Shown here: positions 1-64,000 of the stretch, in pieces | How the letters are laid out: every line of letters begins with the position of its first letter | How positions within the stretch are numbered: the stretch's first letter is position 1 | From: Paracoccaceae bacterium | Lineage (GTDB): Bacteria > Pseudomonadota > Alphaproteobacteria > Rhodobacterales > Rhodobacteraceae | Reading direction: 5' to 3' | Length of the DNA stretch: 64,000 bases | Assembly (NCBI GenBank): GCA_027489355.1 | Contig: JAIXZY010000035.1 | Coordinates: 81,773 to 145,772 of the forward strand | Translations under genes and position numbers: made by a program | The notes under the pieces: model-generated | Told to the model about the DNA's origin: nothing | What the model saw: only the letters and a program-made list of their open reading frames with translations | Databases searched by the model: none

Positions 1-2
1 GT

Positions 3-326
3 CGCCAGATCACCGCGGGCATGACCTGCGGCATTGTCGAGCACGTCACCTATCACACGGAAGAAGGTCCACGAATCGGTGGGCAGTTCAGCAAGGGATA
101 CTTCCCGGCCGGCACCGCCACCTACAACGAATGGGTCCTCCACGGAGAGCCGGACCTGAGCCTGCGCATCGACGGCCTGCGCGGGGACGTCATGGTTGCC
201 GCAACGGTGGTGAACCGGATGCTGGACGTGATCAAGGCAGCGCCGGGGATGGCCCGGGTGGACCAGATCGCGCCGGGGCGTCATGTCAGCCGGTTGCGCC
301 ACGTCACGCATCTGGCGGCTTCGTAA
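3..326 (+). CDS. DapB-like NAD(P)-dependent amine/amino-acid dehydrogenase, C-terminal part
   Basis: Open at the left edge of the window; 107 codons remain. The end resembles the end of the complete 332-residue protein at 11278-12276: both have a WV-(L/I)-(D/H)-G stretch, then an AA-x-VVNR motif and a PGR/EGR-Y/H turn close to the C-terminus. That family (dihydrodipicolinate-reductase fold, 2,4-diaminopentanoate dehydrogenase type) reduces or oxidises amino or imino acids with NAD(P). The next gene, a flavin hydroxylase, starts 90 bases downstream in the same direction. The assignment rests on the paralogue only, because the nucleotide-binding half is outside the window. Confidence 0.6.
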   Translation, partial: RQITAGMTCGIVEHVTYHTEEGPRIGGQFSKGYFPAGTATYNEWVLHGEPDLSLRIDGLRGDVMVAATVVNRMLDVIKAAPGMARVDQIAPGRHVSRLRHVTHLAAS

Positions 327-379
327 CCCGCAAAGGGTAGGGTGCCGCCGATGAAACCGAATACTAATCCGACAGCTTT

Positions 380-393
380 TGTACACATGTACA
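380..393. promoter_or_regulatory. Double TGTACA element before the hydroxylase gene
   Basis: TGTACACATGTACA lies 23 bases before the hydroxylase start codon. It is two self-complementary TGTACA hexamers whose centres are 8 bases apart, in an otherwise unremarkable leader. The layout fits an operator of a dimeric repressor such as GntR/FCD or TetR. No regulator is encoded next to it in the window. Confidence 0.35.
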
Positions 394-416
394 CCTAAAC
401 GGAAGGGGCCAAGCCA

Positions 417-1961
417 ATGTTCGATGCCGATGAAAAGCGACTGATGCCTCCAAATGGAGCCGAGTTTCTGGAAAGCCTCCGCGATGGCCGCGAGGTCTGG
501 ATCTATGGCGAAAAGGTCACCGACGTCACCTCCCACCCCGCCTTCCGCAACTCCAGCCGTGCGCTGGCGCGTCTGTATCAGGCGATGCATGAGGAAGGGA
601 CGCGGGAAAAGCTTCTGGTGCCCACCGATACCGGCAGCGGCGGGCAGACCCATGCCTTCTTCAAGGTCCCCCGCTCCAAGGACGACCTGCGCGCCGGACG
701 GCAGGCCATCAAGACCTGGCAGGAACTGGTTTTCGGCTGGATGGGCCGGTCGCCGGATTACAAGGCATCGCTTCTGACCGGCATCGGCGCCAATCCGGAG
801 TATTTCGGCGAGTACGCGCAGAATGCCGCGAACTGGTACCGCAAGGCCCAGGAAGGCGTACTGCACATGGCGCATGCCATCGTGAACCCGCCGGTCGACC
901 GCAATCTGCCCTTCGACCAGATCAACGACGTCGTCGTTCACGTCGAGCGCGAGACGGATGCGGGTGTGATCATCAGCGGCGCCAAGGTGGTGGCGACGGG
1001 CGCGCCCCAGACCCAGTACATGTTCGTGGCGCATACCGGTGCGCCGGCGACGAAGAAGGAATTCGCCCTGTCCTTCATCGCTCCGACCAACGGACCGGGG
1101 ACCAAGCTGATCTGCCGTCCTTCGTACGAATTTGCAGCGGCGACCTCGGGCAGCCCTTGGGACTATCCGCTGTCCAGCCGCTTCGACGAAAACGACTCGA
1201 TCCTCGTGTTCGACAAGTGCCTGATCCCGTGGGAAAACATCATCGTCTACGATGTGAACCGCATCAACAGCTACTACAAGGACATCCGCTGGGACGGACA
1301 GGCGCTGCTGCAGTCGATCACCCGGATGGAAGTCAAGATGACCTTCCTTGCCGGCGCGCTGAGCAAGGCGCTGGACATCACCGGAGCCGGGCAATTCCGC
1401 GGGGTCGAGGCCGCCTTGGGCGAGGTGGTGAACTATCGCAACCTGGTCGCCGGACTGCGTGACGGCATGATCGAGACGGCCAAACCCGGCTTTGGCGGCG
1501 CGATGCTGCCGAACCCGCGCTACGGCAAGGCCTATACTTCGGTCGCGCCCAAGCTTTACAGCCGGATCAAGGAAATCGTGGAGACCGTCGTGGCTTCGGG
1601 TCTGATCTACCTGAACTCGAATACCGAGGACCTGAAGACCCCGGAACTGCGGCCCTACCTGGAGAAGTATCTGCGCGGCTCGAACGGCCTGACGGTGGAC
1701 GACCGCTCCAAGACGATGAAGCTGCTCTGGGACGCCATCGGGTCCGAGTTCGGCGGTCGGCACGAACTGTACGAACTCAACTATTTCGGCTCGCCGGAAC
1801 TCAACAACATCGAGTCGCTGGCCCATGCCCGCGCCAATGGCGAGATTGACGAGATGCGCACCCTGGTCGAGAAGTGCATGAACGAATACGACGTCAACGG
1901 CTGGACGGTAAGCGACTTCATCAACCCCGACGACGTAAGCCGGGTGCGCCGGTCCCGCTGA
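417..1961 (+). CDS. 4-hydroxyphenylacetate 3-hydroxylase (HpaB/PvcC) family flavin monooxygenase
   Basis: 514 residues, the usual length of the oxygenase component of two-component FADH2-dependent phenol hydroxylases. The N-terminal segment with an RDGREVWIYGE-type motif followed by THPAF-like residues (here SHPAF) and the all-alpha acyl-CoA-dehydrogenase-like C-terminal half are typical. The enzyme needs reduced FAD from a separate reductase, which is not adjacent. The start has an AAGGGG ribosome binding site. The preceding gene is a DapB-like dehydrogenase and a strong terminator follows, so it may end an operon that begins outside the window. Substrate unknown: members act on 4-hydroxyphenylacetate, chlorophenols, pyoverdine precursors or other aromatics. 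Confidence 0.85.
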   Translation: MFDADEKRLMPPNGAEFLESLRDGREVWIYGEKVTDVTSHPAFRNSSRALARLYQAMHEEGTREKLLVPTDTGSGGQTHAFFKVPRSKDDLRAGRQAIKTWQELVFGWMGRSPDYKASLLTGIGANPEYFGEYAQNAANWYRKAQEGVLHMAHAIVNPPVDRNLPFDQINDVVVHVERETDAGVIISGAKVVATGAPQTQYMFVAHTGAPATKKEFALSFIAPTNGPGTKLICRPSYEFAAATSGSPWDYPLSSRFDENDSILVFDKCLIPWENIIVYDVNRINSYYKDIRWDGQALLQSITRMEVKMTFLAGALSKALDITGAGQFRGVEAALGEVVNYRNLVAGLRDGMIETAKPGFGGAMLPNPRYGKAYTSVAPKLYSRIKEIVETVVASGLIYLNSNTEDLKTPELRPYLEKYLRGSNGLTVDDRSKTMKLLWDAIGSEFGGRHELYELNYFGSPELNNIESLAHARANGEIDEMRTLVEKCMNEYDVNGWTVSDFINPDDVSRVRRSR

Positions 1962-1988
1962 CCGCAGCGGCAAGCGCAGACAACAAAC

Positions 1989-2018
1989 GCCGGGCCCCGC
2001 ATCGCCTCGGGGCCCGGC
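1989..2018 (+). terminator. Rho-independent terminator after the HpaB-family gene
   Basis: A perfect 11-bp stem (GCCGGGCCCCG at 1989-1999, complement at 2008-2018) with an 8-base loop is followed by TTGCTTGATTTT. It starts 28 bases after the hydroxylase stop codon. A possible upstream TTG start of the next gene would lie inside this structure, which argues for the ATG at 2059. Confidence 0.8.
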
Positions 2019-2058
2019 TTGCTTGATTTTCGAAGGCACGGCCGGAGATGCTGCCCCA

Positions 2059-3252
2059 ATGACTTCACTGCCTGCCGACCGGATGCGTCCGGCCGACCGT
2101 ATCCTTGTCCAGATCCTTGTGGGCGTAACCCTTTGCCACCTGATCAATGACGTGATCCAGGCCCTGCTGCCGGCGCTTTATCCGATGTTCAAGGCGGACC
2201 TCGGGCTAAGCTTCACACAGATCGGCACGATCGGTCTGATGTTCCAGGTCACGGCCTCGATCTTCCAGCCGATGATCGGCCTGCTGACCGACCGGCACCC
2301 CAGCCGGTTGGGGCTGCCCATTGCCCTTGGCCTGACCGGGACCTCGCTTCTGCTTTTGTCGCAGGCGCAAAGTTACCCGGCGGTTCTTGTGGCGGCGATC
2401 GTCATGGGCCTGGGGTCCTCCATCTTCCATCCCGAGGCCGCAAGGGCGGCGCGGCTCAGTTCCGGCGGGCGCTACGGGCTCGCCCAGTCGGTGTTCCAGG
2501 TCGGCGGAAGCGTCGGCACGTCTCTGGCCCCCGTGCTGGCGGCCTTCGTCATCCTTCCGCTTGGCCAGGCGGCGATCCTCAGCTTCGTTCTCCTGGTTCT
2601 GGCGGGCCTGCTGATCGTGACCCGAATTTCGGCCTGGTACCTGGAAGCACAACTGCAACATCGTGCAGCCCTACGCTCGGCGGCGGCATCGGGGCGGCCG
2701 CGGCCGCAGGTGATCGCCACCATCACCATCCTCTGCCTGCTGATCTTTGCGAAGAACATCTACACCACAAGCATCCAGAACTATTACACCTTCTACCTGA
2801 TCGACCAGTTCGGCCTGCCGGTGCAGTCGGCCCAGCTTCTGCTGTTCCTCTTCCTCGGCGCAATCGCCGTCGGCACACTTCTTGGCGGTCCGCTGACCGA
2901 CCGCTTCGGCACCCGTTTCGTGATCTGGTTCTCGATCCTCGGTTGCCTGCCCTTCACCCTTGCCCTGCCCTATGCCAACCTGCCCCTCGCCTGTCTGCTA
3001 TCGGTGCTGATCGGTCTGATCCTGTCCTCGGCCTTTTCGGCAATCGTGGTCTTCGGGCAGGAACTGCTGCCCGGGCGCGTGGGGCTGATCGCAGGTCTGT
3101 TCTTCGGGCTGGCCTTCGGTTTCTCGGGGATCGGCGCTGTCACGCTGGGCATGCTGGCCGACGCCTACGGCATCCGCACGGTCTTCGTGCTGTGTTCCTA
3201 CCTGCCGGTTCTGGGCTTCCTGGCCCTCTTCCTTCCGCGGCTCGTCCGCTGA
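2059..3252 (+). CDS. MFS transporter, fosmidomycin-resistance (Fsr) type
   Basis: 397 residues with about twelve hydrophobic segments, an inner-membrane drug/proton antiporter fold. The N-terminal QILVGVTLCHLINDV stretch and the following LLPALYPMFK segment are hallmarks of the Fsr branch of MFS exporters. The ATG at 2059 is preceded by a GGAG element and lies outside the upstream terminator. It stands between the hydroxylase and the binding-protein gene, both on the same strand, but with terminator and leader sequence around it, so it is probably transcribed on its own. The substrate cannot be read from the sequence. Confidence 0.8.
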   Translation: MTSLPADRMRPADRILVQILVGVTLCHLINDVIQALLPALYPMFKADLGLSFTQIGTIGLMFQVTASIFQPMIGLLTDRHPSRLGLPIALGLTGTSLLLLSQAQSYPAVLVAAIVMGLGSSIFHPEAARAARLSSGGRYGLAQSVFQVGGSVGTSLAPVLAAFVILPLGQAAILSFVLLVLAGLLIVTRISAWYLEAQLQHRAALRSAAASGRPRPQVIATITILCLLIFAKNIYTTSIQNYYTFYLIDQFGLPVQSAQLLLFLFLGAIAVGTLLGGPLTDRFGTRFVIWFSILGCLPFTLALPYANLPLACLLSVLIGLILSSAFSAIVVFGQELLPGRVGLIAGLFFGLAFGFSGIGAVTLGMLADAYGIRTVFVLCSYLPVLGFLALFLPRLVR

Positions 3253-3414
3253 CCGGCACAGGCCAGCCGACGTCTCATTCTGGATCACCCATGAGGGGTA
3301 TCGGATGCGATATGCTTTGGGGGCAACCTTCGGCTTCAGGTCCAGAAGTCCCGTCCGATGGACCCCCTAAAATGGGCTGGGAACCTGCCCATGCCAAGAT
3401 CAACAGGAGGATCC

Positions 3415-4941
3415 ATGATCAGGCAAAAGACGAAGGCGCCGCGACTTGTCGGCAAGCATCTGGCAAGCACCATCGCTGCGACGACCTTGGGCATGATGCT
3501 CACTCTCTCGCCGCTGGCCGCCTGGGCCGAATCGATCGTGACCATCGGCATCGTCGGCAAGGGCGGTTTCGGCCCGGTCGAAGTGCACCGCTCGGAAGGT
3601 GATGAAGTGACCCGCGTGGCCAACCAGGCCGCGGTGTTCGAACAGCTGGTCGGACTAAACCCCGACGGCAGCACCCGCCTGCTGCTGGCCGAATCGATCG
3701 AGCCCGAGGACGACTCGGCCACCCGCTGGATCATCAAGATCAAGCAGGGCGTGAAGTTCCACGACGGGCGCGAGATGGATTCCGAAGACGTGGCCTTCTC
3801 GATCAAGCGGATGACCGAGCCGGGCATGATCCCCGCAGGGCTCGTCGGCCCGATCACCTCGGTCGAGGCAGTGGACAAGTACACCGTCCGCATCACCTAC
3901 CCCGGTCCCAAGAACTGGGTCGTCGAAAGCCTGTCCGACCCCTACTGCGTCATCGTGCAGAAGGATTTCACCAAGGAAAAGCCGATCGGCACCGGCCCGT
4001 TCAAGCTGGGCGCCATCACCAATGGCCAGTCGGTCACCCTGGAACGCTTTGCCGACTATCACGGTGAGCCGGCCGCCTCGGACCGCATCGACGTGCAGTT
4101 CTTCGGCGAGTCCCAGGCAGCCCTGAACGCCATCACTGGCGGCCAGGTCGACATGATCATGAACTTCGAACCGGCCCTCGTGGACGAGGTCGAGGGCAAT
4201 GAAGATCTGGTTGTTTACGACAGCCCGACCGGCCAGTCCTATCCGCTGCAGATGCGGACCGATGTGGCCCCGTTCTCGGACCCGCGCCTGCGCCAGGCGC
4301 TGCGTCTGGTCCTGGACCGTGACGCGATGGTGTTCTCGGCCTATAACGGCCATGCCACCCTCGCCGACGACCTTTATGGCCGCGCGGATCCGCTGTTCCG
4401 CACCGACCTGAAGCGCGAGCGTGACGTCGAGAAGGCAAAGGCACTGATCGAGGAAGCGGGCCTTGCCGGCACCCAGCTGGAGCTGGTGATGAACGGCGAT
4501 CCGACGGCCGGCCTGATCCTCGCCGAGAACGCCAAGGAGATCGGCCTCGACATCAGCGTCAAGTCGGTGGATGGACCCAGCTTCTACAACGAGGAATACA
4601 TGGAACGCCCGTTCTTCGGTGGCGACTACTGGCCTCCGATGAGCTACCTGATGACGTCGTCGATGGTGGATGCGCCCAACGCAAGCTTCGGCCAGATCCG
4701 CTGGAAGGACGACGAGTATTTCGCCGACTGGAAGGTTGCCAGCGAAACGCTTGACCCGGAAGTGCGCAAGGAAAAGGTGTCGCACCTGCAGGAAATCCTG
4801 TTCGACCGCGGTGCTTGGATCATCGGGGCCTATCCGAACGAGTTGATCATCCATTCGGCCAAGCTGACGGGCCTTCCCGAATCCGACCTCTGGGGCCGCG
4901 CGGGGTACCGCTACATCCCGGATCTCGCCAAGACCGAATGA
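3415..4941 (+). CDS. ABC transporter substrate-binding protein, family 5 (oligopeptide/dipeptide type)
   Basis: 508 residues including a signal peptide (basic start, then a hydrophobic run ending near an AWA-E cleavage site around residue 40). The mature part carries the family-5 pattern: VKFHDGREMDSEDVAFSIKR near residue 120, then a GTGPFKL motif. It should bind a peptide, amino-acid derivative or opine in the periplasm. A perfect AGGAGG stands 4 bases before the ATG at 3415, which decides the start over an in-frame ATG at 3358. Matching permease and ATPase genes lie 2.6 kb downstream at 7533-11243, separated by three genes on the other strand. A strong terminator follows. Confidence 0.85.
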   Translation: MIRQKTKAPRLVGKHLASTIAATTLGMMLTLSPLAAWAESIVTIGIVGKGGFGPVEVHRSEGDEVTRVANQAAVFEQLVGLNPDGSTRLLLAESIEPEDDSATRWIIKIKQGVKFHDGREMDSEDVAFSIKRMTEPGMIPAGLVGPITSVEAVDKYTVRITYPGPKNWVVESLSDPYCVIVQKDFTKEKPIGTGPFKLGAITNGQSVTLERFADYHGEPAASDRIDVQFFGESQAALNAITGGQVDMIMNFEPALVDEVEGNEDLVVYDSPTGQSYPLQMRTDVAPFSDPRLRQALRLVLDRDAMVFSAYNGHATLADDLYGRADPLFRTDLKRERDVEKAKALIEEAGLAGTQLELVMNGDPTAGLILAENAKEIGLDISVKSVDGPSFYNEEYMERPFFGGDYWPPMSYLMTSSMVDAPNASFGQIRWKDDEYFADWKVASETLDPEVRKEKVSHLQEILFDRGAWIIGAYPNELIIHSAKLTGLPESDLWGRAGYRYIPDLAKTE

Positions 4942-4956
4942 TCTTCGACAAATGAC

Positions 4957-4988
4957 AGGGGCCGCCGCGGATGGTCGCGGCGGCCCCT
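4957..4988. terminator. Strong terminator between convergent genes
   Basis: A 13-bp GC-rich stem (AGGGGCCGCCGCG at 4957-4969, complement at 4976-4988) with a 6-base loop is followed by TTGTCTT. It lies 15 bases after the binding-protein stop codon. The convergent epimerase gene ends at 5015, so the hairpin could serve both strands. Confidence 0.8.
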
Positions 4989-5014
4989 TTGTCTTGCCCG
5001 ACTACCCTGCCCGT

Positions 5015-6001
5015 TCATCCCAGAAAGAAGCCACCGCAAAGCGGGTCCTGCGGGTCCAGAGTCCAGACCGCCCGGCCCGTCGCATATGGCCTGGTCTCGA
5101 TCATGGGAAGGACAGTGCCATCCGCCGCCGCCACCTCGGGGACCGAGATTTCGAAATGCGTTCCAACCGGCGATTGCGCGCGGACCTGCTGGCCTGACGC
5201 AATCCGCCCGGTTGCATGAAGCAGCGTCGCCATTGCGGAACTTGCAGTGCCGCAGGGCGACCGGTCCAGGTTCCCCTCCCCGAAGAACGCCGCTCCGGTG
5301 TAGCGCGCGATACCTTCGCTGGTTTGGAGGGGGTCGTGAAAGAGCACGAGGTCAGGCGCCTGACCATCCTGTGCGGTCAGAGCCGCCTTCACCTCAAGAT
5401 AGGTCTCGCGCAACCACGGCAGCGCGGGAATGTCGACGGTCAGGCTTGACCCGGCCAGCGGCACGATCGCCACCTGCGCGCCTGCGTCCACCAGATCCAG
5501 CGAAAGGGTGCCAAGGGAGGTCGGACAGCAGCGGTCCCGGCTGCGCAGGCGGCTGGGCACATGCCGATACCGAACCGCCTGCACCGTCTTGCCGGTCCAG
5601 AGGACAGAAGCACCGACCTGTCCCGACGGAACGTCTATCCTCAGCTGGTTCCACCCGTCCTGTGGTGGGACCCATCCCTCGGCCAGGGCGGCAGCGGCCA
5701 GGGCAATCGTTCCATGACCGCAGGCCATCTTGAACGCGCTTGCCGGATTGGCATCGAAGAACAAGGCCCCGAAATCGCTGTCGGGACGGACCGGGGCGGT
5801 CCGGAAGGCGCCAAACATCTCTGCATGTCCGCGTGGCTCACTGACGACCGAGCGCAACCGCGCCCAGACCCCGCTCCGCGCCGTAGCCGCCTTTTCCGCC
5901 ATAGTGCCGCCCAAGGGTTCAGGAGCATCCAGCAAGATGCGCAAAGGCTCGCCAGCGACGTGGTAGTCCAGCGTTGCGACGGTCTCGGGGCTTACGGACA
6001 T
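5015..6001 (-). CDS. Proline racemase / 4-hydroxyproline 2-epimerase family protein
   Basis: 328 residues. Both catalytic cysteine motifs of the family are present: MACGHGTI (Cys94) and DRSPCGT (Cys250). In the dehydratase branch (trans-3-hydroxyproline dehydratase) the first cysteine position is threonine or serine, so this protein should be an epimerase or racemase. The usual trans-4-hydroxyproline to cis-4-hydroxy-D-proline reaction feeds a D-amino-acid oxidase, and FAD oxidases of that fold are encoded nearby (12273, 16519). The segment around residues 145-165 departs from the usual NVPSF-type motif, so substrate preference may differ. It is followed on its own strand by the 4957-4988 hairpin. 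Confidence 0.75.
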   Translation of the reverse strand: MSVSPETVATLDYHVAGEPLRILLDAPEPLGGTMAEKAATARSGVWARLRSVVSEPRGHAEMFGAFRTAPVRPDSDFGALFFDANPASAFKMACGHGTIALAAAALAEGWVPPQDGWNQLRIDVPSGQVGASVLWTGKTVQAVRYRHVPSRLRSRDRCCPTSLGTLSLDLVDAGAQVAIVPLAGSSLTVDIPALPWLRETYLEVKAALTAQDGQAPDLVLFHDPLQTSEGIARYTGAAFFGEGNLDRSPCGTASSAMATLLHATGRIASGQQVRAQSPVGTHFEISVPEVAAADGTVLPMIETRPYATGRAVWTLDPQDPLCGGFFLG

Positions 6002-6053
6002 CCGTTGTTTCCTTCGTCATGCCGGCATGCGGATCGGCCGGGCCAGTAGAAAA

Positions 6054-6079
6054 TGCCGTCCCGCGGGTGCAGGACGGCA
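6054..6079 (-). terminator. Terminator after the small monooxygenase gene
   Basis: An 8-bp perfect stem (TGCCGTCC/GGACGGCA) with a 10-base loop, followed on the minus strand by TTTT at 6053-6050. It lies about 45 bases past the stop codon at 6125 and before the epimerase gene, so it separates the two minus-strand units. Confidence 0.6.
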
Positions 6080-6124
6080 CGGGCCGTGGTCGCGATGCGT
6101 GGCCGCACCTTCGCGGCCCGGCAG

Positions 6125-6406
6125 TCAGGCAAAATCGTAGATCGCGTCCGTCGAGCGATGACCGAAGGCGCTCTCGAAGGCTTCGATCATCGCGCCAGCC
6201 TCGGCCTTGAAGGCGGCATAGGCTTCACGGCTCGGCCAGACGTCCAGATCAAGGAACTCGGTCTCGTTGGTCACGACCTGATGGCTGATGCGTCCATGCT
6301 TCTCGAAAAGGGCCCGGATCGGCGCAAGCATGCTGATGTTTTCCTTGGCCCAGTCGGCCAGTTGCTGGCGCGGAACGGGAAAGCGAACGACAACCATGAT
6401 CGACAT
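6125..6406 (-). CDS. Small antibiotic-biosynthesis-monooxygenase (ABM/YgiN-like) domain protein
   Basis: 93 residues, one dimeric ferredoxin-like alpha/beta barrel unit. The MVVVRFPV first strand, an LDVWPSREAYAAF segment in the second half and the length match the ABM/EthD superfamily. Such proteins are cofactor-free oxygenases or scavenging enzymes of quinones and aromatics, which would fit the HpaB-type hydroxylase at 417. It lies between the TetR gene and the epimerase, on the same strand as both, with its own terminator downstream. Catalytic activity cannot be confirmed from the sequence, and many members of this fold have no known reaction. Confidence 0.6.
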   Translation of the reverse strand: MSIMVVVRFPVPRQQLADWAKENISMLAPIRALFEKHGRISHQVVTNETEFLDLDVWPSREAYAAFKAEAGAMIEAFESAFGHRSTDAIYDFA

Positions 6407-6512
6407 GAGGGGCTCCTGAATGACTCTGCGCGCCGATGCCGGCGCTTGCTCCGCCAGATAGGCAGGAGAGAGCGGTCAATGCGATACCTCTGTTGGGTGA
6501 CCGCCCCGCAGT

Positions 6513-7100
6513 TCAGGTCGGCCTGAACAGGGGGGCCATCAGGGCGCGCACCTCGTCAGCGGGAAAGGCGCGTCCGGTCTTGGCCGAAACCAGGAAGATG
6601 CCTTCCAGCAGGATCGGCAGGGTGTCCCGCACCGCCTCGGGCAGAAACGGCGACAGCGCGCGCCGGGAAATCAGGGTCCAGTCCCGGCAGACATCCGACA
6701 ACGCCTCGTCATCGAACCCGCTGAGAAACAGCTCGTAATCGCGCACCAGGCCGGAATGGTCGTGCAGGGTCACGGCCTCGACCATCTCGGCCACGGTATC
6801 CAGAACCGGCGCGCCATTGCGCAGCGCACGGACGATCCGGTCGTAGCGCGCTTCGGTACGTTCCTTTCCGTAGAGCAGGATGGCGCGCAGCAGGTCGGTC
6901 TTGTCGGTGAAGTAATAGGTGGTCGAACCGAGCGGCACCTTCGCCTCGTCGGCAATGCTGCGGAATGTCAGGCTCTTGTGACCGGACTTCTGGACAACCC
7001 GATAGCCCGCCTCGATGATTTCGGCCTTGCGGCCGTTCTGCCCCTCGGCAGCCACCTGTGCCCGGCCCCCCTTGCGCGCCCTGCCCTGCTCTGCAGCCAT
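6513..7100 (-). CDS. TetR-family transcriptional regulator
   Basis: 195 residues. The N-terminal helix-turn-helix (residues about 25-70) has the TetR pattern: AGYRVVQKSGHKSLTFRSIA, then VPLGSTTYYFTDKTDLL. The C-terminal half is a typical ligand-binding bundle with no recognisable specificity. It is divergent from the ABC permease operon that starts at 7533, with 432 bases between the two starts. That gap contains the dyad at 7367-7380, so it could control that operon, itself, or the small monooxygenase gene downstream of it. Confidence 0.85.
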   Translation of the reverse strand: MAAEQGRARKGGRAQVAAEGQNGRKAEIIEAGYRVVQKSGHKSLTFRSIADEAKVPLGSTTYYFTDKTDLLRAILLYGKERTEARYDRIVRALRNGAPVLDTVAEMVEAVTLHDHSGLVRDYELFLSGFDDEALSDVCRDWTLISRRALSPFLPEAVRDTLPILLEGIFLVSAKTGRAFPADEVRALMAPLFRPT

Positions 7101-7366
7101 CGTCTAGCCCCTCGCTGTCGCCTGCCCATAGTGAAAAGGGTGCGCAAGCATGTTCAAGCCTTTCCACGATTGCGCGGTGAATTGCCGGTTCAAGGACAGT
7201 ACAATTCGTGTCCGATTATAGAACGGACGACAGGCGTGCAACCCGGCATCACCCGCGGTTCCCGGGTCGACGGCGGCGACGGCTGCTTCGGATTCCGCAG
7301 CGAGTCCGCATCACCTTGCAGGGTGATGGCCGCCTTGACGCGGATGCGTGTAGCATCCCGCTCATC

Positions 7367-7380
7367 GAACGAAAACGTTC
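7367..7380. promoter_or_regulatory. Candidate operator, GAACG-AAAA-CGTTC dyad
   Basis: A perfect inverted repeat with 5-bp arms and a 4-base AT spacer, in the divergent region between the tetR gene and the dpp-type operon. Size and symmetry suit a TetR dimer. No promoter hexamers near it are clear enough to position it relative to transcription. Confidence 0.35.
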
Positions 7381-7396
7381 AGCAGATGGGCATGCC

Positions 7397-7513
7397 ATGA
7401 AACTCGTCAGTTACGTCCGGGGTACTTCCTGGGGTGGGCGCGCACTTTTCCGCCGCTCCGGAGTTGAAGCCTTCCCCCTGGCGCGGCAAGTGTCTGCCGG
7501 GCAGGAAAGATAA
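7397..7513 (+). pseudogene. Possible remnant of a fumarylacetoacetate hydrolase gene (N-terminus only)
   Basis: A 38-codon frame begins MKLVSYVRG and continues WGGRALFRRSGVEAF before a stop. FAH-domain proteins very often begin MKLVSY followed by a Trp-Gly-Ala-Leu segment and Gly-Val-x-Asp. Nothing after the stop resembles the rest of the family. It ends 19 bases before the GTG start of the permease gene, so a truncated relic left by deletion is plausible. An alternative is a chance frame or a short translated leader of the operon. Confidence 0.3.
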
Positions 7514-7532
7514 GCAGAGAAAGGGGCGGCCT

Positions 7533-8480
7533 GTGCTCTGGAAAACGGTCTTCAAGCGCGTCGTGCTTGGATTGTGCACGATTCTGGCGGTTTCGGTCGT
7601 CATCTTCGCCGCCACCAACATCATTCCCGGGGACGCTGCCCGGGCAATCCTTGGGCGGGCGGCAACCGACGAAGCCGTGGCGCAGCTTCAGGCCGAAATG
7701 GGGTTGGACCGACCCCTTGCCGTTCAGTTCGGCAGCTGGCTCTGGGGCTTCGTCCATCTGGACATGGGGAAATCCCTCCTGTCCGGCTCCTCGGTATGGG
7801 AGCTGATCCAGCCACGTCTGGCAAACTCGCTCATCCTTCTTCTGGTCACGTCCTGCATCGCCATTCCGCTGTCGGTGATCCTGGGCGTGCTGATGGCGCT
7901 GCGAGCCGGTCGGGCCTTCGACACCGTCGCAAATTCTATCATCATCATGATGGCCGGAATCCCGGAATTCGTGGTCGGCATCATCTTGATTCTGGTCTTT
8001 TCCACCCATCTCCTGCCGATCCTGCCCCCGACCTCGATGCTGCCGGTGGGCGAAACCCTGGCGCAGAACCTCTCGATCCTGGTCCTGCCGGTGACAACAC
8101 TGGTGGCCGCGATCCTGCCCTACCTGTCCCGCCTGGTGCGCGGCACGCTGCTGGACGCCCTTTCGTCGGAATACGTGGTGACAGCCCGCCTGAAGGGCGT
8201 CCGCGAGCGTGACGTGATCATCCGGCACGCACTGCGCAACAGCCTGGTCCCGGCGATCCAGGCCTCGGCCCTGTCGCTGGGCTATATTCTGGGCGGCGCC
8301 GTGGTGGTCGAGTTCGTGTTCCAGTATCCCGGCCTTGGCACGGCCCTGCGCGATGCCATCGCATCACGCGATCTCTTCGTCATCCAGGGCGTCGTGCTGA
8401 TCTTCGCCACCGGCTACGTCGTGTTCAACCTCGTGGCCGACGTCCTCACCATCCTCGTTACTCCCAGATTGAGAGGCTGA
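7533..8480 (+). CDS. ABC transporter permease, DppB/OppB type
   Basis: 315 residues, six predicted transmembrane helices, first subunit of a family-5 (peptide/nickel) importer. The binding-protein-dependent transport signature is seen in the second half, in TARLKGVRERDVIIRHALRN, the EAA loop that contacts the ATPase. The GTG at 7533, preceded by GAAAGGGG, gives the usual N-terminus (VLWKTVFKR then a hydrophobic helix); an in-frame GTG at 7434 would add an atypical tail. It is the first gene of an operon: permease, permease (1-base gap), fused ATPase (overlap), DapB-like dehydrogenase and FAD oxidase. Confidence 0.85.
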   Translation: MLWKTVFKRVVLGLCTILAVSVVIFAATNIIPGDAARAILGRAATDEAVAQLQAEMGLDRPLAVQFGSWLWGFVHLDMGKSLLSGSSVWELIQPRLANSLILLLVTSCIAIPLSVILGVLMALRAGRAFDTVANSIIIMMAGIPEFVVGIILILVFSTHLLPILPPTSMLPVGETLAQNLSILVLPVTTLVAAILPYLSRLVRGTLLDALSSEYVVTARLKGVRERDVIIRHALRNSLVPAIQASALSLGYILGGAVVVEFVFQYPGLGTALRDAIASRDLFVIQGVVLIFATGYVVFNLVADVLTILVTPRLRG

Positions 8481-8481
8481 C

Positions 8482-9384
8482 ATGGCAGACGCGGCTTCCG
8501 GCGCCGTTGGCGCTTCCCCTCGCGCGCGATCCGGCTCGGCTCTGACCAAGACGCTGCGCAAGGCCCTGGGCCTGCGGCGTACCCAGATCGGGATCGGCAT
8601 CACGCTCGTCATCCTGCTTCTCGCGCTGGTCGGCCCCTTCCTGGCCCCCTACGAACCCAGCGCCTTCATCGCCAAGCCTTTCGCCAAACCCGGCCCCGAC
8701 TACCTGCTGGGGACCGACGTCCGCGGTCGGGACCTCTTGTCGCGGCTTCTGCACGGGGGTCTGGCAGTCGTGTGGATGTCGGTGGCCGCCGCAACGATCG
8801 GGATGCTTCTGGGCGGCACGGTCGGCCTGCTGGCTGCCTACAGCCGCAACTGGTTCGGCGAGTTCCTGATGCGCCTGATGGACGTCTTCCTGGCTTTGCC
8901 GACCATCATCATGGTGCTGATGTTCGTGTCGCTGCTTGGTGCTCAGCAATGGCTGATCGTGCTTCTGGTGGGTGTGTCGCAGATGCCGCAGGTGGCCCGC
9001 GTCACCCAGGGCGTGGCCGCCGACATCGTGCGCCGTGATTTCGTCCTGTTCGCCGAGGCCCTGAACGTCCCGCGCTACAAGATCCTGCACCGCGAGGTCC
9101 TGCCGAACGTGATGACCCCCCTGCTGGTCGAATACGGCATCCGCATCGTCTGGGCGATCGCCGGGATCGCCGCCCTCAGCGTCATGGGATACGGCATCCA
9201 GCCTCCCGACGCCGACTGGGGCCTCATCATCAACGAGAACCGCGGCCGCCTGGCGACCCGTCCCCTGGGCGTGCTGGCGCCGGCCCTGCTGATCGCGCTT
9301 TTTGCTCTTGGGGTGAACCTCATGGCCGAGGGCCTGTCCTCGACCGTGTCGGGCGTGGCGCGGAAACGGAGTGGACAGAAATGA
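8482..9384 (+). CDS. ABC transporter permease, DppC/OppC type
   Basis: 300 residues with the N-terminal OppC_N segment (RRTQIGIGITLVILLLALVG followed by APYEPS) and the LGTDVRGRDLLSRLLHGG signature of this subunit. The EAA loop is at about residues 190-210 (ALNVPRYKILHREVLPNVM). It pairs with the permease encoded one base upstream to form the membrane channel. Its stop codon overlaps the start of the ATPase gene (ATGA at 9381-9384), so the two are translationally coupled. Confidence 0.9.
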   Translation: MADAASGAVGASPRARSGSALTKTLRKALGLRRTQIGIGITLVILLLALVGPFLAPYEPSAFIAKPFAKPGPDYLLGTDVRGRDLLSRLLHGGLAVVWMSVAAATIGMLLGGTVGLLAAYSRNWFGEFLMRLMDVFLALPTIIMVLMFVSLLGAQQWLIVLLVGVSQMPQVARVTQGVAADIVRRDFVLFAEALNVPRYKILHREVLPNVMTPLLVEYGIRIVWAIAGIAALSVMGYGIQPPDADWGLIINENRGRLATRPLGVLAPALLIALFALGVNLMAEGLSSTVSGVARKRSGQK

Positions 9385-11243
9385 GCATGCAACCCTCCCA
9401 GGACATCGCGCCGGCAGTGTCGAACGAGTCCGACTGCGCGCTTCGGGTCTGCGGACTTCGCGTCGAACTGCCCGACGGCGGCGACATCGTCGCAGACGTT
9501 AGCTTCGACATCCGCCGGGGCGAGGTTCTGGGACTTGTCGGAGAATCCGGATCGGGCAAGACCACCGTCGCAATGGCGCTTCTGGGCTTTGCCCGTGGCG
9601 GCGCACGGATCACGGGCGGAGAGATCTGGGTCACCACGCCCGCCGGAGAGGTCGACATCCTGGCCGCCGACGCCGAGACGCTGCGGCAGCTGCGCGGTGC
9701 GGCGGTTGCCTATGTGCCACAGGACCCGGCCGCGGCGCTGAACCCGGCAATGCGCATCCGCGACCAGCTGGCCGAGGCCCTGCTGGCCCATCTGCCGAAC
9801 CTGCCGCGCGCCGAGATCGAGAACCGGATCGCAGATGCGATGGCCGAAGTGGGCCTGCCCCGCACCGACGCCTTCCTGCGCCGCTACCCGCACCAGATGT
9901 CGGGCGGACAGCAGCAACGTATCGGCATCGCAATGGCCTTCATCATCCGCCCGGCCGTGATCGTGCTGGACGAGCCGACCACTGGCCTCGATGTGACCAC
10001 CCAGAACCGCATCCTCGAGGTCGTCCGTCATCTCTGCGACCTCCACCGGATCGGCGCGCTGCATGTGACGCACGACCTGTCGGTGATCTCGGCCCTTGCC
10101 GACCGGATCATGGTCATGTACTCCGGCCGCTCGATCGAGGTCGGCCGCGTGGTCGAGGTGTTCGACGATCCTCGGCATCCCTACACGCAGGCCCTGCTGA
10201 ACGCCGTTCCCGAACTGCAGCGCCGCAATGCGCTGGTGTCGATCGCAGGCCACCCCGCCCGTCCCAACCAGCGCCCCGCCGGCTGCTTCTTCGCACCGCG
10301 CTGCGCGCTGGCCGACGACCAGTGCCGCGCGGCCCCGGTCGCGCTGGTCGAGGATGCCCCCGGCCATTTCGTGCGATGCCTGAAATCCGGCGCGACCGCG
10401 ACGCCGTACGGGAAGACCCTGCCAGACCACTCCACCCTCGCGGCACCGACAATCCTGGCGGCAGAGGGGCTGAAAGTGTCCTACGGACCGCTAAATGTCC
10501 TTAACGGCGTCACCTTCGAGGTCCGGCAGGGCGAATGCCTGGCCATCGTCGGCGAATCCGGTTCCGGCAAAAGCACGTTGTCTCGCACGATCGTGGGCAT
10601 GGTCGAATTTGCCGGAAAAGGACTCACCCTGAAGTCCGAGCCGCTTGCCCCGCTGGCGCGACACCGCAGCCAGGCCCAGCGCCAGAAGATCCAGTACATC
10701 TTCCAAAGCCCGTTCAATTCGCTGAACCCCCGGCAGTCGGTCGAGGCGATCCTGGGTCTGGTCTACGACACCTTCTTCACCGGCACGGCCCAGGACCGAA
10801 GGGCCGCCTTTGTCCGCGTGCTCGAGCAGGTGGGCCTGCAAGAGGGCTCACTGGACCTCTTCCCCGACGAACTTTCGGGCGGCGAACGCCAGCGCGTCTC
10901 GATCGCGCGCGCCCTTCTCAGCGACCCCGAGATCCTGGTCTGCGACGAGGTGACCTCGGCGCTGGACGTCTCGGTCCAGGCGGCGATCATCACGCTTCTG
11001 GGACGTCTGCAGCAAGAACGCGGACTGACCATCCTGTTCGTCACCCATGACCTTGCGCTGGTGCGCAACATCGCCAACCGCGTGCTGGTGCTGGACCACG
11101 GCATCGTGGCCGAGATCGGCGACGTCGGCCAGATCATCGATCACCCGGTTCACCCCTACACCCGTCAGCTGATCCAGAATGCGCTCGAGGCCGACCTGGC
11201 GCATCGTGCCATGACCTCGACCAACGCTCAGCCGGCTGCGTGA
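9381..11243 (+). CDS. Fused double ATP-binding subunit of a dipeptide-type ABC importer (DppD-DppF fusion)
   Basis: 620 residues holding two complete nucleotide-binding domains in one chain. Domain 1 (about 15-340) has GESGSGKTT, MSGGQQQR and VIVLDEPTTGLD and ends in the oligopeptide C-terminal extension with a CFFAPRC cysteine motif. Domain 2 (about 350-600) has GESGSGKST, LSGGERQR and ILVCDEVTSALD. Most family-5 importers encode these as two proteins, but fusions such as GsiA/YejF are known. Together with the two permeases upstream and probably the binding protein at 3415 it would form a complete importer. Confidence 0.9.
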   Translation: MSMQPSQDIAPAVSNESDCALRVCGLRVELPDGGDIVADVSFDIRRGEVLGLVGESGSGKTTVAMALLGFARGGARITGGEIWVTTPAGEVDILAADAETLRQLRGAAVAYVPQDPAAALNPAMRIRDQLAEALLAHLPNLPRAEIENRIADAMAEVGLPRTDAFLRRYPHQMSGGQQQRIGIAMAFIIRPAVIVLDEPTTGLDVTTQNRILEVVRHLCDLHRIGALHVTHDLSVISALADRIMVMYSGRSIEVGRVVEVFDDPRHPYTQALLNAVPELQRRNALVSIAGHPARPNQRPAGCFFAPRCALADDQCRAAPVALVEDAPGHFVRCLKSGATATPYGKTLPDHSTLAAPTILAAEGLKVSYGPLNVLNGVTFEVRQGECLAIVGESGSGKSTLSRTIVGMVEFAGKGLTLKSEPLAPLARHRSQAQRQKIQYIFQSPFNSLNPRQSVEAILGLVYDTFFTGTAQDRRAAFVRVLEQVGLQEGSLDLFPDELSGGERQRVSIARALLSDPEILVCDEVTSALDVSVQAAIITLLGRLQQERGLTILFVTHDLALVRNIANRVLVLDHGIVAEIGDVGQIIDHPVHPYTRQLIQNALEADLAHRAMTSTNAQPAA

Positions 11244-11277
11244 TGGCCGGTCAAACCTGCATGGGAAGGAAACAGAA

Positions 11278-12276
11278 GTGAAGGCGCCTCGCATCATCGT
11301 CTACGGGCTGGGATCGGTCGGCCAACGGGCCGCCCGCATCGCGCATCAGAAAGGGGCCGAGGTCGTGGCGGCCTACATGCGCAGCACGCAAGGCAAGGAT
11401 GTGTCGGCCCCCGAACTGGCCCGCGCCCGGATCTGCACCCCGGATGTTCCGTTCCGCGACCACGGCGCCGATGTCCTGATCATGACCCATGCTTCGCAGG
11501 TGCGCGACATTCACGCAGTTGCCCTGCAGGCGGCTAAGGCCGGGCTGGACGTCGTCAGCGTGTCCAACGAGGCCTACGATCCCTTCATGCCGGCCGAGGA
11601 GCTGGGCCTGATGCAGGAGATCGATGCCGCATTCAGGGCGGCCGGCAAGTCGTTCCTGGCCTGCGGCGTGCAGGACAGCTTCTGGTACTGCCAGCCGTTG
11701 GGTCTCAGCCTTGCGGCAGGACGGATCAGCGCCGTGACAGGGGAATGCACGGCCGACATGGGGCTGTTCGGACCCGCCGCCACCACTAAGGTTCCGATCG
11801 GACTGACCGCCGAGGAGTTCCAGGCCCGCGGCCATGCGATTCCCAAAGGAAACGGCATCTTCGAGGTCGCCATGCGACCGCTCATCCGCAGTCTCGGGCT
11901 TGTCGAAAAAGGGTTGCAGCGCGAGGTCAGGCCCCATCTGTCAGACCGCGACCTGCTGTTGAAATCGGGACAAACCATCCCCGCCGGCACGACCCGCGGC
12001 TATGTGGACTCCACGGTCTTCGCGACGCGCGAAGGGATAAAGCTGACCGGCAACTTCTACGTCACCTTCCTCTATTCCGAGGAAACCGCCACCAATCAGT
12101 GGGTCATTGACGGCGATCCCAAGATCAACATGCTCACGCAGAACTTCCCCGGCGACGACATCACGGCTGCCGTCGTGGTGAACCGCATTCCTGACGTCGT
12201 GGCCGCCCGGGCCGGGGTGCTCTGCGTCGACGAATTGCCCGAGGGGCGATACCGCCACTCGCTGTTGGCGGAATGA
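11278..12276 (+). CDS. DapB-like NAD(P)-dependent amino-acid/amine dehydrogenase
   Basis: 332 residues. The N-terminal Rossmann fold starts IIVYGLGSVGQRAARIA (GxGxxG), followed by a dihydrodipicolinate-reductase-like catalytic domain. The closest described relatives are 2,4-diaminopentanoate dehydrogenase of ornithine fermentation and related amine dehydrogenases. The GTG start at 11278 has a GGAAGGA site 8 bases upstream. It is inside the ABC operon, 34 bases after the ATPase gene, and overlaps the FAD oxidase by ATGA, so it probably acts on what the transporter imports. A paralogue is cut by the left edge of the window. Confidence 0.7.
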   Translation: MKAPRIIVYGLGSVGQRAARIAHQKGAEVVAAYMRSTQGKDVSAPELARARICTPDVPFRDHGADVLIMTHASQVRDIHAVALQAAKAGLDVVSVSNEAYDPFMPAEELGLMQEIDAAFRAAGKSFLACGVQDSFWYCQPLGLSLAAGRISAVTGECTADMGLFGPAATTKVPIGLTAEEFQARGHAIPKGNGIFEVAMRPLIRSLGLVEKGLQREVRPHLSDRDLLLKSGQTIPAGTTRGYVDSTVFATREGIKLTGNFYVTFLYSEETATNQWVIDGDPKINMLTQNFPGDDITAAVVVNRIPDVVAARAGVLCVDELPEGRYRHSLLAE

Positions 12277-13634
12277 GGCGGCACCGGATCGCCCTGCAGG
12301 GATCGCGGCTGATCGCGGGCAGGTCGCTGGCCGATCCCGTACCGGACAGTGCGCCGTGGTCCGGCAAATGTGATGTCGTCATCATCGGCGGTGGCATCGT
12401 CGGCACCTGCGTCGCCCTGTATCTGGCCGAGCGGGGCGTGGACGTCGTACTCCTTGAAAAGGGCGTGATCGCGGGCGAAGCCTCGGGCCGGGCCGTTGGC
12501 TTTGTCGACAGCGTGATGATGGCGCGCGAGAAGCAGGCGGCGATCCGCTGCTCCAAGACGCTTTGGGCCGATCTGGACCGGCGCTGCGGTGGCGCACCGG
12601 GCTATCGGCAAAGCGGTCTGGTCTTCGCCCTGCACCGGGAGTCCGACCTTCAGGCGGCGGCCGGGTGGATCAACCGAATGGGTCCAGAGACCGACGCCCG
12701 CCTCCTGACGCCCCTCGAGACCGAGCGCATCCTGCCTGGCACCGACGCGGCGCAGTATCGCGGCGCCCTTCACGTCCCCAGCGACGGCCACGCCGAGCCG
12801 CGCCGTGCCGCCCCTGCCATAGCGCGCGAAGCGATCCGGCTGGGCGCACGCGTCTTTCAGCAGTGCGCAGCGCGCCGGATCGTGACCCAAGACCGCCGGG
12901 TCCGCGGCGTAGAGACCGAACGGGGCCTGATCCGCTGTGACCAGGTGGTCGTCACGGCCGGCGTATGGACATCGCTGATCCTGCGTATACTGGGGGTCGA
13001 TGTCCCGCAGCTCTACGGCTTTGCCACGGCAAGCGAGGTCGCCTCGGCCCCCTTGTCCGCGCAGATTGGCGGCAGTGCCGGCGGCGTTGCCTTCAGGCCT
13101 ACATCCGACGGGACCCACGTCGTCGGCCCGCACCTCAGCCTAGCGCCGGTCACCCCGGCGGGGCTCCGCAATGCCTTGCGGTTCCGTCATGTCCTGCGCA
13201 GGCTTGGCCATGTCGTGGATCTTGCGCCCAGCCTGTCGCACTACGGCTTCATGCGCCGGGCCGAGCATTGGACGGGAACCGGCCCCAGCCCTTTCGAAGG
13301 CTGCCGTATCCTGGAACCCGAACGTCGCCGCTATTCCGAGTTCGCGGCGCTGAACGGTCTCGCCAAGACATTCCGCGGCGGCGAAGAGGCCCGTCTCGTG
13401 CGCAGTTGGGGCGGGGCGCTGGCGACAACGCCCGACAACATGCCGATCATCGGACCCGTCCCGGGCTATCCGCAGATCCAGTTGGCCTGCGGAATGTACT
13501 ACGGGTTCACCTTTGGCCCCGTTGCGGCCGCCCTGATCGCATCCGGGCTTCTCCAGGACGTTCCCCCGACCGATCCGACCCCCTTCGCCCTGGAACGGCT
13601 GCTGGATGGTCGTCCCATCAGGTATATGCCCTGA
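12273..13634 (+). CDS. FAD-dependent oxidoreductase of the D-amino-acid-oxidase (DAO) fold
   Basis: 453 residues. The dinucleotide-binding motif VVIIGGGIVGTCVALYLAER is at about residues 35-55, after a 30-residue extension, and the C-terminal end carries a PDNMPIIGPVPGYPQI segment typical of glycine/D-amino-acid/sarcosine oxidases or dehydrogenases. Reaction: oxidative deamination or N-demethylation of an amino acid or amine. Translationally coupled to the DapB-like gene (ATGA overlap) and last gene of the importer operon. Whether it uses oxygen or a quinone is not visible. Confidence 0.75.
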   Translation: MRRHRIALQGSRLIAGRSLADPVPDSAPWSGKCDVVIIGGGIVGTCVALYLAERGVDVVLLEKGVIAGEASGRAVGFVDSVMMAREKQAAIRCSKTLWADLDRRCGGAPGYRQSGLVFALHRESDLQAAAGWINRMGPETDARLLTPLETERILPGTDAAQYRGALHVPSDGHAEPRRAAPAIAREAIRLGARVFQQCAARRIVTQDRRVRGVETERGLIRCDQVVVTAGVWTSLILRILGVDVPQLYGFATASEVASAPLSAQIGGSAGGVAFRPTSDGTHVVGPHLSLAPVTPAGLRNALRFRHVLRRLGHVVDLAPSLSHYGFMRRAEHWTGTGPSPFEGCRILEPERRRYSEFAALNGLAKTFRGGEEARLVRSWGGALATTPDNMPIIGPVPGYPQIQLACGMYYGFTFGPVAAALIASGLLQDVPPTDPTPFALERLLDGRPIRYMP

Positions 13635-13648
13635 TGCAGCCGGGACGA

Positions 13649-14275
13649 TCAGACGGTCGCCGGCGCGACGACCCAGATTACCTCGCAGGTCTCGTCGCCG
13701 ATCGTCCAGAACCGCACCAGGGTCGATGCCGGAAAGGCAAAGCTGTCGCCGGTGTTGATCTGCATCTCGACCCCGTTCAATTCCAGCCCCAGCGTGCCCG
13801 AGATCACCAGCCCGCACTTGCCGCCCTCGGCATTGCTGTAGGGCTCACCCGAAGTCGCCCCCGGCTTCATCACGAAGCGCAGCATCTGGATCTGCGGCTG
13901 GGTATCCGGGGTCAGCAGTTCCTTGGTCAGCGCGCCGTCCAGATAGGTCAGCGACCGCCGCGCGTTTGCCGGGACCACGAACTCGGCCGCCTGGCCGGCA
14001 GTCTCGCCGTCGCGGTGGAACAGCCAGTTGACCGGCATGTCCATCGCCGCGCAGATCGCCCGCAGGGTCTTGATCGACGGTGCCACAAGACCGCGCTCGA
14101 CCTGGCTCAACATGCCGACCGAGATTCCGGCCGGCTCGGCCACCTGCTTCAGCGACATCCCCCGCATCTGTCGGCGCAGGCGCAGGGTCTCGCCGACCTG
14201 GCGGGTATCGCTGTGATCCTCGGTCGAAGTGGTATCGGCGACAGTCTGTTCCACGGGCAATCCTCGGTCCTGCAA
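13649..14275 (-). CDS. HTH-XRE/cupin transcriptional regulator, PuuR-like
   Basis: 208 residues: a lambda-repressor-type helix-turn-helix (about residues 25-80, RQMRGMSLKQVAEPAGISVG then LSQVERG) joined to a C-terminal cupin (about 135-205, EPYSNAEGGKCGLVISGTLG). This is the architecture of PuuR, the repressor of putrescine catabolism in E. coli. It lies downstream of the polyamine operon on the same strand, has its own leader with a palindrome at 14322-14343, and ends 14 bases from the convergent DAO gene. Likely ligand: an imported amine, by inference from context. Confidence 0.8.
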   Translation of the reverse strand: MQDRGLPVEQTVADTTSTEDHSDTRQVGETLRLRRQMRGMSLKQVAEPAGISVGMLSQVERGLVAPSIKTLRAICAAMDMPVNWLFHRDGETAGQAAEFVVPANARRSLTYLDGALTKELLTPDTQPQIQMLRFVMKPGATSGEPYSNAEGGKCGLVISGTLGLELNGVEMQINTGDSFAFPASTLVRFWTIGDETCEVIWVVAPATV

Positions 14276-14313
14276 TCGATAACGCCGCGCCCTTGGGCCA
14301 AGACGGTCAGCGT

Positions 14314-14343
14314 AGTATAGCCCTTATGCCAGTCAACATAAGG
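14314..14343 (-). promoter_or_regulatory. Promoter and palindromic operator of the HTH-cupin regulator
   Basis: Read on the minus strand, CCTTATG-N8-CATAAGG (14343-14322) is followed 2 bases later by a TATACT -10-like hexamer (14319-14314), 38 bases before the regulator ATG. The palindrome covers the -35 position, so binding there would block transcription. That suggests autoregulation by the HTH-cupin protein. Confidence 0.45.
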
Positions 14344-14357
14344 CCTTCGAAAAGGCC
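14342..14357 (-). terminator. Weak hairpin after the polyamine operon
   Basis: GGCCTT-TTCG-AAGGCC on the minus strand, about 30 bases after the stop codon of the amine oxidase gene. The 6-bp stem has a UUCG tetraloop but only TTATG follows, not a T-run. It shares two bases with the palindrome at 14322-14343, so termination may be partial. Confidence 0.35.
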
Positions 14358-14389
14358 GGGGCCCACAGGCACCGACCCCGTTGTTGCTG

Positions 14390-15610
14390 TCAGATCAGCG
14401 TCAGCAGCTTCGCCGCCCGCGCCCCTGACTCCAGCGCCCCGTTCAGCGAGGCATAGTGCGTGTGCTCGCCCGCAAAGGCGATGCTTCCGACCTTCTGGTC
14501 GAAAACGCGGTCCTGCTCGGGCTCCCAGTCCAGACCGGGCATGGAATAGGCCCCTTCGGCATGCGGATCGGTGGCCCAGTTGGTCAGAACGCAGATATCG
14601 CTGACCTCAAGGTCGGTGCGATAGGCGCGCGTCTGTTCCAGCCAGTAATCCGGGCCATCCTCCAGCTTCAGGCTGGCCATCGTGGCCCGCCCCCCGGCGT
14701 AAGAGGTCAGGCTCCCCCGGGCATGCTCTCCCGAGTTGTCGGCCGTGCTCCACGACCACCAGGGCGCGTTCGGGGCCTGCACGCCCCTGGGCGTGGCCTT
14801 GCCGCTGACCATGGTGTTCAGCTTGGCGGCCGCGCCCATCACCCGGCCCTCGATGGCCTTCCGCATCAGCGCGGGCAGCTCCAGCGTCGCGATCAGCCGC
14901 TTCAGCTTGGGCAGCGGCACGGCGATGACGGCGGCGTCCCCGGTGAACGTCTCGCCCGAGGCCGAGCGCATGGTCACCTGCCCCTCCGCCTGTCGAACCT
15001 CGACGATGGGCGTGTCGAAGCGCACGACATCCCCGATCCGACGGTGGATCTCCCGCGCTACCGCGTCATTCCCCGCCATCACCCGGCCCCGGTGCTCGAT
15101 ATAACCGTTGCCGTGGCCCTGAAACATCCGGGCGATCGCAATGCCGTTGACCTGGTCGGGGTCGCAGGTCGTGGTGGCGAAAAGCTTCTGGCAGTAAGGC
15201 AGGCTCTCGTAGTCCGGACCATAGGCTTCACGCGCGACCTCACGCAGCGAGACACGGTAGCCGCGGCTTGCGCAAAGCCGCTCGGCCGCCGCTGAAAGGG
15301 CCGAGATGTGGGCGGCCAGCTCTTCCTTCGACATGATCGAGCCATCGACCTGCCGGCGGCGGTCGAAGCTGATCCCCAACCCGACGATGGGCAGGCCGAA
15401 CTCGGCGCAGAGGCGGCGGATCGTGTGGTCGTTCACGTCGATGAACTCGCCACCATGTTCGAAGACTTCGCCGTTCGGCAGCCGCTCGGACCAGCAGCGC
15501 CCCCCGACCCGCGTGTTGGACTCGAACACCTCGACCCGGTGCCCGGCCTTCTGCAATTCCCAGGCGGCATTCAGACCGGCAAGACCGGCACCAGCGACCA
15601 GAACCTTCAT
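14390..15610 (-). CDS. Flavin-containing amine oxidase (monoamine-oxidase fold)
   Basis: 406 residues. It begins with VAGAGLAGLNAAWELQKAGH, the FAD-binding GxGxxG, followed by the second motif FESNTRVGGRCWSE, and ends with an FAGEHTHYASLNGALESG segment that contacts FAD. This is the FAD amine-oxidase superfamily (MAO, polyamine oxidase, putrescine oxidase). It oxidises a primary or secondary amine to an aldehyde, ammonia and peroxide. Last gene of the potD-to-oxidase operon, 19 bases after the EamA gene. Substrate inferred from the neighbouring polyamine importer only. Confidence 0.8.
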   Translation of the reverse strand: MKVLVAGAGLAGLNAAWELQKAGHRVEVFESNTRVGGRCWSERLPNGEVFEHGGEFIDVNDHTIRRLCAEFGLPIVGLGISFDRRRQVDGSIMSKEELAAHISALSAAAERLCASRGYRVSLREVAREAYGPDYESLPYCQKLFATTTCDPDQVNGIAIARMFQGHGNGYIEHRGRVMAGNDAVAREIHRRIGDVVRFDTPIVEVRQAEGQVTMRSASGETFTGDAAVIAVPLPKLKRLIATLELPALMRKAIEGRVMGAAAKLNTMVSGKATPRGVQAPNAPWWSWSTADNSGEHARGSLTSYAGGRATMASLKLEDGPDYWLEQTRAYRTDLEVSDICVLTNWATDPHAEGAYSMPGLDWEPEQDRVFDQKVGSIAFAGEHTHYASLNGALESGARAAKLLTLI

Positions 15611-15629
15611 CTTCCATGCTCCTTCTGTG

Positions 15630-16517
15630 TCATCGTCCCCGCCCCTGCCACATGGTCAGGAGCGCGCAGCAGATCAGGATCAGCGTTCCGGCAATGGTCA
15701 CGCTGTCGGGAAACTCGTTGAAGAACCACCATCCGGCCAGGATCGCGCCGATCATCTCGGTGTAGGTCAGCGGCGCGATCAGCGAGGCTTCGGCCAGCTC
15801 GTAGGCCTTGATGATGAAGTACTGCACCGCAAGGCCGATCACCGACAGCTCCAGGATCAGCAGCCATTCCTCCGCGCCCATCTCCTTCCACAGGAAAAAG
15901 GCCACTGGGGCCGCCAGCAGGGCCGAGGCGACATGGGTGTAGAAGGTCGTCGCCAGCGCCGAAAGCGTCCCGGCCGACTTGCGGATGGTGATGACATAGA
16001 CCGCCATGCAGCCCCCCGACAGCACGGGCAGGATGCTGGCAGGCTGAAAGCCCTCGGCCGCGGGGCGGATGATCATCACTACCGCCGCGAAGCCGACCAG
16101 AACGATCAGCCAGCGCAGCGGGCCGACGACCTCGCCCAGCAGAAGCCGCGACAGGATCACGATGAAGAACGGCTGCACGAAGCTGAGCGCCAGGGTATTG
16201 GCGATCGGCAGGTGCTCCAGCGCGAGGACGTAGCAGGTGATCGCGCCCAGGATCGACGCCCCCAGCAGCAGCAGGGGCAGCGGCCGCCGGGCGTGCGGCA
16301 GGACTTCGGCCCGCCGCAGCCAGACCAGCGGCGCCAGAAACAGGACGCCAAGGCTCATGCGCTGGAAGCTGGTCTGCAGCGGCGAATAGCCGTCCTGGAC
16401 CAGCACCTTGGCCACGACATCCGCCAGCGGCACCACCAGCATGGCGATGCACATCAGCGTCGCCCCCAGCAGCGGCCTCGACGCAGAAGCCACCAGCGTT
16501 TCCGCCTGGGGTGCCAT
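15630..16517 (-). CDS. EamA-family (DMT) membrane transporter
   Basis: 295 residues, about ten transmembrane helices in two EamA repeats (proline near the end of each repeat, PLQTSFQRMSLGVLFLAPL in the first). Exporters of this family release amino acids, nucleobases or metabolites. The ATG at 16517 lies one base past the stop codon of the PuuB-like gene. Encoded inside a polyamine-catabolic operon, it could export or import a related amine or an overflow product. Confidence 0.8.
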   Translation of the reverse strand: MAPQAETLVASASRPLLGATLMCIAMLVVPLADVVAKVLVQDGYSPLQTSFQRMSLGVLFLAPLVWLRRAEVLPHARRPLPLLLLGASILGAITCYVLALEHLPIANTLALSFVQPFFIVILSRLLLGEVVGPLRWLIVLVGFAAVVMIIRPAAEGFQPASILPVLSGGCMAVYVITIRKSAGTLSALATTFYTHVASALLAAPVAFFLWKEMGAEEWLLILELSVIGLAVQYFIIKAYELAEASLIAPLTYTEMIGAILAGWWFFNEFPDSVTIAGTLILICCALLTMWQGRGR

Positions 16518-16518
16518 C

Positions 16519-17832
16519 TCAGCCTGCCCGGTCGAACAGGCGAGCCGAGCGGTCCAGGAAGCGGTAATAGCTGCCGACCATCGGCAGGAACCAGGGATGC
16601 CCGTTGTAGAAATACAGCCGCGGGAAGTGGCTGTTGACGATACCCCGGTCATGGCCCGGCACGCCCAGCATCATCTCGGCCACCCGATGCCCCAGGTAGG
16701 TCATCATCGAGATGCCCCCGCCGTTGCAGCACGAGACATAGTTGATCCCGTCCTCCATCCGCCCGACATGCGAACAGAAGTCATAGGCAAAGCAGACATT
16801 GCCGAACCAGGAATGGGTCAGCTTCGCCTTCTCCAGCGATGGGAAGGTATGCAGCATGAAATTCCGCAAGCCGACCGCGGACTGTTCCGCCGTCGAGGTC
16901 TGGAACCGAGCGCGACCGCCGAACAGGATGCGCCGACCGTCGGGAGAGCGGCGGAAGTAGTAAAGGATGTGCTTGGTGTCGCCTGCCACCCGGTTGTTCG
17001 GCATCAGCTCCTCCAGCTGATCGAATGGCAGGGGTTCGGTCGCGATCATGTAGCTTTGCACCGGGATCGTCCGCTTGCGCAGCCAGGGGACCTCGGGGCC
17101 GACATAGCCATTCGCCGCCATCAGCAGCTTTTCGGAGGAGAGCTGCACGTCGTTGCGCGTCTCGACATCCTGCACCCTGATCTGGAACCGGCCCCCGCTG
17201 CGGCTTGCACCCAGATAGCGGAAGCCGGTGAAGATCCGCACCCCCAGCGCCCGGGCGCGATTGGCCAGCGCCCGCACGTATTTCGCCGGATGGATCGACC
17301 CGGTGTCATGCTTGACCAGCGCACCGCGATAGATGTCGGTCTTCAGCACCTTTTGCATCGCCTGCGCGTCAAGCACATCGATCGTCTTGCGCTTCTCCGG
17401 GGACAGCCCGTCGCGATAGGCGTAGAACGCCTTCAGGTCCTTGTAGGAATGCGCGCCCGAGACCGAACCTGAGAGGTTCAGGTCGAAATCGTCGGCCAGG
17501 GTCGCTGCGCGCTTCAGCATGAAGGGCATCGACTGGTCATAGTCGTCCAGGATCTCGCGCGCACGCTGCATCCCGAACCGGCGCGCCGCCTCTTCCAGCG
17601 AAAACTTCGCACCCGAGCCGATCTGTCCGCCATTGCGCGAACTCGCCCCCTCGCCGATGCGCATCGCGTCGACCACGGCCACGTCCGTCAACCCGGCCTC
17701 GGCCAGCGTGATCGCCGCGCTCAGGCCCGCATAGCCCGAGCCGACGATCACGACCGCGAAGCTGCGGGCGTCAAACCGGCGCTCGCCGTGGGCCGGTTCG
17801 GCCTCTTCCCACCAGAACGGCAAGGTTTTCAT
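16519..17832 (-). CDS. FAD-dependent oxidoreductase, gamma-glutamylputrescine oxidase (PuuB) like
   Basis: 437 residues of the DAO fold. FAD motif VVIVGSGYAGLSAAITLAE at about residue 30, GEGASSRNGGQIGSG shortly after (the covalent or near-flavin region of PuuB-type enzymes), and a C-terminal CNGGGISMMTYLG stretch. PuuB oxidises gamma-glutamyl-putrescine. No glutamylputrescine synthetase (PuuA) is visible in the window, so the substrate could instead be a free amine or an N-alkyl amino acid. It is in the operon with PotABCD-like genes and a cupin gene. Confidence 0.75.
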   Translation of the reverse strand: MKTLPFWWEEAEPAHGERRFDARSFAVVIVGSGYAGLSAAITLAEAGLTDVAVVDAMRIGEGASSRNGGQIGSGAKFSLEEAARRFGMQRAREILDDYDQSMPFMLKRAATLADDFDLNLSGSVSGAHSYKDLKAFYAYRDGLSPEKRKTIDVLDAQAMQKVLKTDIYRGALVKHDTGSIHPAKYVRALANRARALGVRIFTGFRYLGASRSGGRFQIRVQDVETRNDVQLSSEKLLMAANGYVGPEVPWLRKRTIPVQSYMIATEPLPFDQLEELMPNNRVAGDTKHILYYFRRSPDGRRILFGGRARFQTSTAEQSAVGLRNFMLHTFPSLEKAKLTHSWFGNVCFAYDFCSHVGRMEDGINYVSCCNGGGISMMTYLGHRVAEMMLGVPGHDRGIVNSHFPRLYFYNGHPWFLPMVGSYYRFLDRSARLFDRAG

Positions 17833-17875
17833 CGATCTCTCCCTGACATTTGCTGACTGCGCCGAATGGTCCCGT

Positions 17876-18238
17876 TCAGGGATCGACGTAGAAATACACC
17901 TTGCGAACCGGCGCGATCGTGCGCCACGTTCCCTGGAAATCCGGGTCGATCCGCACCAGGTCGCCCGCCGCGAACCGCCGGGGGGCCGCGCCGTCCTCGG
18001 TCAGCTCGATCTCTCCCTCCAGCAGGTAGAAATGTTCGATCCCGCTGCCGGTCCGGTCCATCCGATGCAGGCCCGGCGTGGCCGCCCAGAACCCGGCCTG
18101 CACCGGGCCCGCTTCGCTGCACGGCCAGGAGCGGAACTCGGGGTTGCCCTCAAGCAGCCGGTCGGGACCGGGACGGTCGGCCAGCGGCTCTGCAGGTTTC
18201 AGGTGTTTCAGCTTGGACACGGGGAAAGCTCCTTTCAA
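17876..18238 (-). CDS. Small cupin-domain protein
   Basis: 120 residues, a single cupin barrel: GIEHFYLLEGEIELTEDG carries the first half of the motif and FAAGDLVRIDPDFQGTW the second. No DNA-binding domain. Small cupins in amine-catabolic operons are usually metal-dependent isomerases or dioxygenases, or sensors; the sequence does not decide. Its start is 2 bases downstream of the ATPase stop codon, so it is expressed with the transporter. Confidence 0.7.
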   Translation of the reverse strand: MKGAFPVSKLKHLKPAEPLADRPGPDRLLEGNPEFRSWPCSEAGPVQAGFWAATPGLHRMDRTGSGIEHFYLLEGEIELTEDGAAPRRFAAGDLVRIDPDFQGTWRTIAPVRKVYFYVDP

Positions 18239-18240
18239 AA

Positions 18241-19290
18241 TCAGTCCAGAACGATGGCATTCTCGGCCGCAAAGATCGCGAACAAGGACGCGCCATCCGG
18301 GTGGACCCCGCTGCGGGCGCTGCCGTAGGCCAGGATTTGCGCGCCCGCCTGCGGGCTCAGCGTGTAAAGCGCGCGGTCGCCCGAATAGGTGGAGCTGGCC
18401 ACCATCACCGGCACTGCGATGCGGCCATCGGTCGGCGCGCGTTCTGCGATCTCGACATCCTCGGGCCGCAGCAGCACCAGCGCCTCGCCCTGCGCGCAGT
18501 CCGGCACCGGCATGGTGAAGCCAGGACCGCTGAAGACCTGTCCACCGGCCGCGCGACCGATCTGGCCGGGGAAGATGTTGGATTTGCCCACGAACTCGGC
18601 CACGAAGCGCGACACGGGCCTGCGATACAGGGTGTGCGCGGTGTCGAACTGTTCGACCCGGCCGTGGTTCATCACGGCGATGCGGTCGGACATGTGCATC
18701 GCTTCTTCCTGGTCGTGGGTGACGTTGATGAACGTCGTTCCCAGCGTCCGGTGAATGGCGCGCAACTCCTCTTGCAGGTCGTGGCGCAGCTTCTTGTCCA
18801 GCGCGGACATCGGTTCGTCCAGAAGCAGAAGGTCTGGCTTGAACACCAGCGCCCGCGCCAGAGCCACGCGCTGCTGCTGGCCCCCCGAAAGTTCATGCGG
18901 CTTGCGGCCGGCAAAACGCTCAAGCTGCACCAGTTTCAGCAGTGCCGCGACCTGCTCCTCGATCTCGGCGCGGGGGCGGCGGCGCACCCGCAGCGGATAG
19001 GCGATGTTGTCCTGCACCGTCATGTGCGGGAACAACGCGTAACCCTGGAAGACCAGCCCGAAGTTGCGCTTTTCGGGCGGAACCCGGGTGATGTCGCGCC
19101 CATCAAGCAGGATCCCGCCCGAGGACACCGGCTCGAACCCGGCCAGCACTTTCAGCAGCGTCGTCTTGCCCGAGCCGGAGGGGCCGAGCAGGGTTACGAA
19201 CTCGCCCTTGCGGATCGAGAGCGTCACGTCATGCAGCGCCTGGAACGCGCCGTAATGCTTGGAGACCTGGGTGATTTCGATGAAGGACAT
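18241..19290 (-). CDS. potA: ABC transporter ATP-binding protein, PotA (spermidine/putrescine) type
   Basis: 349 residues. Walker A GPSGSGKTTLLKV (about 35-47), signature LSGGQQQRVALARAL, Walker B LLLLDEPMSALD, and a C-terminal TOBE-like domain (about 270-349) as in PotA/FbpC. It powers the two permeases encoded just upstream. Third cistron of potD-potB-potC-potA order, with a 15-base gap after potC. The symbol is by family and operon resemblance; related importers carry polyamines, glycine betaine or opines. Confidence 0.8.
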   Translation of the reverse strand: MSFIEITQVSKHYGAFQALHDVTLSIRKGEFVTLLGPSGSGKTTLLKVLAGFEPVSSGGILLDGRDITRVPPEKRNFGLVFQGYALFPHMTVQDNIAYPLRVRRRPRAEIEEQVAALLKLVQLERFAGRKPHELSGGQQQRVALARALVFKPDLLLLDEPMSALDKKLRHDLQEELRAIHRTLGTTFINVTHDQEEAMHMSDRIAVMNHGRVEQFDTAHTLYRRPVSRFVAEFVGKSNIFPGQIGRAAGGQVFSGPGFTMPVPDCAQGEALVLLRPEDVEIAERAPTDGRIAVPVMVASSTYSGDRALYTLSPQAGAQILAYGSARSGVHPDGASLFAIFAAENAIVLD

Positions 19291-19305
19291 CAGACGGTTC
19301 CGGTA

Positions 19306-20088
19306 TCAGGATTTCGGGGCCGCGACGCGCATCTGCAGGCGGCGCAAGAGGACAAGGAACAGAAGGCTCACCGCCGACAACAGCACGGCCACCACCACGA
19401 TCGACGGTTGCAGCCGGTCGCGCAGGCCGGCGAACAGCGCGATGGGCAACGTGGTCGACCCCGGATCGGCCAGGAACAGGGCCACGACCACCTCGTCGAA
19501 CGAGGTGATGAAGGCGAAGACGGCGCCCGCCGCGAAGCCCGGCAGTGCCAAGGGCAGGGTGATGGTGCGAAAACGATAGCTGCGCGAAGCCCCCATCGAC
19601 GCCCCCGCCAGGTCCAGGTTCGGGTCCAGCCCGCGCAACGAGGTCAGGACCGACAGGAACACCAGCGGCGCGCCCAGAACGGCATGCGCCAGCACCAGCG
19701 AGAAATAGCCTCCGCCGATCCCCGCCCGACCGAAGGCATAGGCAAAAGCCACGCCCACGACCACCGTCGGCACGACGATAGGAGAGAGAAAAAGCCCCGT
19801 CAGCACCACCTGCAGGACGCGCGGCACCAGGATGACCCCGGTCGCCGCCAGGCCGCCGATCGCCAGCGCCAGCATCATGGCCCCCAGCGCCACTTTCAGG
19901 CTTTTCAGGAAGGCATTGACCCAGGTCGGCTGCGTCAGAACCTGGTGGAACCAGTCCAGCGTCAGCCCCTCCAGCGGATAGGTCAGGAAGGAACTGGTGT
20001 TGAAGGCCAGCGGCCAGACGAGCAGCAACGGCAGCGCCAGGAAGGCGGTGCAGAAGGTGACGGTGCTCCAGAATATCACGCGCGACAT
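19306..20088 (-). CDS. potC: ABC transporter permease, PotC type
   Basis: 260 residues, six transmembrane helices; the EAA loop is at about residues 170-190 (LAGASMGASRSYRFRTITLP). One of two inner-membrane channel subunits. The start codon overlaps the potB stop codon by one base (TGATG), so translation is coupled. No substrate-specific residues can be read off. Confidence 0.85.
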   Translation of the reverse strand: MSRVIFWSTVTFCTAFLALPLLLVWPLAFNTSSFLTYPLEGLTLDWFHQVLTQPTWVNAFLKSLKVALGAMMLALAIGGLAATGVILVPRVLQVVLTGLFLSPIVVPTVVVGVAFAYAFGRAGIGGGYFSLVLAHAVLGAPLVFLSVLTSLRGLDPNLDLAGASMGASRSYRFRTITLPLALPGFAAGAVFAFITSFDEVVVALFLADPGSTTLPIALFAGLRDRLQPSIVVVAVLLSAVSLLFLVLLRRLQMRVAAPKS

Positions 20089-21260
20089 CAGGCAACCTCC
20101 ACCTTGCGGCGCGCCGTTGCCCAGCGGGCCAGCCCGGCCACCGCGACCAGCAGGGCGACCATGACCAGCAGCAGCACCGACAGCGCGGCGGCCATGCCCC
20201 AGTTCAGCGTCTTGTTGACGAAATCGGCGATGAACCAGGCCAACATCTGATCCTCCGGCCCGCCGGTCAGCGCCGGGGTGACGTAGAAGCCCAGCGACAG
20301 GATGAAGACCGTCCCGCCCCCGACCGCGACACCGCGCAGCGTCTGGGGGAAATAGACCCGCAGGAAGGTCTCGATCGGCCCGGCCCCAAGGCTGCGCGAG
20401 GCATCGGCCTGCGAGGGGGGAATGGTCCGCATCACATTCAGCATCGGCAGGATGGCGAAGGGGAGAAGCACATGCGTCATCGCCAGAAGCGCGCCGAAGC
20501 GATTGAAGATCAGCTGCACCGGCTCGGCCACCAGTCCCAGGCTGACAAGGACGGTGTTCACCAGCCCGTTGGTCTGCAACAGCACGACCCAGGCCGTCGT
20601 GCGCACCAGGACCGAGGTCCAGAACGACAGCAGCACCACCGCCAGCACGAAGGTGCTGACCCGGGCCGAGGCATTGGCCGCCGCATAGGCCAGCGGATAG
20701 CCCACAAGCAGCGTCAGCAGCGTCACCTGAAAGGTGATGACCAGCGTGCGCAGCATCACCTGCAGGTACAGGTCCTCGCCAGAGGACAGGCTGCCATCCT
20801 CGGCGACCGTGATCCCCAGCGCCCGCTGGTAGTGCTTCCAGGTGATCGGTGCGGCATTCTCGCGGATGATCTCCCAGTAACCCGGCTCGGACCAGCGGTC
20901 GTCAAAGGCGACAAGCTCCGCCATCGTCGGGGTGATCCCCTCGGCTTCCTTGCCGGTGGACATGATCAGCGACCGGAAACCGCTGCGCTGCTGGTTCAGC
21001 ATCCGGGCTACCTCGCCCAGCTGCTTCTTCTCCATCCCGCCCAGATCCGCCAGCAGGGCCGCGGCCTCGTCATCCGGCGCAGCACCCGTACCCAGGGCGG
21101 ACAGGTTTTCGAACCGGCCCGACAGCGCCGAATTGTCCACGCTCAGCGTCACCACCGAGGACAAGGGATAGACGAAGACCAGCAGATACAGGGCCACCGG
21201 CAGCATCAGCAGGATCAGGGCAGCAGCGCGGCTGCCGTAAGGGCGGGGTGCAGAGGACAT
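20088..21260 (-). CDS. potB: ABC transporter permease, PotB type, with a large periplasmic insert
   Basis: 390 residues from the ATG at 21260; an in-frame GTG at 21317 would add a non-hydrophobic tail. After the first helix (AALILLMLPVALYLLVFVYP) there is a long polar stretch of about 130 residues before the second helix, longer than in E. coli PotB and typical of the branch with extended first periplasmic loops. The EAA loop (DASRSLGAGPIETFLRVYFP) lies around residue 295. It pairs with PotC. Confidence 0.8.
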   Translation of the reverse strand: MSSAPRPYGSRAAALILLMLPVALYLLVFVYPLSSVVTLSVDNSALSGRFENLSALGTGAAPDDEAAALLADLGGMEKKQLGEVARMLNQQRSGFRSLIMSTGKEAEGITPTMAELVAFDDRWSEPGYWEIIRENAAPITWKHYQRALGITVAEDGSLSSGEDLYLQVMLRTLVITFQVTLLTLLVGYPLAYAAANASARVSTFVLAVVLLSFWTSVLVRTTAWVVLLQTNGLVNTVLVSLGLVAEPVQLIFNRFGALLAMTHVLLPFAILPMLNVMRTIPPSQADASRSLGAGPIETFLRVYFPQTLRGVAVGGGTVFILSLGFYVTPALTGGPEDQMLAWFIADFVNKTLNWGMAAALSVLLLVMVALLVAVAGLARWATARRKVEVA

Positions 21261-21330
21261 GAGGCTCTCGCGGGGCGGAGGGTCATCGGCCCGCCGGAAC
21301 GGGCCGATGCAGGTCACGCGTCAGGTCGGA

Positions 21331-22362
21331 TTACTGGACGACCCAGCTGCTCCAGCGCTCTTTCAGCGCATCGTAGTTCTCGATCCAGAAGGCGTCGGAA
21401 TAGGCCAGCGCGGTCGAGATGTTGTCGCCCATCGGCAGGTTCGCCACCACTTCCGCCGGCATCATCGCCGTCGCGCCGGTGTTGGTCGGGCCATAAGGCA
21501 TCTTCTCCGAGAACTTGACCTGCGCGGCCGCGTCATTGGCGACCTTCAGGAACTCGAACGCCTGGTCCTTGAACGGGCTGTCCTTCGGAACCGCCCAGAC
21601 ATCCATGTTGTAGACATGGTTGTTCCAGACGAATTCCAGCGGCTTGCCTTCCTTCTTCGCCGTGATGATGCGCCCGTTGTAGGCGGTGCTCATGCCGACG
21701 TTGCCCGCCACCAGCCACTCGACCGGCTGCGAGCCGGCTTCCCAGAACTGCAGCTCGGCCTTGATCGTGTCCAGCTTGGCGAAGGCCCGGTCGACACCTT
21801 CCGGCGTTGACAGTACCGCATAGACCTCGGCCGGAGGCACCCCGTCGGCCATCAGCGCATATTCCAGGTTCATCGTCGGGTTGTTGGTCATGCCCCGCTT
21901 GCCGGGGAACTTCTCAAGGTTGAAGAAATCCGCCCAGTCCTTCGGCGCCTCGGGGAAAGCCGAGGCGTTGTAGGCAAACCCGTTGCCGATCACCACGTTG
22001 CCGACCGCGCATTCCTGCACCGCCCCGGGCAGAAGCACGCTACCGCCGCCAAGCGCCTCCCAGTCGATCTCCTCCAGCAGGCCCTCGTCGCAGGCCAGCT
22101 GCGCATCGGTCCCGCCCATCATCACCAGGTCCCAGGTGACATTGCCGGTGTCGCCCATCGCCTTGAGTTCGGCCAGACCGCCCAGATAGGTGGTCTCAAG
22201 GATCGTCAGCCCCTGCGCCTTGGCGAAGGGGTCGAAATAGGCTGCCCGCTGGGCGTCTTGATAGTTGCCACCCCAGGCGGCAATGGTGAAGTCGCGGGCG
22301 ATCGCCGGGCCGGCACAGATGACGGCCAAGGCACTGATCGTCGCGGATCCGAAATGTCGCAT
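21331..22362 (-). CDS. potD: ABC transporter substrate-binding protein, PotD type
   Basis: 343 residues with a signal peptide (MRHFGSATISALAVICAGPA, cleavage near AIA-RD) and a family-1 (spermidine/putrescine) binding fold: FTIAAWGGNYQDAQRAAYFD at the mature start and WDLVMMGGTDAQLACDEGLL further in. The ATG at 22362 has GGGAGGAAG 6 bases upstream, much better than an in-frame start at 22476. First gene of the operon. Ligand likely a polyamine or other cationic metabolite. Confidence 0.85.
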   Translation of the reverse strand: MRHFGSATISALAVICAGPAIARDFTIAAWGGNYQDAQRAAYFDPFAKAQGLTILETTYLGGLAELKAMGDTGNVTWDLVMMGGTDAQLACDEGLLEEIDWEALGGGSVLLPGAVQECAVGNVVIGNGFAYNASAFPEAPKDWADFFNLEKFPGKRGMTNNPTMNLEYALMADGVPPAEVYAVLSTPEGVDRAFAKLDTIKAELQFWEAGSQPVEWLVAGNVGMSTAYNGRIITAKKEGKPLEFVWNNHVYNMDVWAVPKDSPFKDQAFEFLKVANDAAAQVKFSEKMPYGPTNTGATAMMPAEVVANLPMGDNISTALAYSDAFWIENYDALKERWSSWVVQ

Positions 22363-22589
22363 AGCATCTTCCTCCCTCAGTTGCTCCTGACGGTCACGTC
22401 GCATCATGCAAACCGGGGCGTTCAAGGGTCGATTCGCAGGGAGACACGCCGCAAGATGCCCGATCCTTACATCCATACTAAAATTTCTCTACATCTTTTT
22501 TATAATTGATGCACAAGATTGGGCAGGATTCTGGCTCCGGCAGAGAAACCGTGCGCCTGCGTCGGTAACCGCGTCGGCCTCCCAGCCGG
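22363..22589. other. AT-rich leader of the polyamine operon
   Basis: 227 bases between potD and the glycosylase gene, which ends at 22590 on the same strand. The part around 22480-22515 is strikingly AT-rich for this genome (aaaatttctc, tttttataat), which suits a promoter region and perhaps a terminator T-run for the glycosylase. No clear -35/-10 pair with standard spacing was found. Confidence 0.5.
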
Positions 22590-23156
22590 TTATCTGCCCC
22601 GGGCGGGAAGCCTGCTCTGTTCCGGAAAAGGTCGGCTCAGCCCCGACGCGCCGGCCAGACCAAAGCGCCAGGGACGTTCGGCGGCCTTGCTGATGCCGAT
22701 CCGCGGGCCGACCAGCAACTCCGGCGCGGGTGAACCGGTCTCCAGGGCGAACTCCCCGCCGCCAAACCGTTTGCCGCTGTCGGAAAGCGAAATTGCCAGG
22801 GCCTGTCCCAGCCGTCCGGGACCCGATGCGATCTGCCGGTCTGTTCCTCGCCGCGCCACCATCTCGGCCAGGCCGACCTCGGGCAGAAGCGCACGGATCA
22901 GCACCGCCTCGCCGGGTCGTCCGACAAGGTTGAGGCACAGGTGACAGCCATAGGACAAATAGACGTAGACAGTCCCCGGCGGCCCGAACATGGCGGCGTT
23001 GCGCGCCGTCGGCCCCCGAAAGCTGTGCGACGCGGGATCATCGCGGCCATAGGCCTCGGTCTCCAGCACAGTCCCGCCGACGCCCCGCACAAGAAGCCGC
23101 GCACCCACCACGGAACGGGCAAGGTCAACGACATCCTGATCAAAGCATAGCGTCAT
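22590..23156 (-). CDS. DNA-3-methyladenine glycosylase, AAG/MPG family
   Basis: 188 residues from the ATG at 23156, the normal size of bacterial AAG proteins. ETEAYGRDDPASHSF holds the catalytic glutamate and FGPPGTVYVYLSYG the DNA-intercalating and binding segment of the family. It removes alkylated and deaminated purines from DNA in base excision repair. It stands at the border of the stress and DNA-repair island. An upstream in-frame start at 23243 would add 29 residues without family similarity. Confidence 0.85.
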   Translation of the reverse strand: MTLCFDQDVVDLARSVVGARLLVRGVGGTVLETEAYGRDDPASHSFRGPTARNAAMFGPPGTVYVYLSYGCHLCLNLVGRPGEAVLIRALLPEVGLAEMVARRGTDRQIASGPGRLGQALAISLSDSGKRFGGGEFALETGSPAPELLVGPRIGISKAAERPWRFGLAGASGLSRPFPEQSRLPARGR

Positions 23157-23236
23157 GTCGTCACATTGCGGCAGGGGCGCGCGCACCCAATCTAGAAAAG
23201 GCAGGCTGATCGCACGCAAAAAAGTTTCCGCGCCGT

Positions 23237-23261
23237 GGAACAAATCTGCGCGGGGCGCGTT
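23237..23261 (+). promoter_or_regulatory. EcfG-type promoter of the 90-residue protein gene
   Basis: GGAAC at 23237-23241, 16 bases, then CGTT at 23258-23261: an exact match to the alphaproteobacterial general-stress consensus GGAAC-N16/17-CGTT. The start codon follows 30 bases later. Confidence 0.75.
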
Positions 23262-23290
23262 TCACCCGATAATGCTTTGGAAGCTTTCAC

Positions 23291-23563
23291 ATGACGCAGG
23301 TCAAGCCACTCAGACCCGTCCCGCCTTTCGCCCTCCCGCTGGAGGGCAGGCTTCTTGCTCATCGCCGCCTTCTGGTGGAACTGATGCGCAATCTCCCCCA
23401 GGACCGTCAGGATGAACTTCTGGACTGGATGGGTGAACGCGCGCTCTACCGGGACGGTCAGGAAGACCCCGGTGCGGTACCCGCCGACGGGGTCGAGCTG
23501 GAGCTGGCGCGGGCCGACGAATTCCAGGTCCTCAAGCGCATGGTCCAGGCCCCGAAAGGCTGA
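23291..23563 (+). CDS. Hypothetical stress-associated protein, 90 residues
   Basis: I do not recognise the family. It is soluble with no signal peptide or helix long enough for a membrane span. The first half is basic and proline-rich (VKPLRPVPPFALPLEG), the middle is amphipathic (LLVELMRNLPQDRQDELLDW), the rest acidic. Codon use is strongly GC3-biased like its neighbours, and a consensus EcfG promoter sits immediately upstream, so it is likely a real general-stress protein. It is alone in its transcription unit, convergent with the TG-repeat protein gene. Confidence 0.65.
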   Translation: MTQVKPLRPVPPFALPLEGRLLAHRRLLVELMRNLPQDRQDELLDWMGERALYRDGQEDPGAVPADGVELELARADEFQVLKRMVQAPKG

Positions 23564-23689
23564 CCTGTCCCGGCGTCTAAGGCCAGAGACAGTCCCCAGA
23601 TACGATCTGAACTCGCGACGGCTGCGGTCTTTCCCTTAGAGGCGCCGCACCCCCGGCGGGATGCGGCCTGTCTTCCATGCACCGCCGCC

Positions 23690-24100
23690 TCAGGGCGAGG
23701 TTGTGGTCCCGGTACCGGACGTGCCGCCGGTGGTGCCCCCGGTCGTCCCGCCGGTGGTTCCACCCGTCGTATCGCCACCCGTTGTGGTGCCGCCGGTCGT
23801 CCCGCCTTCAGGCGCAGGGGCCTCACCGGCGGGCGCGGTCGGCTCGGCGGGTGCTGCCGGAACTGTCTCGGTCGCATCCGGGGTGGCTGCAGGTTCGGTC
23901 GCGGTCGGTTCGGTCGCAGCCGGTTCGACCACGCTGGTGGAGCGGTCGACGCTGAAGGCGATTGCGGCCAGAATGACGGCGGCAAGGACCAGGAAGACCA
24001 GCCACATGCTGGCCCGAGACGTGCGCGAGGGATCGGCGATCCGCCGACCATCGGTCCTCGGCGGGGGCGGCGGCGTTCTGGGGGGCGGTACATCGGTCAT
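23690..24100 (-). CDS. Single-pass membrane protein with a Thr-Gly repeat tail
   Basis: 136 residues: a proline-rich cytoplasmic start (PPPRTPPPPPRT), basic stretch, one transmembrane helix (MWLVFLVLAAVILAAIAFSV, about residues 32-51), then an outside domain of only P, A, E, T, then G and T. The last 35 residues are repeats of a TTGG unit, about seven copies (DNA about 23700-23806). The composition suggests a disordered, possibly wall-spanning or adhesive tail. Its own EcfG-type promoter lies 39 bases upstream. No family recognised. Confidence 0.7.
   Translation of the reverse strand: MTDVPPPRTPPPPPRTDGRRIADPSRTSRASMWLVFLVLAAVILAAIAFSVDRSTSVVEPAATEPTATEPAATPDATETVPAAPAEPTAPAGEAPAPEGGTTGGTTTGGDTTGGTTGGTTGGTTGGTSGTGTTTSP
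23700..23806 (-). repeat. In-frame tandem repeat coding for TTGG units
   Basis: Degenerate 12-base units (ACCACCGGCGGG-like on the minus strand) repeated about seven times inside the 3' end of the 136-residue membrane protein gene. Copies differ at third positions, so the repeat is preserved at protein level. Expansion or contraction in steps of four residues would keep the frame. Confidence 0.6.
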
Positions 24101-24138
24101 GGTGTTTCCTTTCTGGCGAAAAGTCTCCCAAGGCTGTC

Positions 24139-24163
24139 AACCGGGCGGAGCCGCTATTGTTCC
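24139..24163 (-). promoter_or_regulatory. EcfG-type promoter of the TG-repeat membrane protein gene
   Basis: On the minus strand GGAAC (24163-24159), 16 bases, then GGTT (24142-24139), 39 bases before the ATG at 24100. Confidence 0.7.
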
Positions 24164-24266
24164 TCGATCGCAGCGGAGACGCGTGGCGATGGTTGACACC
24201 GGGTAAATGCCCACGGCCAACCCCTTGATTTTTGCTGCCCGCGGGACTCTGTCCAGCGTGGACAGG

Positions 24267-25124
24267 TCAGATCATCGGCTGCCCACCCGTCACCGCGATG
24301 GTTGCCCCCGATACATAGCTCGACATCGGCTCAGCCAGCATCACATAGGCCGAGGCCAGCTCGACCGGCTGGGCCGGGCGCTTCATCGGACTGTCCTGAC
24401 CGAACTTCGAGACCTTCTCTCCAGCCATGCTGGACGGGATGAGAGGCGTCCACACCGGCCCCGGCGCGACGCAGTTCACCCGGATCCCCCGGTCGGCCAG
24501 CAGCTGCGCCAGTCCCACCGTAAAGTTCTGGATCGCCCCTTTGGTGCAGGCATAGACAAGGAGGGTGGGGTTCGGCTTGTCAGCGTTGATCGAGGTCGTG
24601 TTGATGATCGAGCTTCCCGCCCCCATGTGCGGCACCGCCGCCTGGCAGAGATGGAAGATCGCGTCGATGTTGACGGCAAAGGTGCGGTCCCACTCCTTCG
24701 GCGGAATGTCCTCGAAGCTTTCGAACACCGCCTGATGGGCAGCGTTGTTGACCAGGATGTCGATCCGCCCCCATTCCTGCACGACCCTGTCGACGACCCG
24801 CCGGCAGGCGTCGGGATCGCCGAGGTCGGCCTCGATCCGGACGCAGCTCTGCCCCTCGTCCTCGACAAGCCTTGCGGTGTCCTTTGCATCCTCGGTTTCG
24901 GACAGGTAGCACAGCGCGATGTCGGCCCCCTCGCGGGCGAAAGCGATGGCGACGGCGCGCCCGATCCCACTGTCAGCCCCGGTGATCAGCGCCACGCGCC
25001 CCTGCAGACGTCCGGCGCCGACCCAGGTCGTCTCGCCGTGGTCGGGACGCGGCTGCATCGGGACGAAGCTGCCGGGAGGCTCCTGCGTCTGTTCGGGGAA
25101 CGGGGGCTTGGGATAGTCGGTCAT
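24267..25124 (-). CDS. Short-chain dehydrogenase/reductase, general-stress (YhdG/YdaD) type
   Basis: 285 residues. The N-terminal 40 residues are proline- and glutamine-rich (YPKPPFPEQTQEPPG), followed by the Rossmann fold with TGADSGIGRAVAIAFAREGA, NNAAHQ, and the YACTKGA active-site Tyr-x-x-x-Lys variant. This is the subgroup of B. subtilis general stress protein 39 and E. coli YghA. Reduces an unknown carbonyl with NAD(P)H. Its start overlaps the stop codon of the 69-residue gene upstream (4 bases), so they form an operon. Confidence 0.8.
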   Translation of the reverse strand: MTDYPKPPFPEQTQEPPGSFVPMQPRPDHGETTWVGAGRLQGRVALITGADSGIGRAVAIAFAREGADIALCYLSETEDAKDTARLVEDEGQSCVRIEADLGDPDACRRVVDRVVQEWGRIDILVNNAAHQAVFESFEDIPPKEWDRTFAVNIDAIFHLCQAAVPHMGAGSSIINTTSINADKPNPTLLVYACTKGAIQNFTVGLAQLLADRGIRVNCVAPGPVWTPLIPSSMAGEKVSKFGQDSPMKRPAQPVELASAYVMLAEPMSSYVSGATIAVTGGQPMI

Positions 25125-25330
25125 GCCTGCGTGTCCTTTTCGATCCGCTCTCCGTGGCGGACGCTTCCGCCGGGTTGCTTGCGGTTGGCGTCTGGCCGCG
25201 CGTCAGGGTCCTCGCGGTGCCGCCCGGCCGGATCGATCTGTTGCTGCCGCTGGTCGATCACGTTGGGAGCCGGTCGCCGCAGCCTTTCGTTCGCGAAGTC
25301 GGGATCGGGGTCGGGGCTGTTGCTGGACAT
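25121..25330 (-). CDS. Small hydrophilic protein, 69 residues, coupled to the SDR gene
   Basis: Very charged and polar with Asp-Pro repeats at the start (SPDPDPDF) and Arg, Asn, Asp, Gln throughout; no hydrophobic core, so probably disordered. It starts with ATG behind a GAAGGAGGCGAAAG ribosome binding site and its stop overlaps the SDR start. No family recognised. The excellent ribosome binding site and the overlap support that it is expressed. Confidence 0.6.
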   Translation of the reverse strand: MSSNSPDPDPDFANERLRRPAPNVIDQRQQQIDPAGRHREDPDARPDANRKQPGGSVRHGERIEKDTQA

Positions 25331-25354
25331 CTTTCGCCTCCTTCGGGTGAGGAA

Positions 25355-25381
25355 CGGCCCCGCGTTCCGGGCGCGGGGCCG
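25355..25381 (-). terminator. Terminator-like hairpin after the YciE-type gene
   Basis: A 10-bp perfect stem (CGGCCCCGCG and complement) with a 7-base loop, about 55 bases after the stop codon at 25436 and just before the leader of the 69-residue gene. Only TTCCT follows on the minus strand. Confidence 0.45.
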
Positions 25382-25407
25382 CCTGTCTTGTCCGGCAAAG
25401 GGGAGTA

Positions 25408-25432
25408 GACGAAGCCGGGCAAGAACAGTTCC
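25408..25432 (-). promoter_or_regulatory. Near-consensus EcfG-type promoter of the small protein-SDR operon
   Basis: GGAAC (25432-25428), 16 bases, then CGTC (25411-25408) on the minus strand; the last base differs from CGTT. It lies 78 bases before the ATG at 25330. The predicted transcript would run through the hairpin at 25355-25381, so the hairpin would have to be leaky or belong to the leader. Confidence 0.45.
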
Positions 25433-25435
25433 GGG

Positions 25436-25933
25436 TCAGGCGGCTTCCAGCGCCGCCTGGTTGATGGACCCGTCAGCAAGCTGGGTAAGCGACTCGTCGG
25501 TCATCCCTTCCTCCTGCAGCGTCTGGTCCAGAAGCTTGGCGGCATCCTTCATGCCCATCACCTCGGCCCAGCGGCGCAGCGTGCCATAGCGGGCGATTTC
25601 GTAATGTTCGACCGCCTGGGCCGCAGCGATGAGGCTCGCGTCCAGTGCCGGGCTGTCGGCAAAAGCCTGCAACGCCTCTTCGCCTTCCTCGATGATCCCG
25701 TCGATCGCCGGGCAGGTCTTGCCGCGGGCGGGCTTGCCCATCAGCTCGAACACCTGCTGCAGGCGCTCGACCTGCATCTCGGTCTCGTCCTTGTGCTTCT
25801 GGAAGGCAGCCTTCAGGTCCGGCGAGTTCGCCCCGCGCGCCATCTTCGGCAGGGCGCGGAGGATCTTCCGTTCGGCATAGTAGATGTCCTTGAGCGTTTC
25901 GTGGAACAGTTCTTCGAGGGTCTTCGTCTTCAT
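25436..25933 (-). CDS. YciE/DUF892 ferritin-like stress protein
   Basis: 165 residues, all helical. It begins TLEELFHETLKDIYYAERKI, the DUF892 hallmark, followed by E/H-rich helices (KHKDETEMQVERLQQVFE; EHYEIARYGTL) that form a di-iron site in E. coli YciF/YciE. Induced in general stress in many proteobacteria; exact role unknown. The ATG at 25933 has AAGGAG 7 bases upstream, preferred over the ATG at 25978. A consensus EcfG-type promoter lies in the gap after the sigma factor gene. Confidence 0.85.
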   Translation of the reverse strand: MKTKTLEELFHETLKDIYYAERKILRALPKMARGANSPDLKAAFQKHKDETEMQVERLQQVFELMGKPARGKTCPAIDGIIEEGEEALQAFADSPALDASLIAAAQAVEHYEIARYGTLRRWAEVMGMKDAAKLLDQTLQEEGMTDESLTQLADGSINQAALEAA

Positions 25934-25976
25934 GTCGTTCTCCTTGCGTTGCGGTGTGGCCTTGGTTCCGAGCCTC

Positions 25977-26001
25977 AACCGGACTGCGGGATGAAAGTTC
26001 C
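25977..26001 (-). promoter_or_regulatory. EcfG-type promoter of the YciE-type gene
   Basis: GGAAC (26001-25997), 16 bases, GGTT (25980-25977) on the minus strand, 44 bases before the ATG at 25933 and directly after the sigma factor stop codon at 26010. Confidence 0.75.
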
Positions 26002-26009
26002 CCCGGAAG

Positions 26010-26483
26010 TCAGACCTCCTCCCCCAGGGCCGTCTGCAGAAGCTTGCGCCCGCGGTTGATCCGGCTTTTGATCGTGCCGATGTCGCAGCCCAGGATTTCT
26101 GCGGCGGACTGGTAGCTTTCCCCGGTCACCAGGACGAGCATCACCGCCTCGCGGTAGGCCTGCGGCAGGCCAAGAAGGGCTGCCTCGATCTCGCGGCCGC
26201 GGACATGCCAGTATTGCCGCTCGGGCGTGGTGGGCACGTTCGAGATGCAATCCTCGGCCCCCGGGCGTTCCCGCGCCAGCTTTACACGATCGTTGTAGAA
26301 CCGGTTGCGCATGATGGTGAACAGCCAGGCGCGCATGTTGGTGCCTGGGGTGTAGGACTGGGCGCTGGCGATGGCCCGGACCAAAGTGTCCTGCACCAGA
26401 TCGTCGGCATCGCCGTAGCGGCCGGTCAATGACCGCGCAAAAAGGCGTAGTGCCGGGATATGACTCAGCACATCATCGGACAT
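26010..26483 (-). CDS. ECF sigma factor, EcfG (ECF15)-like
   Basis: 157 residues. Sigma-2 region: HIPALRLFARSLTGRYGDAD, then DDLVQDTLVRA and NMRAWLFTIMRN. Sigma-4 region: LGLPQAYREAVMLVLVTGES followed by SAAEILGCDIGTIKSRINRG. These match the general-stress EcfG group. The ATG at 26483 has AGGAG upstream. Neither NepR nor PhyR, usually beside the main ecfG gene, is adjacent; this may be a second copy or a rearranged locus. No EcfG-type promoter was found for the gene itself. It sits in the middle of at least ten EcfG-type promoters, its likely targets. Confidence 0.75.
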   Translation of the reverse strand: MSDDVLSHIPALRLFARSLTGRYGDADDLVQDTLVRAIASAQSYTPGTNMRAWLFTIMRNRFYNDRVKLARERPGAEDCISNVPTTPERQYWHVRGREIEAALLGLPQAYREAVMLVLVTGESYQSAAEILGCDIGTIKSRINRGRKLLQTALGEEV

Positions 26484-26600
26484 GAAGGTAGGCTCCTGCT
26501 GACTGCCGGGGTTTAATGCCCGCCACCGAACCCGGTTCCGGCCCGTCGCAGCCGCGTGATCCGTTCCGGCGGGATCCAGCCGAGACGGTCGCGGACCGTG

Positions 26601-26626
26601 GGAACCGACCGAAGGTAACAGCGGTT
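26601..26626 (+). promoter_or_regulatory. EcfG-type promoter of the ku1-ligD operon
   Basis: GGAAC at 26601-26605, 17 bases, GGTT at 26623-26626; the Ku start codon follows 44 bases later. Confidence 0.7.
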
Positions 26627-26669
26627 CACGCCCAGGCCGGACTTCGGCCGGGCGTTGCAGGGGGGCTGG

Positions 26670-27509
26670 ATGGCACCGCGGGCGAACTGGAAGGGCCGGA
26701 TACGGCTGGGCGAGATTTCCATCGGCGTCGCGCTTTACACGGCCGCCGCGACCTCGGACCGGGTGACGCTGCACATGGTCAACCGACGCACCGGCAACAG
26801 GTTGAAGAACGAGCTCGTGGACTCGGAAACCGGAAAGCCGGTGGACAAGGACGATGCGGTGATGGGCTATGAAGTCGATTCGGGCGATTACATTCTGCTT
26901 GAGCAGGACGAAATCACCGCCGCCGTGCCCGCCTCGGACAAGGCTTTGCCGATCGAGGCCTTCATCCGCTGCCAGGACATCGACACGCTGTATTTCGACC
27001 GGCCATACTACCTTGGCCCCGCTGACGCCGCCTCGGTCGAGGCCTACACGCTTCTGCGCGAGGGGATGGAGCGCGAAAGCGTCGCCGCGCTGGCCCGGAC
27101 CGTCCTCTTTCGCCGTTTGCGCACCCTGATGATCCGGCCGCATGGCGCAGGGTTCATCGCCAACACACTCAACTTCGACTACGAGGTCCGGTCGGCGGAT
27201 CGCGCCTTTGCCGACATCCCGGACCTGAAGATCGAAGGCGAGATGCTGGAGCTGGCCGAGCACATCATCAAAACCAAGCTTGGGGATTTCGATCCGCACG
27301 CCTTCGACGACCGCTACGAGGCCGCGCTGGCCGACCTGGTGAAGGCGAAGCTCGAAGGACGCGCTCCGCCGCGCCGGAAGGAAGTGCCGCGGGAAAAGGT
27401 CGTGGATCTGATGGCGGCGCTGCGCGAAAGCGCGAAGGCGGCGAAGGGGCGGACGGCGCCGTCGAAGGCTGCCCCGAAGGAAAAGGCACCGCGGCGGAAG
27501 GCGGGCTGA
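26670..27509 (+). CDS. ku: Non-homologous end joining protein Ku (copy 1)
   Basis: 279 residues, standard bacterial Ku length. Core pattern: WKGRIRLGEISIGVALYTA at the start, HMVNRRTGNRLKNELVDSET, and YILLEQDEI. The C-terminal tail (about 230-279) is Lys/Arg/Ala-rich, which in Ku proteins contacts DNA and LigD. The homodimer rings the DNA ends and recruits LigD. The ATG at 26670 follows GGGGGG; a TTG at 26655 is less likely. It is one base upstream of ligD, so the two form one operon. Confidence 0.92.
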   Translation: MAPRANWKGRIRLGEISIGVALYTAAATSDRVTLHMVNRRTGNRLKNELVDSETGKPVDKDDAVMGYEVDSGDYILLEQDEITAAVPASDKALPIEAFIRCQDIDTLYFDRPYYLGPADAASVEAYTLLREGMERESVAALARTVLFRRLRTLMIRPHGAGFIANTLNFDYEVRSADRAFADIPDLKIEGEMLELAEHIIKTKLGDFDPHAFDDRYEAALADLVKAKLEGRAPPRRKEVPREKVVDLMAALRESAKAAKGRTAPSKAAPKEKAPRRKAG

Positions 27510-27510
27510 G

Positions 27511-29964
27511 ATGGTGCTGGAAACCTACCAGTCGATGCGCGACTTCGACGCGACGCCCGAGCCGAAGGGACGCAAGCGCAAGTCCAAGGGCGATCCGGTC
27601 TTCGTCATCCAGAAGCATGCGGCCACGCGGCTGCACTACGACCTGCGGCTGGAGATGGATGGCGTGCTGAAAAGCTGGGCCGTGACGCGGGGCCCAAGCC
27701 TTGTCCCCGGCGAGAAGCGGCTGTCGGTCCATGTCGAGGACCACCCGATGGACTATGGCGACTTCGAGGGCACGATTCCCGAGGGACAGTATGGCGCTGG
27801 GACCGTCATCGTCTGGGACCGTGGGACGTGGACGCCGGTCTTCGACGCGGCCAAGGGCTATGCCAAGGGCCATCTGGAGTTCGAGTTGAAGGGTGAAAAG
27901 CTGACCGGGCGTTGGCACCTGATCCGGATGCGTGGCAAGCCCCGGGAGAAGCGCGAAAACTGGCTGCTGATCAAGGGCGAGGACGACAGCGCCCGCGACG
28001 AGACCGCCCCGGACATTCTTGAGGAACGGCCGGAGTCGGTGAAAACGGGCCGCAGGATCGAAGAGGTCGGGGGCAAGTCCGCGCCGAAGACCAAGCCGCG
28101 AAAAGCCCCACTGGAACCGGTGGTCCCCAAGGGCAAGATGCCGGGATTCATCCCGCCCATGCTGGCGACGCTTGTCAAGGCCACACCGGGCGACGACCGC
28201 TGGCTGCACGAGATCAAGTTCGACGGCTACCGCATCCAGGCCCAGATCTCCGGGGGCCAGGTGCGGCTTTACACGCGCTCGGGCCGCGACTGGACGGACC
28301 GGTTCGGCAAGGACATTACCGGGACACTTGCCGCCCTTCCGGTGCGTCAGGCCGTCATCGACGGCGAAGTGGTGGTCGAGGCGTCGGGCCGGTCGTCCGA
28401 CTTCTCGGCCCTGCAGGCGGATCTGGCCGAAGGACGGACCGACCGCATGGTCTATTACGTCTTCGATCTGTTGCACCTGGACGAACGTGACCTGACCGGC
28501 CTGCCCCTGGTCGATCGCAAGCGGCTGCTGGAGGGGCTGGTAGCCCCCGCCTCGGGCGCAGTGAGGATCAGCGAGCATCTGTCCGACAAGGGCGAGGTGG
28601 TCCTGCGCCATGCCTGCAGACTGGGGCTGGAAGGCATCATCTCAAAGCTGCGGGACAGCCCTTACCTTCCCGGACGCGGCAAGGCCTGGGTGAAGTCGAA
28701 ATGCTCGGCCCGGCAAGAGTTCGTGGTGGCGGGATTTGTGCCCTCGACCGTCTCTGCCCGTGCCATCGGATCGCTCGTGCTGGGCGTCTATGACGGCGAG
28801 AGGCTGAAACCGGTCGGGCGGGTCGGAACCGGGTTCTCGGTGACGCTGGCCGAAGAGCTTTACGAAAGGCTTCAGGCTCTGGAGATGAATGGGCAGCCCT
28901 TCGACCCGCCGCTTCCCCGGCCCGAGGCGCGGGGCGTCCATTTCGTGCGGCCCGATTTGGTGGCCGAGGTCGATTTCCGTGCCTGGACCGGGGATGGCAA
29001 CCTGCGTCACGCCTCGTTCAAGGGGTTGCGAGAGGACAAGGATGCGCGCGAAGTGACGGGCGAGGGCCTCCCCGCGCCGCAATCCGAGCCTGTGCCCGCC
29101 CCAGTGCGGCGGATCAAGCTTACCCATCCCGAGCGCGTCTACTGGCCGGAGGAGGGCGTGACCAAGGCGGGCCTTGCGGACTATTACACCGAGGTCTGGC
29201 CTTGGATCGCGCCGCATATCGTCGGCCGACCGCTGGCGCTGCTTCGATTGCCGGACGGGGTCGGAGGACGGCAGCAGTTCTTCCAGAAGCACGAATGGAA
29301 GGGGATGAATGCCGCCATCCTGAAAGTGCAGGACCCGGCCGAGCCGAAGGATGCGCCGTCGCTCGCCATTGCCGACCTCGACGGACTGATCGCGCTGGCC
29401 CAGTCGGCGGCGCTGGAGATCCACCCCTGGGGCAGCACGCTGAAGGACTGGGAGCGTCCCGACCGGATCGTCATCGACCTGGACCCCGGCGACGGGGTGG
29501 AGTGGTCGGACCTCGTGCGGGCGGCGGAAGATGTGCGCGAGCGGCTGCAGGGCAAGGGGCTTGCGGCCTTCGCAAAGACGTCGGGCGGAAAGGGGTTGCA
29601 TGTGGTCGCTCCCTTGAAGCCAAAGGCGAAATGGCCCGAGGTGAAGGCTTTCTGCCACGGCCTTGCGCGCGAGATGGCGTTGGAGGACCCTTCGCGATAT
29701 GTCGCGACCATCACCAAGTCCAAGCGGCGGGGAAAGATCCTGGTCGACTACCTGCGGAACCAGCGCGGGGCGACGGCGGTGGCCGCCTACTCCACTCGCG
29801 CCCGGCCGGGGGCGCACGTCTCGGCCCCCGTGACCTGGGACGAACTGACGTCCGGCATCGCGCCTTCCGACTTTACCGTTCTGACCATGCCCACACGGCT
29901 GGCGAACCTGCGACACGACCCGTGGGAAGGCTTTGCCGAGGCCGCGCGTCCGCTGAAGGACTAG
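27511..29964 (+). CDS. ligD: Multifunctional DNA ligase D (PE-LIG-POL)
   Basis: 817 residues with three modules. 3'-Phosphoesterase (about 10-160): FVIQKHAATRLHYDLRLE then HPMDYGDFEGTIPEGQYGAG. ATP-dependent ligase (about 205-520): HEIKFDGYRIQ with nucleophile Lys236, and an IDGEVVV motif. Primase-polymerase (about 540-817): IDLDPGDG with metal ligands Asp656 and Asp658. The order is that of Pseudomonas LigD, not the mycobacterial POL-PE-LIG. It trims, fills and seals Ku-bound ends. Its TAG stop overlaps the convergent stop codon of the second ku gene at CTAG (29961-29964). Confidence 0.95.
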   Translation: MVLETYQSMRDFDATPEPKGRKRKSKGDPVFVIQKHAATRLHYDLRLEMDGVLKSWAVTRGPSLVPGEKRLSVHVEDHPMDYGDFEGTIPEGQYGAGTVIVWDRGTWTPVFDAAKGYAKGHLEFELKGEKLTGRWHLIRMRGKPREKRENWLLIKGEDDSARDETAPDILEERPESVKTGRRIEEVGGKSAPKTKPRKAPLEPVVPKGKMPGFIPPMLATLVKATPGDDRWLHEIKFDGYRIQAQISGGQVRLYTRSGRDWTDRFGKDITGTLAALPVRQAVIDGEVVVEASGRSSDFSALQADLAEGRTDRMVYYVFDLLHLDERDLTGLPLVDRKRLLEGLVAPASGAVRISEHLSDKGEVVLRHACRLGLEGIISKLRDSPYLPGRGKAWVKSKCSARQEFVVAGFVPSTVSARAIGSLVLGVYDGERLKPVGRVGTGFSVTLAEELYERLQALEMNGQPFDPPLPRPEARGVHFVRPDLVAEVDFRAWTGDGNLRHASFKGLREDKDAREVTGEGLPAPQSEPVPAPVRRIKLTHPERVYWPEEGVTKAGLADYYTEVWPWIAPHIVGRPLALLRLPDGVGGRQQFFQKHEWKGMNAAILKVQDPAEPKDAPSLAIADLDGLIALAQSAALEIHPWGSTLKDWERPDRIVIDLDPGDGVEWSDLVRAAEDVRERLQGKGLAAFAKTSGGKGLHVVAPLKPKAKWPEVKAFCHGLAREMALEDPSRYVATITKSKRRGKILVDYLRNQRGATAVAAYSTRARPGAHVSAPVTWDELTSGIAPSDFTVLTMPTRLANLRHDPWEGFAEAARPLKD

Positions 29965-30770
29965 CGTTTCCGCGATGCCGGTTTTTCGGCGGCGATGCTA
30001 CGCTTCAGGGCGTCGATGATGCTGACCACCTTCCCGCTGTCGCGCGGCTCCTCCGCCTTTGCCTTGCGCGCGGGTTTACGGCCCTTGCGCTTTTGCTCGA
30101 TCAGATCCAGCAGGCGATCCTGGACCGGGTCCTCGACCATTTTCGGGTCCCATTCAACAGTCCGGCTGTCGATCAGCTTGCTGACAAGTTTCAGCGCCTC
30201 GCCGTCCGGCTTTGCCGCGCGCAAGTCGTCGAAATAGTCGCGCTCGTCGCGGACCTCGTCGCCGTAGCGCAAGGTCCAGAGCACGATGCCCTTGCCGCGC
30301 GGGTCCAGCATCACCGCCCGCTCGCGGCGATAGAGGACCAGGCGCGCGATCCCCACTGTTCCGGTGGACCGCATCGCGTCGCGGATGACCGAGAAGGCCT
30401 CTTCTGCCACGGCATCGTCCGGGATGAGGAAGTGCGGGCGATCGAACCAGATCCAGGCGATCCTGTCCGATGGCACGAACTCTTGGATGTCGATGGTACG
30501 CGTCGTTTCCAGCGCGACCTCGTCCAGTTCTTCCTCCTCAAGAATGACGTGGTCGTCCTCGCCCCGCGGATAGCCGCGCGCCTGATCCTCGTCCGCGACC
30601 CGTTTTCCGGTCTCGGCGTCGATGTACTGGCGCTGAAGGCGATTGCCGGTGCGACGGTTCAATGTGTGAAATCGCAGACGGTTGCCTTCTGTCACGGCGG
30701 GCATCATCGCCACGGGACAGGTGACGAGCGAGAGCTTCAGGTAGCCCTTCCAGAACGTGCGCGGCGGCAT
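29961..30770 (-). CDS. ku: Non-homologous end joining protein Ku (copy 2)
   Basis: 269 residues; WKGYLKLSLVTCPVAMMPAV at the start and LNRRTGNRLQRQYIDAETGK are Ku core motifs. Core similarity to copy 1 is clear but modest, so the duplication is old. The tail is basic (RKGRKPARKAKAEEPRDSGK) with an end resembling that of copy 1. Two Ku proteins may form a heterodimer, as shown in Sinorhizobium meliloti for its paired Ku proteins. The ATG at 30770 has AAAGGGGG upstream. Own EcfG-type promoter, convergent with ligD. Confidence 0.9.
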   Translation of the reverse strand: MPPRTFWKGYLKLSLVTCPVAMMPAVTEGNRLRFHTLNRRTGNRLQRQYIDAETGKRVADEDQARGYPRGEDDHVILEEEELDEVALETTRTIDIQEFVPSDRIAWIWFDRPHFLIPDDAVAEEAFSVIRDAMRSTGTVGIARLVLYRRERAVMLDPRGKGIVLWTLRYGDEVRDERDYFDDLRAAKPDGEALKLVSKLIDSRTVEWDPKMVEDPVQDRLLDLIEQKRKGRKPARKAKAEEPRDSGKVVSIIDALKRSIAAEKPASRKR

Positions 30771-30795
30771 GGCTGTCCCCCTTTTCCCAGCGGAC

Positions 30796-30821
30796 AACGA
30801 TGAACACGACCCGGCGGTTCC
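30796..30821 (-). promoter_or_regulatory. EcfG-type promoter of the second ku gene
   Basis: GGAAC (30821-30817), 17 bases, CGTT (30799-30796) on the minus strand, 26 bases before the ATG at 30770. It is back to back with the promoter at 30835-30859, so one 64-base block drives both directions. Confidence 0.7.
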
Positions 30822-30834
30822 GGCGGGGAGAGCG

Positions 30835-30859
30835 GGAACATTCCGGCAAGCCAACGGTT
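30835..30859 (+). promoter_or_regulatory. EcfG-type promoter of the Q/N-rich protein gene
   Basis: GGAAC at 30835-30839, 16 bases, GGTT at 30856-30859, 55 bases before the ATG at 30914. Confidence 0.7.
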
Positions 30860-30913
30860 GTCACTGTCCAGCCGTCTCGCACGGCGGTCCAACTGCAACA
30901 CAGGAGAAGACCG

Positions 30914-31099
30914 ATGGCGAACAATCCGAACAACCCGCAACAGGGTCAGCAGGGTCAGCAGAACCAGCAGCAGAATCAGCAAGGCCAGCGCGGCCAGCAG
31001 CAGCAGGAGAACCAGGACCGGAACAAGACCCAGCAGGGCGGGCAGTCCGGTCAGGGCCAGCAGCAACAGAACAACCAGCAGAAGGGTCAGCAGCGCTGA
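30914..31099 (+). CDS. Gln/Asn-rich low-complexity protein, 61 residues
   Basis: After MANNPNNP the chain is almost entirely Q, N, G with scattered K, R, E, D; there are no aromatic or branched residues after the start except one T. Composition resembles a prion-like or intrinsically disordered domain. CAG/CAA/AAC codons are repeated but interrupted, and the frame is open and GC3-typical. ACAGGAG stands 6 bases before the ATG, and an EcfG-type promoter 55 bases upstream, so it should be a stress-induced protein. Similar short Q-rich proteins are annotated only as hypothetical as far as I know. Divergent from ku copy 2. Confidence 0.65.
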   Translation: MANNPNNPQQGQQGQQNQQQNQQGQRGQQQQENQDRNKTQQGGQSGQGQQQQNNQQKGQQR

Positions 31100-31234
31100 T
31101 CGCCTGAACTGAAGGCGCGCGATCTTCGGACCGCGCGCCGCACCCTTGCGTCACGTGGGCCCGCCCCGCAAAATTTCACGCCTGGCCAAAGCATGATGTC
31201 CCCCATATCATGTGATGCTTCGCCCCGCGTGACG

Positions 31235-31261
31235 GAAGCCCGGCCCCGGTGGCCGGGCTTC
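31235..31261. terminator. Terminator-like hairpin between convergent small genes
   Basis: A perfect 11-bp stem (GAAGCCCGGCC / GGCCGGGCTTC) with a 5-base loop, 7 bases beyond the stop codon of the minus-strand 69-residue gene and 135 bases past the Q/N-rich gene. T-runs are lacking on both sides. Confidence 0.55.
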
Positions 31262-31267
31262 GCCGTA

Positions 31268-31477
31268 TTACTCCTCGACGACAGGAGCGGCGGCTGGATT
31301 GGTCCCGCTTTCGGCCGGAACAACCGTGTCAGGCGTGGGGGAGTTGCCTTGAGCGGCCTCCTCGAACTGCCAGTAGATGATCAGGCCGACGGCAAAGATC
31401 ACGACAACGGCCATCCCGATGAGGGGGCCGATATGGCGGCGCTTTTCGGTTTCCAGATTGGTTTTCGGGGCGGACAT
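31268..31477 (-). CDS. Single-pass membrane protein, 69 residues
   Basis: N-terminal polar part (SAPKTNLETEKRR), one transmembrane helix (GPLIGMAVVVIFAVGLIIYW, about 17-36), then an acidic, Pro/Ala/Thr-rich outside tail ending VVEE. The plan resembles the 136-residue protein at 23690 without the repeats. A GGGAGA site precedes the ATG and an EcfG-type promoter lies 33 bases upstream. No family recognised. Confidence 0.7.
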   Translation of the reverse strand: MSAPKTNLETEKRRHIGPLIGMAVVVIFAVGLIIYWQFEEAAQGNSPTPDTVVPAESGTNPAAAPVVEE

Positions 31478-31509
31478 CGGATTTCTCCCTGAAGCTGCAT
31501 CAGGACAGA

Positions 31510-31534
31510 AACCCCCTGCCGTCCGGAACGTTCC
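31510..31534 (-). promoter_or_regulatory. EcfG-type promoter of the 69-residue membrane protein gene
   Basis: GGAAC (31534-31530), 16 bases, GGTT (31513-31510) on the minus strand, 33 bases before the ATG at 31477 and directly after the stop codon of the FAH-family gene at 31535. Confidence 0.7.
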
Positions 31535-32692
31535 CTAGATCCGGTCCCCCAGACCGCGCCCCACAAGGTTCCGCATCAGAGCGCGGGTGCCGAAGGTCCA
31601 TTCCGGGCAGTCATCCGTACGCAGGACCCGGTTCACCAGCCGACCCAGAAGCGGGGTCGCGATCTCGACCACATCGCCCACCTCATGCGTGAAGCCCTGG
31701 CCTGCCCCACGACGGTCCTTTGCCGGGGCGAACATCGTGCCCAGAAACAGCACCACGCCGTCAGGGTACTGGTGATTGCGATTGCGCAGCTGGCGGCTCA
31801 GCTCGGCCGGTGTCCGGCTGATCGCGGCCATCGCGCTTTCGCCCGTCATTTCGAACCCGTCCTGGCCCATGACGCGCAGCGAGACCTTCGCCTGTTCCAG
31901 CGCCACCATGCCGAACGCACCGTGGAACAGCCGCAGGAACGGACCCAGGGCGCAGGACGCGTTGTTGTCCTTGGCCTTGCCCAGCAGCAGCGCCGACCGG
32001 CCCTCGACGTCGCGCAGGTTCACGTCGTTGCCCAGGGTCGCACCCAGGATCGCACCGTCAGACCGCAGAACCAGCACCACCTCGGGCTCGGGGTTGTTCC
32101 ATTCCGAGATCGGGTGGATGCCCACATCCGCCCCGCAGCCGACCGAGGACATGGGCTGGGCCTTGGTGAAGATCTCGGCATCCGGCCCGATGCCCACTTC
32201 CAGGTACTGCGACCAGAGGCCGAGATCCTGCAGCACCCGCTTGACCTCGCGCGCCTTGTCGGACCCCGCCGGAACGCCGCGCAGGCTGTCGCCGATCACC
32301 GGCGCAAGCTGCGCACGGATCGACTCGGCCCGGGCGCTGTCGCCCTTGGCCTGCTCTTCGATCACCCGCTCGACCATACTGTCAGCGAAGGTGACTCCGG
32401 CCGCCTTCACCGCCTGCAGGTCAATCGGCGCAAGAAGCGAAAGTCCCTTTCCCGCCAGAGCGTCGTCCAGCGCGCCCAGATCCCGCAACCCTTGGGCCTG
32501 TGCCAGCCAGTCGGCAATCCCGTCGATTTCCATCAGGCCCGAGACCGTGGCCGAAAGCGTGGTCAGGTCCAGAAGCCGCCCGTCGCGGACCAGCACCGTG
32601 CAGGGACCGCCCGCGGCTTCGGACCAGACCCGGCCCACCAGGATCGCCTGGTCCGCATCGTCGGGAAGCACGTCGCTGGCGGTAAGTTGCAT
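31535..32692 (-). CDS. Fumarylacetoacetate hydrolase family protein (AraD1-like)
   Basis: 385 residues, longer than typical FAH-domain hydrolases because of an N-terminal half that reads VGRVWSEAAGGPCTVLVRDG. The catalytic barrel is in the second half: VGIGPDAEIFTKAQPMSSVG, then the metal-ligand region NPEPEVVLVL and LGNDVNLRDVEG. Such proteins are dehydratases of 2-keto-3-deoxy sugar acids or acylpyruvate hydrolases. The ATG at 32692 follows GGAGGGA; the frame stays open to 33220 but only opposite the next gene. Divergent from the UxaA-type dehydratase gene, which would supply a 2-keto-3-deoxy acid. Confidence 0.8.
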   Translation of the reverse strand: MQLTASDVLPDDADQAILVGRVWSEAAGGPCTVLVRDGRLLDLTTLSATVSGLMEIDGIADWLAQAQGLRDLGALDDALAGKGLSLLAPIDLQAVKAAGVTFADSMVERVIEEQAKGDSARAESIRAQLAPVIGDSLRGVPAGSDKAREVKRVLQDLGLWSQYLEVGIGPDAEIFTKAQPMSSVGCGADVGIHPISEWNNPEPEVVLVLRSDGAILGATLGNDVNLRDVEGRSALLLGKAKDNNASCALGPFLRLFHGAFGMVALEQAKVSLRVMGQDGFEMTGESAMAAISRTPAELSRQLRNRNHQYPDGVVLFLGTMFAPAKDRRGAGQGFTHEVGDVVEIATPLLGRLVNRVLRTDDCPEWTFGTRALMRNLVGRGLGDRI

Positions 32693-32801
32693 CGGTCTGT
32701 CCCTCCCTGTCGCAGTGGCAGATGGATAGCCCTTGACCTGGCCTGCGTCTACGTCAACCTGCCCGTGCCACCCCGCCAGACGCCCGCCGAAGGTCATCGC
32801 C

Positions 32802-34337
32802 ATGCCGCTTGACGAAACCGCTGCCGCACTGCTGCTGAACCCCGCTGACGACGTCGCCGTCGCCCGCCGCCGCATCGGCGAGGGAGAGGCCACGGGGATC
32901 CCCGGCATCAGCGCGAACCAGCTGATCCCGCGCGGGCACAAGGTCGCGCTCAGGGCGCTGACGGCGGGCATGGTGCTGCGCAAGTTCGGCCAGGTGATCG
33001 GGGTCGCGACGCAGGACATTGCGGCAGGCGACCACGTCCATTTGCACAACCTGGCGATGGTCGATGCGGCGTCAGACCACCAGTTCGCCGTCGAAACCGA
33101 CGAGACCGGAATGCTCCCGCCGGAGCTGTGTCGCACCTTCATGGGCTTCGACCGCGGAGCAGGCGGTGTGGGGACGCGGAACTTCATCGGGATTGTCACC
33201 ACGGTCAACTGCTCGGCCACCGTGTCACGCTACATCGCGGACCATTTCAACCGGATGGGCGGGCTGGACGGGTTCGACAACGTGGACGGCGTCGTCGCCC
33301 TGACCCACGGGCTTGGCTGCGCCATCAGCAGCGCGTCCGAGGGCTACCGCTACCTGACGCGGACGATCCAGGGCTATGCCAGGCACCCTAACTTCGGCGG
33401 AATCATCATGGTGGGCCTTGGGTGCGAGACGAACCAGATCCAGCCGATCCTGGAGCATTACAAGCTTGAGGAAGGCGAACGATTCCGCACGATGAACATC
33501 CAGGCGATGGGCGGCACGAGGAAGACCATCGACGCAGCCTGCGGCATGATCCGCGAGATGCTGCCGGGCGTGAACGCGGCCCGGCGGACGAAGCAGCCGC
33601 TCTCCGGGCTGAAGGTCGCGCTGGAATGCGGGGGGTCCGACGGCTATTCCGGCATCACCGCCAATCCGGCGCTGGGGGTGGCATCGGACCTGATCGTGCG
33701 GAACGGCGGCACCTCCTGCCTGGCCGAGACGCCCGAAATCTACGGGGCAGAGCACCTTCTCACCCGCCGCGCCGTCACGCGCGAGGTCGGTCAGAAGCTG
33801 ATGGACCGCATCGACTGGTGGCGCGACTACACTGCCCGCAACGGTGCCGAACTGAACAACAACCCCAGCTATGGCAACAAGCAGGGCGGGCTGACGACCA
33901 TCCTGGAAAAGTCGCTGGGCGCGGTGGCCAAGGGCGGCTCCATGCCCTTGAAAGCCGTCTATGAATACGCCGAGATCATCGACCAGCCGGGCTTCGTCTT
34001 CATGGACACGCCCGGATATGACCCGGTTGCCGTGACCGGCCAGGTCGCGGGCGGCTGCAATGTCGTCTGCTTCACAACCGGGCGCGGCTCGGTTTCAGGC
34101 TGGAAGCCGGCGCCGACGATCAAGATCGCCACCAACACCGAGATGTACGACCACATGCGCGAGGACATGGACATCGACACCGGCAGCATTGCCACGGGGT
34201 CGGAAACCATCAACGCCGCAGGCAAGCGCATCTTCGAACGCATCCTTTCCGTCGCCTCTGGCGAAAGGACCGTGAGCGAAGCCTTCGACTACGGCGACAA
34301 CGAGTTCGTCCCCTGGCAGGTCGGCGCGATCACCTGA
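32802..34337 (+). CDS. UxaA/altronate dehydratase family protein
   Basis: 511 residues. N-terminal SAF domain (about 1-95, ANQLIPRGHKVALRAL then DHVHLHNLAM), then the altronate/galactarate dehydratase core with RNFIGIVTTVNCSATV, HGLGC and IIMVGLGCETNQIQPILEHY, whose cysteines and histidine hold the iron. It dehydrates an aldonate or aldarate to the 2-keto-3-deoxy acid. The ATG at 32802 follows GAAGGTC. The divergent FAH-family gene, 109 bases away, likely acts next. No sugar-acid transporter is adjacent. Confidence 0.85.
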   Translation: MPLDETAAALLLNPADDVAVARRRIGEGEATGIPGISANQLIPRGHKVALRALTAGMVLRKFGQVIGVATQDIAAGDHVHLHNLAMVDAASDHQFAVETDETGMLPPELCRTFMGFDRGAGGVGTRNFIGIVTTVNCSATVSRYIADHFNRMGGLDGFDNVDGVVALTHGLGCAISSASEGYRYLTRTIQGYARHPNFGGIIMVGLGCETNQIQPILEHYKLEEGERFRTMNIQAMGGTRKTIDAACGMIREMLPGVNAARRTKQPLSGLKVALECGGSDGYSGITANPALGVASDLIVRNGGTSCLAETPEIYGAEHLLTRRAVTREVGQKLMDRIDWWRDYTARNGAELNNNPSYGNKQGGLTTILEKSLGAVAKGGSMPLKAVYEYAEIIDQPGFVFMDTPGYDPVAVTGQVAGGCNVVCFTTGRGSVSGWKPAPTIKIATNTEMYDHMREDMDIDTGSIATGSETINAAGKRIFERILSVASGERTVSEAFDYGDNEFVPWQVGAIT

Positions 34338-34376
34338 CGCAACCGCGCAGGTCTTGTGCCGCGGGTCGCAGCGCCC

Positions 34377-34401
34377 GGAACATTTTGCGCGCCGCCCTGT
34401 T
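34377..34401 (+). promoter_or_regulatory. EcfG-type promoter of the DUF2934-LLM-treZ operon
   Basis: GGAAC at 34377-34381, 16 bases, TGTT at 34398-34401, 42 bases before the ATG at 34443. Confidence 0.7.
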
Positions 34402-34442
34402 TTCCCTCGCATGGCCGGATCGGCCCGGCGACGGAGGGAGTC

Positions 34443-34685
34443 ATGGACGGAACACCACGCATTCACGAAGACCAGATCCGCGAGCGCGCCTATAGCCTGT
34501 GGGAAGCCGAGGGATGCCCGGACGGCTGCGCCGAACGGCATTGGCAGCAGGCGGAACGCGAGTTGCAGCAAGGTGACAACGCCGGCATGGCCGAGGCGCG
34601 CAACGCCAGCGAGGCAGAACTTCAAGGCGGCGCGCAGACCTCGGACGCGCCGGGTGTTGCCGGCCGGTCCCGCCGGAGCGCCTGA
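34443..34685 (+). CDS. DUF2934-type small protein
   Basis: 80 residues. The core EDQIRERAYSLWEAEGCPDG followed by HWQQAEREL is the DUF2934 pattern (IRxRAYxLWExxGxPxGxxxxxWxxAE). The tail is polar and alanine-rich. Found widely in alphaproteobacteria, often near stress genes; function unknown. GGAGGGAG stands 3 bases before the ATG, rather close. It is followed 48 bases later by the LLM oxidoreductase and treZ on the same strand, so the EcfG-type promoter could drive all three. Confidence 0.8.
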   Translation: MDGTPRIHEDQIRERAYSLWEAEGCPDGCAERHWQQAERELQQGDNAGMAEARNASEAELQGGAQTSDAPGVAGRSRRSA

Positions 34686-34733
34686 ACAGGCCTGACGCCG
34701 ACAGCGGCCCCCAGCGACCAGAGGACCAAGGAC

Positions 34734-35690
34734 ATGGCCCGCATCGGCTTTCACGCCTCGCACGAACAATTCGCCCCGTCCCGCCTGCTGGCGCTATGCC
34801 GTCAAGCGCAGGACGCGGGCTTTTCGGTCATCAAATGCTCGGACCATTTCCATCCGTGGAGTGAGCGTCAGGGCCAGTCCGGGTTTTCGTGGGCCTGGCT
34901 TGGGGCGGCGATGCAGGCCTGCGACCTGCCCTTCGGATCAATCGCCGCACCGGGCTACCGCAACCATCCCGCGGTGCTGGCCCAGGCCGCGGCCACCCTG
35001 GCCGAGATGTTTCCCGACCGCTTCTGGCTGGCGCTTGGCAGCGGCGAGGCAATCAACGAGGCGATGACCGGCCTGCCCTGGCCCGAGAAGGCAGAGCGGA
35101 ATGCGCGCCTGAGGGAATGCGCCCAGATCATCCGGGCGCTGCTTTCAGGCGACGAAGTCACCCATCGCGGCCGTGTGACGGTGGTCTGCGCGAGGCTTTA
35201 CACCCGACCAACACGGCCGCTTCCGCTGTATGCCGCGGCCGTCAGCCCCGAGACAGCCGCCGAAGTGGCCGGATGGGCGGACGGGCTGCTGACCGTGGGC
35301 GGCAATGCGGAAAACGTCGGCAAGGTCCTGGATGCCTTCCGCGAGAACGGCGGGGCGGGAAAACCCGTCCATATTCAGCATGCCCTGTCCTGGGCGCCCG
35401 ACCGCGCCACTGCGATGACCGAGGCGATGCACCAGTGGCGCCATGCCGTGCTGGGCGGAGAGGCGATGTGGGATCTGCGCCGCCCCGCCGACTTTGACAG
35501 CGCCTGCGCGGTCGCGTCCGAGACGGCACTTGCCGAAAGATTTCCTGTCTCGGACGATCTGGGCCGCCATGCCGCCGACATCGCCGCGCTTCTGGCTCTG
35601 GATGCCACGGTCCACCTGCATTGCGTCGGACGTAACCAGGAGGCGTTCGTCGATGCCTTCGGGGCCAAGGTCCTTCCCCAGCTTGGCTGA
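34734..35690 (+). CDS. LLM-class flavin-dependent oxidoreductase (non-F420 subfamily)
   Basis: 318 residues, luciferase-like TIM barrel. Pattern: IGFHASHEQFAPSRLLALCR at the start, KCSDHFHPW for the flavin pocket, and LALGSGEAINE. The close group is the 'probable non-F420 flavinoid oxidoreductase' family of proteobacteria, thought to use FMN. Substrate unknown. It lies between a DUF2934 gene and treZ (7-base gap to the treZ ATG), which points to stress expression. Confidence 0.75.
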   Translation: MARIGFHASHEQFAPSRLLALCRQAQDAGFSVIKCSDHFHPWSERQGQSGFSWAWLGAAMQACDLPFGSIAAPGYRNHPAVLAQAAATLAEMFPDRFWLALGSGEAINEAMTGLPWPEKAERNARLRECAQIIRALLSGDEVTHRGRVTVVCARLYTRPTRPLPLYAAAVSPETAAEVAGWADGLLTVGGNAENVGKVLDAFRENGGAGKPVHIQHALSWAPDRATAMTEAMHQWRHAVLGGEAMWDLRRPADFDSACAVASETALAERFPVSDDLGRHAADIAALLALDATVHLHCVGRNQEAFVDAFGAKVLPQLG

Positions 35691-35697
35691 TTTCCGA

Positions 35698-37476
35698 ATG
35701 ACCCAGATATCAAGACCCGATCCTGCGGCCATGCCATCCGCCCCGCATCTCTGGGGTGCCCGCCCCTGTGGCAATGGCTGGTGGGACCTTGCGCTTTGGG
35801 CACCGTCGGTCGATGCAATCACGCTGCACCTTGGCCATCTGGACAACCGGATTGCCATGCTGCGCGGCGAGAACGGAGTGCACCGCGCCCGCGCCGAGGC
35901 CAGCGAAGGCACACGCTATGCGTTCTCGGCCACCGGCGAACCTTTCGCCGATCCCACCTCGCTGCAGCAGGAGCTGGGCGTGGAAAGCTGGTCCCTTCTG
36001 CGCGACCCCGAGAACTTCCGGCCGTCGCCCCGGCCCTGGGTCGGCCGGCCTTTCGACGAGGCTGTATTTGCCGAACTGCACATCGGCAGCTTCACCCCCG
36101 AAGGCACCTTCACGGGCGCCGCCCGATCGCGCGAGCTGCGCAGGCTGGCCGAAAGCGGAATAACCGCGATCGAACTGATGCCGGTCGGCCAGTTTCCCGG
36201 CACTCGCGGCTGGGGCTATGACAGCGTACTGCCCTGGGCCCCGCAGCACAGCTACGGCAAGCCCGAGGATCTTGCCGCGCTGGTCGACGAAGCGCACGGG
36301 CTGGGACTGATGGTGTTTCTGGACGTGGTCTTCAACCACTTCGGGCCGCAGGGTTGCGCCCTGACCGAGATTTGCCCGGAATTCTTCCGGGACGAGCACA
36401 ACGACTGGGGTCGCAAGATCGACTACAGCCGTCCCGAAGTGCGCGCCTATTTCATCCAGTGCGCGCTGCACTGGCTGGAGGCCTATCACCTGGACGGACT
36501 GCGCCTGGACGCGGTTCACGAGATGGAGGATCCGACCGAACCTCATGTCGTCGTGGAACTGGCACAGACGATACGCCAACGGGACTGGGGCCGTACGGTG
36601 CATCTCGTTGCCGAGGACAGCACGAACAAGGTCGGCTGGTACGATCCGGCATCGGGCCTCTTCGACGCGTCCTGGGACGACGACTACCACCATGCCCTGC
36701 ATGTCCTGCTGACCGGGGAAAGCTTCGGCTACTACAAGGATTTCGTGAAGGACCCTGCCGCCGACCTGCGTCTGGCATTGCGCGACGGCCAGGCGCTTCA
36801 GGGCCAGCCGCGCCCGGCGGGGCTGGAGGAAAAGGGCGAACCGTCGGGCCACCTGCCGCCGCGTTGCTTCGTGAACTTCAACCTGAACCACGACCACGCC
36901 GGAAACCGCCCGCGCGGGGAACGTCTGATTTCCCTCATCGGCGCCGACCGCGCCCTGGTCGCGCATGCCTTCCTGCTGGCTGCGCCCTATACGCCGCTGA
37001 TCTTCATGGGAGAGGAGATCGGCTCTCGCCAGCCGTTCCCGTGGTTCGCGGATTATGGCGGCAAGACCGCCCGAAAGATGCGCGAGGGCCGGGTGAAGCA
37101 GTTTCAGGACCTCCCCGGCAAGGGCGCGGACATGATCGATCCGTTCGACCGTTCGACCCTGCGCCGGTCCTGGCCCTATGCCCGGCCCGAACCCCGCGAC
37201 TCGGCCCTCTGGCTTGCCGTGACCCGCACGGTCCTGGACCTTCGCCGGACGAAGCTGTTGCCCATCTTCCGCTCGGGGCGTCGCCGCGAATTCCAGATCG
37301 ACCCGCTGGGAGATCGCGGGATCACCGCGCTTTGGCATTTCACGGACGGGACGCTTCAGGCCGACGTCGCCTTCGACCTGGGCGACCCGGAACCGGAGAC
37401 ACCGCCCGGCTATCAGCCGCTTTACCAGCTGGGCCAGGCGGGAACCCCCCGGTTCCGGCTGGGCCGTCTGCCCTGA
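35698..37476 (+). CDS. treZ: Malto-oligosyltrehalose trehalohydrolase
   Basis: 592 residues, normal for TreZ (GH13). N-terminal carbohydrate-binding segment (WDLALWAPSVDAITLHL), barrel with VFNHFGPQG, DGLRLDAVHEM (nucleophile Asp271), VAEDSTNK (acid Glu306) and NHDHAGN (Asp399). It releases trehalose from glucan chains whose end was converted by TreY. No treY, glgX or glgB is in the window, unlike the common treYZ cluster. Trehalose is an osmoprotectant, which fits stress control. The ATG at 35698 has a weak ribosome binding site; the ATG at 35731 is an alternative. Confidence 0.9.
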   Translation: MTQISRPDPAAMPSAPHLWGARPCGNGWWDLALWAPSVDAITLHLGHLDNRIAMLRGENGVHRARAEASEGTRYAFSATGEPFADPTSLQQELGVESWSLLRDPENFRPSPRPWVGRPFDEAVFAELHIGSFTPEGTFTGAARSRELRRLAESGITAIELMPVGQFPGTRGWGYDSVLPWAPQHSYGKPEDLAALVDEAHGLGLMVFLDVVFNHFGPQGCALTEICPEFFRDEHNDWGRKIDYSRPEVRAYFIQCALHWLEAYHLDGLRLDAVHEMEDPTEPHVVVELAQTIRQRDWGRTVHLVAEDSTNKVGWYDPASGLFDASWDDDYHHALHVLLTGESFGYYKDFVKDPAADLRLALRDGQALQGQPRPAGLEEKGEPSGHLPPRCFVNFNLNHDHAGNRPRGERLISLIGADRALVAHAFLLAAPYTPLIFMGEEIGSRQPFPWFADYGGKTARKMREGRVKQFQDLPGKGADMIDPFDRSTLRRSWPYARPEPRDSALWLAVTRTVLDLRRTKLLPIFRSGRRREFQIDPLGDRGITALWHFTDGTLQADVAFDLGDPEPETPPGYQPLYQLGQAGTPRFRLGRLP

Positions 37477-37486
37477 CCGTCAGGGC
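37470..37486. terminator. Short hairpin between treZ and the convergent small gene
   Basis: GCCCTGA-CCG-TCAGGGC, a perfect 7-bp stem that covers the treZ stop codon and the end of the 54-residue gene. No T-run on either side, so its role as terminator is uncertain. Confidence 0.3.
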
Positions 37487-37644
37487 GCCGTACCGATCAC
37501 CGTTCCATCTTCGCGCACCATCGTGACCCGTCGCCGCCGTTCCCCATCCAGCCGCTCGGCCTGGCGCGACGACCAGAAGAGGCCCACCAACGAGATCGCC
37601 AGCAGGATCAGGAACACGACCGCTCCCAAAGTACGTTCGTCCAT
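37480..37644 (-). CDS. Single-pass membrane protein, 54 residues
   Basis: One transmembrane helix close to the start (LGAVVFLILLAISLVGLFWS, about residues 6-25), then a basic stretch (RQAERLDGERRRRVTMV) and a short end. The AAGGAG 6 bases before the ATG at 37644 decides the start over one at 37695. Its own promoter is a perfect EcfG consensus. No family recognised; tiny membrane proteins of this kind are common in stress regulons. Confidence 0.65.
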   Translation of the reverse strand: MDERTLGAVVFLILLAISLVGLFWSSRQAERLDGERRRRVTMVREDGTVIGTAP

Positions 37645-37693
37645 GACTGTTCTCCTTGCCTTGGTCCGGCCCGTGCCGAACCCATGTCCCTGC

Positions 37694-37718
37694 AACGTGC
37701 GACCAGTCAGGTTGTTCC
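37694..37718 (-). promoter_or_regulatory. EcfG-type promoter of the 54-residue membrane protein gene
   Basis: GGAAC (37718-37714), 16 bases, CGTT (37697-37694) on the minus strand: an exact consensus match, 50 bases before the ATG at 37644. Confidence 0.75.
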
Positions 37719-37788
37719 CCCGTCGGATCCCCGGCTTGGCCTCAGGCGTTGGCGTCCCATATCATCGGTCAGGCAACCAGGACGCAGC

Positions 37789-38787
37789 ATGGCCCGCGAG
37801 CCGCTTCTTCTTCCCCGTCCCGACGGGCTTTACTGCCCGGCGGGCGATTTCTTCATCGATCCGCTGCGCCCGGTTCCCCGCGCGCTGATCACGCATGGCC
37901 ATTCCGACCACGCCCGCCCGGGTCACGGCGCGGTGCTGGCTACCCGGCAGACGCTTGACATCATGGCGATCCGCTACGGCGAGGATTTCGCGGGCAGCCG
38001 TCAGGCCTATGACGGGCCGGTCACGCTGGGCGAGACCACGGTCCGGTTCCACCCGGCGGGCCATGTCCTTGGCTCGGCGCAGATCGCGGTCGAGGGTCGG
38101 GGTTGCCGGATCGTCGTCTCGGGCGACTATGCCCGCGTCCCCTCGCCCACCTGCGCGCCCTTCGAGCCTGTCCCCTGCGACATCTTCGTGACCGAGGCGA
38201 CCTTCGCGCTTCCCGTCTTCCGCCACCCGCCGCCGGAGGTTGAAATCGCTCGCCTTCTTGCCTCGGTCGCCGCCTTCCCGGAGCGGTCGCACCTGATCGG
38301 GGCCTACGCCCTTGGCAAGGCGCAGCGGCTGATCGGGGCCTTGCGGCAGGCGGGCTGGGATGCGCCGATCCATATCCACGGCGCCCTGCAGCGGCTGTGC
38401 GACTACCACGTCGCTGAAGGCATCGACCTGGGCGACTTGCGCCCGGCGACCGAGGGGAAGAAGGCCGATTTCGCGGGTGCCATCGTGATCGCCCCGCCCT
38501 CGGCCTTCGCCGCAACCTGGGCGCAGCGCTTCCCCGACCCGGTGATCTCGTTCGCGTCGGGCTGGATGCAGGTCCGCGCCCGCGCCCGCCAGCGCGGCGT
38601 CGAGCTGCCGATTGTCATCTCGGACCACGTCGACTGGCCGCACCTGACCGCCACGATCGAAGAACTGAACCCCGCCGAGGTCTGGATCACGCACGGCCGC
38701 GAGGACGCGCTGATGCGCTGGTGCGAGTTGCAGCAGCGCAAGGCCCGCCCCCTGCACCTTGTCGGGTACGAGGATGAAGAGGAATGA
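37789..38787 (+). CDS. Ligase-associated DNA exonuclease, metallo-beta-lactamase fold
   Basis: 332 residues. LITHGHSDHARPGH holds the HxHxDH zinc motif, VVSGDYARVPSPTCAPFEPV the next metal ligand, and HVDWPHL near the end the beta-CASP-like part. This matches the family always found beside the bacterial LigB-type ATP-dependent ligase (putative exonuclease, DNA ligase-associated). It probably processes 3' or 5' ends before ligation. Start at the ATG of MAREPLLLPRPDG; its stop overlaps the ligase start (ATGA at 38784). Confidence 0.85.
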   Translation: MAREPLLLPRPDGLYCPAGDFFIDPLRPVPRALITHGHSDHARPGHGAVLATRQTLDIMAIRYGEDFAGSRQAYDGPVTLGETTVRFHPAGHVLGSAQIAVEGRGCRIVVSGDYARVPSPTCAPFEPVPCDIFVTEATFALPVFRHPPPEVEIARLLASVAAFPERSHLIGAYALGKAQRLIGALRQAGWDAPIHIHGALQRLCDYHVAEGIDLGDLRPATEGKKADFAGAIVIAPPSAFAATWAQRFPDPVISFASGWMQVRARARQRGVELPIVISDHVDWPHLTATIEELNPAEVWITHGREDALMRWCELQQRKARPLHLVGYEDEEE

Positions 38788-40352
38788 GCCTCGCCGCCTT
38801 CGCCACGCTTCTGGAACGTCTGGCCTTCACCCCGCAGCGACTGGGCAAGGAAAGGCTTCTGGCCCGAGCCTTCACCGAAAACCCGGACCCCCAGCGCGGC
38901 TTGATGCTGGCGGCCCTGACCGGCGACCTGAAGCTGCGCCAGGTCACACCGAGCCTGTTGCGGGGCCTCACGGAAACGCGAGTGGATGCTCAGCTTTTTG
39001 CAGCCAGCTACGACTTTGTCGGCGACCTGGCCGAGACGATCTCGCTGATCTGGCCCGAGGGCACGCGGTCCGACCCGCCCCTGTCCGAAGTGGTGCACGA
39101 ACTTGCGAACACGCCGAAGACTCGGCTTCCGGCGCTGATTGCCGAACGTCTGGACAGCCTCGGCCCCTCGGAACGCTATGCCTATCTGAAGCTTGCCACC
39201 GGGGCGCTGCGGGTGGGTGTCTCGGCGCGCCTGGCACGGGCGGCCTTTGCCGGTTGGGCGGGGCTGCCCCTGACCGAGGTCGAGGAGATCTGGCACGCCC
39301 TTCAGCCGCCCTACCTTGAACTCTTCGCCTGGGCGGGCGGGGACCAGCGCCCCGAGGCAGCCGCCCGCGCACCGTTTCGGCCGGTGATGCTGTCGACGCC
39401 CACGGACCTTGACCAGCTTTCGGCGCTGGACCCCGCCGAATTTGCTGCCGAATGGAAATGGGACGGAATCCGCATCCAGGCGGTCAGCGACGGGGGGGTG
39501 CGGCGGCTCTATTCCCGGACGGGCGAGGACATCAGCGCGGCCTTCCCGGACATCGTCGATCTGATGGACTTCGACGGCACGCTGGATGGCGAGCTTCTGG
39601 TGCGGCGTGGGGAGGACATCGCCAGCTTCGGCGATCTGCAGCAGCGGCTGAACCGGAAGACGGTTACCCCCGCGATGCTGCGGTCGCACCCGGCGGGGCT
39701 GCGGCTCTACGATGCGCTGATCTGGGACGGGCAGGACCTGCGCGACCAGTCCCACGATGCGCGCCGCGCCGTGCTGGCCCGCGCGGTCGAGATGCTGGAC
39801 CCTCGGATCGACCTGTCGCCGGAGCTGGCCTTCCAGACCTGGGACGACCTTGCCGCGCTTCGCCTGAACCCGCCTGCGACGGTGATCGAAGGCGTGATGA
39901 TCAAGCGCCGCGACAGCCCCTACCTGGCGGGCCGCGTGAAAGGGCCCTGGTTCAAGTGGAAGCGCGACCCGCACCTGATCGACGCCGTCCTGATGTATGC
40001 CCAGCGCGGCCACGGCAAGCGGTCGGGCTATTACTCCGACTTCACCTTCGGCGTCTGGAACGGCGACGAACTCGTCCCTGTCGGCAAGGCGTACTTCGGC
40101 TTCACCGACGCCGAGCTGAAGGACCTCGACCGCTTCGTCCGCAACAACACGGTCGAACGTTTCGGCTCTGTCCGCTCCGTCGCCCGGACCAAGGTGGTCG
40201 AGGTCGCGTTCGAGGGGTTGAACCGCTCCACCCGCCACAAGTCCGGCGTAGCCATGCGCTTTCCCCGGATCAACCGCATCCGCGACGACAAGCCAGCGGC
40301 AGAGGCGGACCATCTGTCGACCCTGCAGGCGATGCTCGACCGCGAGGCTTAG
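38784..40352 (+). CDS. ATP-dependent DNA ligase (exonuclease/helicase-associated type)
   Basis: 522 residues. N-terminal helical DNA-binding domain (about 1-190), adenylation domain with EWKWDGIRIQ (nucleophile Lys225), DGELLV and EGVMIKR, and an OB domain with KGPWFKWKRDP. It belongs to the bacterial ligases that travel with the MBL exonuclease, a calcineurin-like phosphoesterase and an Lhr-type helicase; only the exonuclease is here. It is the second ATP-dependent ligase in the island after LigD. Its stop codon overlaps that of the convergent MFS gene by 3 bases. Confidence 0.9.
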   Translation: MSLAAFATLLERLAFTPQRLGKERLLARAFTENPDPQRGLMLAALTGDLKLRQVTPSLLRGLTETRVDAQLFAASYDFVGDLAETISLIWPEGTRSDPPLSEVVHELANTPKTRLPALIAERLDSLGPSERYAYLKLATGALRVGVSARLARAAFAGWAGLPLTEVEEIWHALQPPYLELFAWAGGDQRPEAAARAPFRPVMLSTPTDLDQLSALDPAEFAAEWKWDGIRIQAVSDGGVRRLYSRTGEDISAAFPDIVDLMDFDGTLDGELLVRRGEDIASFGDLQQRLNRKTVTPAMLRSHPAGLRLYDALIWDGQDLRDQSHDARRAVLARAVEMLDPRIDLSPELAFQTWDDLAALRLNPPATVIEGVMIKRRDSPYLAGRVKGPWFKWKRDPHLIDAVLMYAQRGHGKRSGYYSDFTFGVWNGDELVPVGKAYFGFTDAELKDLDRFVRNNTVERFGSVRSVARTKVVEVAFEGLNRSTRHKSGVAMRFPRINRIRDDKPAAEADHLSTLQAMLDREA

Positions 40353-41671
40353 CCTCCCGGCTGCGGCCAGCGCGGGTGCAGGTCGTCGATGACGACCCGG
40401 TGGCGGTGCGCAGCCCCGTGCCCCAGCAGATGCGGGTGGTCGGGTGCCAGTTCCGGGTGGTTATGCTCAAGCGTCTCCGGGTCACGGTCGGGCCAGAGCA
40501 GCAAGGTTACCGCCAGCGCGACGGCGCCCAGTCCGGCCAGCACCGGCGCCACCGCCGACAGGCCAAGCCCCGCGCCCAGCCAGCCTGCCAGAGGGTAGGT
40601 GACCAGCCAGCAGGCATGGCTTAAAGCAAACTGCGCAGCAAAGAGCGCCGGGCGGTCGCCCTCTTCTGCCGAGCGGTTGAGGATGCGGCCGATGGGCGTC
40701 TGGGTCAGCGAGAAACCGAATCCCGCAAGCACCCACGCGGCGATCAGCCCGGCCAGACCGCCGACCAGCGGCACGGCGGCCACAGCGGCGACCATCATCC
40801 CGGCACCGGACAGCATGAGCGGCCGATCCTCCAACCGCCGCAGCAACCGGGGCAAGAGCAGCGCCGCCAGGATCGATCCGCCGCCAAACGCTGCAAAGGC
40901 CAGCGCCACCTGCGGCGCGCCCAGGTCCAGGCGAGTTTCAACCAGCACCACCGTGTTGACATAGACCATGGCCCCGGCCGCCGCGACGCCAGCCTCCAGC
41001 GCCAGAAGCCCGCGCAGGCGGGGGGTGCGGGCATAGATGCGCAGACCGCGTGTCGCGTCGGCCAGGAATGGTTCGGGCCGCGCAGCCTTCCGAGCGGGCA
41101 GGCGCGAGGTCCCGACAAGCGTCGCCGACAGCAGGAACCCCACGACCGTTCCGGCAAAGAGGACGGGGAAGGACACCACCGTCAGCAGGGCCGCGGCGAT
41201 CAGGGGCGAGGCGATCTGCTCCAGGTCCTCGGCCAGGCGCATCAGGGACAACGCCTGGGTGTAGTCGTCTTCCCGCGGCAGGATCTCGGGGATCGTAGCC
41301 TGGAACGCCGGGGTGAACCCGGCGGAGGCCGCCTGAAGAAGGAAGATCAGCACAAAGACCTGCCAGACCTCGCCCACGAAGGGCAGTGCCAGCACCACGA
41401 CGGCGCGGATCAGGTCAAGCGCCACCAGGAAGGCCCGCCGCGGCAGGCGCGCGGCCAATGCGGCGGCAACGGGGGCCAGCGTGACATAGGCCACCATCTT
41501 GATCGCCAGCGCGGTGCCAAGGACGGCGCCCGCAGCCTCGCCCGCAAGGTCATAGGCCAGCAGACCTAGCGCCACCGTCGCCAGACCTGTCCCGGTCAGC
41601 GCAACCGCCTGTGCTGCAAACAGACGGCGGAAAGTGGGATGGGACAGGGGCGCAAACATGGCCGGGGTCAT
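40349..41671 (-). CDS. MFS transporter, EntS/YfiS-like exporter
   Basis: 440 residues, about twelve helices; opens with FAPLSHPTFRRLFAAQAVAL, as in the MFS_3/enterobactin-exporter group. The C-terminus has a His/Glu/Pro-rich tail (LEHNHPELAPDHPHLLGHGA, about 410-430), a possible metal-binding end not usual for the group. I chose the ATG at 41671; the ATG at 41659 is about equally good. Monocistronic. Substrate unknown; the histidine tail suggests metals or metal chelates. Confidence 0.75.
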   Translation of the reverse strand: MTPAMFAPLSHPTFRRLFAAQAVALTGTGLATVALGLLAYDLAGEAAGAVLGTALAIKMVAYVTLAPVAAALAARLPRRAFLVALDLIRAVVVLALPFVGEVWQVFVLIFLLQAASAGFTPAFQATIPEILPREDDYTQALSLMRLAEDLEQIASPLIAAALLTVVSFPVLFAGTVVGFLLSATLVGTSRLPARKAARPEPFLADATRGLRIYARTPRLRGLLALEAGVAAAGAMVYVNTVVLVETRLDLGAPQVALAFAAFGGGSILAALLLPRLLRRLEDRPLMLSGAGMMVAAVAAVPLVGGLAGLIAAWVLAGFGFSLTQTPIGRILNRSAEEGDRPALFAAQFALSHACWLVTYPLAGWLGAGLGLSAVAPVLAGLGAVALAVTLLLWPDRDPETLEHNHPELAPDHPHLLGHGAAHRHRVVIDDLHPRWPQPGG

Positions 41672-41716
41672 AGGGAAGCCAAGGCCCGACACTTGGCCGG
41701 GCCCTGGCGTCCCGGC

Positions 41717-42322
41717 TCAGGCCCAGGGACGCAGGGCGGCGTTCTTCGCTTCGAAGCTGTCGATGGCCGAAGCCTTTTCCAGCGTCAGGCCGATGTCGTC
41801 GAGACCGTTCAGCAGGCAATGCTTCTTGAACGCATCCACCTCGAACTTGAACGAGGTGCCATCCGAGGCCGTCACGGTCTGGCTTTCCAGGTCCACCGTG
41901 ATGCGCGCGTTGGCACCCTTGCGGGCGTCGTCCATCAGGTGATCTACCGCCTCTTGCGGCAGGACGACGGGCAGGATGCCGTTCTTGAAGCAGTTGTTGA
42001 AGAAGATGTCCGCGAAAGACGTCGAGATCACGCAGCGGATCCCGAAGTCCAGAAGCGCCCAGGGTGCATGCTCACGCGACGAGCCGCAGCCGAAGTTGTC
42101 ACCGGCCACGATGATCTGCGCGTTGCGGTAGGCGGGCTGGTTCAGTACGAAGTCGGGGATCTCCTTCCCGTCCTGGGTGTAGCGCATCTCGTCGAACAGG
42201 TTCTTGCCCAGGCCCGACCGCTGGATGGTCTTCAGGAACTGCTTGGGGATGATCATGTCGGTGTCGATGTTGACCAGCGGCATGGGTGCCGCAACGCCGG
42301 TGAGGGTGGTGAATTTGTCCAT
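41717..42322 (-). CDS. leuD: 3-Isopropylmalate dehydratase small subunit
   Basis: 201 residues, standard length. [20 protein letters not shown] at the start and [17 protein letters not shown] in the middle are the swivel-domain hallmarks. With LeuC it isomerises 2- to 3-isopropylmalate in leucine synthesis. It is 17 bases downstream of a glycosyltransferase gene that lies between leuC and leuD, so all three are probably transcribed together. Confidence 0.95.
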
Positions 42323-42339
42323 GATGGTCTGCCTTCGGA

Positions 42340-43664
42340 TCAGGAAAGTTTGATGGGTTCGGGGCGGGTCGGGCGGCGACCCAGGACCCAGTCGTAGATG
42401 GTGGCGATCTGCTCGGCCCGGCGGGGCCAGGTGAAGAGGTCGGTGACGCGTTTGCGCGCGGCCTGCCCCATGCGGGCAGTCTGCGCGGGGTCGGCGGCCA
42501 ACCGTTCCAGGGCGGCGCGGAGGGCGGCGGTGATGCCTGCGCGGTCGGTCAGCGGGACCTTGATCCCGACCTCGGGCGTGACCAGGTCGGCCGGGCCGCC
42601 GTAGTCGACCACAAGCGGCGCAAGGCCCAGCGCCATGCCCTCCAGCACCGCCCCCCCGCCGAACTCGCGGATCGAGGGGAAGGCCAGCACATGGCAGCGC
42701 GCGGCGACGTCCTGCACCTGTTCATGCTTCAGCCAGCCGTGGAAGGTGATGCCCGCAAGGCCCTTGGCCTGGTCCTTCAGCGCCGGGGTCAGGGGGCCGT
42801 CGCCGACCAGGTGCAGCTCCAGCTTTCCGGCCTCGACCAGAGGCCGCGCGGCCTCGATAAGCATGGACAGGCCCTTCAGTGGCACGAAGCGGCCGATGAA
42901 GCAGGCCTTCAGGATGCCGGGCTCGGGCTTGGCTTCCCGGAAGAAGCGTGTCGGGTCGATGGCGTTTTCCGGCAGGTATATGCAGCGGTCGGCAAGCGCA
43001 GCGGGGATGTCCCGGCGGGTGAACTTCGAGGCGTAGAGGATTGCGTTGCAAGCCTGCAGCATCTTGGCGCGGCCGGGGAAAACCTTCAGAAGTCCCCGGA
43101 AGCGCGAGAGCCACTCGCCCTCCTGCTTCTGTTCCGCTTCGAACCCCTTGGGCCACGGCACGCCACCGTTCAGGGGACCCAGGACAAAGGGGACACCGGC
43201 CTTGCGGCATTTCCCGGCGAGTGAGCCTGTGGCGGCGGGCGACAACGGCGTGATCCGGTGGACGACGTCATAGTCGCCGCGCCGGATCGCCGCGCCGAAC
43301 TTCTGCCAGACTTTGCGTTCGAACCAAGGGTAGGTCAAGCTGGCGACCGCCTGCACGATGGTCCAACCCCGGCTTTCGCCCATCCGCAGGACCTGCGACA
43401 GCTTCCAGGCGGGGGCGGCTATGGCCTCGGTGTCGATGGCGGTGAAGTCCGTCCCCTCGACCCAGCCCTTGCGCAGGATCGCGTCGCGGTTGCGGATCTG
43501 CGTGACGAGGTGAACATCGGCCACCCCGCGCAGTGCCTCGGTCAGGGACCAGCCGATCAGGGGGACGCTGACCCATTCCGGGTTCGCGGCCTCGGCAATA
43601 ACCAGTACGCGGGGCCGACGCGCGGCCCCGCGGGTGGCGGCATCCGGGGATGCCGCATCCGTCA

Positions 43665-43665
<1 letters not shown>
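42340..43665 (-). CDS. Glycosyltransferase family 4 (GT-B fold), inserted between leuC and leuD
   Basis: 441 residues. C-terminal donor-binding half: [29 protein letters not shown], then [20 protein letters not shown] with the E-x7-E motif of retaining GT4 enzymes (variant EFGGGAVLE). The N-terminal 20 residues are extra and proline/alanine-rich. It probably transfers a sugar from a nucleotide donor to a surface glycan. Its start overlaps the leuC stop codon by one base (TGATG), so it is translated with leuC. Biological link to leucine synthesis not obvious. Confidence 0.8.
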
Positions 43666-45080
<1,415 letters not shown>

Positions 45081-45138
45081 GGCTCTCACCTGTTCGTTGG
45101 GATGGCGGTGGGAAAGGGTCGACGGGCCGGGCGCGCGG

Positions 45139-45231
45139 TCAGGCGCGGGCAAGGACGTTGCGGGTCATGCCGAAGAAGCGGGCGGGAAGCCGCGCATGAT
45201 CGGCGATGTTGAAGTAGATGAACCCGTGCAT
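45139..45231 (-). CDS. Possible 30-residue protein or leader peptide upstream of leuC
   Basis: An ATG frame of 30 codons that begins [20 protein letters not shown] and ends with an Arg-Ala tail. 26 of 30 third positions are G or C, mostly C, as in real genes of this genome, and the sequence has a natural amino-acid mix, not a shadow-frame look. It has no leucine run, so classic leucine attenuation is not indicated, and no good ribosome binding site (GCCCCC before the ATG). It could be a small protein, a leader, or the fossil of a longer gene. Confidence 0.4.
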
Positions 45232-45297
45232 GGGGGCGATATACGCTCGAAACGGCCGTCAGGCAAGCTAGGTCCCTTGCTGCAAAGGGGTTTCGAC

Positions 45298-45882
45298 ATG
45301 CTGAAACGGATCATTCTTGCGTTGGGGGTGGCGATGGCGACGGGCGCAGGGGCCGAGGAGACCCACAAGGGCTATGAGATGCCGCCCTGCACGGTCGAAT
45401 GGCAGGACGGAACGCGAGAGATTCGCGCCTACGGCCCGCATCTTCTGGCCGAGGTGACGGTCTCGGGCAGCCGGTCCGCCGCGATCCAGACGGGGTTTCG
45501 GGTCCTTGCGGGCTACATCTTTGGCGGCAATGCCACGGGCGAGAAGATCGCGATGACCGTGCCAGTGGCGCAGACGCCGGAACCCGGGGGCGAGATCTGG
45601 GTGATCAGCTTCATGATGCCTGCGCGCTACACGACCGAGACGCTCCCCGCGCCCCGGACTGACTCGATCCGCTTCGTGCAGGCCGGCCCGTCGCGGCAGC
45701 TGGTCGAGCGGTTCTCCGGGATCCCCGGCACCGACAACCTCGCCCACCGGGCCGAGGCGCTGCGGACCTGGGCGCAGGCGAATGACTACAAGATCGTCGC
45801 AGGCCCGCACTACTACTTCTACGACGCGCCGATGACGCTTCCCTGGAAGCGGCGGAACGAGGTGGCGTTTACGATCCGTTGA
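45298..45882 (+). CDS. SOUL-family heme-binding protein, exported
   Basis: 194 residues with a signal peptide (MLKRIILALGVAMATGAGA). The mature part has EMPPCTVEWQDGTREIRAYG, RVLAGYIFGGN, the KIAMTVPV signature and the C-terminal FTIR end of the SOUL/HBP domain. Binds heme or acts as periplasmic carrier; function in bacteria unknown. The ATG at 45298 lies 14 bases after AAAGGGG, a long spacing but the only start with a signal peptide. Head to head with leuC. Confidence 0.85.
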   Translation: MLKRIILALGVAMATGAGAEETHKGYEMPPCTVEWQDGTREIRAYGPHLLAEVTVSGSRSAAIQTGFRVLAGYIFGGNATGEKIAMTVPVAQTPEPGGEIWVISFMMPARYTTETLPAPRTDSIRFVQAGPSRQLVERFSGIPGTDNLAHRAEALRTWAQANDYKIVAGPHYYFYDAPMTLPWKRRNEVAFTIR

Positions 45883-46686
45883 ATGGACGTCGATTGGTTC
45901 TCTGACCTGACCGGCCTGACCTACGACCGGGAGGACGTGGTGCGTGCGGGCATCCGTCTTGACGGTGAGGTGATGACCTGCCTTCCGAATGGCCGGCGCA
46001 TGGTGGCCGGGCGGCTTCTGACGGCCGCGCTGAGCGAACTGCCTTCGCCCCCCACCGGACCCGACCAAATCAGCGTGACCGAGATCGTCGCCGATGTCCG
46101 GAAGCTCCATGCCGATCCCGGCAACGCCGGGGCGGTGTTCCAGGTCGCTTCGCAGTTCAATCTGCTTGAGATGATCGGCCCAGACGTCCCGCCCGAAGCC
46201 GGGATTTCCCGCTATGCGTCCGACCCGACCCAAGGACCGGCCTGCGCGATGGCCTGTGCGGCAGGAACCATCTTCCGCGCTTATTTCGTGCCGGTAGGGG
46301 GTGCAAGCGGCCTGCCCGTCTCTTGCGAATAGGCCTCCAGCAGGGAACGCAAGTCACCCTGCCCGGCGCGGGGCATCTTGTTCACCAGGTCTACGCCTCG
46401 GCCCTGCCGTGGCCTATTCCACTACCCCCCTGCCGATTGGGAGCCTTTCGCCCGTCTCGTCCTTGACGCGTCCTACCGGGCCACCCTGGCCGCCGCCCTT
46501 GCCCTTGGTGCCCGTACCGTGTTCCTTACCCGGCTTGGGGGCGGCGCCTTCCGCAATCCGGCCCGTTGGATCACCGACGCAATCGCCAAGGCAGTCGATG
46601 CCTACCGTGCCGCGCCTCTGGACGTCAGGATCGTCAGCCGTGGACACGCGAACACGGACAACCGGGGCCTCGTCCGGTCGCCCTGA
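45883..46686 (+). pseudogene. Decayed gene of a macro-domain-like hypothetical protein
   Basis: The ATG follows the SOUL stop codon with no gap. Frame 1 runs 149 codons: WFSDLTGL, then HADPGNAGAVFQVASQFNLL, GPACAMACAAGTIFRAYFVP and a stop at 46332. The end of the protein (WEPFARLVLDASYRATL, then RTVFLTRLGGGAFRNPARWI) reappears in the same frame from 46378, while a small piece between (VHQVYASALP, VAYS) is split over the other two frames. It fits one gene of roughly 300 codons with an internal deletion and at least two single-base losses. Similar full-length proteins are, from memory, common uncharacterised proteins of Rhodobacteraceae. Confidence 0.6.
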
Positions 46687-46817
46687 CCAGCGGCAAGTCC
46701 CCGCGCTCCTACGTCCGTCCAGGCAGCGGCAGAAGGCATGACCCCTCCTTCCGCAAAGAAGGGGCCGCAAAACCGCCCCTTTCCCCTGCGGGACGGCGGT
46801 GATAGCCAGCGCGCGTC

Positions 46818-47687
46818 ATGACCTCCTCGCGCAATCCGACCCTTGGCATCTGGCTGATGGTGGCCGCCGTCGCCACCTTCGCGGCGCAGGACGCCTTCGC
46901 CAAGCACCTGGCGACGACCTACTCGACCCTGATGGTCATCATGATCCGCTACTGGGTCTTCGCCGGCTTCGTCACCATTCTGGCTCTGCGCCGGCCAGAG
47001 GGATTCCGCGCGGCGGTGCGGTCGACACGACTTCCGGCGCACCTGGTGCGCTCGGTCCTGCTGGTCAGCGAAATCTGCCTGATCGTCTGGGGCTATACCC
47101 AGATCGGCCTGATCAACAGCCTCGCCGTCTTCTCGGTCTGCCCTCTGCTGATCGTCGCGCTGTCCGGCCCGATTCTGGGCGAAAGGATCAGCTGGCAACG
47201 CTGGGCCGCCGTCGCGGCCGGCCTTGTCGGCGTCCTGATCATCCTCCGGCCTGGAATGGGCGTCTTTTCCTGGGCGGCGATCCTGCCGCTGGCGGCCGCC
47301 CTCATGTTCGCGGTCTACTCGGTGCTTACCCGTTTGACGACACGTGCCGAGCCGACCTTCCCGGCCTTCTTCTGGCCCGGAGTCATCGGGGCCGTCCTGA
47401 TGACAGCCATCGGCCTGCCTTCGCTGAAACCGATGCTGCCGCAGGACATGGGTTTCCTGGCCACTTACGTCGGCCTGTCGATCCTGTCGCACTGGCTGCT
47501 TCTTAAGTGCTACGAGCAGGTCGAGGCCAGCCGCGTGCAACCCTATTCCTACCTGCAACTGGTCTTCGTCACCGGCATCGGCATGGCAGTCTATGGCGAG
47601 GTGCTGGAGCTTCCCGTGGCCATCGGTAGCGCGATCGTCGTTGCCGCCGGCCTTTACGCCCTGTCACTGGAGCGCAAACCCGGATGA
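46818..47687 (+). CDS. EamA-family (DMT) transporter, first of a tandem pair
   Basis: 289 residues with about ten helices; begins NPTLGIWLMVAAVATFAAQD and ends with a short basic tail. Overlaps the next gene, a paralogue, by ATGA. The pair may work as a heterodimer or have separate substrates. No ligand can be inferred. Confidence 0.8.
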   Translation: MTSSRNPTLGIWLMVAAVATFAAQDAFAKHLATTYSTLMVIMIRYWVFAGFVTILALRRPEGFRAAVRSTRLPAHLVRSVLLVSEICLIVWGYTQIGLINSLAVFSVCPLLIVALSGPILGERISWQRWAAVAAGLVGVLIILRPGMGVFSWAAILPLAAALMFAVYSVLTRLTTRAEPTFPAFFWPGVIGAVLMTAIGLPSLKPMLPQDMGFLATYVGLSILSHWLLLKCYEQVEASRVQPYSYLQLVFVTGIGMAVYGEVLELPVAIGSAIVVAAGLYALSLERKPG

Positions 47688-48574
47688 CGACGCCCCAGAA
47701 CACGAAGCTGGGCATCTGGCTGATGATCGCGACGACCGTGGTCTTCGCGACGCAGGACGGGATCTCGCGGCACCTGGGGTCGAACTACCCGGTGACGATG
47801 GTGGTCATGGTCCGCTTCTGGGCCTTTGGCCTGTTTGTCATCCTGCTGGCCGCCCGGTCCGAAGGCGGACTGCGGGCCGCGGCGAAATCGGCGTTTCCCT
47901 TGGTTCAGCTGGCGCGCGGGCTGATCCTGGTGGCCGAGATCGCGGTGATGCTGGTCGGCTTCGTCAAGCTTGGCCTGATCGAGGCGCATGCGGTCTTCAC
48001 CTGCTATCCGCTGCTCGTCGCCGCGCTGTCAGGCCCCATCCTGGGTGAGAAGGTGGGCTGGCGGCGCTGGTTGGCGATCCTTGTGGGCTTCGTCGGCGTC
48101 CTTATCATCCTTGAACCCGGCTTCGGCGTCTTCAGCCCCTGGGCGCTGGTCCCGCTTCTGGCGGCGGCGATGTTCGCGGTCTACGGCCTTCTGACCCGCT
48201 ACGTCGCCCGCAAGGACAGCGCCGCGGTCAGCTTCTTCTACACCGGCCTCGTGGGTGCCGTCGCAATGACGCCCTTCGGGCTGGCGCACTGGGTCTGGAT
48301 GACGCCCGGCGACTGGGCCTGGATGGCCGTCCTCTGCTGTACGGCTGCCGGAAGCCACTGGCTGCTGATCAAGTCCTACGCGGTGGCCGAAGCCTCGGCG
48401 ATCCAGCCCTTCGCCTATCTCCAGATCGTCTGGGCCAGCGCCATCGGGCTGTACCTCTTCGGCGAGACCCTGCGGGTCAACGTCGCCATCGGCGCGGGGA
48501 TCGTGGTCGCGGCGGGAATCTTCACCCTCTGGCGCCAGCGGGTACGAGAGAAGGCTGCCCTGCGGCAGGCGTGA
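47684..48574 (+). CDS. EamA-family (DMT) transporter, second of a tandem pair
   Basis: 296 residues; NTKLGIWLMIATTVVFATQD at the start mirrors the first copy, and the two align over the whole length, so this is a tandem duplication that has diverged considerably. Translationally coupled to the first. Ends 59 bases before gpmI. Confidence 0.8.
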   Translation: MTTPQNTKLGIWLMIATTVVFATQDGISRHLGSNYPVTMVVMVRFWAFGLFVILLAARSEGGLRAAAKSAFPLVQLARGLILVAEIAVMLVGFVKLGLIEAHAVFTCYPLLVAALSGPILGEKVGWRRWLAILVGFVGVLIILEPGFGVFSPWALVPLLAAAMFAVYGLLTRYVARKDSAAVSFFYTGLVGAVAMTPFGLAHWVWMTPGDWAWMAVLCCTAAGSHWLLIKSYAVAEASAIQPFAYLQIVWASAIGLYLFGETLRVNVAIGAGIVVAAGIFTLWRQRVREKAALRQA

Positions 48575-48617
48575 CGGTTGCCCCGGCACCGGCCAAGGCG
48601 TAAAACCCCGGCAACCG
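48575..48617 (+). promoter_or_regulatory. Hairpin in the leader of gpmI
   Basis: CGGTTGCC at 48575-48582 and GGCAACCG at 48610-48617 form a perfect 8-bp outer stem around a GC-rich interior, directly after the EamA stop codon and 16 bases before the gpmI start. It could be a terminator without T-run or a leader element. Confidence 0.3.
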
Positions 48618-48633
48618 AAGAAGGAGCCAGCCG

Positions 48634-50151
48634 ATGCCCGCCCCGAAACCCGTCGTCCTGTGCATCCTCGACGGCTGGGGCATCGGCCCGAACCCGGAGA
48701 CTTCGGCCCCGGCGCAGGCGCATGTGCCGACCTTCAACCAGCTCTGGGCCACCTGCCCCCATGCAACTCTCACGACTTTCGGCCCGGACGTGGGCCTGCC
48801 GACCGGGCAGATGGGCAATTCCGAGGTCGGGCACACCAACATCGGCGCGGGCCGCGTCGTGGCGATGGACCTCGGCGCGATCGACCTGGCGGTCGAGGAC
48901 GGAAGCTTCGCGAAGAACCCCGCGATCCTGGACTTTGCGGCCAAGGTGAAGGCCGCGGGAGGGGTCGCGCATCTGATGGGAGTCGTCTCGGACGGCGGGG
49001 TGCATGGGCATGTGAACCACGTCCTGGCCGCCTGCCGGGCGATAACCGCACTGGGCGTCCCCGTGGCGCTGCACGCCGTGACCGACGGCCGCGACGTCGC
49101 CCCCTCTTCGGCGGCAGGCTATGTCGAGGCGCTGGTGAAGCGCCTGCCCTATGGCGCCAGCATCGCCACGGTGACGGGGCGCTACTGGGCGATGGACCGC
49201 GACAATCGGTGGGAGCGCGTCTCCCGCGCGTTCGACGCGATGGTCCATGCGAAGGGCGAAACCGCGCCCGACCCGTTGACGGCCATCTCGAACAGCTATG
49301 GCAAGGGCGAGACGGATGAATTCCTCGCCCCCACGGTGATCGACGGCTATCACGGCGCGAAGGACGGCGACGGCGTCTTTTGCCTGAACTTCCGCGCCGA
49401 CCGCGCGCGCGAGATCCTCGCGGCCATCGGAGCGCCAGACTTTGCCAGCTTCGACACCGGGCCTCGGCCCAGGTGGTCGTCCCTGCTGGGCATGGTGGAA
49501 TACTCCGACCTGCACAACGCCTACATGGCCACGGCCTTCCCCAAGCGCGTGCTGGTCAACACGCTGGGGGAATGGGTCGCCGCGCATGGGCTGACCCAGT
49601 TCCGTCTGGCAGAGACCGAGAAATATCCCCACGTCACCTTCTTCCTGAATGGCGGGCGCGAGCAGCCCTATCCTGGCGAGGATCGCGCGATGCCGCCCTC
49701 GCCCAAGGTGGCCACCTACGACTTGCAGCCGGAAATGAGCGCGGACCAGGTTTCGGACCGCTTTGTCGAGGCCATCGAAAAGGGTTACGACCTGATCGTC
49801 GTCAACTATGCCAACCCGGACATGGTCGGCCACACCGGCAGCCTTCCTGCCGCGATCAAGGCCTGCGAAGCGGTGGACCGCGGCCTGACCCGCGCGCTCG
49901 CCGCGCTTCAGGCGGTGGGCGGGGCGATGATCGTGACGGCCGACCACGGCAATTGCGACGTGATGGTCGACCCGGTGACCGGCGGACCGCATACCGCGCA
50001 CACGACGAACCCGGTCCCGGTGATCCTTGTGGGCGGCCCGGCGGGCGCGACCCTGCGCACGGGGCGGCTGGCCGACCTTGCCCCGACGCTTCTGCAACTG
50101 ATGGGCCTGCCGCTGCCGCCCGAGATGACCGGACAGACGCTCATCGCATGA
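48634..50151 (+). CDS. gpmI: 2,3-Bisphosphoglycerate-independent phosphoglycerate mutase
   Basis: 505 residues, standard length. VVLCILDGWGIG at the start and GNSEVGHTNIGAGR with the phosphorylated serine (GQMGNSEVGH) identify the Mn-dependent iPGM; DHGNCDVM near the end is the other metal site. Interconverts 3- and 2-phosphoglycerate. GAAGGAG 8 bases before the ATG. Stop overlaps the envC start (ATGA), a conserved arrangement in Rhodobacterales. Confidence 0.95.
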   Translation: MPAPKPVVLCILDGWGIGPNPETSAPAQAHVPTFNQLWATCPHATLTTFGPDVGLPTGQMGNSEVGHTNIGAGRVVAMDLGAIDLAVEDGSFAKNPAILDFAAKVKAAGGVAHLMGVVSDGGVHGHVNHVLAACRAITALGVPVALHAVTDGRDVAPSSAAGYVEALVKRLPYGASIATVTGRYWAMDRDNRWERVSRAFDAMVHAKGETAPDPLTAISNSYGKGETDEFLAPTVIDGYHGAKDGDGVFCLNFRADRAREILAAIGAPDFASFDTGPRPRWSSLLGMVEYSDLHNAYMATAFPKRVLVNTLGEWVAAHGLTQFRLAETEKYPHVTFFLNGGREQPYPGEDRAMPPSPKVATYDLQPEMSADQVSDRFVEAIEKGYDLIVVNYANPDMVGHTGSLPAAIKACEAVDRGLTRALAALQAVGGAMIVTADHGNCDVMVDPVTGGPHTAHTTNPVPVILVGGPAGATLRTGRLADLAPTLLQLMGLPLPPEMTGQTLIA

Positions 50152-51263
50152 TCCGTGCCGCCGCCCTACTGCTGCTGCTGGCCCTGCCTTTGCGGGCCGA
50201 GACCGTGGCCGAACAGGCGGCGAAGGCGGCGGCCGACCTCCAGACCGCCGTTGCGGCGCTGGAACAGGCGACCGAGGCGCGCGACCGCGTTGCTGCCCTG
50301 TCGCAGACCATCCGCGCCTATGAATCCGGCCTTGGCGCCCTGCGGGGCGCGCTGCGCCAGGCAGCCCTGCGCGAGGCGACCCTGACCCGGGCTTTCGACG
50401 CCAAGCGCGACGGGATCGGTCGGCTTCTGGGCGTCCTGGCGACGATGGAGGCAAACCCGGGTCCGCTTCTCCTGCTGCACCCCGAGGGCGCGGTCGGCAC
50501 CGCGCGATCCGGGATGATCCTGGCCGACGTCACCCCCGCGCTTCAGTCGCAGGCCCTGGCGCTGAAATCCGAGCTTCAGGAACTCGCCGACCTTCGCGCG
50601 CTGCAGCTGTCCGCCGGAGAGGTTCTGTCCAGGGGCCTTGCCACCGCGCAGGCCGCGCGGACCGAGCTGTCCAAGGCGATCTCGGACCGCAGCGACCTGC
50701 CCCGCCGCTTCACCGAGGACCCCGAGGTGCTGAAGGGCCTTCTCGACAGCGCCGACACGCTGGACGCCTTCGCCGCGGGCCTGTCCCCGGATGCCGAAGC
50801 CGATGCCTCCTTCGCCGCCAAGAAGGGGCACCTGCCGCTGCCGGTCCTTGGCACCCTGCTGCGTCGCCCGGGCGAGGCCGACGCCGCCGGGGTCCAGCGC
50901 CCCGGCGTGACGCTTGCGACCCAGCCGCTGGCCCTGGTCACCGCGCCCTGGCCGGCCACGATCCGCTACCGGGGACCGCTTCTGGACTACGGAAATGTGA
51001 TGATCCTTGAACCCGGCGACGGCTATCTTCTGGTGCTGGCCGGGATGGAAACCCTGTATGGCGAGGTGGGCGAGGTGGTGGCCGCCGGCTCTCCGCTCGG
51101 GCTGATGGGCGGGCCGGCAGGCGCCTCGGCCGAATTCACCGCGACGGCGGCAGATGGCTCTGGCGGGCGCGATACGGAAACGCTTTATATGGAACTCAGA
51201 CAGGGCGCTGCCCCGGTGGACCCGACGGAATGGTTCGCAGGCCTGGCCCGCACAGGAGACTGA
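50148..51263 (+). CDS. EnvC-like murein hydrolase activator with a degenerate LytM domain
   Basis: 371 residues: signal peptide (MIRAAALLLLLALPLRA), a long coiled-coil (about 20-215) and a C-terminal M23/LytM domain (about 230-365). The metal motifs are lost: HGDGY reads EPGDGY, the HxH near the end reads YMELRQG. So it should be an activator of an amidase, not an enzyme, like EnvC. Coupled to gpmI upstream and 5 bases before ctpA. Acts in the periplasm at cell separation. Confidence 0.8.
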   Translation: MIRAAALLLLLALPLRAETVAEQAAKAAADLQTAVAALEQATEARDRVAALSQTIRAYESGLGALRGALRQAALREATLTRAFDAKRDGIGRLLGVLATMEANPGPLLLLHPEGAVGTARSGMILADVTPALQSQALALKSELQELADLRALQLSAGEVLSRGLATAQAARTELSKAISDRSDLPRRFTEDPEVLKGLLDSADTLDAFAAGLSPDAEADASFAAKKGHLPLPVLGTLLRRPGEADAAGVQRPGVTLATQPLALVTAPWPATIRYRGPLLDYGNVMILEPGDGYLLVLAGMETLYGEVGEVVAAGSPLGLMGGPAGASAEFTATAADGSGGRDTETLYMELRQGAAPVDPTEWFAGLARTGD

Positions 51264-51268
51264 CGAGG

Positions 51269-52618
51269 ATGAAGAAGCATGTGATGGCCGCCCTGGCCGG
51301 AACCGTCGCCGGGGTCCTCGCGACCACGCAGATTGCCGGCCCCCTCGTCGCGCAAGAGGCGATGTCGGACAGTTCGGTCTATGACCAGCTCGACCTGTTC
51401 GGCGACATCTTCGAACGGGTCCGCGCCCAGTATGTCGAAGAGGTCCCGACCGACGAGCTGATCACCGCCGCGATCAACGGAATGCTCACCTCGCTTGACC
51501 CGCATTCCTCCTACCTCTCCGCCAAGGACTTCGAGGACATGCAGGTCCAGACCCGGGGCGAATTCGGCGGCCTCGGCATCGAGGTGACGCAAGAGGAAGG
51601 CTTCATCAAGGTCATCGCGCCGATGGACGGCACCCCCGCCGCCAAGGCCGGCATTCAGGCCGGCGACTACATCACCCATGTCGACGGCGAAGCGGTGTCG
51701 GGCCTGCTTCTGGACGAGGCGGTCGAAAAGATGCGCGGCCCGATCGGGTCCGAGATCATCATCACCGTCGTCCGCGAGGGAACGCCCGAACCCTTCGACG
51801 TCTCGATCATCCGCGACACGATCAAGCTGACCGCCGTGAAGGGCCGCGTCGTCGGCAAGACCATCGTCCTGCGGATCACCACATTCAACGACCAGACCAC
51901 CAGCGGCATCAACGAAGAACTGAAGAAGGGCCTGGAAGAGCTTGGCGGCATGGCCAACCTCGACGGGGTGGTGCTTGACCTGCGCAACAATCCGGGCGGC
52001 CTGCTGAACGAGGCGATCACGGTATCCGACAGCTTCCTGGACAAGGGCGAGATCGTCTCGACCCGCGGCCGCGATCCCCAGGCGGGCGAACGCTACAACG
52101 CCAAGCCCGGCGACCTGATCGAAGGCAAGCCGATCGTGCTTCTGATCAACGGCGGCTCGGCGTCTGCCTCGGAAATCGTGGCGGGCGCCCTGCAGGACCA
52201 TCGCCGGGCCATCGTCGTAGGCACCAAGAGCTTCGGCAAGGGTTCGGTCCAGACCCTGATCCCGCTGCGCGGCGACGGGGCCATGCGCCTGACCACAGCC
52301 CGCTACTACACGCCGTCCGGCCGGTCGATCCAGGCGCTTGGCATCTCGCCCGACATCGTGGTCCAGCAGCCCGAGCCCAAGCCGGCAGACGAGGCCGCCG
52401 CCGAGGAAGAAAAATCCTCCGCACTGCGCGAGCGGTCCGAAGCCGACCTGCGCGGCGCGATCACCAACGACTCGATGACCGACGAGGAAAAGCGGCTGTA
52501 CCAGGAAGAGCAGCAGCGCGCCGAAGAATCCGCCAAGCTGCGGGACGAGGACTACCAGCTCGCCTATGCCGTCGACATCATCAAGGGCCTGACGGCCATC
52601 GCCACCGAAGCGCCCTGA
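51269..52618 (+). CDS. ctpA: Carboxy-terminal processing peptidase, S41 family
   Basis: 449 residues. Signal/anchor segment ([20 protein letters not shown]), tail-specific N-terminal domain, PDZ domain (about 90-175, [20 protein letters not shown]), and protease core with [16 protein letters not shown] (serine around 299-301) and [12 protein letters not shown] (lysine). The C-terminal 80 residues are Glu/Ala-rich. Cleaves periplasmic proteins from the C-terminus. Downstream of envC as in many alphaproteobacteria, and 4 bases from rppH. Confidence 0.92.
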
Positions 52619-52622
52619 CACG

Positions 52623-53102
52623 ATGGTCGACCCCGAAAGCCTGCCGTACCGTCCCTGCGTGGGCGTCGTCCTGATCGACGCGCGTGGCCTGATTTTCGCC
52701 GGCCAGCGCCTCGACAGCCCCTCGCCCGCCTGGCAAATGCCGCAAGGGGGTATAGACGAAGGCGAAAAGCCCAAGGAAGCCGCCTACCGCGAGCTTTGGG
52801 AGGAAACCGGCATCACCCGCGACAAGGTCGAGTTCGTGGGCAAGACGCATGGATGGGTGACATACGACCTCCCGCCTGAGCTTCTAGGCAAGGTCTGGGG
52901 CGGCAAGTATCGCGGTCAGAAGCAGAAATGGTTCCTGTTCCGCTTCACCGGCCAGGACCGCGACGTGCAGATCGCCACCGAACACCCGGAGTTCTCGACC
53001 TGGCGCTGGATCCTGGCCGACGAGATGGTGGAAAGCATCGTCCCGTTCAAGCGCGCCGTGTACGATCAGGTGATCCGAAGCTTCCGCGCCTATCTGGCCT
53101 GA
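52623..53102 (+). CDS. rppH: RNA pyrophosphohydrolase (nudix)
   Basis: 159 residues. [20 protein letters not shown] at the start, full nudix box [20 protein letters not shown] followed by TGI, and KWFLFRF in the second half, as in RppH. Converts 5'-triphosphate RNA ends to monophosphate and starts mRNA decay. Last gene of the gpmI-envC-ctpA-rppH operon. Confidence 0.92.
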
Positions 53103-53105
53103 CCG

Positions 53106-53471
53106 TCAGCGCGCAGCGTCCGTCGCCTCGGCCTGTTTCCGGGCCTCTGCACGGCGCGCCTGCTCTGCCTTTGCCCGCTCCAGAGCCTCAGCCAGGTATC
53201 CGTGCTTCCTCCGCATCCCGGAGTCCGAACGAACCGGCACAGACCCGGCCGGGTCGGCCTTCCACCGCGCCTCACGCGCCTGGCGGTCGGCAAGTTCGCG
53301 CGCCCGATTGCGCCGTTCGCGCAGGCGCCAGATCAGCTCCGTCAACTCGGCATCGCCCAGCCGCTGGATGGCGGGGGCGCGGGTCATATCCGCCAGCTGC
53401 CACTCCTCGGCGTCCAGCGCCCGGCGTTCCTCGACGCTGGCTGTGGTGGTTCCCAGTCTGGCATCGGTCAT
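53106..53471 (-). CDS. Hypothetical charged helical protein, 121 residues
   Basis: Soluble; SVEERRALDAEEWQLADMTR then RAPAIQRLGDAELTELIWRL, RERRNRARELADRQAREARW and a C-terminal K/E/R/A-rich helix. Similar proteins of rhizobia and Rhodobacteraceae are uncharacterised. Start at 53471; an in-frame start at 53507 lies inside the EcfG-type promoter that precedes the gene. Thus likely another general-stress protein, located 15 kb away from the main island. Convergent with rppH. Confidence 0.6.
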   Translation of the reverse strand: MTDARLGTTTASVEERRALDAEEWQLADMTRAPAIQRLGDAELTELIWRLRERRNRARELADRQAREARWKADPAGSVPVRSDSGMRRKHGYLAEALERAKAEQARRAEARKQAEATDAAR

Positions 53472-53505
53472 CTGCAAATTCCCGTGTCTGTGGCCGCTGG
53501 TCGTC

Positions 53506-53531
53506 AACCGACAGCCGGTCGTTCCTGTTCC
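53506..53531 (-). promoter_or_regulatory. EcfG-type promoter of the 121-residue protein gene
   Basis: GGAAC (53531-53527), 17 bases, GGTT (53509-53506) on the minus strand, 35 bases before the ATG at 53471. Confidence 0.65.
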
Positions 53532-53644
53532 CTTCCGCCCTCTTTAGCGTCCCGCGTCCCGTGACCTCCCGCGCCGGTCGGTCCACCGTTCGCCGCGGAA
53601 ACGCACCCGCGGAACATCCGTCCGGCGCGCCCGAATCCGATGGC

Positions 53645-53668
53645 ATTTCCGCCTTTTCTTGCGGAAAT
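53645..53668. promoter_or_regulatory. Palindrome in the leader of the sulfate-activation gene
   Basis: ATTTCCGC at 53645-53652 and GCGGAAAT at 53661-53668, a perfect 8-bp dyad with an 8-base spacer, 85 bases before the start of the ATP sulfurylase gene. Could be an operator for a sulfur-responsive regulator or a leader hairpin. Confidence 0.4.
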
Positions 53669-53752
53669 TCCCCGGCCTCGCTTGAATCCCTGCCCTCTCC
53701 CGCGCTACGGACCCGCGCAAATGCGGCCCTGACCGTGCTGAAAGGTTGTTCC

Positions 53753-55459
53753 ATGTCCTTGCCGAACCACGCCCCCATCCCCGAGCTCTACGTCTCCTCC
53801 GAGTCGGCCCAGAAGCTGAAGGTCGAGGCCGGAAACCTTCCCTCCTGGGACCTGACCCCGCGTCAGATCTGCGACCTCGAGCTTCTGATGAACGGCGGCT
53901 TCTCGCCGCTGAAAGGTTTCCTCGGCCAGGCCGACTATGACGGCGTCGTCGCCAACATGCGACTTGCCGACGGCACGCTCTGGCCGATGCCGATCACGCT
54001 GGACGTGTCCGAGGCCTTCGCTGACAAGGTCGAGCCCGGCCAGGACATCGCGCTGCGCGACCAGGAAGGCGTGATCCTGGCGATCCTGTCGATCAGCGAC
54101 AAATGGGTGCCGAACAAGTCGGTCGAGGCCCAGGGCGTCTTCGGTGCCGACGACCTGGCGCATCCGGCGGTGAACTACCTGCACAACACCGCGGGCAAGG
54201 TCTACCTCGGCGGCCCGATCACCGGCATCCAGCAGCCCGTCCATTATGACTTCAAGGCCCGCCGCGACACGCCGAACGAACTGCGCGCGCTCTTCCGCAA
54301 GCTCGGCTGGCGCAAGGTCGTGGCCTTCCAGACCCGCAATCCCCTCCACCGCGCGCACCAGGAACTGACCTTCCGCGCCGCCCGCGAGGCCGAGGCGAAC
54401 CTCCTGATCCACCCGGTCGTCGGCATGACCAAGCCGGGCGATGTGGACCACTTCACCCGCGTCCGCTGCTATGAGGCGGTGCTGGACAAGTACCCGGCCC
54501 AGACCACGGCCCTGTCCCTCCTGAACCTCGCCATGCGCATGGGCGGCCCGCGTGAGGCGGTGTGGCACGGCATCATCCGCCGCAACCACGGCTGCACCCA
54601 CATGATCGTCGGCCGCGACCACGCCGGTCCGGGCAAGAACTCGCAGGGCAAGGATTTCTACGACCCCTACGCCGCGCAAGAGCTGTTCGCCAAGCACCAG
54701 GACGAGATCGGGGTGCAGATGGTCGACTTCAAGCACATGGTCTATGTGCAGGAAAAGGCCCAGTACTACCCCGCGAACGAGATCCCCGAAGGCTCCACCG
54801 TCCTCGACATCTCCGGCACCGAACTGCGCCGCCGCCTGCGCGAGGGGCTGGACATCCCGGAATGGTTCTCCTTCCCCGAGGTCGTGAACGAACTGCGCAA
54901 GACCAGCCCCGCGCGGTCGAAGCAGGGCTTCACCGTGTTCTTTACCGGCCTGTCCGGCAGCGGCAAGTCCACCATCGCCAACGCGCTGATGGTCAAGCTG
55001 ATGGAGATGGGCGGCCGTCCTGTCACCCTTTTGGACGGTGACGTCGTGCGGAAGCACCTGTCCTCGGAACTTGGCTTCTCGAAGGAACACCGCGACCTGA
55101 ACATCAAGCGGATCGGCTATGTCGCCTCCGAGATCACCAAGAACGGCGGCATCGCGATCTGCGCGCCCATCGCGCCCTACACCGCGACCCGCCGTGCGGT
55201 GCGGGAGATGATCGAATCTTACGGAGCCTTCGTCGAAGTCCACGTCGCGACCAGCCTGGAAGAATGCGAACGCCGCGACCGGAAGGGGCTCTACAAGCTT
55301 GCCCGGGAAGGCAAAATCAAGGAATTCACCGGGATTTCCGACCCCTACGAAGCCCCGACCCAAGCCGAGCTGGTGGTGGACACCGAGAACGTGGACGTCG
55401 ACCACTGCGCCCACCAGGTCCTGCTGAAGCTGGAGCAGATGGGTCTTATCCGGGCCTGA
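53753..55459 (+). CDS. Bifunctional sulfate adenylyltransferase / adenylylsulfate kinase
   Basis: 568 residues. ATP sulfurylase (about 1-385) with QTRNPLHRAHQELTFRAARE and a GRDHAGPG motif; APS kinase (about 390-568) with P-loop GLSGSGKSTIAN and DGDVVRKHLSSELGFSKEHR. It makes PAPS from sulfate and ATP in two steps for cysteine synthesis or sulfation. This fused form (sat/cysC) is typical of Rhodobacteraceae. The ATG at 53753 follows AAAGG; the frame is open further upstream but without family similarity. A strong terminator follows. Confidence 0.95.
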   Translation: MSLPNHAPIPELYVSSESAQKLKVEAGNLPSWDLTPRQICDLELLMNGGFSPLKGFLGQADYDGVVANMRLADGTLWPMPITLDVSEAFADKVEPGQDIALRDQEGVILAILSISDKWVPNKSVEAQGVFGADDLAHPAVNYLHNTAGKVYLGGPITGIQQPVHYDFKARRDTPNELRALFRKLGWRKVVAFQTRNPLHRAHQELTFRAAREAEANLLIHPVVGMTKPGDVDHFTRVRCYEAVLDKYPAQTTALSLLNLAMRMGGPREAVWHGIIRRNHGCTHMIVGRDHAGPGKNSQGKDFYDPYAAQELFAKHQDEIGVQMVDFKHMVYVQEKAQYYPANEIPEGSTVLDISGTELRRRLREGLDIPEWFSFPEVVNELRKTSPARSKQGFTVFFTGLSGSGKSTIANALMVKLMEMGGRPVTLLDGDVVRKHLSSELGFSKEHRDLNIKRIGYVASEITKNGGIAICAPIAPYTATRRAVREMIESYGAFVEVHVATSLEECERRDRKGLYKLAREGKIKEFTGISDPYEAPTQAELVVDTENVDVDHCAHQVLLKLEQMGLIRA

Positions 55460-55476
55460 TCCAGAAGAAAAAGCGG

Positions 55477-55505
55477 AAGGCCGCGTTCCCAGGGAACGCG
55501 GCCTT
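55477..55505. terminator. Strong bidirectional terminator
   Basis: A 13-bp stem (AAGGCCGCGTTCC / GGAACGCGGCCTT) with a 3-base loop, followed by TTTT on the plus strand, and by CCGCTTTTTC on the minus strand. It lies between the convergent ATP sulfurylase and cytochrome b561 genes. Confidence 0.9.
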
Positions 55506-55512
55506 TTTTAGT

Positions 55513-55989
55513 TCATTCGGCCTTCATCATCCGGCGCAGCAGGCCGTCCTTCAGGACATACTGGTGATACAGGGCCAACAGCGCATGGCCTAGGACGACC
55601 AGCATCAGCAGGTTCGCCCCCAGTTCGTGCAACTCGCCCACGTCCAGGCCCAGGAACCAGGTGCTGAACCCGCCCAGCGGCACCGCGATCATCAAGAGGT
55701 ACAGCAACCGGTGACCCCAGTCGGCCGCAAGGACCGCCGCGCTGCCCGGCACGCCCGGCGCCGCCGGAGCCCCACGGCCCAGCCTGACCAGAAGCCGCAG
55801 GACGACAAGCGCAAGCACTGCCAGCCCCAGGAAGACATGCGGAACGAAGCCCGTGGCGGTAGCGCCCTCTTCAAAGGCCTCCATCGCCTCGCCCGCGCCT
55901 TCACCAGTGAACCAGGCGATGACGATCAGGATTGCGACCAGCCAGTGCAGCCCGATCTGGATACCCGAATATCCGGTAGTGGTTTTCAT
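55513..55989 (-). CDS. Cytochrome b561 family protein
   Basis: 158 residues, four transmembrane helices. The histidines of the b-heme pair are in IGLHWLVAILIVIAW (helix 1), the VPHVFLGLAVLALV segment (helix 2) and VVLGHALLALYHQYVLKDGL (helix 4). Moves electrons between quinol and a periplasmic acceptor, perhaps superoxide as for CybB. Single gene ending at a shared terminator. A GGAAC...GGTT pair upstream has the wrong spacing for EcfG (19 bases). Confidence 0.85.
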   Translation of the reverse strand: MKTTTGYSGIQIGLHWLVAILIVIAWFTGEGAGEAMEAFEEGATATGFVPHVFLGLAVLALVVLRLLVRLGRGAPAAPGVPGSAAVLAADWGHRLLYLLMIAVPLGGFSTWFLGLDVGELHELGANLLMLVVLGHALLALYHQYVLKDGLLRRMMKAE

Positions 55990-56078
55990 GACGACCTCCG
56001 CTCGTACAGAACCGATACGCCGAAGCCTACCGGTTCCGTTGCGGTTCGCCAGCCATTATGCGGCCGGAACCGCCGCCG

Positions 56079-56306
56079 TCAGTGGACGCTTACGGGCGTG
56101 AAGTCATGCTCGCGCGCAAGATGGAAGGCCAGCCTGCGGTCCGCGACCAGCGCCAGCTGGCGCCCGTCCGCCCCGTTGACCGACCAGATCACCTGCGCAT
56201 CGCCGACCTGTTCCCGCACTTCGTCCGGCAGTTCGGCCACCGCGATCTCGCGGACATAGACGATCCGGTCCGCGCCCTGCGGCAACCCGTTGAATGGAGT
56301 ATTCAT
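56079..56306 (-). CDS. DUF1150 family protein
   Basis: 75 residues. DRIVYVREIAVAELPDEVRE and GRQLALVADRRLAFHLARE are the DUF1150 pattern, found nearly only in Rhodobacterales beside hsp20. It may assist or tune the small heat-shock protein. The start overlaps the hsp20 stop codon (ATGA), so both are co-translated. Confidence 0.85.
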   Translation of the reverse strand: MNTPFNGLPQGADRIVYVREIAVAELPDEVREQVGDAQVIWSVNGADGRQLALVADRRLAFHLAREHDFTPVSVH

Positions 56307-56746
56307 TGCTTGCCCCCTTCCTTGTGGCTGGCATCCTTGCGACCGATCCGGATCGTCTGCACCACGGTCTCCGGGACATGGCGGCGCAGGTCGACGTGCA
56401 GCAGGCCGTTTTCCATGGTGGCCCCCGCAACCTCGACCCCGTCGGCCAGCACGAAACTGCGCTGGAAGGCGCGGCTGGCGATCCCGCGATGCAGGAACAC
56501 CCGCTCTCCCACGTCATCGGCCTGGCGGCCCCGGACGACAAGCTGGCGATCCTCGACCGTGATCGACAGGTCCTCCTCTCGGAAGCCCGCGACGGCCAGC
56601 GTGATCCGGTAGGCGTTGTCCGCCACCGCCTCGATGTTGAACGGAGGATAGCCCTCGGCCCCCGATTTCGCGGTGCGTTCGACCAGCCGTTCCAGCTGCT
56701 CGAACCCCAGAAGATAGGGATGGGCCCCAAAGCTCAGTTTCGTCAT
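56303..56746 (-). CDS. Small heat-shock protein Hsp20 (IbpA-like)
   Basis: 147 residues. Alpha-crystallin domain at about 35-125 (PPFNIEAVADNAYRITLAVA; the FLHRGIASRAFQRSF conserved strand). Holds unfolding proteins. AAGGA 8 bases before the ATG at 56746. Promoter resembles the heat-shock sigma factor RpoH consensus (56814-56842). Co-transcribed with the DUF1150 gene. Confidence 0.92.
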   Translation of the reverse strand: MTKLSFGAHPYLLGFEQLERLVERTAKSGAEGYPPFNIEAVADNAYRITLAVAGFREEDLSITVEDRQLVVRGRQADDVGERVFLHRGIASRAFQRSFVLADGVEVAGATMENGLLHVDLRRHVPETVVQTIRIGRKDASHKEGGKQ

Positions 56747-56813
56747 CGGACAGTCCTTGGCATAAGCGACGGTTCGGTCTTGCGGCCCCGCATTCAGGCA
56801 CCGCATGTCGTGA

Positions 56814-56842
56814 ATATGGGGCCAGCCCAGGCACCCCGCAAG
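56814..56842 (-). promoter_or_regulatory. RpoH (sigma-32)-type promoter of hsp20
   Basis: On the minus strand CTTGCGG (56842-56836), 14 bases, CCCCATAT (56821-56814). The -10 is an exact match to CCCCATNT and the -35 shares CTTG with CTTGAAA. The leader to the ATG at 56746 is about 60 bases. Confidence 0.55.
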
Positions 56843-56894
56843 CCCCTCTCCCCCCTTGAAATCCGGTCATTCCAACGCGAATTCGCGCAGAAAG

Positions 56895-56923
56895 CTTCAC
56901 GCTTCGGCAAGGCTTACTATATC
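56895..56923 (+). promoter_or_regulatory. Possible sigma-70 type promoter of the DUF465 gene
   Basis: CTTCAC at 56895-56900, 17 bases, TATATC at 56918-56923, 35 bases before the start codon. The -35 is weak. Confidence 0.3.
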
Positions 56924-56957
56924 CTGTCTGAAAGGCAGGAACCGATTCGTCACAGCC

Positions 56958-57176
56958 ATGAACGCCCCCACCGAACTCAGCCATGAAGAGATGCTGGGCA
57001 TCCGTCTGGAAGTCCTGCGTCGCGAACACCGCGACCTGGATGAGGCGATCCATGCCCTGGAAACCACTGGCCGCCCCGATCAGCTGACCTTGCGCCGCCT
57101 CAAGAAGCAGAAGCTGGCGCTGAAGGACCAGATCGTGAAGATCGAGGACATGCTGATCCCCGACATCATCGCGTGA
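56958..57176 (+). CDS. DUF465 (YdcH-like) small protein
   Basis: 72 residues, mostly one helix pair. RLEVLRREHRDLDEAIHALE then TLRRLKKQKLALKDQI is the YdcH/DUF465 pattern. Small helical proteins of this family are abundant in alphaproteobacteria; role unknown. AAGGCAGGA before the ATG. Sits 72 bases before purE but the conserved partner, if any, is not clear. Confidence 0.85.
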   Translation: MNAPTELSHEEMLGIRLEVLRREHRDLDEAIHALETTGRPDQLTLRRLKKQKLALKDQIVKIEDMLIPDIIA

Positions 57177-57248
57177 CGGCCGCTACGCCTGACGCTTGCC
57201 CCTGCGCGCGGTTCCCGCTAATCGCGCGATGAACCAAAGGGGGCGCGC

Positions 57249-57728
57249 ATGGCCGTATCCGTCGGAATCATCATGGGGTCGCAAAGCGACTGGCCGACGA
57301 TGAAGGCTGCCGCCGAGATCCTGGACGAACTTGGCATCGCCTACGAGGCGAAGATCGTCAGCGCGCACCGAACGCCCGACCGGCTGTGGGACTATGGCAA
57401 GACCGCCGTGCAGCGCGGGCTGAAGGTCATCATCGCGGGCGCGGGCGGCGCGGCGCATCTGCCGGGCATGATGGCATCCAAGACCCGCGTCCCGGTGATC
57501 GGCGTCCCGGTCCAGACCAAGGCGCTTTCCGGCGTCGACTCGCTCTACTCGATCCTCCAGATGCCCAAGGGCTACCCCGTCGCCACCATGGCCATCGGCG
57601 GCGCGGCCAATGCCGGTCTGATGGCCGCCGCGATCCTTGCCGTCTCCGACCCCGCCATTGCCGCGAAACTTGACGCCTGGCGCGAGGCCCTCTCGGCCTC
57701 CATCCCCGAGGAGCCGAAGGATGACTGA
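57249..57728 (+). CDS. purE: 5-(Carboxyamino)imidazole ribonucleotide mutase
   Basis: 159 residues, class I Pur[21 protein letters not shown] at the start and [12 protein letters not shown] with the active-site histidine. Converts N5-CAIR to CAIR in purine synthesis. Overlaps purK by 8 bases. Confidence 0.95.
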
Positions 57729-58785
57729 ACTGCCCCAAGGCTCCACCATCGGCATCCTCGGCGGCGGCCAGCTTGGCCGGATGCTTTCGGTCGCGGCCAG
57801 CCGGCTTGGCTATCGCTGCCACATCTATGAACCTGGCGCCGCCCCGGCGGGTGACGTGGCGCTGAAGGTCACCACCGCCCCCTACGAGGACGAAGCCGCG
57901 CTGCGCGCCTTCGCCGCCTCTGTCGATGTCATCACCTACGAATTCGAGAACGTCCCGACCTCGGCCCTCGACCTTCTCGAAAGCCTGAAACCGATCCGCC
58001 CGAACCGCCGCGCATTGGCGATCAGCCAGGACCGGATCAGCGAAAAGTCCTTCCTGAACGACCTTGGCCTGCAGACCGCCCCCTGGGCCGCCGTCAACTC
58101 CGAGGCAGATCTCCGCGCCGCAGCCGAGCAGCTGGGCCTGCCCGCAATCCTCAAGACCACCCGCCTTGGCTATGACGGCAAGGGCCAGGTCAAGCTTGAC
58201 GACAAAGCGGACATCGCCGCCGCCTGGGCAAGCATGAACAACGCCGCCTGCGTCCTGGAAGGCTTCGTCCCCTTCGACCGAGAGGTCAGCGTCATCGCCG
58301 CCCGCAGCCTTGACGGCCAGGTCGCCTGCTTCGACCCCGGCGAGAACATCCACCACGAGGGCATCCTGCGGACGACCACGGTTCCCGCCCGCCTGTCCCC
58401 CGGCCAGCGCGCCGACGCCATCCTGATCGCCGCCCGCATCCTCAACGCGCTCGACTACGTCGGCGTGATGGGCGTCGAACTTTTCGTCACCCCGCGCGGC
58501 CTTCTGGTCAACGAGATCGCCCCTCGCGTCCATAACTCCGGCCACTGGACGCAGGCGGGCTGTACCGTCGACCAGTTCGAACAGCACATCCGCGCCGTGG
58601 CCGGCCTGCCGTTGGGGGACGGAAACCGCTATGCCGACGTGGTGATGGAGAACCTGATCGGCGACGATGTCCTCCGCGTCCCCGAGCTTCTGAAGGCTCG
58701 CGACACCGCCATCCATCTCTACGGCAAGGGCGCTCCGCGTCCTGGCCGCAAGATGGGCCATGTGAACCGGATCCTGCGGGGCTAG
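57721..58785 (+). CDS. purK: 5-(Carboxyamino)imidazole ribonucleotide synthase
   Basis: 354 residues, ATP-grasp fold. [20 protein letters not shown] at the start, [12 protein letters not shown] and [14 protein letters not shown] are PurK signatures. Makes N5-CAIR from AIR, bicarbonate and ATP and hands it to PurE. Starts 8 bases before the end of purE (ATG at 57721). Confidence 0.95.
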
Positions 58786-58875
58786 CCGCTCTCCGGCCCT
58801 CAGCCATCAGGTGTCGATGGCACCAATTCGCAGATCCGGCGTTACCTCGGGCCACAACAGCCGCCCGAGGACATC

Positions 58876-59376
<501 letters not shown>

Positions 59377-60126
59377 TCACCTGTCGGATCACCATCGGAT
59401 TCACCATCATGAAGGTATGAGTGACCGGCAGGACCAGATGTTCGGCCATCCCCTCCAGCCGGGTGCTCTCGACCGTCACCTTGCCGTCGTTCGGTCCGGG
59501 CAGGATGGCGTTCCAGACCGGGTTCAGCGACCGCGTCCCGGCGATGATTCCCAGCGGGTAATCCGCCGGCGGCAGGCGATTGGGCCAGCTTTCCGGCCCC
59601 GTGCCCAGCGTCAGACCCGCCTTGCCGTTCACCATGCTGAACACCGGGTTGTCGCCCAGCCTGTCCACCAGCTCGGACCCGTGGTTTGGCGGGGCCAGCA
59701 TGACGACGCGGCCCATCTGCTGCGGGCGGCTGCGAGCCAGCCAGTCGCGCAGCAGGATGCCCCCCATCGAATGGGTGACAAAATTCACCCGCCCAAGACC
59801 CGCCGCGGCAACAGCCTTGCCCACTTCCGGCACCAGATCCTCGGGCGCGGCCTTGGTTGACGGATAGGCCCAGTTCACCACGCGAAACCCGGCCGCCTTC
59901 AAGGCCAGCGCCATTGGGGCGAGAGAGGCGTCAGTCCGGGCCAGCCCGTGCAGCAGCACCACGACATCTTCCGTACCCGCGCCTTCCTCGGTCGCGGGGG
60001 CGGGCAGGAAGCGGGCAAGCGGTCCGGTCAGCCACATGACGCAACTGTCTGCCCGCAAGCCTGTCGCAGCAAGACCGGATTTTCCGCCACTGGACAAAGC
60101 CGACGCAGCGTCACAGGCTTCGCCGC

Positions 60127-60582
60127 ATGGCCAAGTTCAAACCCCGCCTCGCCGCCCGCGCCCTGATCCTGCACGAAGACCGGCTGTTGCTGGTGAACGC
60201 CTATCCCGGCGCGCGCCTCGGTCTCTGGTGCGCCCCCGGAGGAGGGTGCGAGGCCGGACAGTCGGTGCCCCAGAACCTCGCCCGTGAGGTGATGGAGGAA
60301 ACCGGCCTGACCATCGCCGTCGGCCCGCCAGTGCTGGTCAACGAATTCCACGATCCCGACACCGGCTTCCACCAGGTCGATCTCTTCTTCCGCTGCTCGC
60401 TTCTTGCCGGGGACCTCGACGACAGCTGGACCGACCCCGAAGGTGTGGTGACCGACCGCCGCTTCTTCTCGCGCACGGAACTTGCTGCGGGCCACGTCCG
60501 TTTCAAGCCCGACAGCCTGCCCGACGCCGCCTGGGGCCAGGGCGAGGCCCTTTACGACCCGCTGGAAGTGATCCTGAAATGA
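60127..60582 (+). CDS. Nudix hydrolase
   Basis: 151 residues. Nudix box GGGCEAGQSVPQNLAREVME followed by ETG, and start KPRLAARALILHEDRLLLVN. Cleaves a nucleoside diphosphate linked to some group; target unknown. First of three overlapping genes (nudix, gre, GNAT). Confidence 0.85.
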   Translation: MAKFKPRLAARALILHEDRLLLVNAYPGARLGLWCAPGGGCEAGQSVPQNLAREVMEETGLTIAVGPPVLVNEFHDPDTGFHQVDLFFRCSLLAGDLDDSWTDPEGVVTDRRFFSRTELAAGHVRFKPDSLPDAAWGQGEALYDPLEVILK

Positions 60583-61079
60583 GCCGCGCCTTCGTCAACG
60601 AGGATGCGGGCGCCGACCGCCCCGACCTGCCGGAACTTCCCGTTCCGCCGGGTCCGAACATCGTCACTCCACGCGGCCTTGCGGACTTGCAGGCGCGGAT
60701 CGCCCTTCGGCAGGCCGACCTTGCCGCGCTGAAGGCCCGCGCCGACCGGCTCGACAAGCTTCCCGAAGCCGCCGCCGAGCGCGACCTGCGTTGGCTTGAG
60801 GCGCGGCTCAAGGCCGCCGTGGTCATCGACCCCGCACAGCATGACCTGACCGAGGTCGCCTTCGGCCTTGCCGTCACCGTCGCTGACGCCAACGGCATCG
60901 AGACCACGTACGAGATCAGGGGCGAGGACGAGGCCGACGCAACCCGTCACCGCATTGCCCCCAACTCTCCTCTGGCCCGCGCGCTTCTGGGCGCGCAGGT
61001 CGGCGACGTCGTGACCTGGAAGCGCCCTGCCGGCGCGCTCGATCTGGAAATCCTCGGGATCGCCCATGCGGATCCGTGA
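60579..61079 (+). CDS. GreA/GreB-like transcription factor with an atypical coiled-coil tip
   Basis: 166 residues. C-terminal domain is typical (IAPNSPLARALLGAQVGDVV, then TWKRPAG). The N-terminal coiled-coil (about 30-80) lacks the GDRSENAEY-like tip whose Asp and Glu place the catalytic metal in RNA polymerase; the region reads LDKLPEAAAERDLRWLEARL. So it probably binds the secondary channel without stimulating transcript cleavage. Overlaps the nudix gene by 4 bases and the acetyltransferase gene by 14. Confidence 0.7.
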   Translation: MSRAFVNEDAGADRPDLPELPVPPGPNIVTPRGLADLQARIALRQADLAALKARADRLDKLPEAAAERDLRWLEARLKAAVVIDPAQHDLTEVAFGLAVTVADANGIETTYEIRGEDEADATRHRIAPNSPLARALLGAQVGDVVTWKRPAGALDLEILGIAHADP

Positions 61080-61548
61080 GCTCTTCCCCAGCGAAACTGC
61101 CCTCGTCGCGCAATTCTACCGCGAGGCGCCCGACTATTGGCTGATGGCCGAGGGCCGCTGCAACCCCGAGGCGCAGGCGCAGGACTTCTTCACGGACGCC
61201 CCTCCGAACTGCGACCCCGCCGCCAGCGACCGGCTGGGCCTGTTCCTGAACCACCGCCTGTCGGGCGTCGCCGAAGTCTCATACGGTTTTCCCGAACCCA
61301 GCGCCGCCTACATCGGCCTCATGCTCCTTGGCCCCTGGGCGCAGGGCGCGGGCCACGGTCGGGCCTTCCTGCGGCACGCCGAGACCCTGGCCCGCGCCCG
61401 GCATGCGCACCGCCTCTACCTCGCCGTCCTCGACGCCAATCCGCGCGGCCGGTCGTTCTGGGAACGCGAGGGCTTTCGCCCCACCGGCATCCGCCGCCAG
61501 GACGGCACGACGGGTCACTGGATCGAACGTCTGGTCAAGGACCTGTAG
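61066..61548 (+). CDS. GNAT-family N-acetyltransferase
   Basis: 160 residues. Acetyl-CoA-binding region LMLLGPWAQGAGHGRAFLRH with the Q/RxxGxG/A motif, and YLAVLDANPRGRSFWEREGF near the end. Transfers an acetyl group to an unknown amine. Its 3' end overlaps the convergent EamA gene by 34 bases. Confidence 0.85.
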   Translation: MRIRELFPSETALVAQFYREAPDYWLMAEGRCNPEAQAQDFFTDAPPNCDPAASDRLGLFLNHRLSGVAEVSYGFPEPSAAYIGLMLLGPWAQGAGHGRAFLRHAETLARARHAHRLYLAVLDANPRGRSFWEREGFRPTGIRRQDGTTGHWIERLVKDL

Positions 61549-62366
61549 GGAAGGCTCGCCAGCGCAACGCCGCCCAGCACAGGCACCACCGCCAGCCAGA
61601 AGCGCAGGCCCGGCAGTTCCGCCAGCAGCGCCGCCCCACCCAGCGCCGCCAGGACCGGCACGGTCAGCTGCGCCACCGCCGCCCGCGCCGCGCCAAGCTG
61701 TGGCAGCACCCGGTACCACAGCGCATATCCCAGGCCCGAGGTCACCGCTCCCGACACCGCAGCAAGCAGGACGCCCTGATGGTCCGGCATCCGAACGCTG
61801 GCGACCAGCCCCAGTGGAACCACGACCGGCACCGACAGAAGAAAATTCCATGCAGTCGCGGCCAAGGGATCCTTGGCGCCCCGTCCCGACAAAGAGTAGG
61901 CCCCCCAGCCGATACCCGCAGCAGCCATCAACGCCAAGAGGACCAGCCCCGCCGCCCCGGGTGCCGCAATGCTTGCCAACCCCGCCAGAGCAACGGCCGC
62001 TCCCGCCCAGCGCCGCACCGGGATCGCTTCGCGCGCCCACAGAGCGCCAGCGAACATTGTCACCTGCACCGTTCCGAACAGCACAAGCGCGCCCGTCGCC
62101 GCATCAAGCCCCCGATAGGCCAGCGAGAACCCAAGCAGATAGGTCGACAGCCCCGCAACCCCAGCGATCCGCCCCCGCGCTCCGGGCCAGGCGGGTCCGC
62201 CGCGCTGCCACAGGACCAGCGCCGCCAGCACCAGCGCCCCGGCAACGACGCGGATCATTGCGAACTCCACCGCCCCGATGTGACCCGGACCGACCGCCCA
62301 CCGGTTCAGCACCGAATTGGCCGCGAAGGCCAGCATGGTCACGGTGGTCAGCAGAAACAGGCGCAT
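61515..62366 (-). CDS. EamA-family (DMT) membrane transporter
   Basis: 283 residues from the ATG at 62366 (MRLFLLTTVTMLAFAANSVL); an ATG three codons upstream is equally possible. About ten helices. Between its start and groEL lie a 20-bp palindrome and the groEL terminator. Substrate unknown. Confidence 0.75.
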   Translation of the reverse strand: MRLFLLTTVTMLAFAANSVLNRWAVGPGHIGAVEFAMIRVVAGALVLAALVLWQRGGPAWPGARGRIAGVAGLSTYLLGFSLAYRGLDAATGALVLFGTVQVTMFAGALWAREAIPVRRWAGAAVALAGLASIAAPGAAGLVLLALMAAAGIGWGAYSLSGRGAKDPLAATAWNFLLSVPVVVPLGLVASVRMPDHQGVLLAAVSGAVTSGLGYALWYRVLPQLGAARAAVAQLTVPVLAALGGAALLAELPGLRFWLAVVPVLGGVALASLPYRSLTRRSIQ

Positions 62367-62407
62367 GGAAGCCATGTTGCGCCCGCGGTCCTGAAGCGCA
62401 AGCGTAA

Positions 62408-62427
62408 GGTGGGCGATATCGCCCACC
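62408..62427. repeat. REP-like palindrome
   Basis: GGTGGGCGATATCGCCCACC, a perfect 20-bp palindrome, extended to 28 bp as GTA-x-...-x-TAC with one mismatch pair on each side. It lies between the EamA gene and the groEL terminator. Similar GGTGGGC...GCCCACC palindromes are, from memory, frequent in intergenic DNA of Rhodobacterales. Confidence 0.4.
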
Positions 62428-62440
62428 CTACGCCCATGAA

Positions 62441-62464
62441 AAAGGGCGCCCGAAGGCGCCCTTT
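62441..62464 (-). terminator. Terminator of the groEL transcript
   Basis: A 10-bp stem (AAAGGGCGCC / GGCGCCCTTT) with a UUCG loop on the minus strand, followed by TTTTTCATGG. It is 24 bases past the groEL stop codon. Confidence 0.85.
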
Positions 62465-62488
62465 CGATGCTTTGGATCGCGCGATGGA

Positions 62489-64000
<1,512 letters not shown>

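What the first reader, a model, noticed from the sequence alone, without database searches (positions are those of the whole stretch)
23237..37718. General-stress (EcfG) island: ten transcription units with GGAAC-N16/17-NGTT-type promoters
Seen directly: EcfG-type boxes at 23237, 24139, 25408 (near-match CGTC), 25977, 26601, 30796, 30835, 31510, 34377 and 37694. All lie 26-78 bases before a start codon and point at it; an eleventh is at 53506. An EcfG-like sigma gene sits in the middle. Known: EcfG drives the alphaproteobacterial general stress response at this motif. Inference: the region is a compact stress island joining NHEJ, ferritin-like protein, SDR, trehalose release and at least six unknown small proteins. 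By chance about four such motifs would be expected in both strands of 64 kb, and I did not scan genes for the rest, so position is the stronger argument.
Basis: partly seen in the sequence, partly recalled or inferred. Interest (0 to 1): 0.85.

Follow-up and report, generated by a model that had tools for sequence, protein, structure and literature searches.

The report
Second stress sigma's own promoter island
A Tabrizicola-like bacterium carries a cluster of stress and DNA-repair genes, many of them preceded by a short promoter-like signal that related species keep, around a second copy of the general-stress switch gene; the signals there differ on average from those beside the main switch, so the second switch likely reads its own dialect and would run its own part of the stress response.

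Summary
All ten boxes are present, 25-77 nt before start codons and pointing at them; an eleventh (GGAAC-N16-CATT) precedes the sigma gene, and the 53506 box precedes a 121-aa ORF. Nine units keep their box in relatives (60 of 81 homologue rows perfect, 75 of 81 within one mismatch; genes without a box here 2 of 33 perfect). Box 25408 is doubtful.

The sigma is not the canonical EcfG, which lies with NepR and PhyR on contig 7. It is an orphan paralogue (39% identical) in a well-supported clade that crosses alphaproteobacterial orders and has members on plasmids, often with DUF892 and SDR genes nearby; 20 of 21 genomes tested also hold a canonical-type EcfG.

New point: boxes within 1 kb of such EcfG2 genes are mostly GGAAC[A/T]...GGTT (GGTT 47, TGTT 14, CGTT 7); beside canonical EcfG they are mostly GGAAC[C/G]...CGTT (CGTT 40, GGTT 3). 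The ecfG2 gene itself mostly carries a C-type box (27 of 33). I infer a two-tier cascade, EcfG1 to ecfG2 to island. There are no expression data, a family-wide ratio test is not significant, and published in vitro work shows overlapping recognition, so the dialect is a preference that needs testing.

The parts
22590..23156 (-). methylpurine-DNA glycosylase (MPG), left edge of this block
   Evidence: PF02245 E 1.7e-51; no box here, a perfect box in L018 and one with one mismatch in L019
23237..23261 (+). EcfG-type box, CGTT, 29 nt before the 90-aa gene
   Evidence: in relatives 2 of 4 rows perfect and 4 of 4 within one mismatch
23291..23563 (+). 90-aa conserved small protein, no Pfam or NCBIfam match
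   Evidence: homologues in L018, L019, L028, L057
23690..24100 (-). 136-aa Thr/Gly-rich protein with one membrane stretch (by eye)
   Evidence: ORF with box 38 nt upstream; only matches under cut-off
24139..24163 (-). box, GGTT
   Evidence: 7 of 13 rows perfect in relatives (low-complexity protein, distant rows doubtful)
24267..25124 (-). SDR-family oxidoreductase, second gene of a unit with the 69-aa gene
   Evidence: PF13561 E 1e-61; no box of its own
25121..25330 (-). 69-aa hydrophilic small protein
   Evidence: homologues in L018-L020 and L022-L024
25408..25432 (-). near-match box CGTC, 77 nt upstream; doubtful in this genome
   Evidence: absent in L018 and L019, perfect box in L022, L023, L024, L031
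25436..25933 (-). DUF892 ferritin-like protein
   Evidence: PF05974 E 1e-62
25977..26001 (-). box, GGTT, 43 nt before DUF892
   Evidence: perfect in 17 of 21 homologue rows
26010..26483 (-). orphan EcfG-type ECF sigma factor (EcfG2)
   Evidence: Sigma70_r2, Sigma70_r4_2 and PhyR_sigma2 matches; 39% identical to own canonical EcfG; EcfG2 clade
26515..26539 (-). box GGAAC-N16-CATT, 31 nt before the sigma gene (canonical-type)
   Evidence: a GGAAC-N16/17-N[AG]TT box precedes 33 of 42 EcfG2 genes, CATT 18, CGTT 9; reversed pattern 0 of 42, shuffles mean 0.28
26601..26626 (+). box, GGTT (N17), 43 nt before Ku1
   Evidence: 4 of 6 relatives perfect, 6 of 6 within one mismatch
26670..27509 (+). Ku protein 1 (NHEJ)
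   Evidence: TIGR02772 263.7 bits, cut-off 150
27511..29964 (+). LigD (3'-phosphoesterase, ligase, polymerase domains)
   Evidence: NF004628 1011 bits, cut-off 895; TIGR02776 643 bits, cut-off 373
29961..30770 (-). Ku protein 2 (NHEJ)
   Evidence: TIGR02772 283.8 bits, cut-off 150
30796..30821 (-). box, CGTT (N17), 25 nt before Ku2
   Evidence: perfect SGTT box in 5 of 5 relatives
30835..30859 (+). box, GGTT, 54 nt before the Q/N-rich gene; divergent from the Ku2 box
   Evidence: 12 of 13 rows perfect (low-complexity protein)
30914..31099 (+). 61-aa Gln/Asn/Gly-rich, hydrophilin-like protein (likeness by eye)
   Evidence: sequence; no Pfam or NCBIfam match
31268..31477 (-). 69-aa single-TM small protein (TM by eye)
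   Evidence: homologues in L018, L019, L022-L024, L031
31510..31534 (-). box, GGTT, 32 nt before the 69-aa TM gene
   Evidence: perfect SGTT box in 6 of 6 relatives
34377..34401 (+). box, TGTT, 41 nt before DUF2934
   Evidence: 11 of 11 rows within one mismatch, 5 perfect
34443..34685 (+). DUF2934 protein, first gene of a unit with the LLM and TreZ-like genes
   Evidence: PF11154 E 3.5e-16
34734..35690 (+). LLM-class oxidoreductase, TIGR03885
   Evidence: 447.4 bits, cut-off 398.7
35731..37476 (+). TreZ-like malto-oligosyltrehalose trehalohydrolase
   Evidence: TIGR02402 534.5 bits, cut-off 538.8, just under
37480..37644 (-). 54-aa small protein with one TM (by eye)
   Evidence: 88% and 87% identical in L018, L019
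37694..37718 (-). box, CGTT, 49 nt before the 54-aa gene
   Evidence: perfect in 2 of 2 relatives
37725..37750 (+). near-box GGATC-N17-CGTT, 38 nt before the exonuclease gene
   Evidence: the same GGATC variant at 39-40 nt in L018 and L019; use not shown
37789..38787 (+). ligase-associated DNA exonuclease
   Evidence: TIGR04122 475.7 bits, cut-off 325
38784..40352 (+). ATP-dependent DNA ligase (TIGR04120)
   Evidence: 771.5 bits, cut-off 400
53506..53531 (-). box, GGTT (N17), 34 nt before a 121-aa ORF at 53106-53471

Best explanation
Window 23237-37718 is a cluster of EcfG-type boxes, most of them conserved in relatives, around a second EcfG-type sigma gene (ecfG2) that has no nepR beside it, and it is likely the second tier of the general stress response: stress would free the canonical EcfG1, EcfG1 would transcribe ecfG2 from its C-type box, and EcfG2 would then read the island's GGAAC[A/T]-N-GGTT boxes. 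Shown by calls: the boxes and their conservation, the separate canonical PhyR-NepR-EcfG locus, the EcfG2 clade, the different box types beside the two sigmas, and the C-type box before ecfG2. Inferred: that the boxes are promoters in this strain, that EcfG2 prefers GGTT, that EcfG1 turns on ecfG2, and that the products (two Ku proteins with LigD, DUF892 ferritin-like protein, SDR, hydrophilin-like and small membrane proteins) protect non-growing, dried or oxidised cells. Boxes of the C type inside the island (Ku2, the 90-aa and 54-aa genes) would be read by both sigmas.
For: Boxes sit in position and are kept before the same genes in relatives: nine units 60 of 81 rows perfect, genes without a box here 2 of 33. 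Canonical PhyR (355.6 bits) and NepR (57.9 bits), both over cut-off, are on contig 7 with EcfG and a histidine kinase. Of 21 EcfG2-bearing genomes searched, 20 also gave a separate canonical-type EcfG at 53% identity or more; Devosia is unclear (which also held 3 genomes outside the clade). EcfG2 forms a clade of 44 rows, support 98/96. Box density within 1 kb is 10.5 per 10 kb against 0.8 for the reversed control at 38 EcfG2 loci. Dialect: within 1 kb GGTT 47, TGTT 14, CGTT 7 at EcfG2 loci; CGTT 40, TGTT 4, GGTT 3, CATT 1 at 23 canonical loci; same direction at 1-10 kb, odds ratio 7.5, p 2e-11, while six altered -35 patterns pooled show no shift (GGTT:CGTT 90:78 and 45:38, single patterns going both ways). 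Paired within 20 genomes: GGTT share higher at the EcfG2 locus in 14, lower in 0, tied in 2, no data in 4 within 2 kb; 16, 1, 0, 3 within 6 kb. The ecfG2 gene's own box is CATT 18, CGTT 9, AATT 3, TGTT 2, GGTT 1 of 33 with a box, among 42 genes; reversed pattern 0 of 42, shuffles mean 0.28. Genus: GGAACWW-GGTT boxes average 23.2 in 9 EcfG2 genomes, 8.1 in 10 with canonical only, 8.5 in 13 others. Precedent for the upper step: SigU/EcfG2 under SigT/EcfG1 in Caulobacter and Sphingomonas, and not bound by NepR (PMC4814048, passages).
Against: No transcript data. In vitro, Sphingopyxis EcfG1 and EcfG2 both transcribe CGTT, TGTT, CATT and GGTT promoters (PMC7083833 section 11), and changing CGTT to CATT or TGTT lowers transcription (passage of section 12), so any dialect is a preference and a CATT box may be weak. 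There the order is also reversed: EcfG2 drives ecfG1. The M. extorquens consensus already allows C or G, and its authors infer similar recognition by all paralogues. Across the family the GGTT/CGTT ratio does not differ between 11 EcfG2-bearing and 78 canonical-only genomes (p 0.10; 0.40 without the Tabrizicola group), although EcfG2 genomes have more of both box types. Genus genomes G268 and G289 have EcfG2 but no excess over control, G282 hardly any, and the control-corrected genus test is p 0.05. The window's own island mixes GGTT 5, CGTT 3, TGTT 1, CATT 1, CGTC 1. Some EcfG2 genes have no island (L119 and L121: 0 boxes within 5 kb; L114: 1). The canonical boxes within 1 kb probably serve the same regulator genes in each genome, so loci are not independent and sigma and target gene are confounded. 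In one search the EcfG2 clade joins Azospirillaceae and actinobacterial sigmas (95/76, long branches) rather than canonical EcfG, so its origin is unsure. In R. etli ecfG2 is only partly dependent on ecfG1.
Confidence: 0.6

Rival explanations
1. The island is read chiefly by the canonical, NepR-gated EcfG1; EcfG2 is a weak amplifier without a dialect of its own, as proposed for Caulobacter SigU. The GGTT bias would come from the target genes, not the sigma.
For: SigU has no separate regulon (PMC4814048 passage); Sphingopyxis EcfGs share targets and read all four -10 types; gene content and sigma travel together, so box type and gene are confounded; the family-wide ratio test is not significant.
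Against: The bias holds at 1-10 kb over mixed genes and pairwise within genomes; canonical-only genomes of the genus have no excess of GGTT boxes (8.1 against 8.9 control).
Confidence: 0.22
2. EcfG2 works in parallel with EcfG1, switched on by another signal (for example growth arrest through (p)ppGpp) or by an anti-sigma factor not recognised here.
For: In R. etli ecfG2 (plasmid p42f) acts in parallel with ecfG1 (PMC3892343 abstract) and is (p)ppGpp-dependent in stationary phase (PMC3188799 passages); the p42f sigma falls in the same clade on a long branch and has a DUF892 gene beside it.
Against: 33 of 42 EcfG2 genes have an EcfG-type box upstream, mostly C-type, which fits control by an EcfG; but the R. 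etli gene is one of the nine without.
Confidence: 0.16
3. The boxes are chance matches in a GC-rich genome.
For: Most genome-wide matches could be background (192 against 136 for the reversed pattern), and several lie inside genes.
Against: Position, conservation before the same genes, and a more than tenfold density over control beside EcfG genes in 38 loci.
Confidence: 0.01

Closest known systems
Rhizobium etli EcfG2 (PF00052, plasmid p42f), the type case of a non-canonical EcfG
   Same: Orphan ECF15 sigma without nepR or phyR beside it; DUF892-type ferritin-like gene next to it; GGAAC boxes with GGTT nearby. Same clade in the tree, on a long branch. That the p42f gene read here (RHE_RS26680) is PF00052 I infer from plasmid and context; the old tag was not shown.
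   Different: 41% identical (46% to the own canonical EcfG); I found no box before its own gene; no Ku or LigD in the 40 kb read. A motif search among its dependent genes found none (PMC3892343 section 19).
Caulobacter SigU and Sphingomonas/Sphingopyxis EcfG2
   Same: Second EcfG in a PhyR-NepR-EcfG cell; hierarchical control between paralogues.
   Different: Shared targets reported; in Sphingopyxis EcfG2 is the master, drives ecfG1 and lies at the nepR locus. Sequences not compared here.
General-stress control of bacterial NHEJ (ku-ligD in the Sphingopyxis GSR regulon)
   Same: Ku and LigD behind EcfG-type promoters (PMC7083833 passage).
   Different: Here two Ku genes with separate boxes flank LigD inside an EcfG2 island. 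Control of S. meliloti Ku by RpoE2 is recalled, from no call.
RpoS-dependent yciGFE-type stress genes of enterobacteria (recalled)
   Same: DUF892 (YciF-type) protein and small hydrophilic proteins as stress genes.
   Different: Different sigma factor; comparison from memory only.

Membership tests
ECF15 / EcfG sigma factors | ECF sigma with regions 2 and 4, close to EcfG and to the sigma-like domain of PhyR | tested here: met
   PF04542, PF08281 and PF22029 PhyR_sigma2 over cut-off; 39% to own canonical EcfG. Among the 25 of 83 NCBIfam families shown only the broad superfamily TIGR02937 is over its cut-off.
ECF15 / EcfG sigma factors | Groups with EcfG rather than other ECFs in a tree | tested here: inconclusive
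   Own well-supported clade (99/98, 98/96); its neighbours are Azospirillaceae and actinobacterial sigmas (95/76, long branches); midpoint roots; published ECF15 members other than R. etli EcfG2 were not included.
ECF15 / EcfG sigma factors | GGAAC-N16/17-CGTT-type target promoters around the gene | tested here: met
   the first -10 base is mostly G at EcfG2 loci
Canonical EcfG (ecfG-nepR-phyR locus) | nepR and phyR beside the sigma gene | tested here: not met
   The only matches over cut-off are on contig 7 with another EcfG.
Canonical EcfG (ecfG-nepR-phyR locus) | Bound and held by NepR | not testable with these tools
   No binding data; the residue list of the published model was not read.
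Non-canonical EcfG (EcfG2) | Extra EcfG copy without NepR or PhyR in a genome that has the canonical locus | tested here: met
   separate canonical-type hit in 20 of 21 EcfG2 genomes
Non-canonical EcfG (EcfG2) | Distinct regulon shown by mutants | not testable with these tools
   No expression data.
Bacterial NHEJ | Ku and LigD over their curated cut-offs | tested here: met
TreZ trehalohydrolase | TIGR02402 over cut-off | tested here: inconclusive
   534.5 against 538.8 bits; no TreY sought.

The most novel reading that the evidence does not exclude
Alphaproteobacteria carry a second, horizontally spreading general-stress regulon: an orphan EcfG2 sigma that reads GGAAC[A/T]-N15/16-GGTT while the canonical EcfG reads GGAAC[C/G]-N15/16-CGTT, with the ecfG2 gene itself under a canonical-type box, so that one base at the head of the -10 sorts targets into two tiers and the island travels between orders, at times on plasmids.
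Probability: 0.5. Interest if true: 0.82.

Novelty: new variant of a known kind. Interest (0 to 1): 0.7.

Why it matters
About half of the completed alphaproteobacterial genomes surveyed hold extra EcfG copies whose role has not been satisfactorily explained (PMC3892343 abstract and section 16). [quoted passage not shown] The box statistics here give a concrete candidate pattern and a cascade, both testable with two purified sigmas and four templates. If right, the stress response of these bacteria would have a second, portable layer that adds DNA end joining and dormancy proteins, and non-canonical EcfG regulons could be predicted from sequence.

Tried and rejected
A simple general rule 'EcfG2 genomes have GGTT in place of CGTT' failed across the family: both box types are more frequent in EcfG2 genomes and the ratio does not differ. 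The bias shows near the sigma genes and in counts within the Tabrizicola group.

The third EcfG-like sigma (contig 4, 40% identical) as reader of the boxes: no GGAAC-N16/17-[CGT]GTT box in the 20 kb around it, so set aside. The NepR-like match just downstream of it is under the cut-off.

PRC-barrel genes as a gene-controlled comparison of box type: those at EcfG2 loci with a near box mostly have A/T...GGTT, but 7 of the 8 homologue rows at canonical loci (29-38% identical) lack a box, so the test could not decide. PRC-barrel genes are as frequent at canonical loci (7 of 23) as at other EcfG2 loci (9 of 32).

NHEJ as a constant part of EcfG2 islands: not so. Ku in 2 of 32, LigD in 5 of 32 other EcfG2 loci, against 0 of 23 canonical, not significant.

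N17 spacing by itself is not enriched in the window. Rfam and tRNA scans of the window were empty. FAH and the galactarate/altronate dehydratase-like gene (31535-34337) have no box, and the latter is absent at that place in L018 and L019, so I leave them out of the island.

Rows dropped before counts: the 81 and 33 rows leave out the window's own rows, the doubtful 69-aa unit (4 of 9 perfect), MPG (1 of 2 perfect, 2 within one mismatch), the exonuclease (0 of 2 perfect, 2 within one mismatch) and the sigma gene. L020 and L055 there are the same species, so some rows repeat. Searches used 38 EcfG2 loci; L020, L021, L025, L030 and L034 (short or duplicate), L055 and L062 were left out, L037-L040 fall outside the clade, and L056-L061, L063 and L064 were replaced by longer stretches L149-L156. 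The tree dropped long or distant rows. Groups were assigned by identity (50% or more in the family, 78% or more in the genus); canonical status there was not checked by NepR.

Full report
OBSERVATION. The window is G000:C36:81773-145772 of a 4.2-Mb genome whose nearest named relatives, by the sigma gene, are Tabrizicola. With a relaxed -10, 17 boxes occur in 64 kb; 11 are outside genes and 25-77 nt before a start, all between 23237 and 37718. The 53506 box stands 34 nt before a 121-aa ORF.

CONSERVATION. I aligned each gene to loci holding relatives of the sigma and looked for the best box in the 180 nt upstream (window row left out of these counts). Nine units: 60 of 81 rows have a perfect GGAAC-N16/17-SGTT and 75 of 81 have at most one mismatch (Ku2 5 of 5, TM69 6 of 6, TM54 2 of 2, DUF892 17 of 21, Q/N-rich 12 of 13, Ku1 4 of 6, 136-aa 7 of 13, 90-aa 2 of 4, DUF2934 5 of 11 perfect). 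Genes without a box here (SDR, LigD, LLM, TreZ-like, FAH, LigC): 2 of 33 perfect, 4 of 33 within one. The 25408 unit: 4 of 9 perfect, none in the two closest relatives. Some rows are near-duplicates (L020 and L055).

GENOME-WIDE. GGAAC-N16/17-SGTT gives 192 sites against 136 for the reversed pattern. The excess is in GGTT (105 against 63), hardly in CGTT (87 against 73). With A/T at bases 6-7 the contrast is 28 against 3 for GGTT and 12 against 11 for CGTT. The largest 15-kb clusters are the island (8), the block C36:67707-72145 (7) and the canonical locus on C7 (6). In relatives L018 and L019 the first two are one island; in this genome about 32 kb of mostly transport and catabolic genes lies between them (10 proteins scanned). 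Of 20 A/T...GGTT sites outside the two C36 blocks, six stand 23-46 nt before an ORF with a ribosome-binding-like sequence and outside a same-strand coding frame (L162, L163, L165, L167, L172, L177), two of which read by eye as a ferritin-like and a PRC-barrel protein; six or more lie inside same-strand coding frames.

THE SIGMA. The genome has a full canonical set on contig 7: PhyR, NepR, EcfG and a histidine kinase. The window's sigma is a paralogue, 39% identical. Trees put it in an EcfG2 clade (34 rows, 99/98; 44 rows with plasmid sequences, 98/96). Within it Tabrizicola is sister to Pleomorphomonas of another order (99/94, 92/90) and Devosia sits with Pseudogemmobacter (100/95), which points to transfer between lineages. 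In one search the whole clade joins Azospirillaceae and actinobacterial sigmas (95/76, long branches), so its relation to canonical EcfG is open. The R. etli p42f sigma joins on a long branch, so its place is unsure. The sampling follows similarity to the window's sigma. One search covered 24 genomes, 21 of them with EcfG2; 20 of these 21 hold a separate canonical-type EcfG at 53% identity or more, and Devosia has only a 40% hit. 628 plasmid records carry a relative at E 1e-15, the best on Paracoccus plasmids; at least one of the weaker ones is canonical (Dinoroseobacter). I read 16 plasmid regions. Stress-type neighbours recur (P. aminovorans: DUF892, SDR, DUF3008, PRC-barrel, Ku; Ketogulonicigenium conjugative plasmid: ferritin-like, SDR, PRC-barrel, catalase, MPG), but P. 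alcaliphilus, P. aestuarii and P. methylovorus lack them. DUF892 lies in 12 of 32 non-Tabrizicola EcfG2 loci against 0 of 23 canonical (p 6e-4) and SDR in 15 of 32 against 1 of 23 (p 7e-4); PRC-barrel, Ku and LigD do not differ significantly.

TWO BOX TYPES. Box density within 1 kb of the sigma is 10.5 per 10 kb at EcfG2 loci and 10.2 at canonical loci, controls 0.8 and 0.4, so clustering by itself is a property of both. The types differ. EcfG2 loci, within 1 kb: GGTT 47, TGTT 14, CGTT 7; 43 of the 47 GGTT have A or T at base 6. Canonical loci: CGTT 40, TGTT 4, GGTT 3, CATT 1; 36 of the 40 CGTT have C or G at base 6 (boxes less than 200 nt upstream of the sigma gene on its strand left out in both). 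Within genomes the GGTT share is higher at the EcfG2 locus in 14 of 20, lower in 0, tied in 2, no data in 4 (2 kb), and 16, 1, 0, 3 at 6 kb. The shift persists at 1-10 kb (odds ratio 7.5, p 2e-11; pooled loci are not independent) and is absent for six altered -35 patterns pooled (90:78 and 45:38), though single patterns go both ways. By contrast the ecfG2 gene's own box is C-type: CATT 18, CGTT 9 of 33 boxes in 42 genes (reversed pattern 0 of 42, shuffles mean 0.28 and at most 3). Residues that differ between the clades include window I38 (canonical W), M58 (L), R61 (T), E122 (F) and C133 (V); their role is not tested.

GENUS AND FAMILY TESTS. In 32 genomes of the genus, GGAACWW-GGTT boxes average 23.2 with EcfG2 (9), 8.1 with canonical only (10) and 8.5 in the rest (13); p 0.0012 on counts, 0.05 after correction by the control pattern. 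In the family, 11 EcfG2 genomes against 78 canonical-only: GGTT enrichment p 0.005, CGTT enrichment p 0.04, ratio p 0.10. The genus result may reflect one acquisition event.

MECHANISM. I commit to a two-tier reading: PhyR-NepR frees EcfG1; EcfG1 transcribes ecfG2 from its C-type box; EcfG2, with no NepR gene of its own beside it, transcribes the GGTT units. The upper step has precedent in Caulobacter and Sphingomonas (PMC4814048 passages), but R. etli EcfG2 is reported as parallel (PMC3892343 abstract) and Sphingopyxis has the reverse order (PMC7083833 passages). The lower step is new as a claim; the evidence against exclusivity is the in vitro reading of all -10 types by both Sphingopyxis EcfGs (PMC7083833 section 11). 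The products suggest protection of resting cells: double-strand-break joining (two Ku, LigD; perhaps the second ligase and its exonuclease, whose near-box is GGATC), DUF892, SDR, hydrophilin-like and small membrane proteins. This is inference from families.

WHAT IS KNOWN. Extra EcfG copies, promoters of the form GAAC-N16,17-C/GGTT and EcfG control of ku-ligD are known. M. [quoted passage not shown] the clade here is a counter-example within my sampling. Searches for EcfG with GGTT, EcfG2 with promoter specificity, ECF15 with plasmid, EcfG with genomic island, and Tabrizicola with sigma factor and stress brought up no report of a paralogue-specific -10 in that open-access library, as far as the listings and my reading go: passages of PMC4814048, PMC7083833, PMC3892343, PMC3188799 and PMC8103513, with section 11 of the second and sections 16 and 19 of the third. 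No whole paper and no supplement was read.

Noticed in passing
L054 5935-10398 (G000:C36:67707-72170, left of the window): Second box-rich block: 8 boxes, 6 with an ORF assigned downstream: Gly/Ser/Asp-rich repeat proteins (RYGRF motifs), a Thr-rich protein with a signal-like start, a PRC-barrel-like protein and small disordered or membrane proteins (names by eye).
   Followed up: partly
window 1-22600 and about 10 kb to its left: About 32 kb, with HpaB, peptide and other ABC transporters and an amine oxidase among 10 proteins scanned, splits the island, which is contiguous in L018 and L019.
   Followed up: partly
window 37725-37750: GGATC-N16/17-CGTT 38-40 nt before the ligase-associated exonuclease gene in three of three genomes; possibly a variant -35.
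   Followed up: no
window 32805-34337: Galactarate/altronate dehydratase-like gene inside the island region, absent at that place in L018 and L019; looks like a later insertion.
   Followed up: no
L053 (G000:C4:36543-37240): Third EcfG-like sigma (40% identical) with a NepR-like match under cut-off just downstream and no GGAAC-N16/17-[CGT]GTT box within the 20 kb read.
   Followed up: no
L128 (Dinoroseobacter shibae pDSHI02): A response regulator-NepR-EcfG-histidine kinase locus of the canonical layout lies on a plasmid.
   Followed up: no
genus search: Eleven of 32 genomes of the genus gave no EcfG-like hit at E 1e-20; seven of them are listed as over 95% complete and may lack the pathway.
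   Followed up: no
several genomes: GGAACATGTATTCCGAGCAGGGGTT and near copies recur in many genomes; the own copy (L168) lies on the opposite strand of a long coding frame: a standing false positive for this motif.
   Followed up: partly
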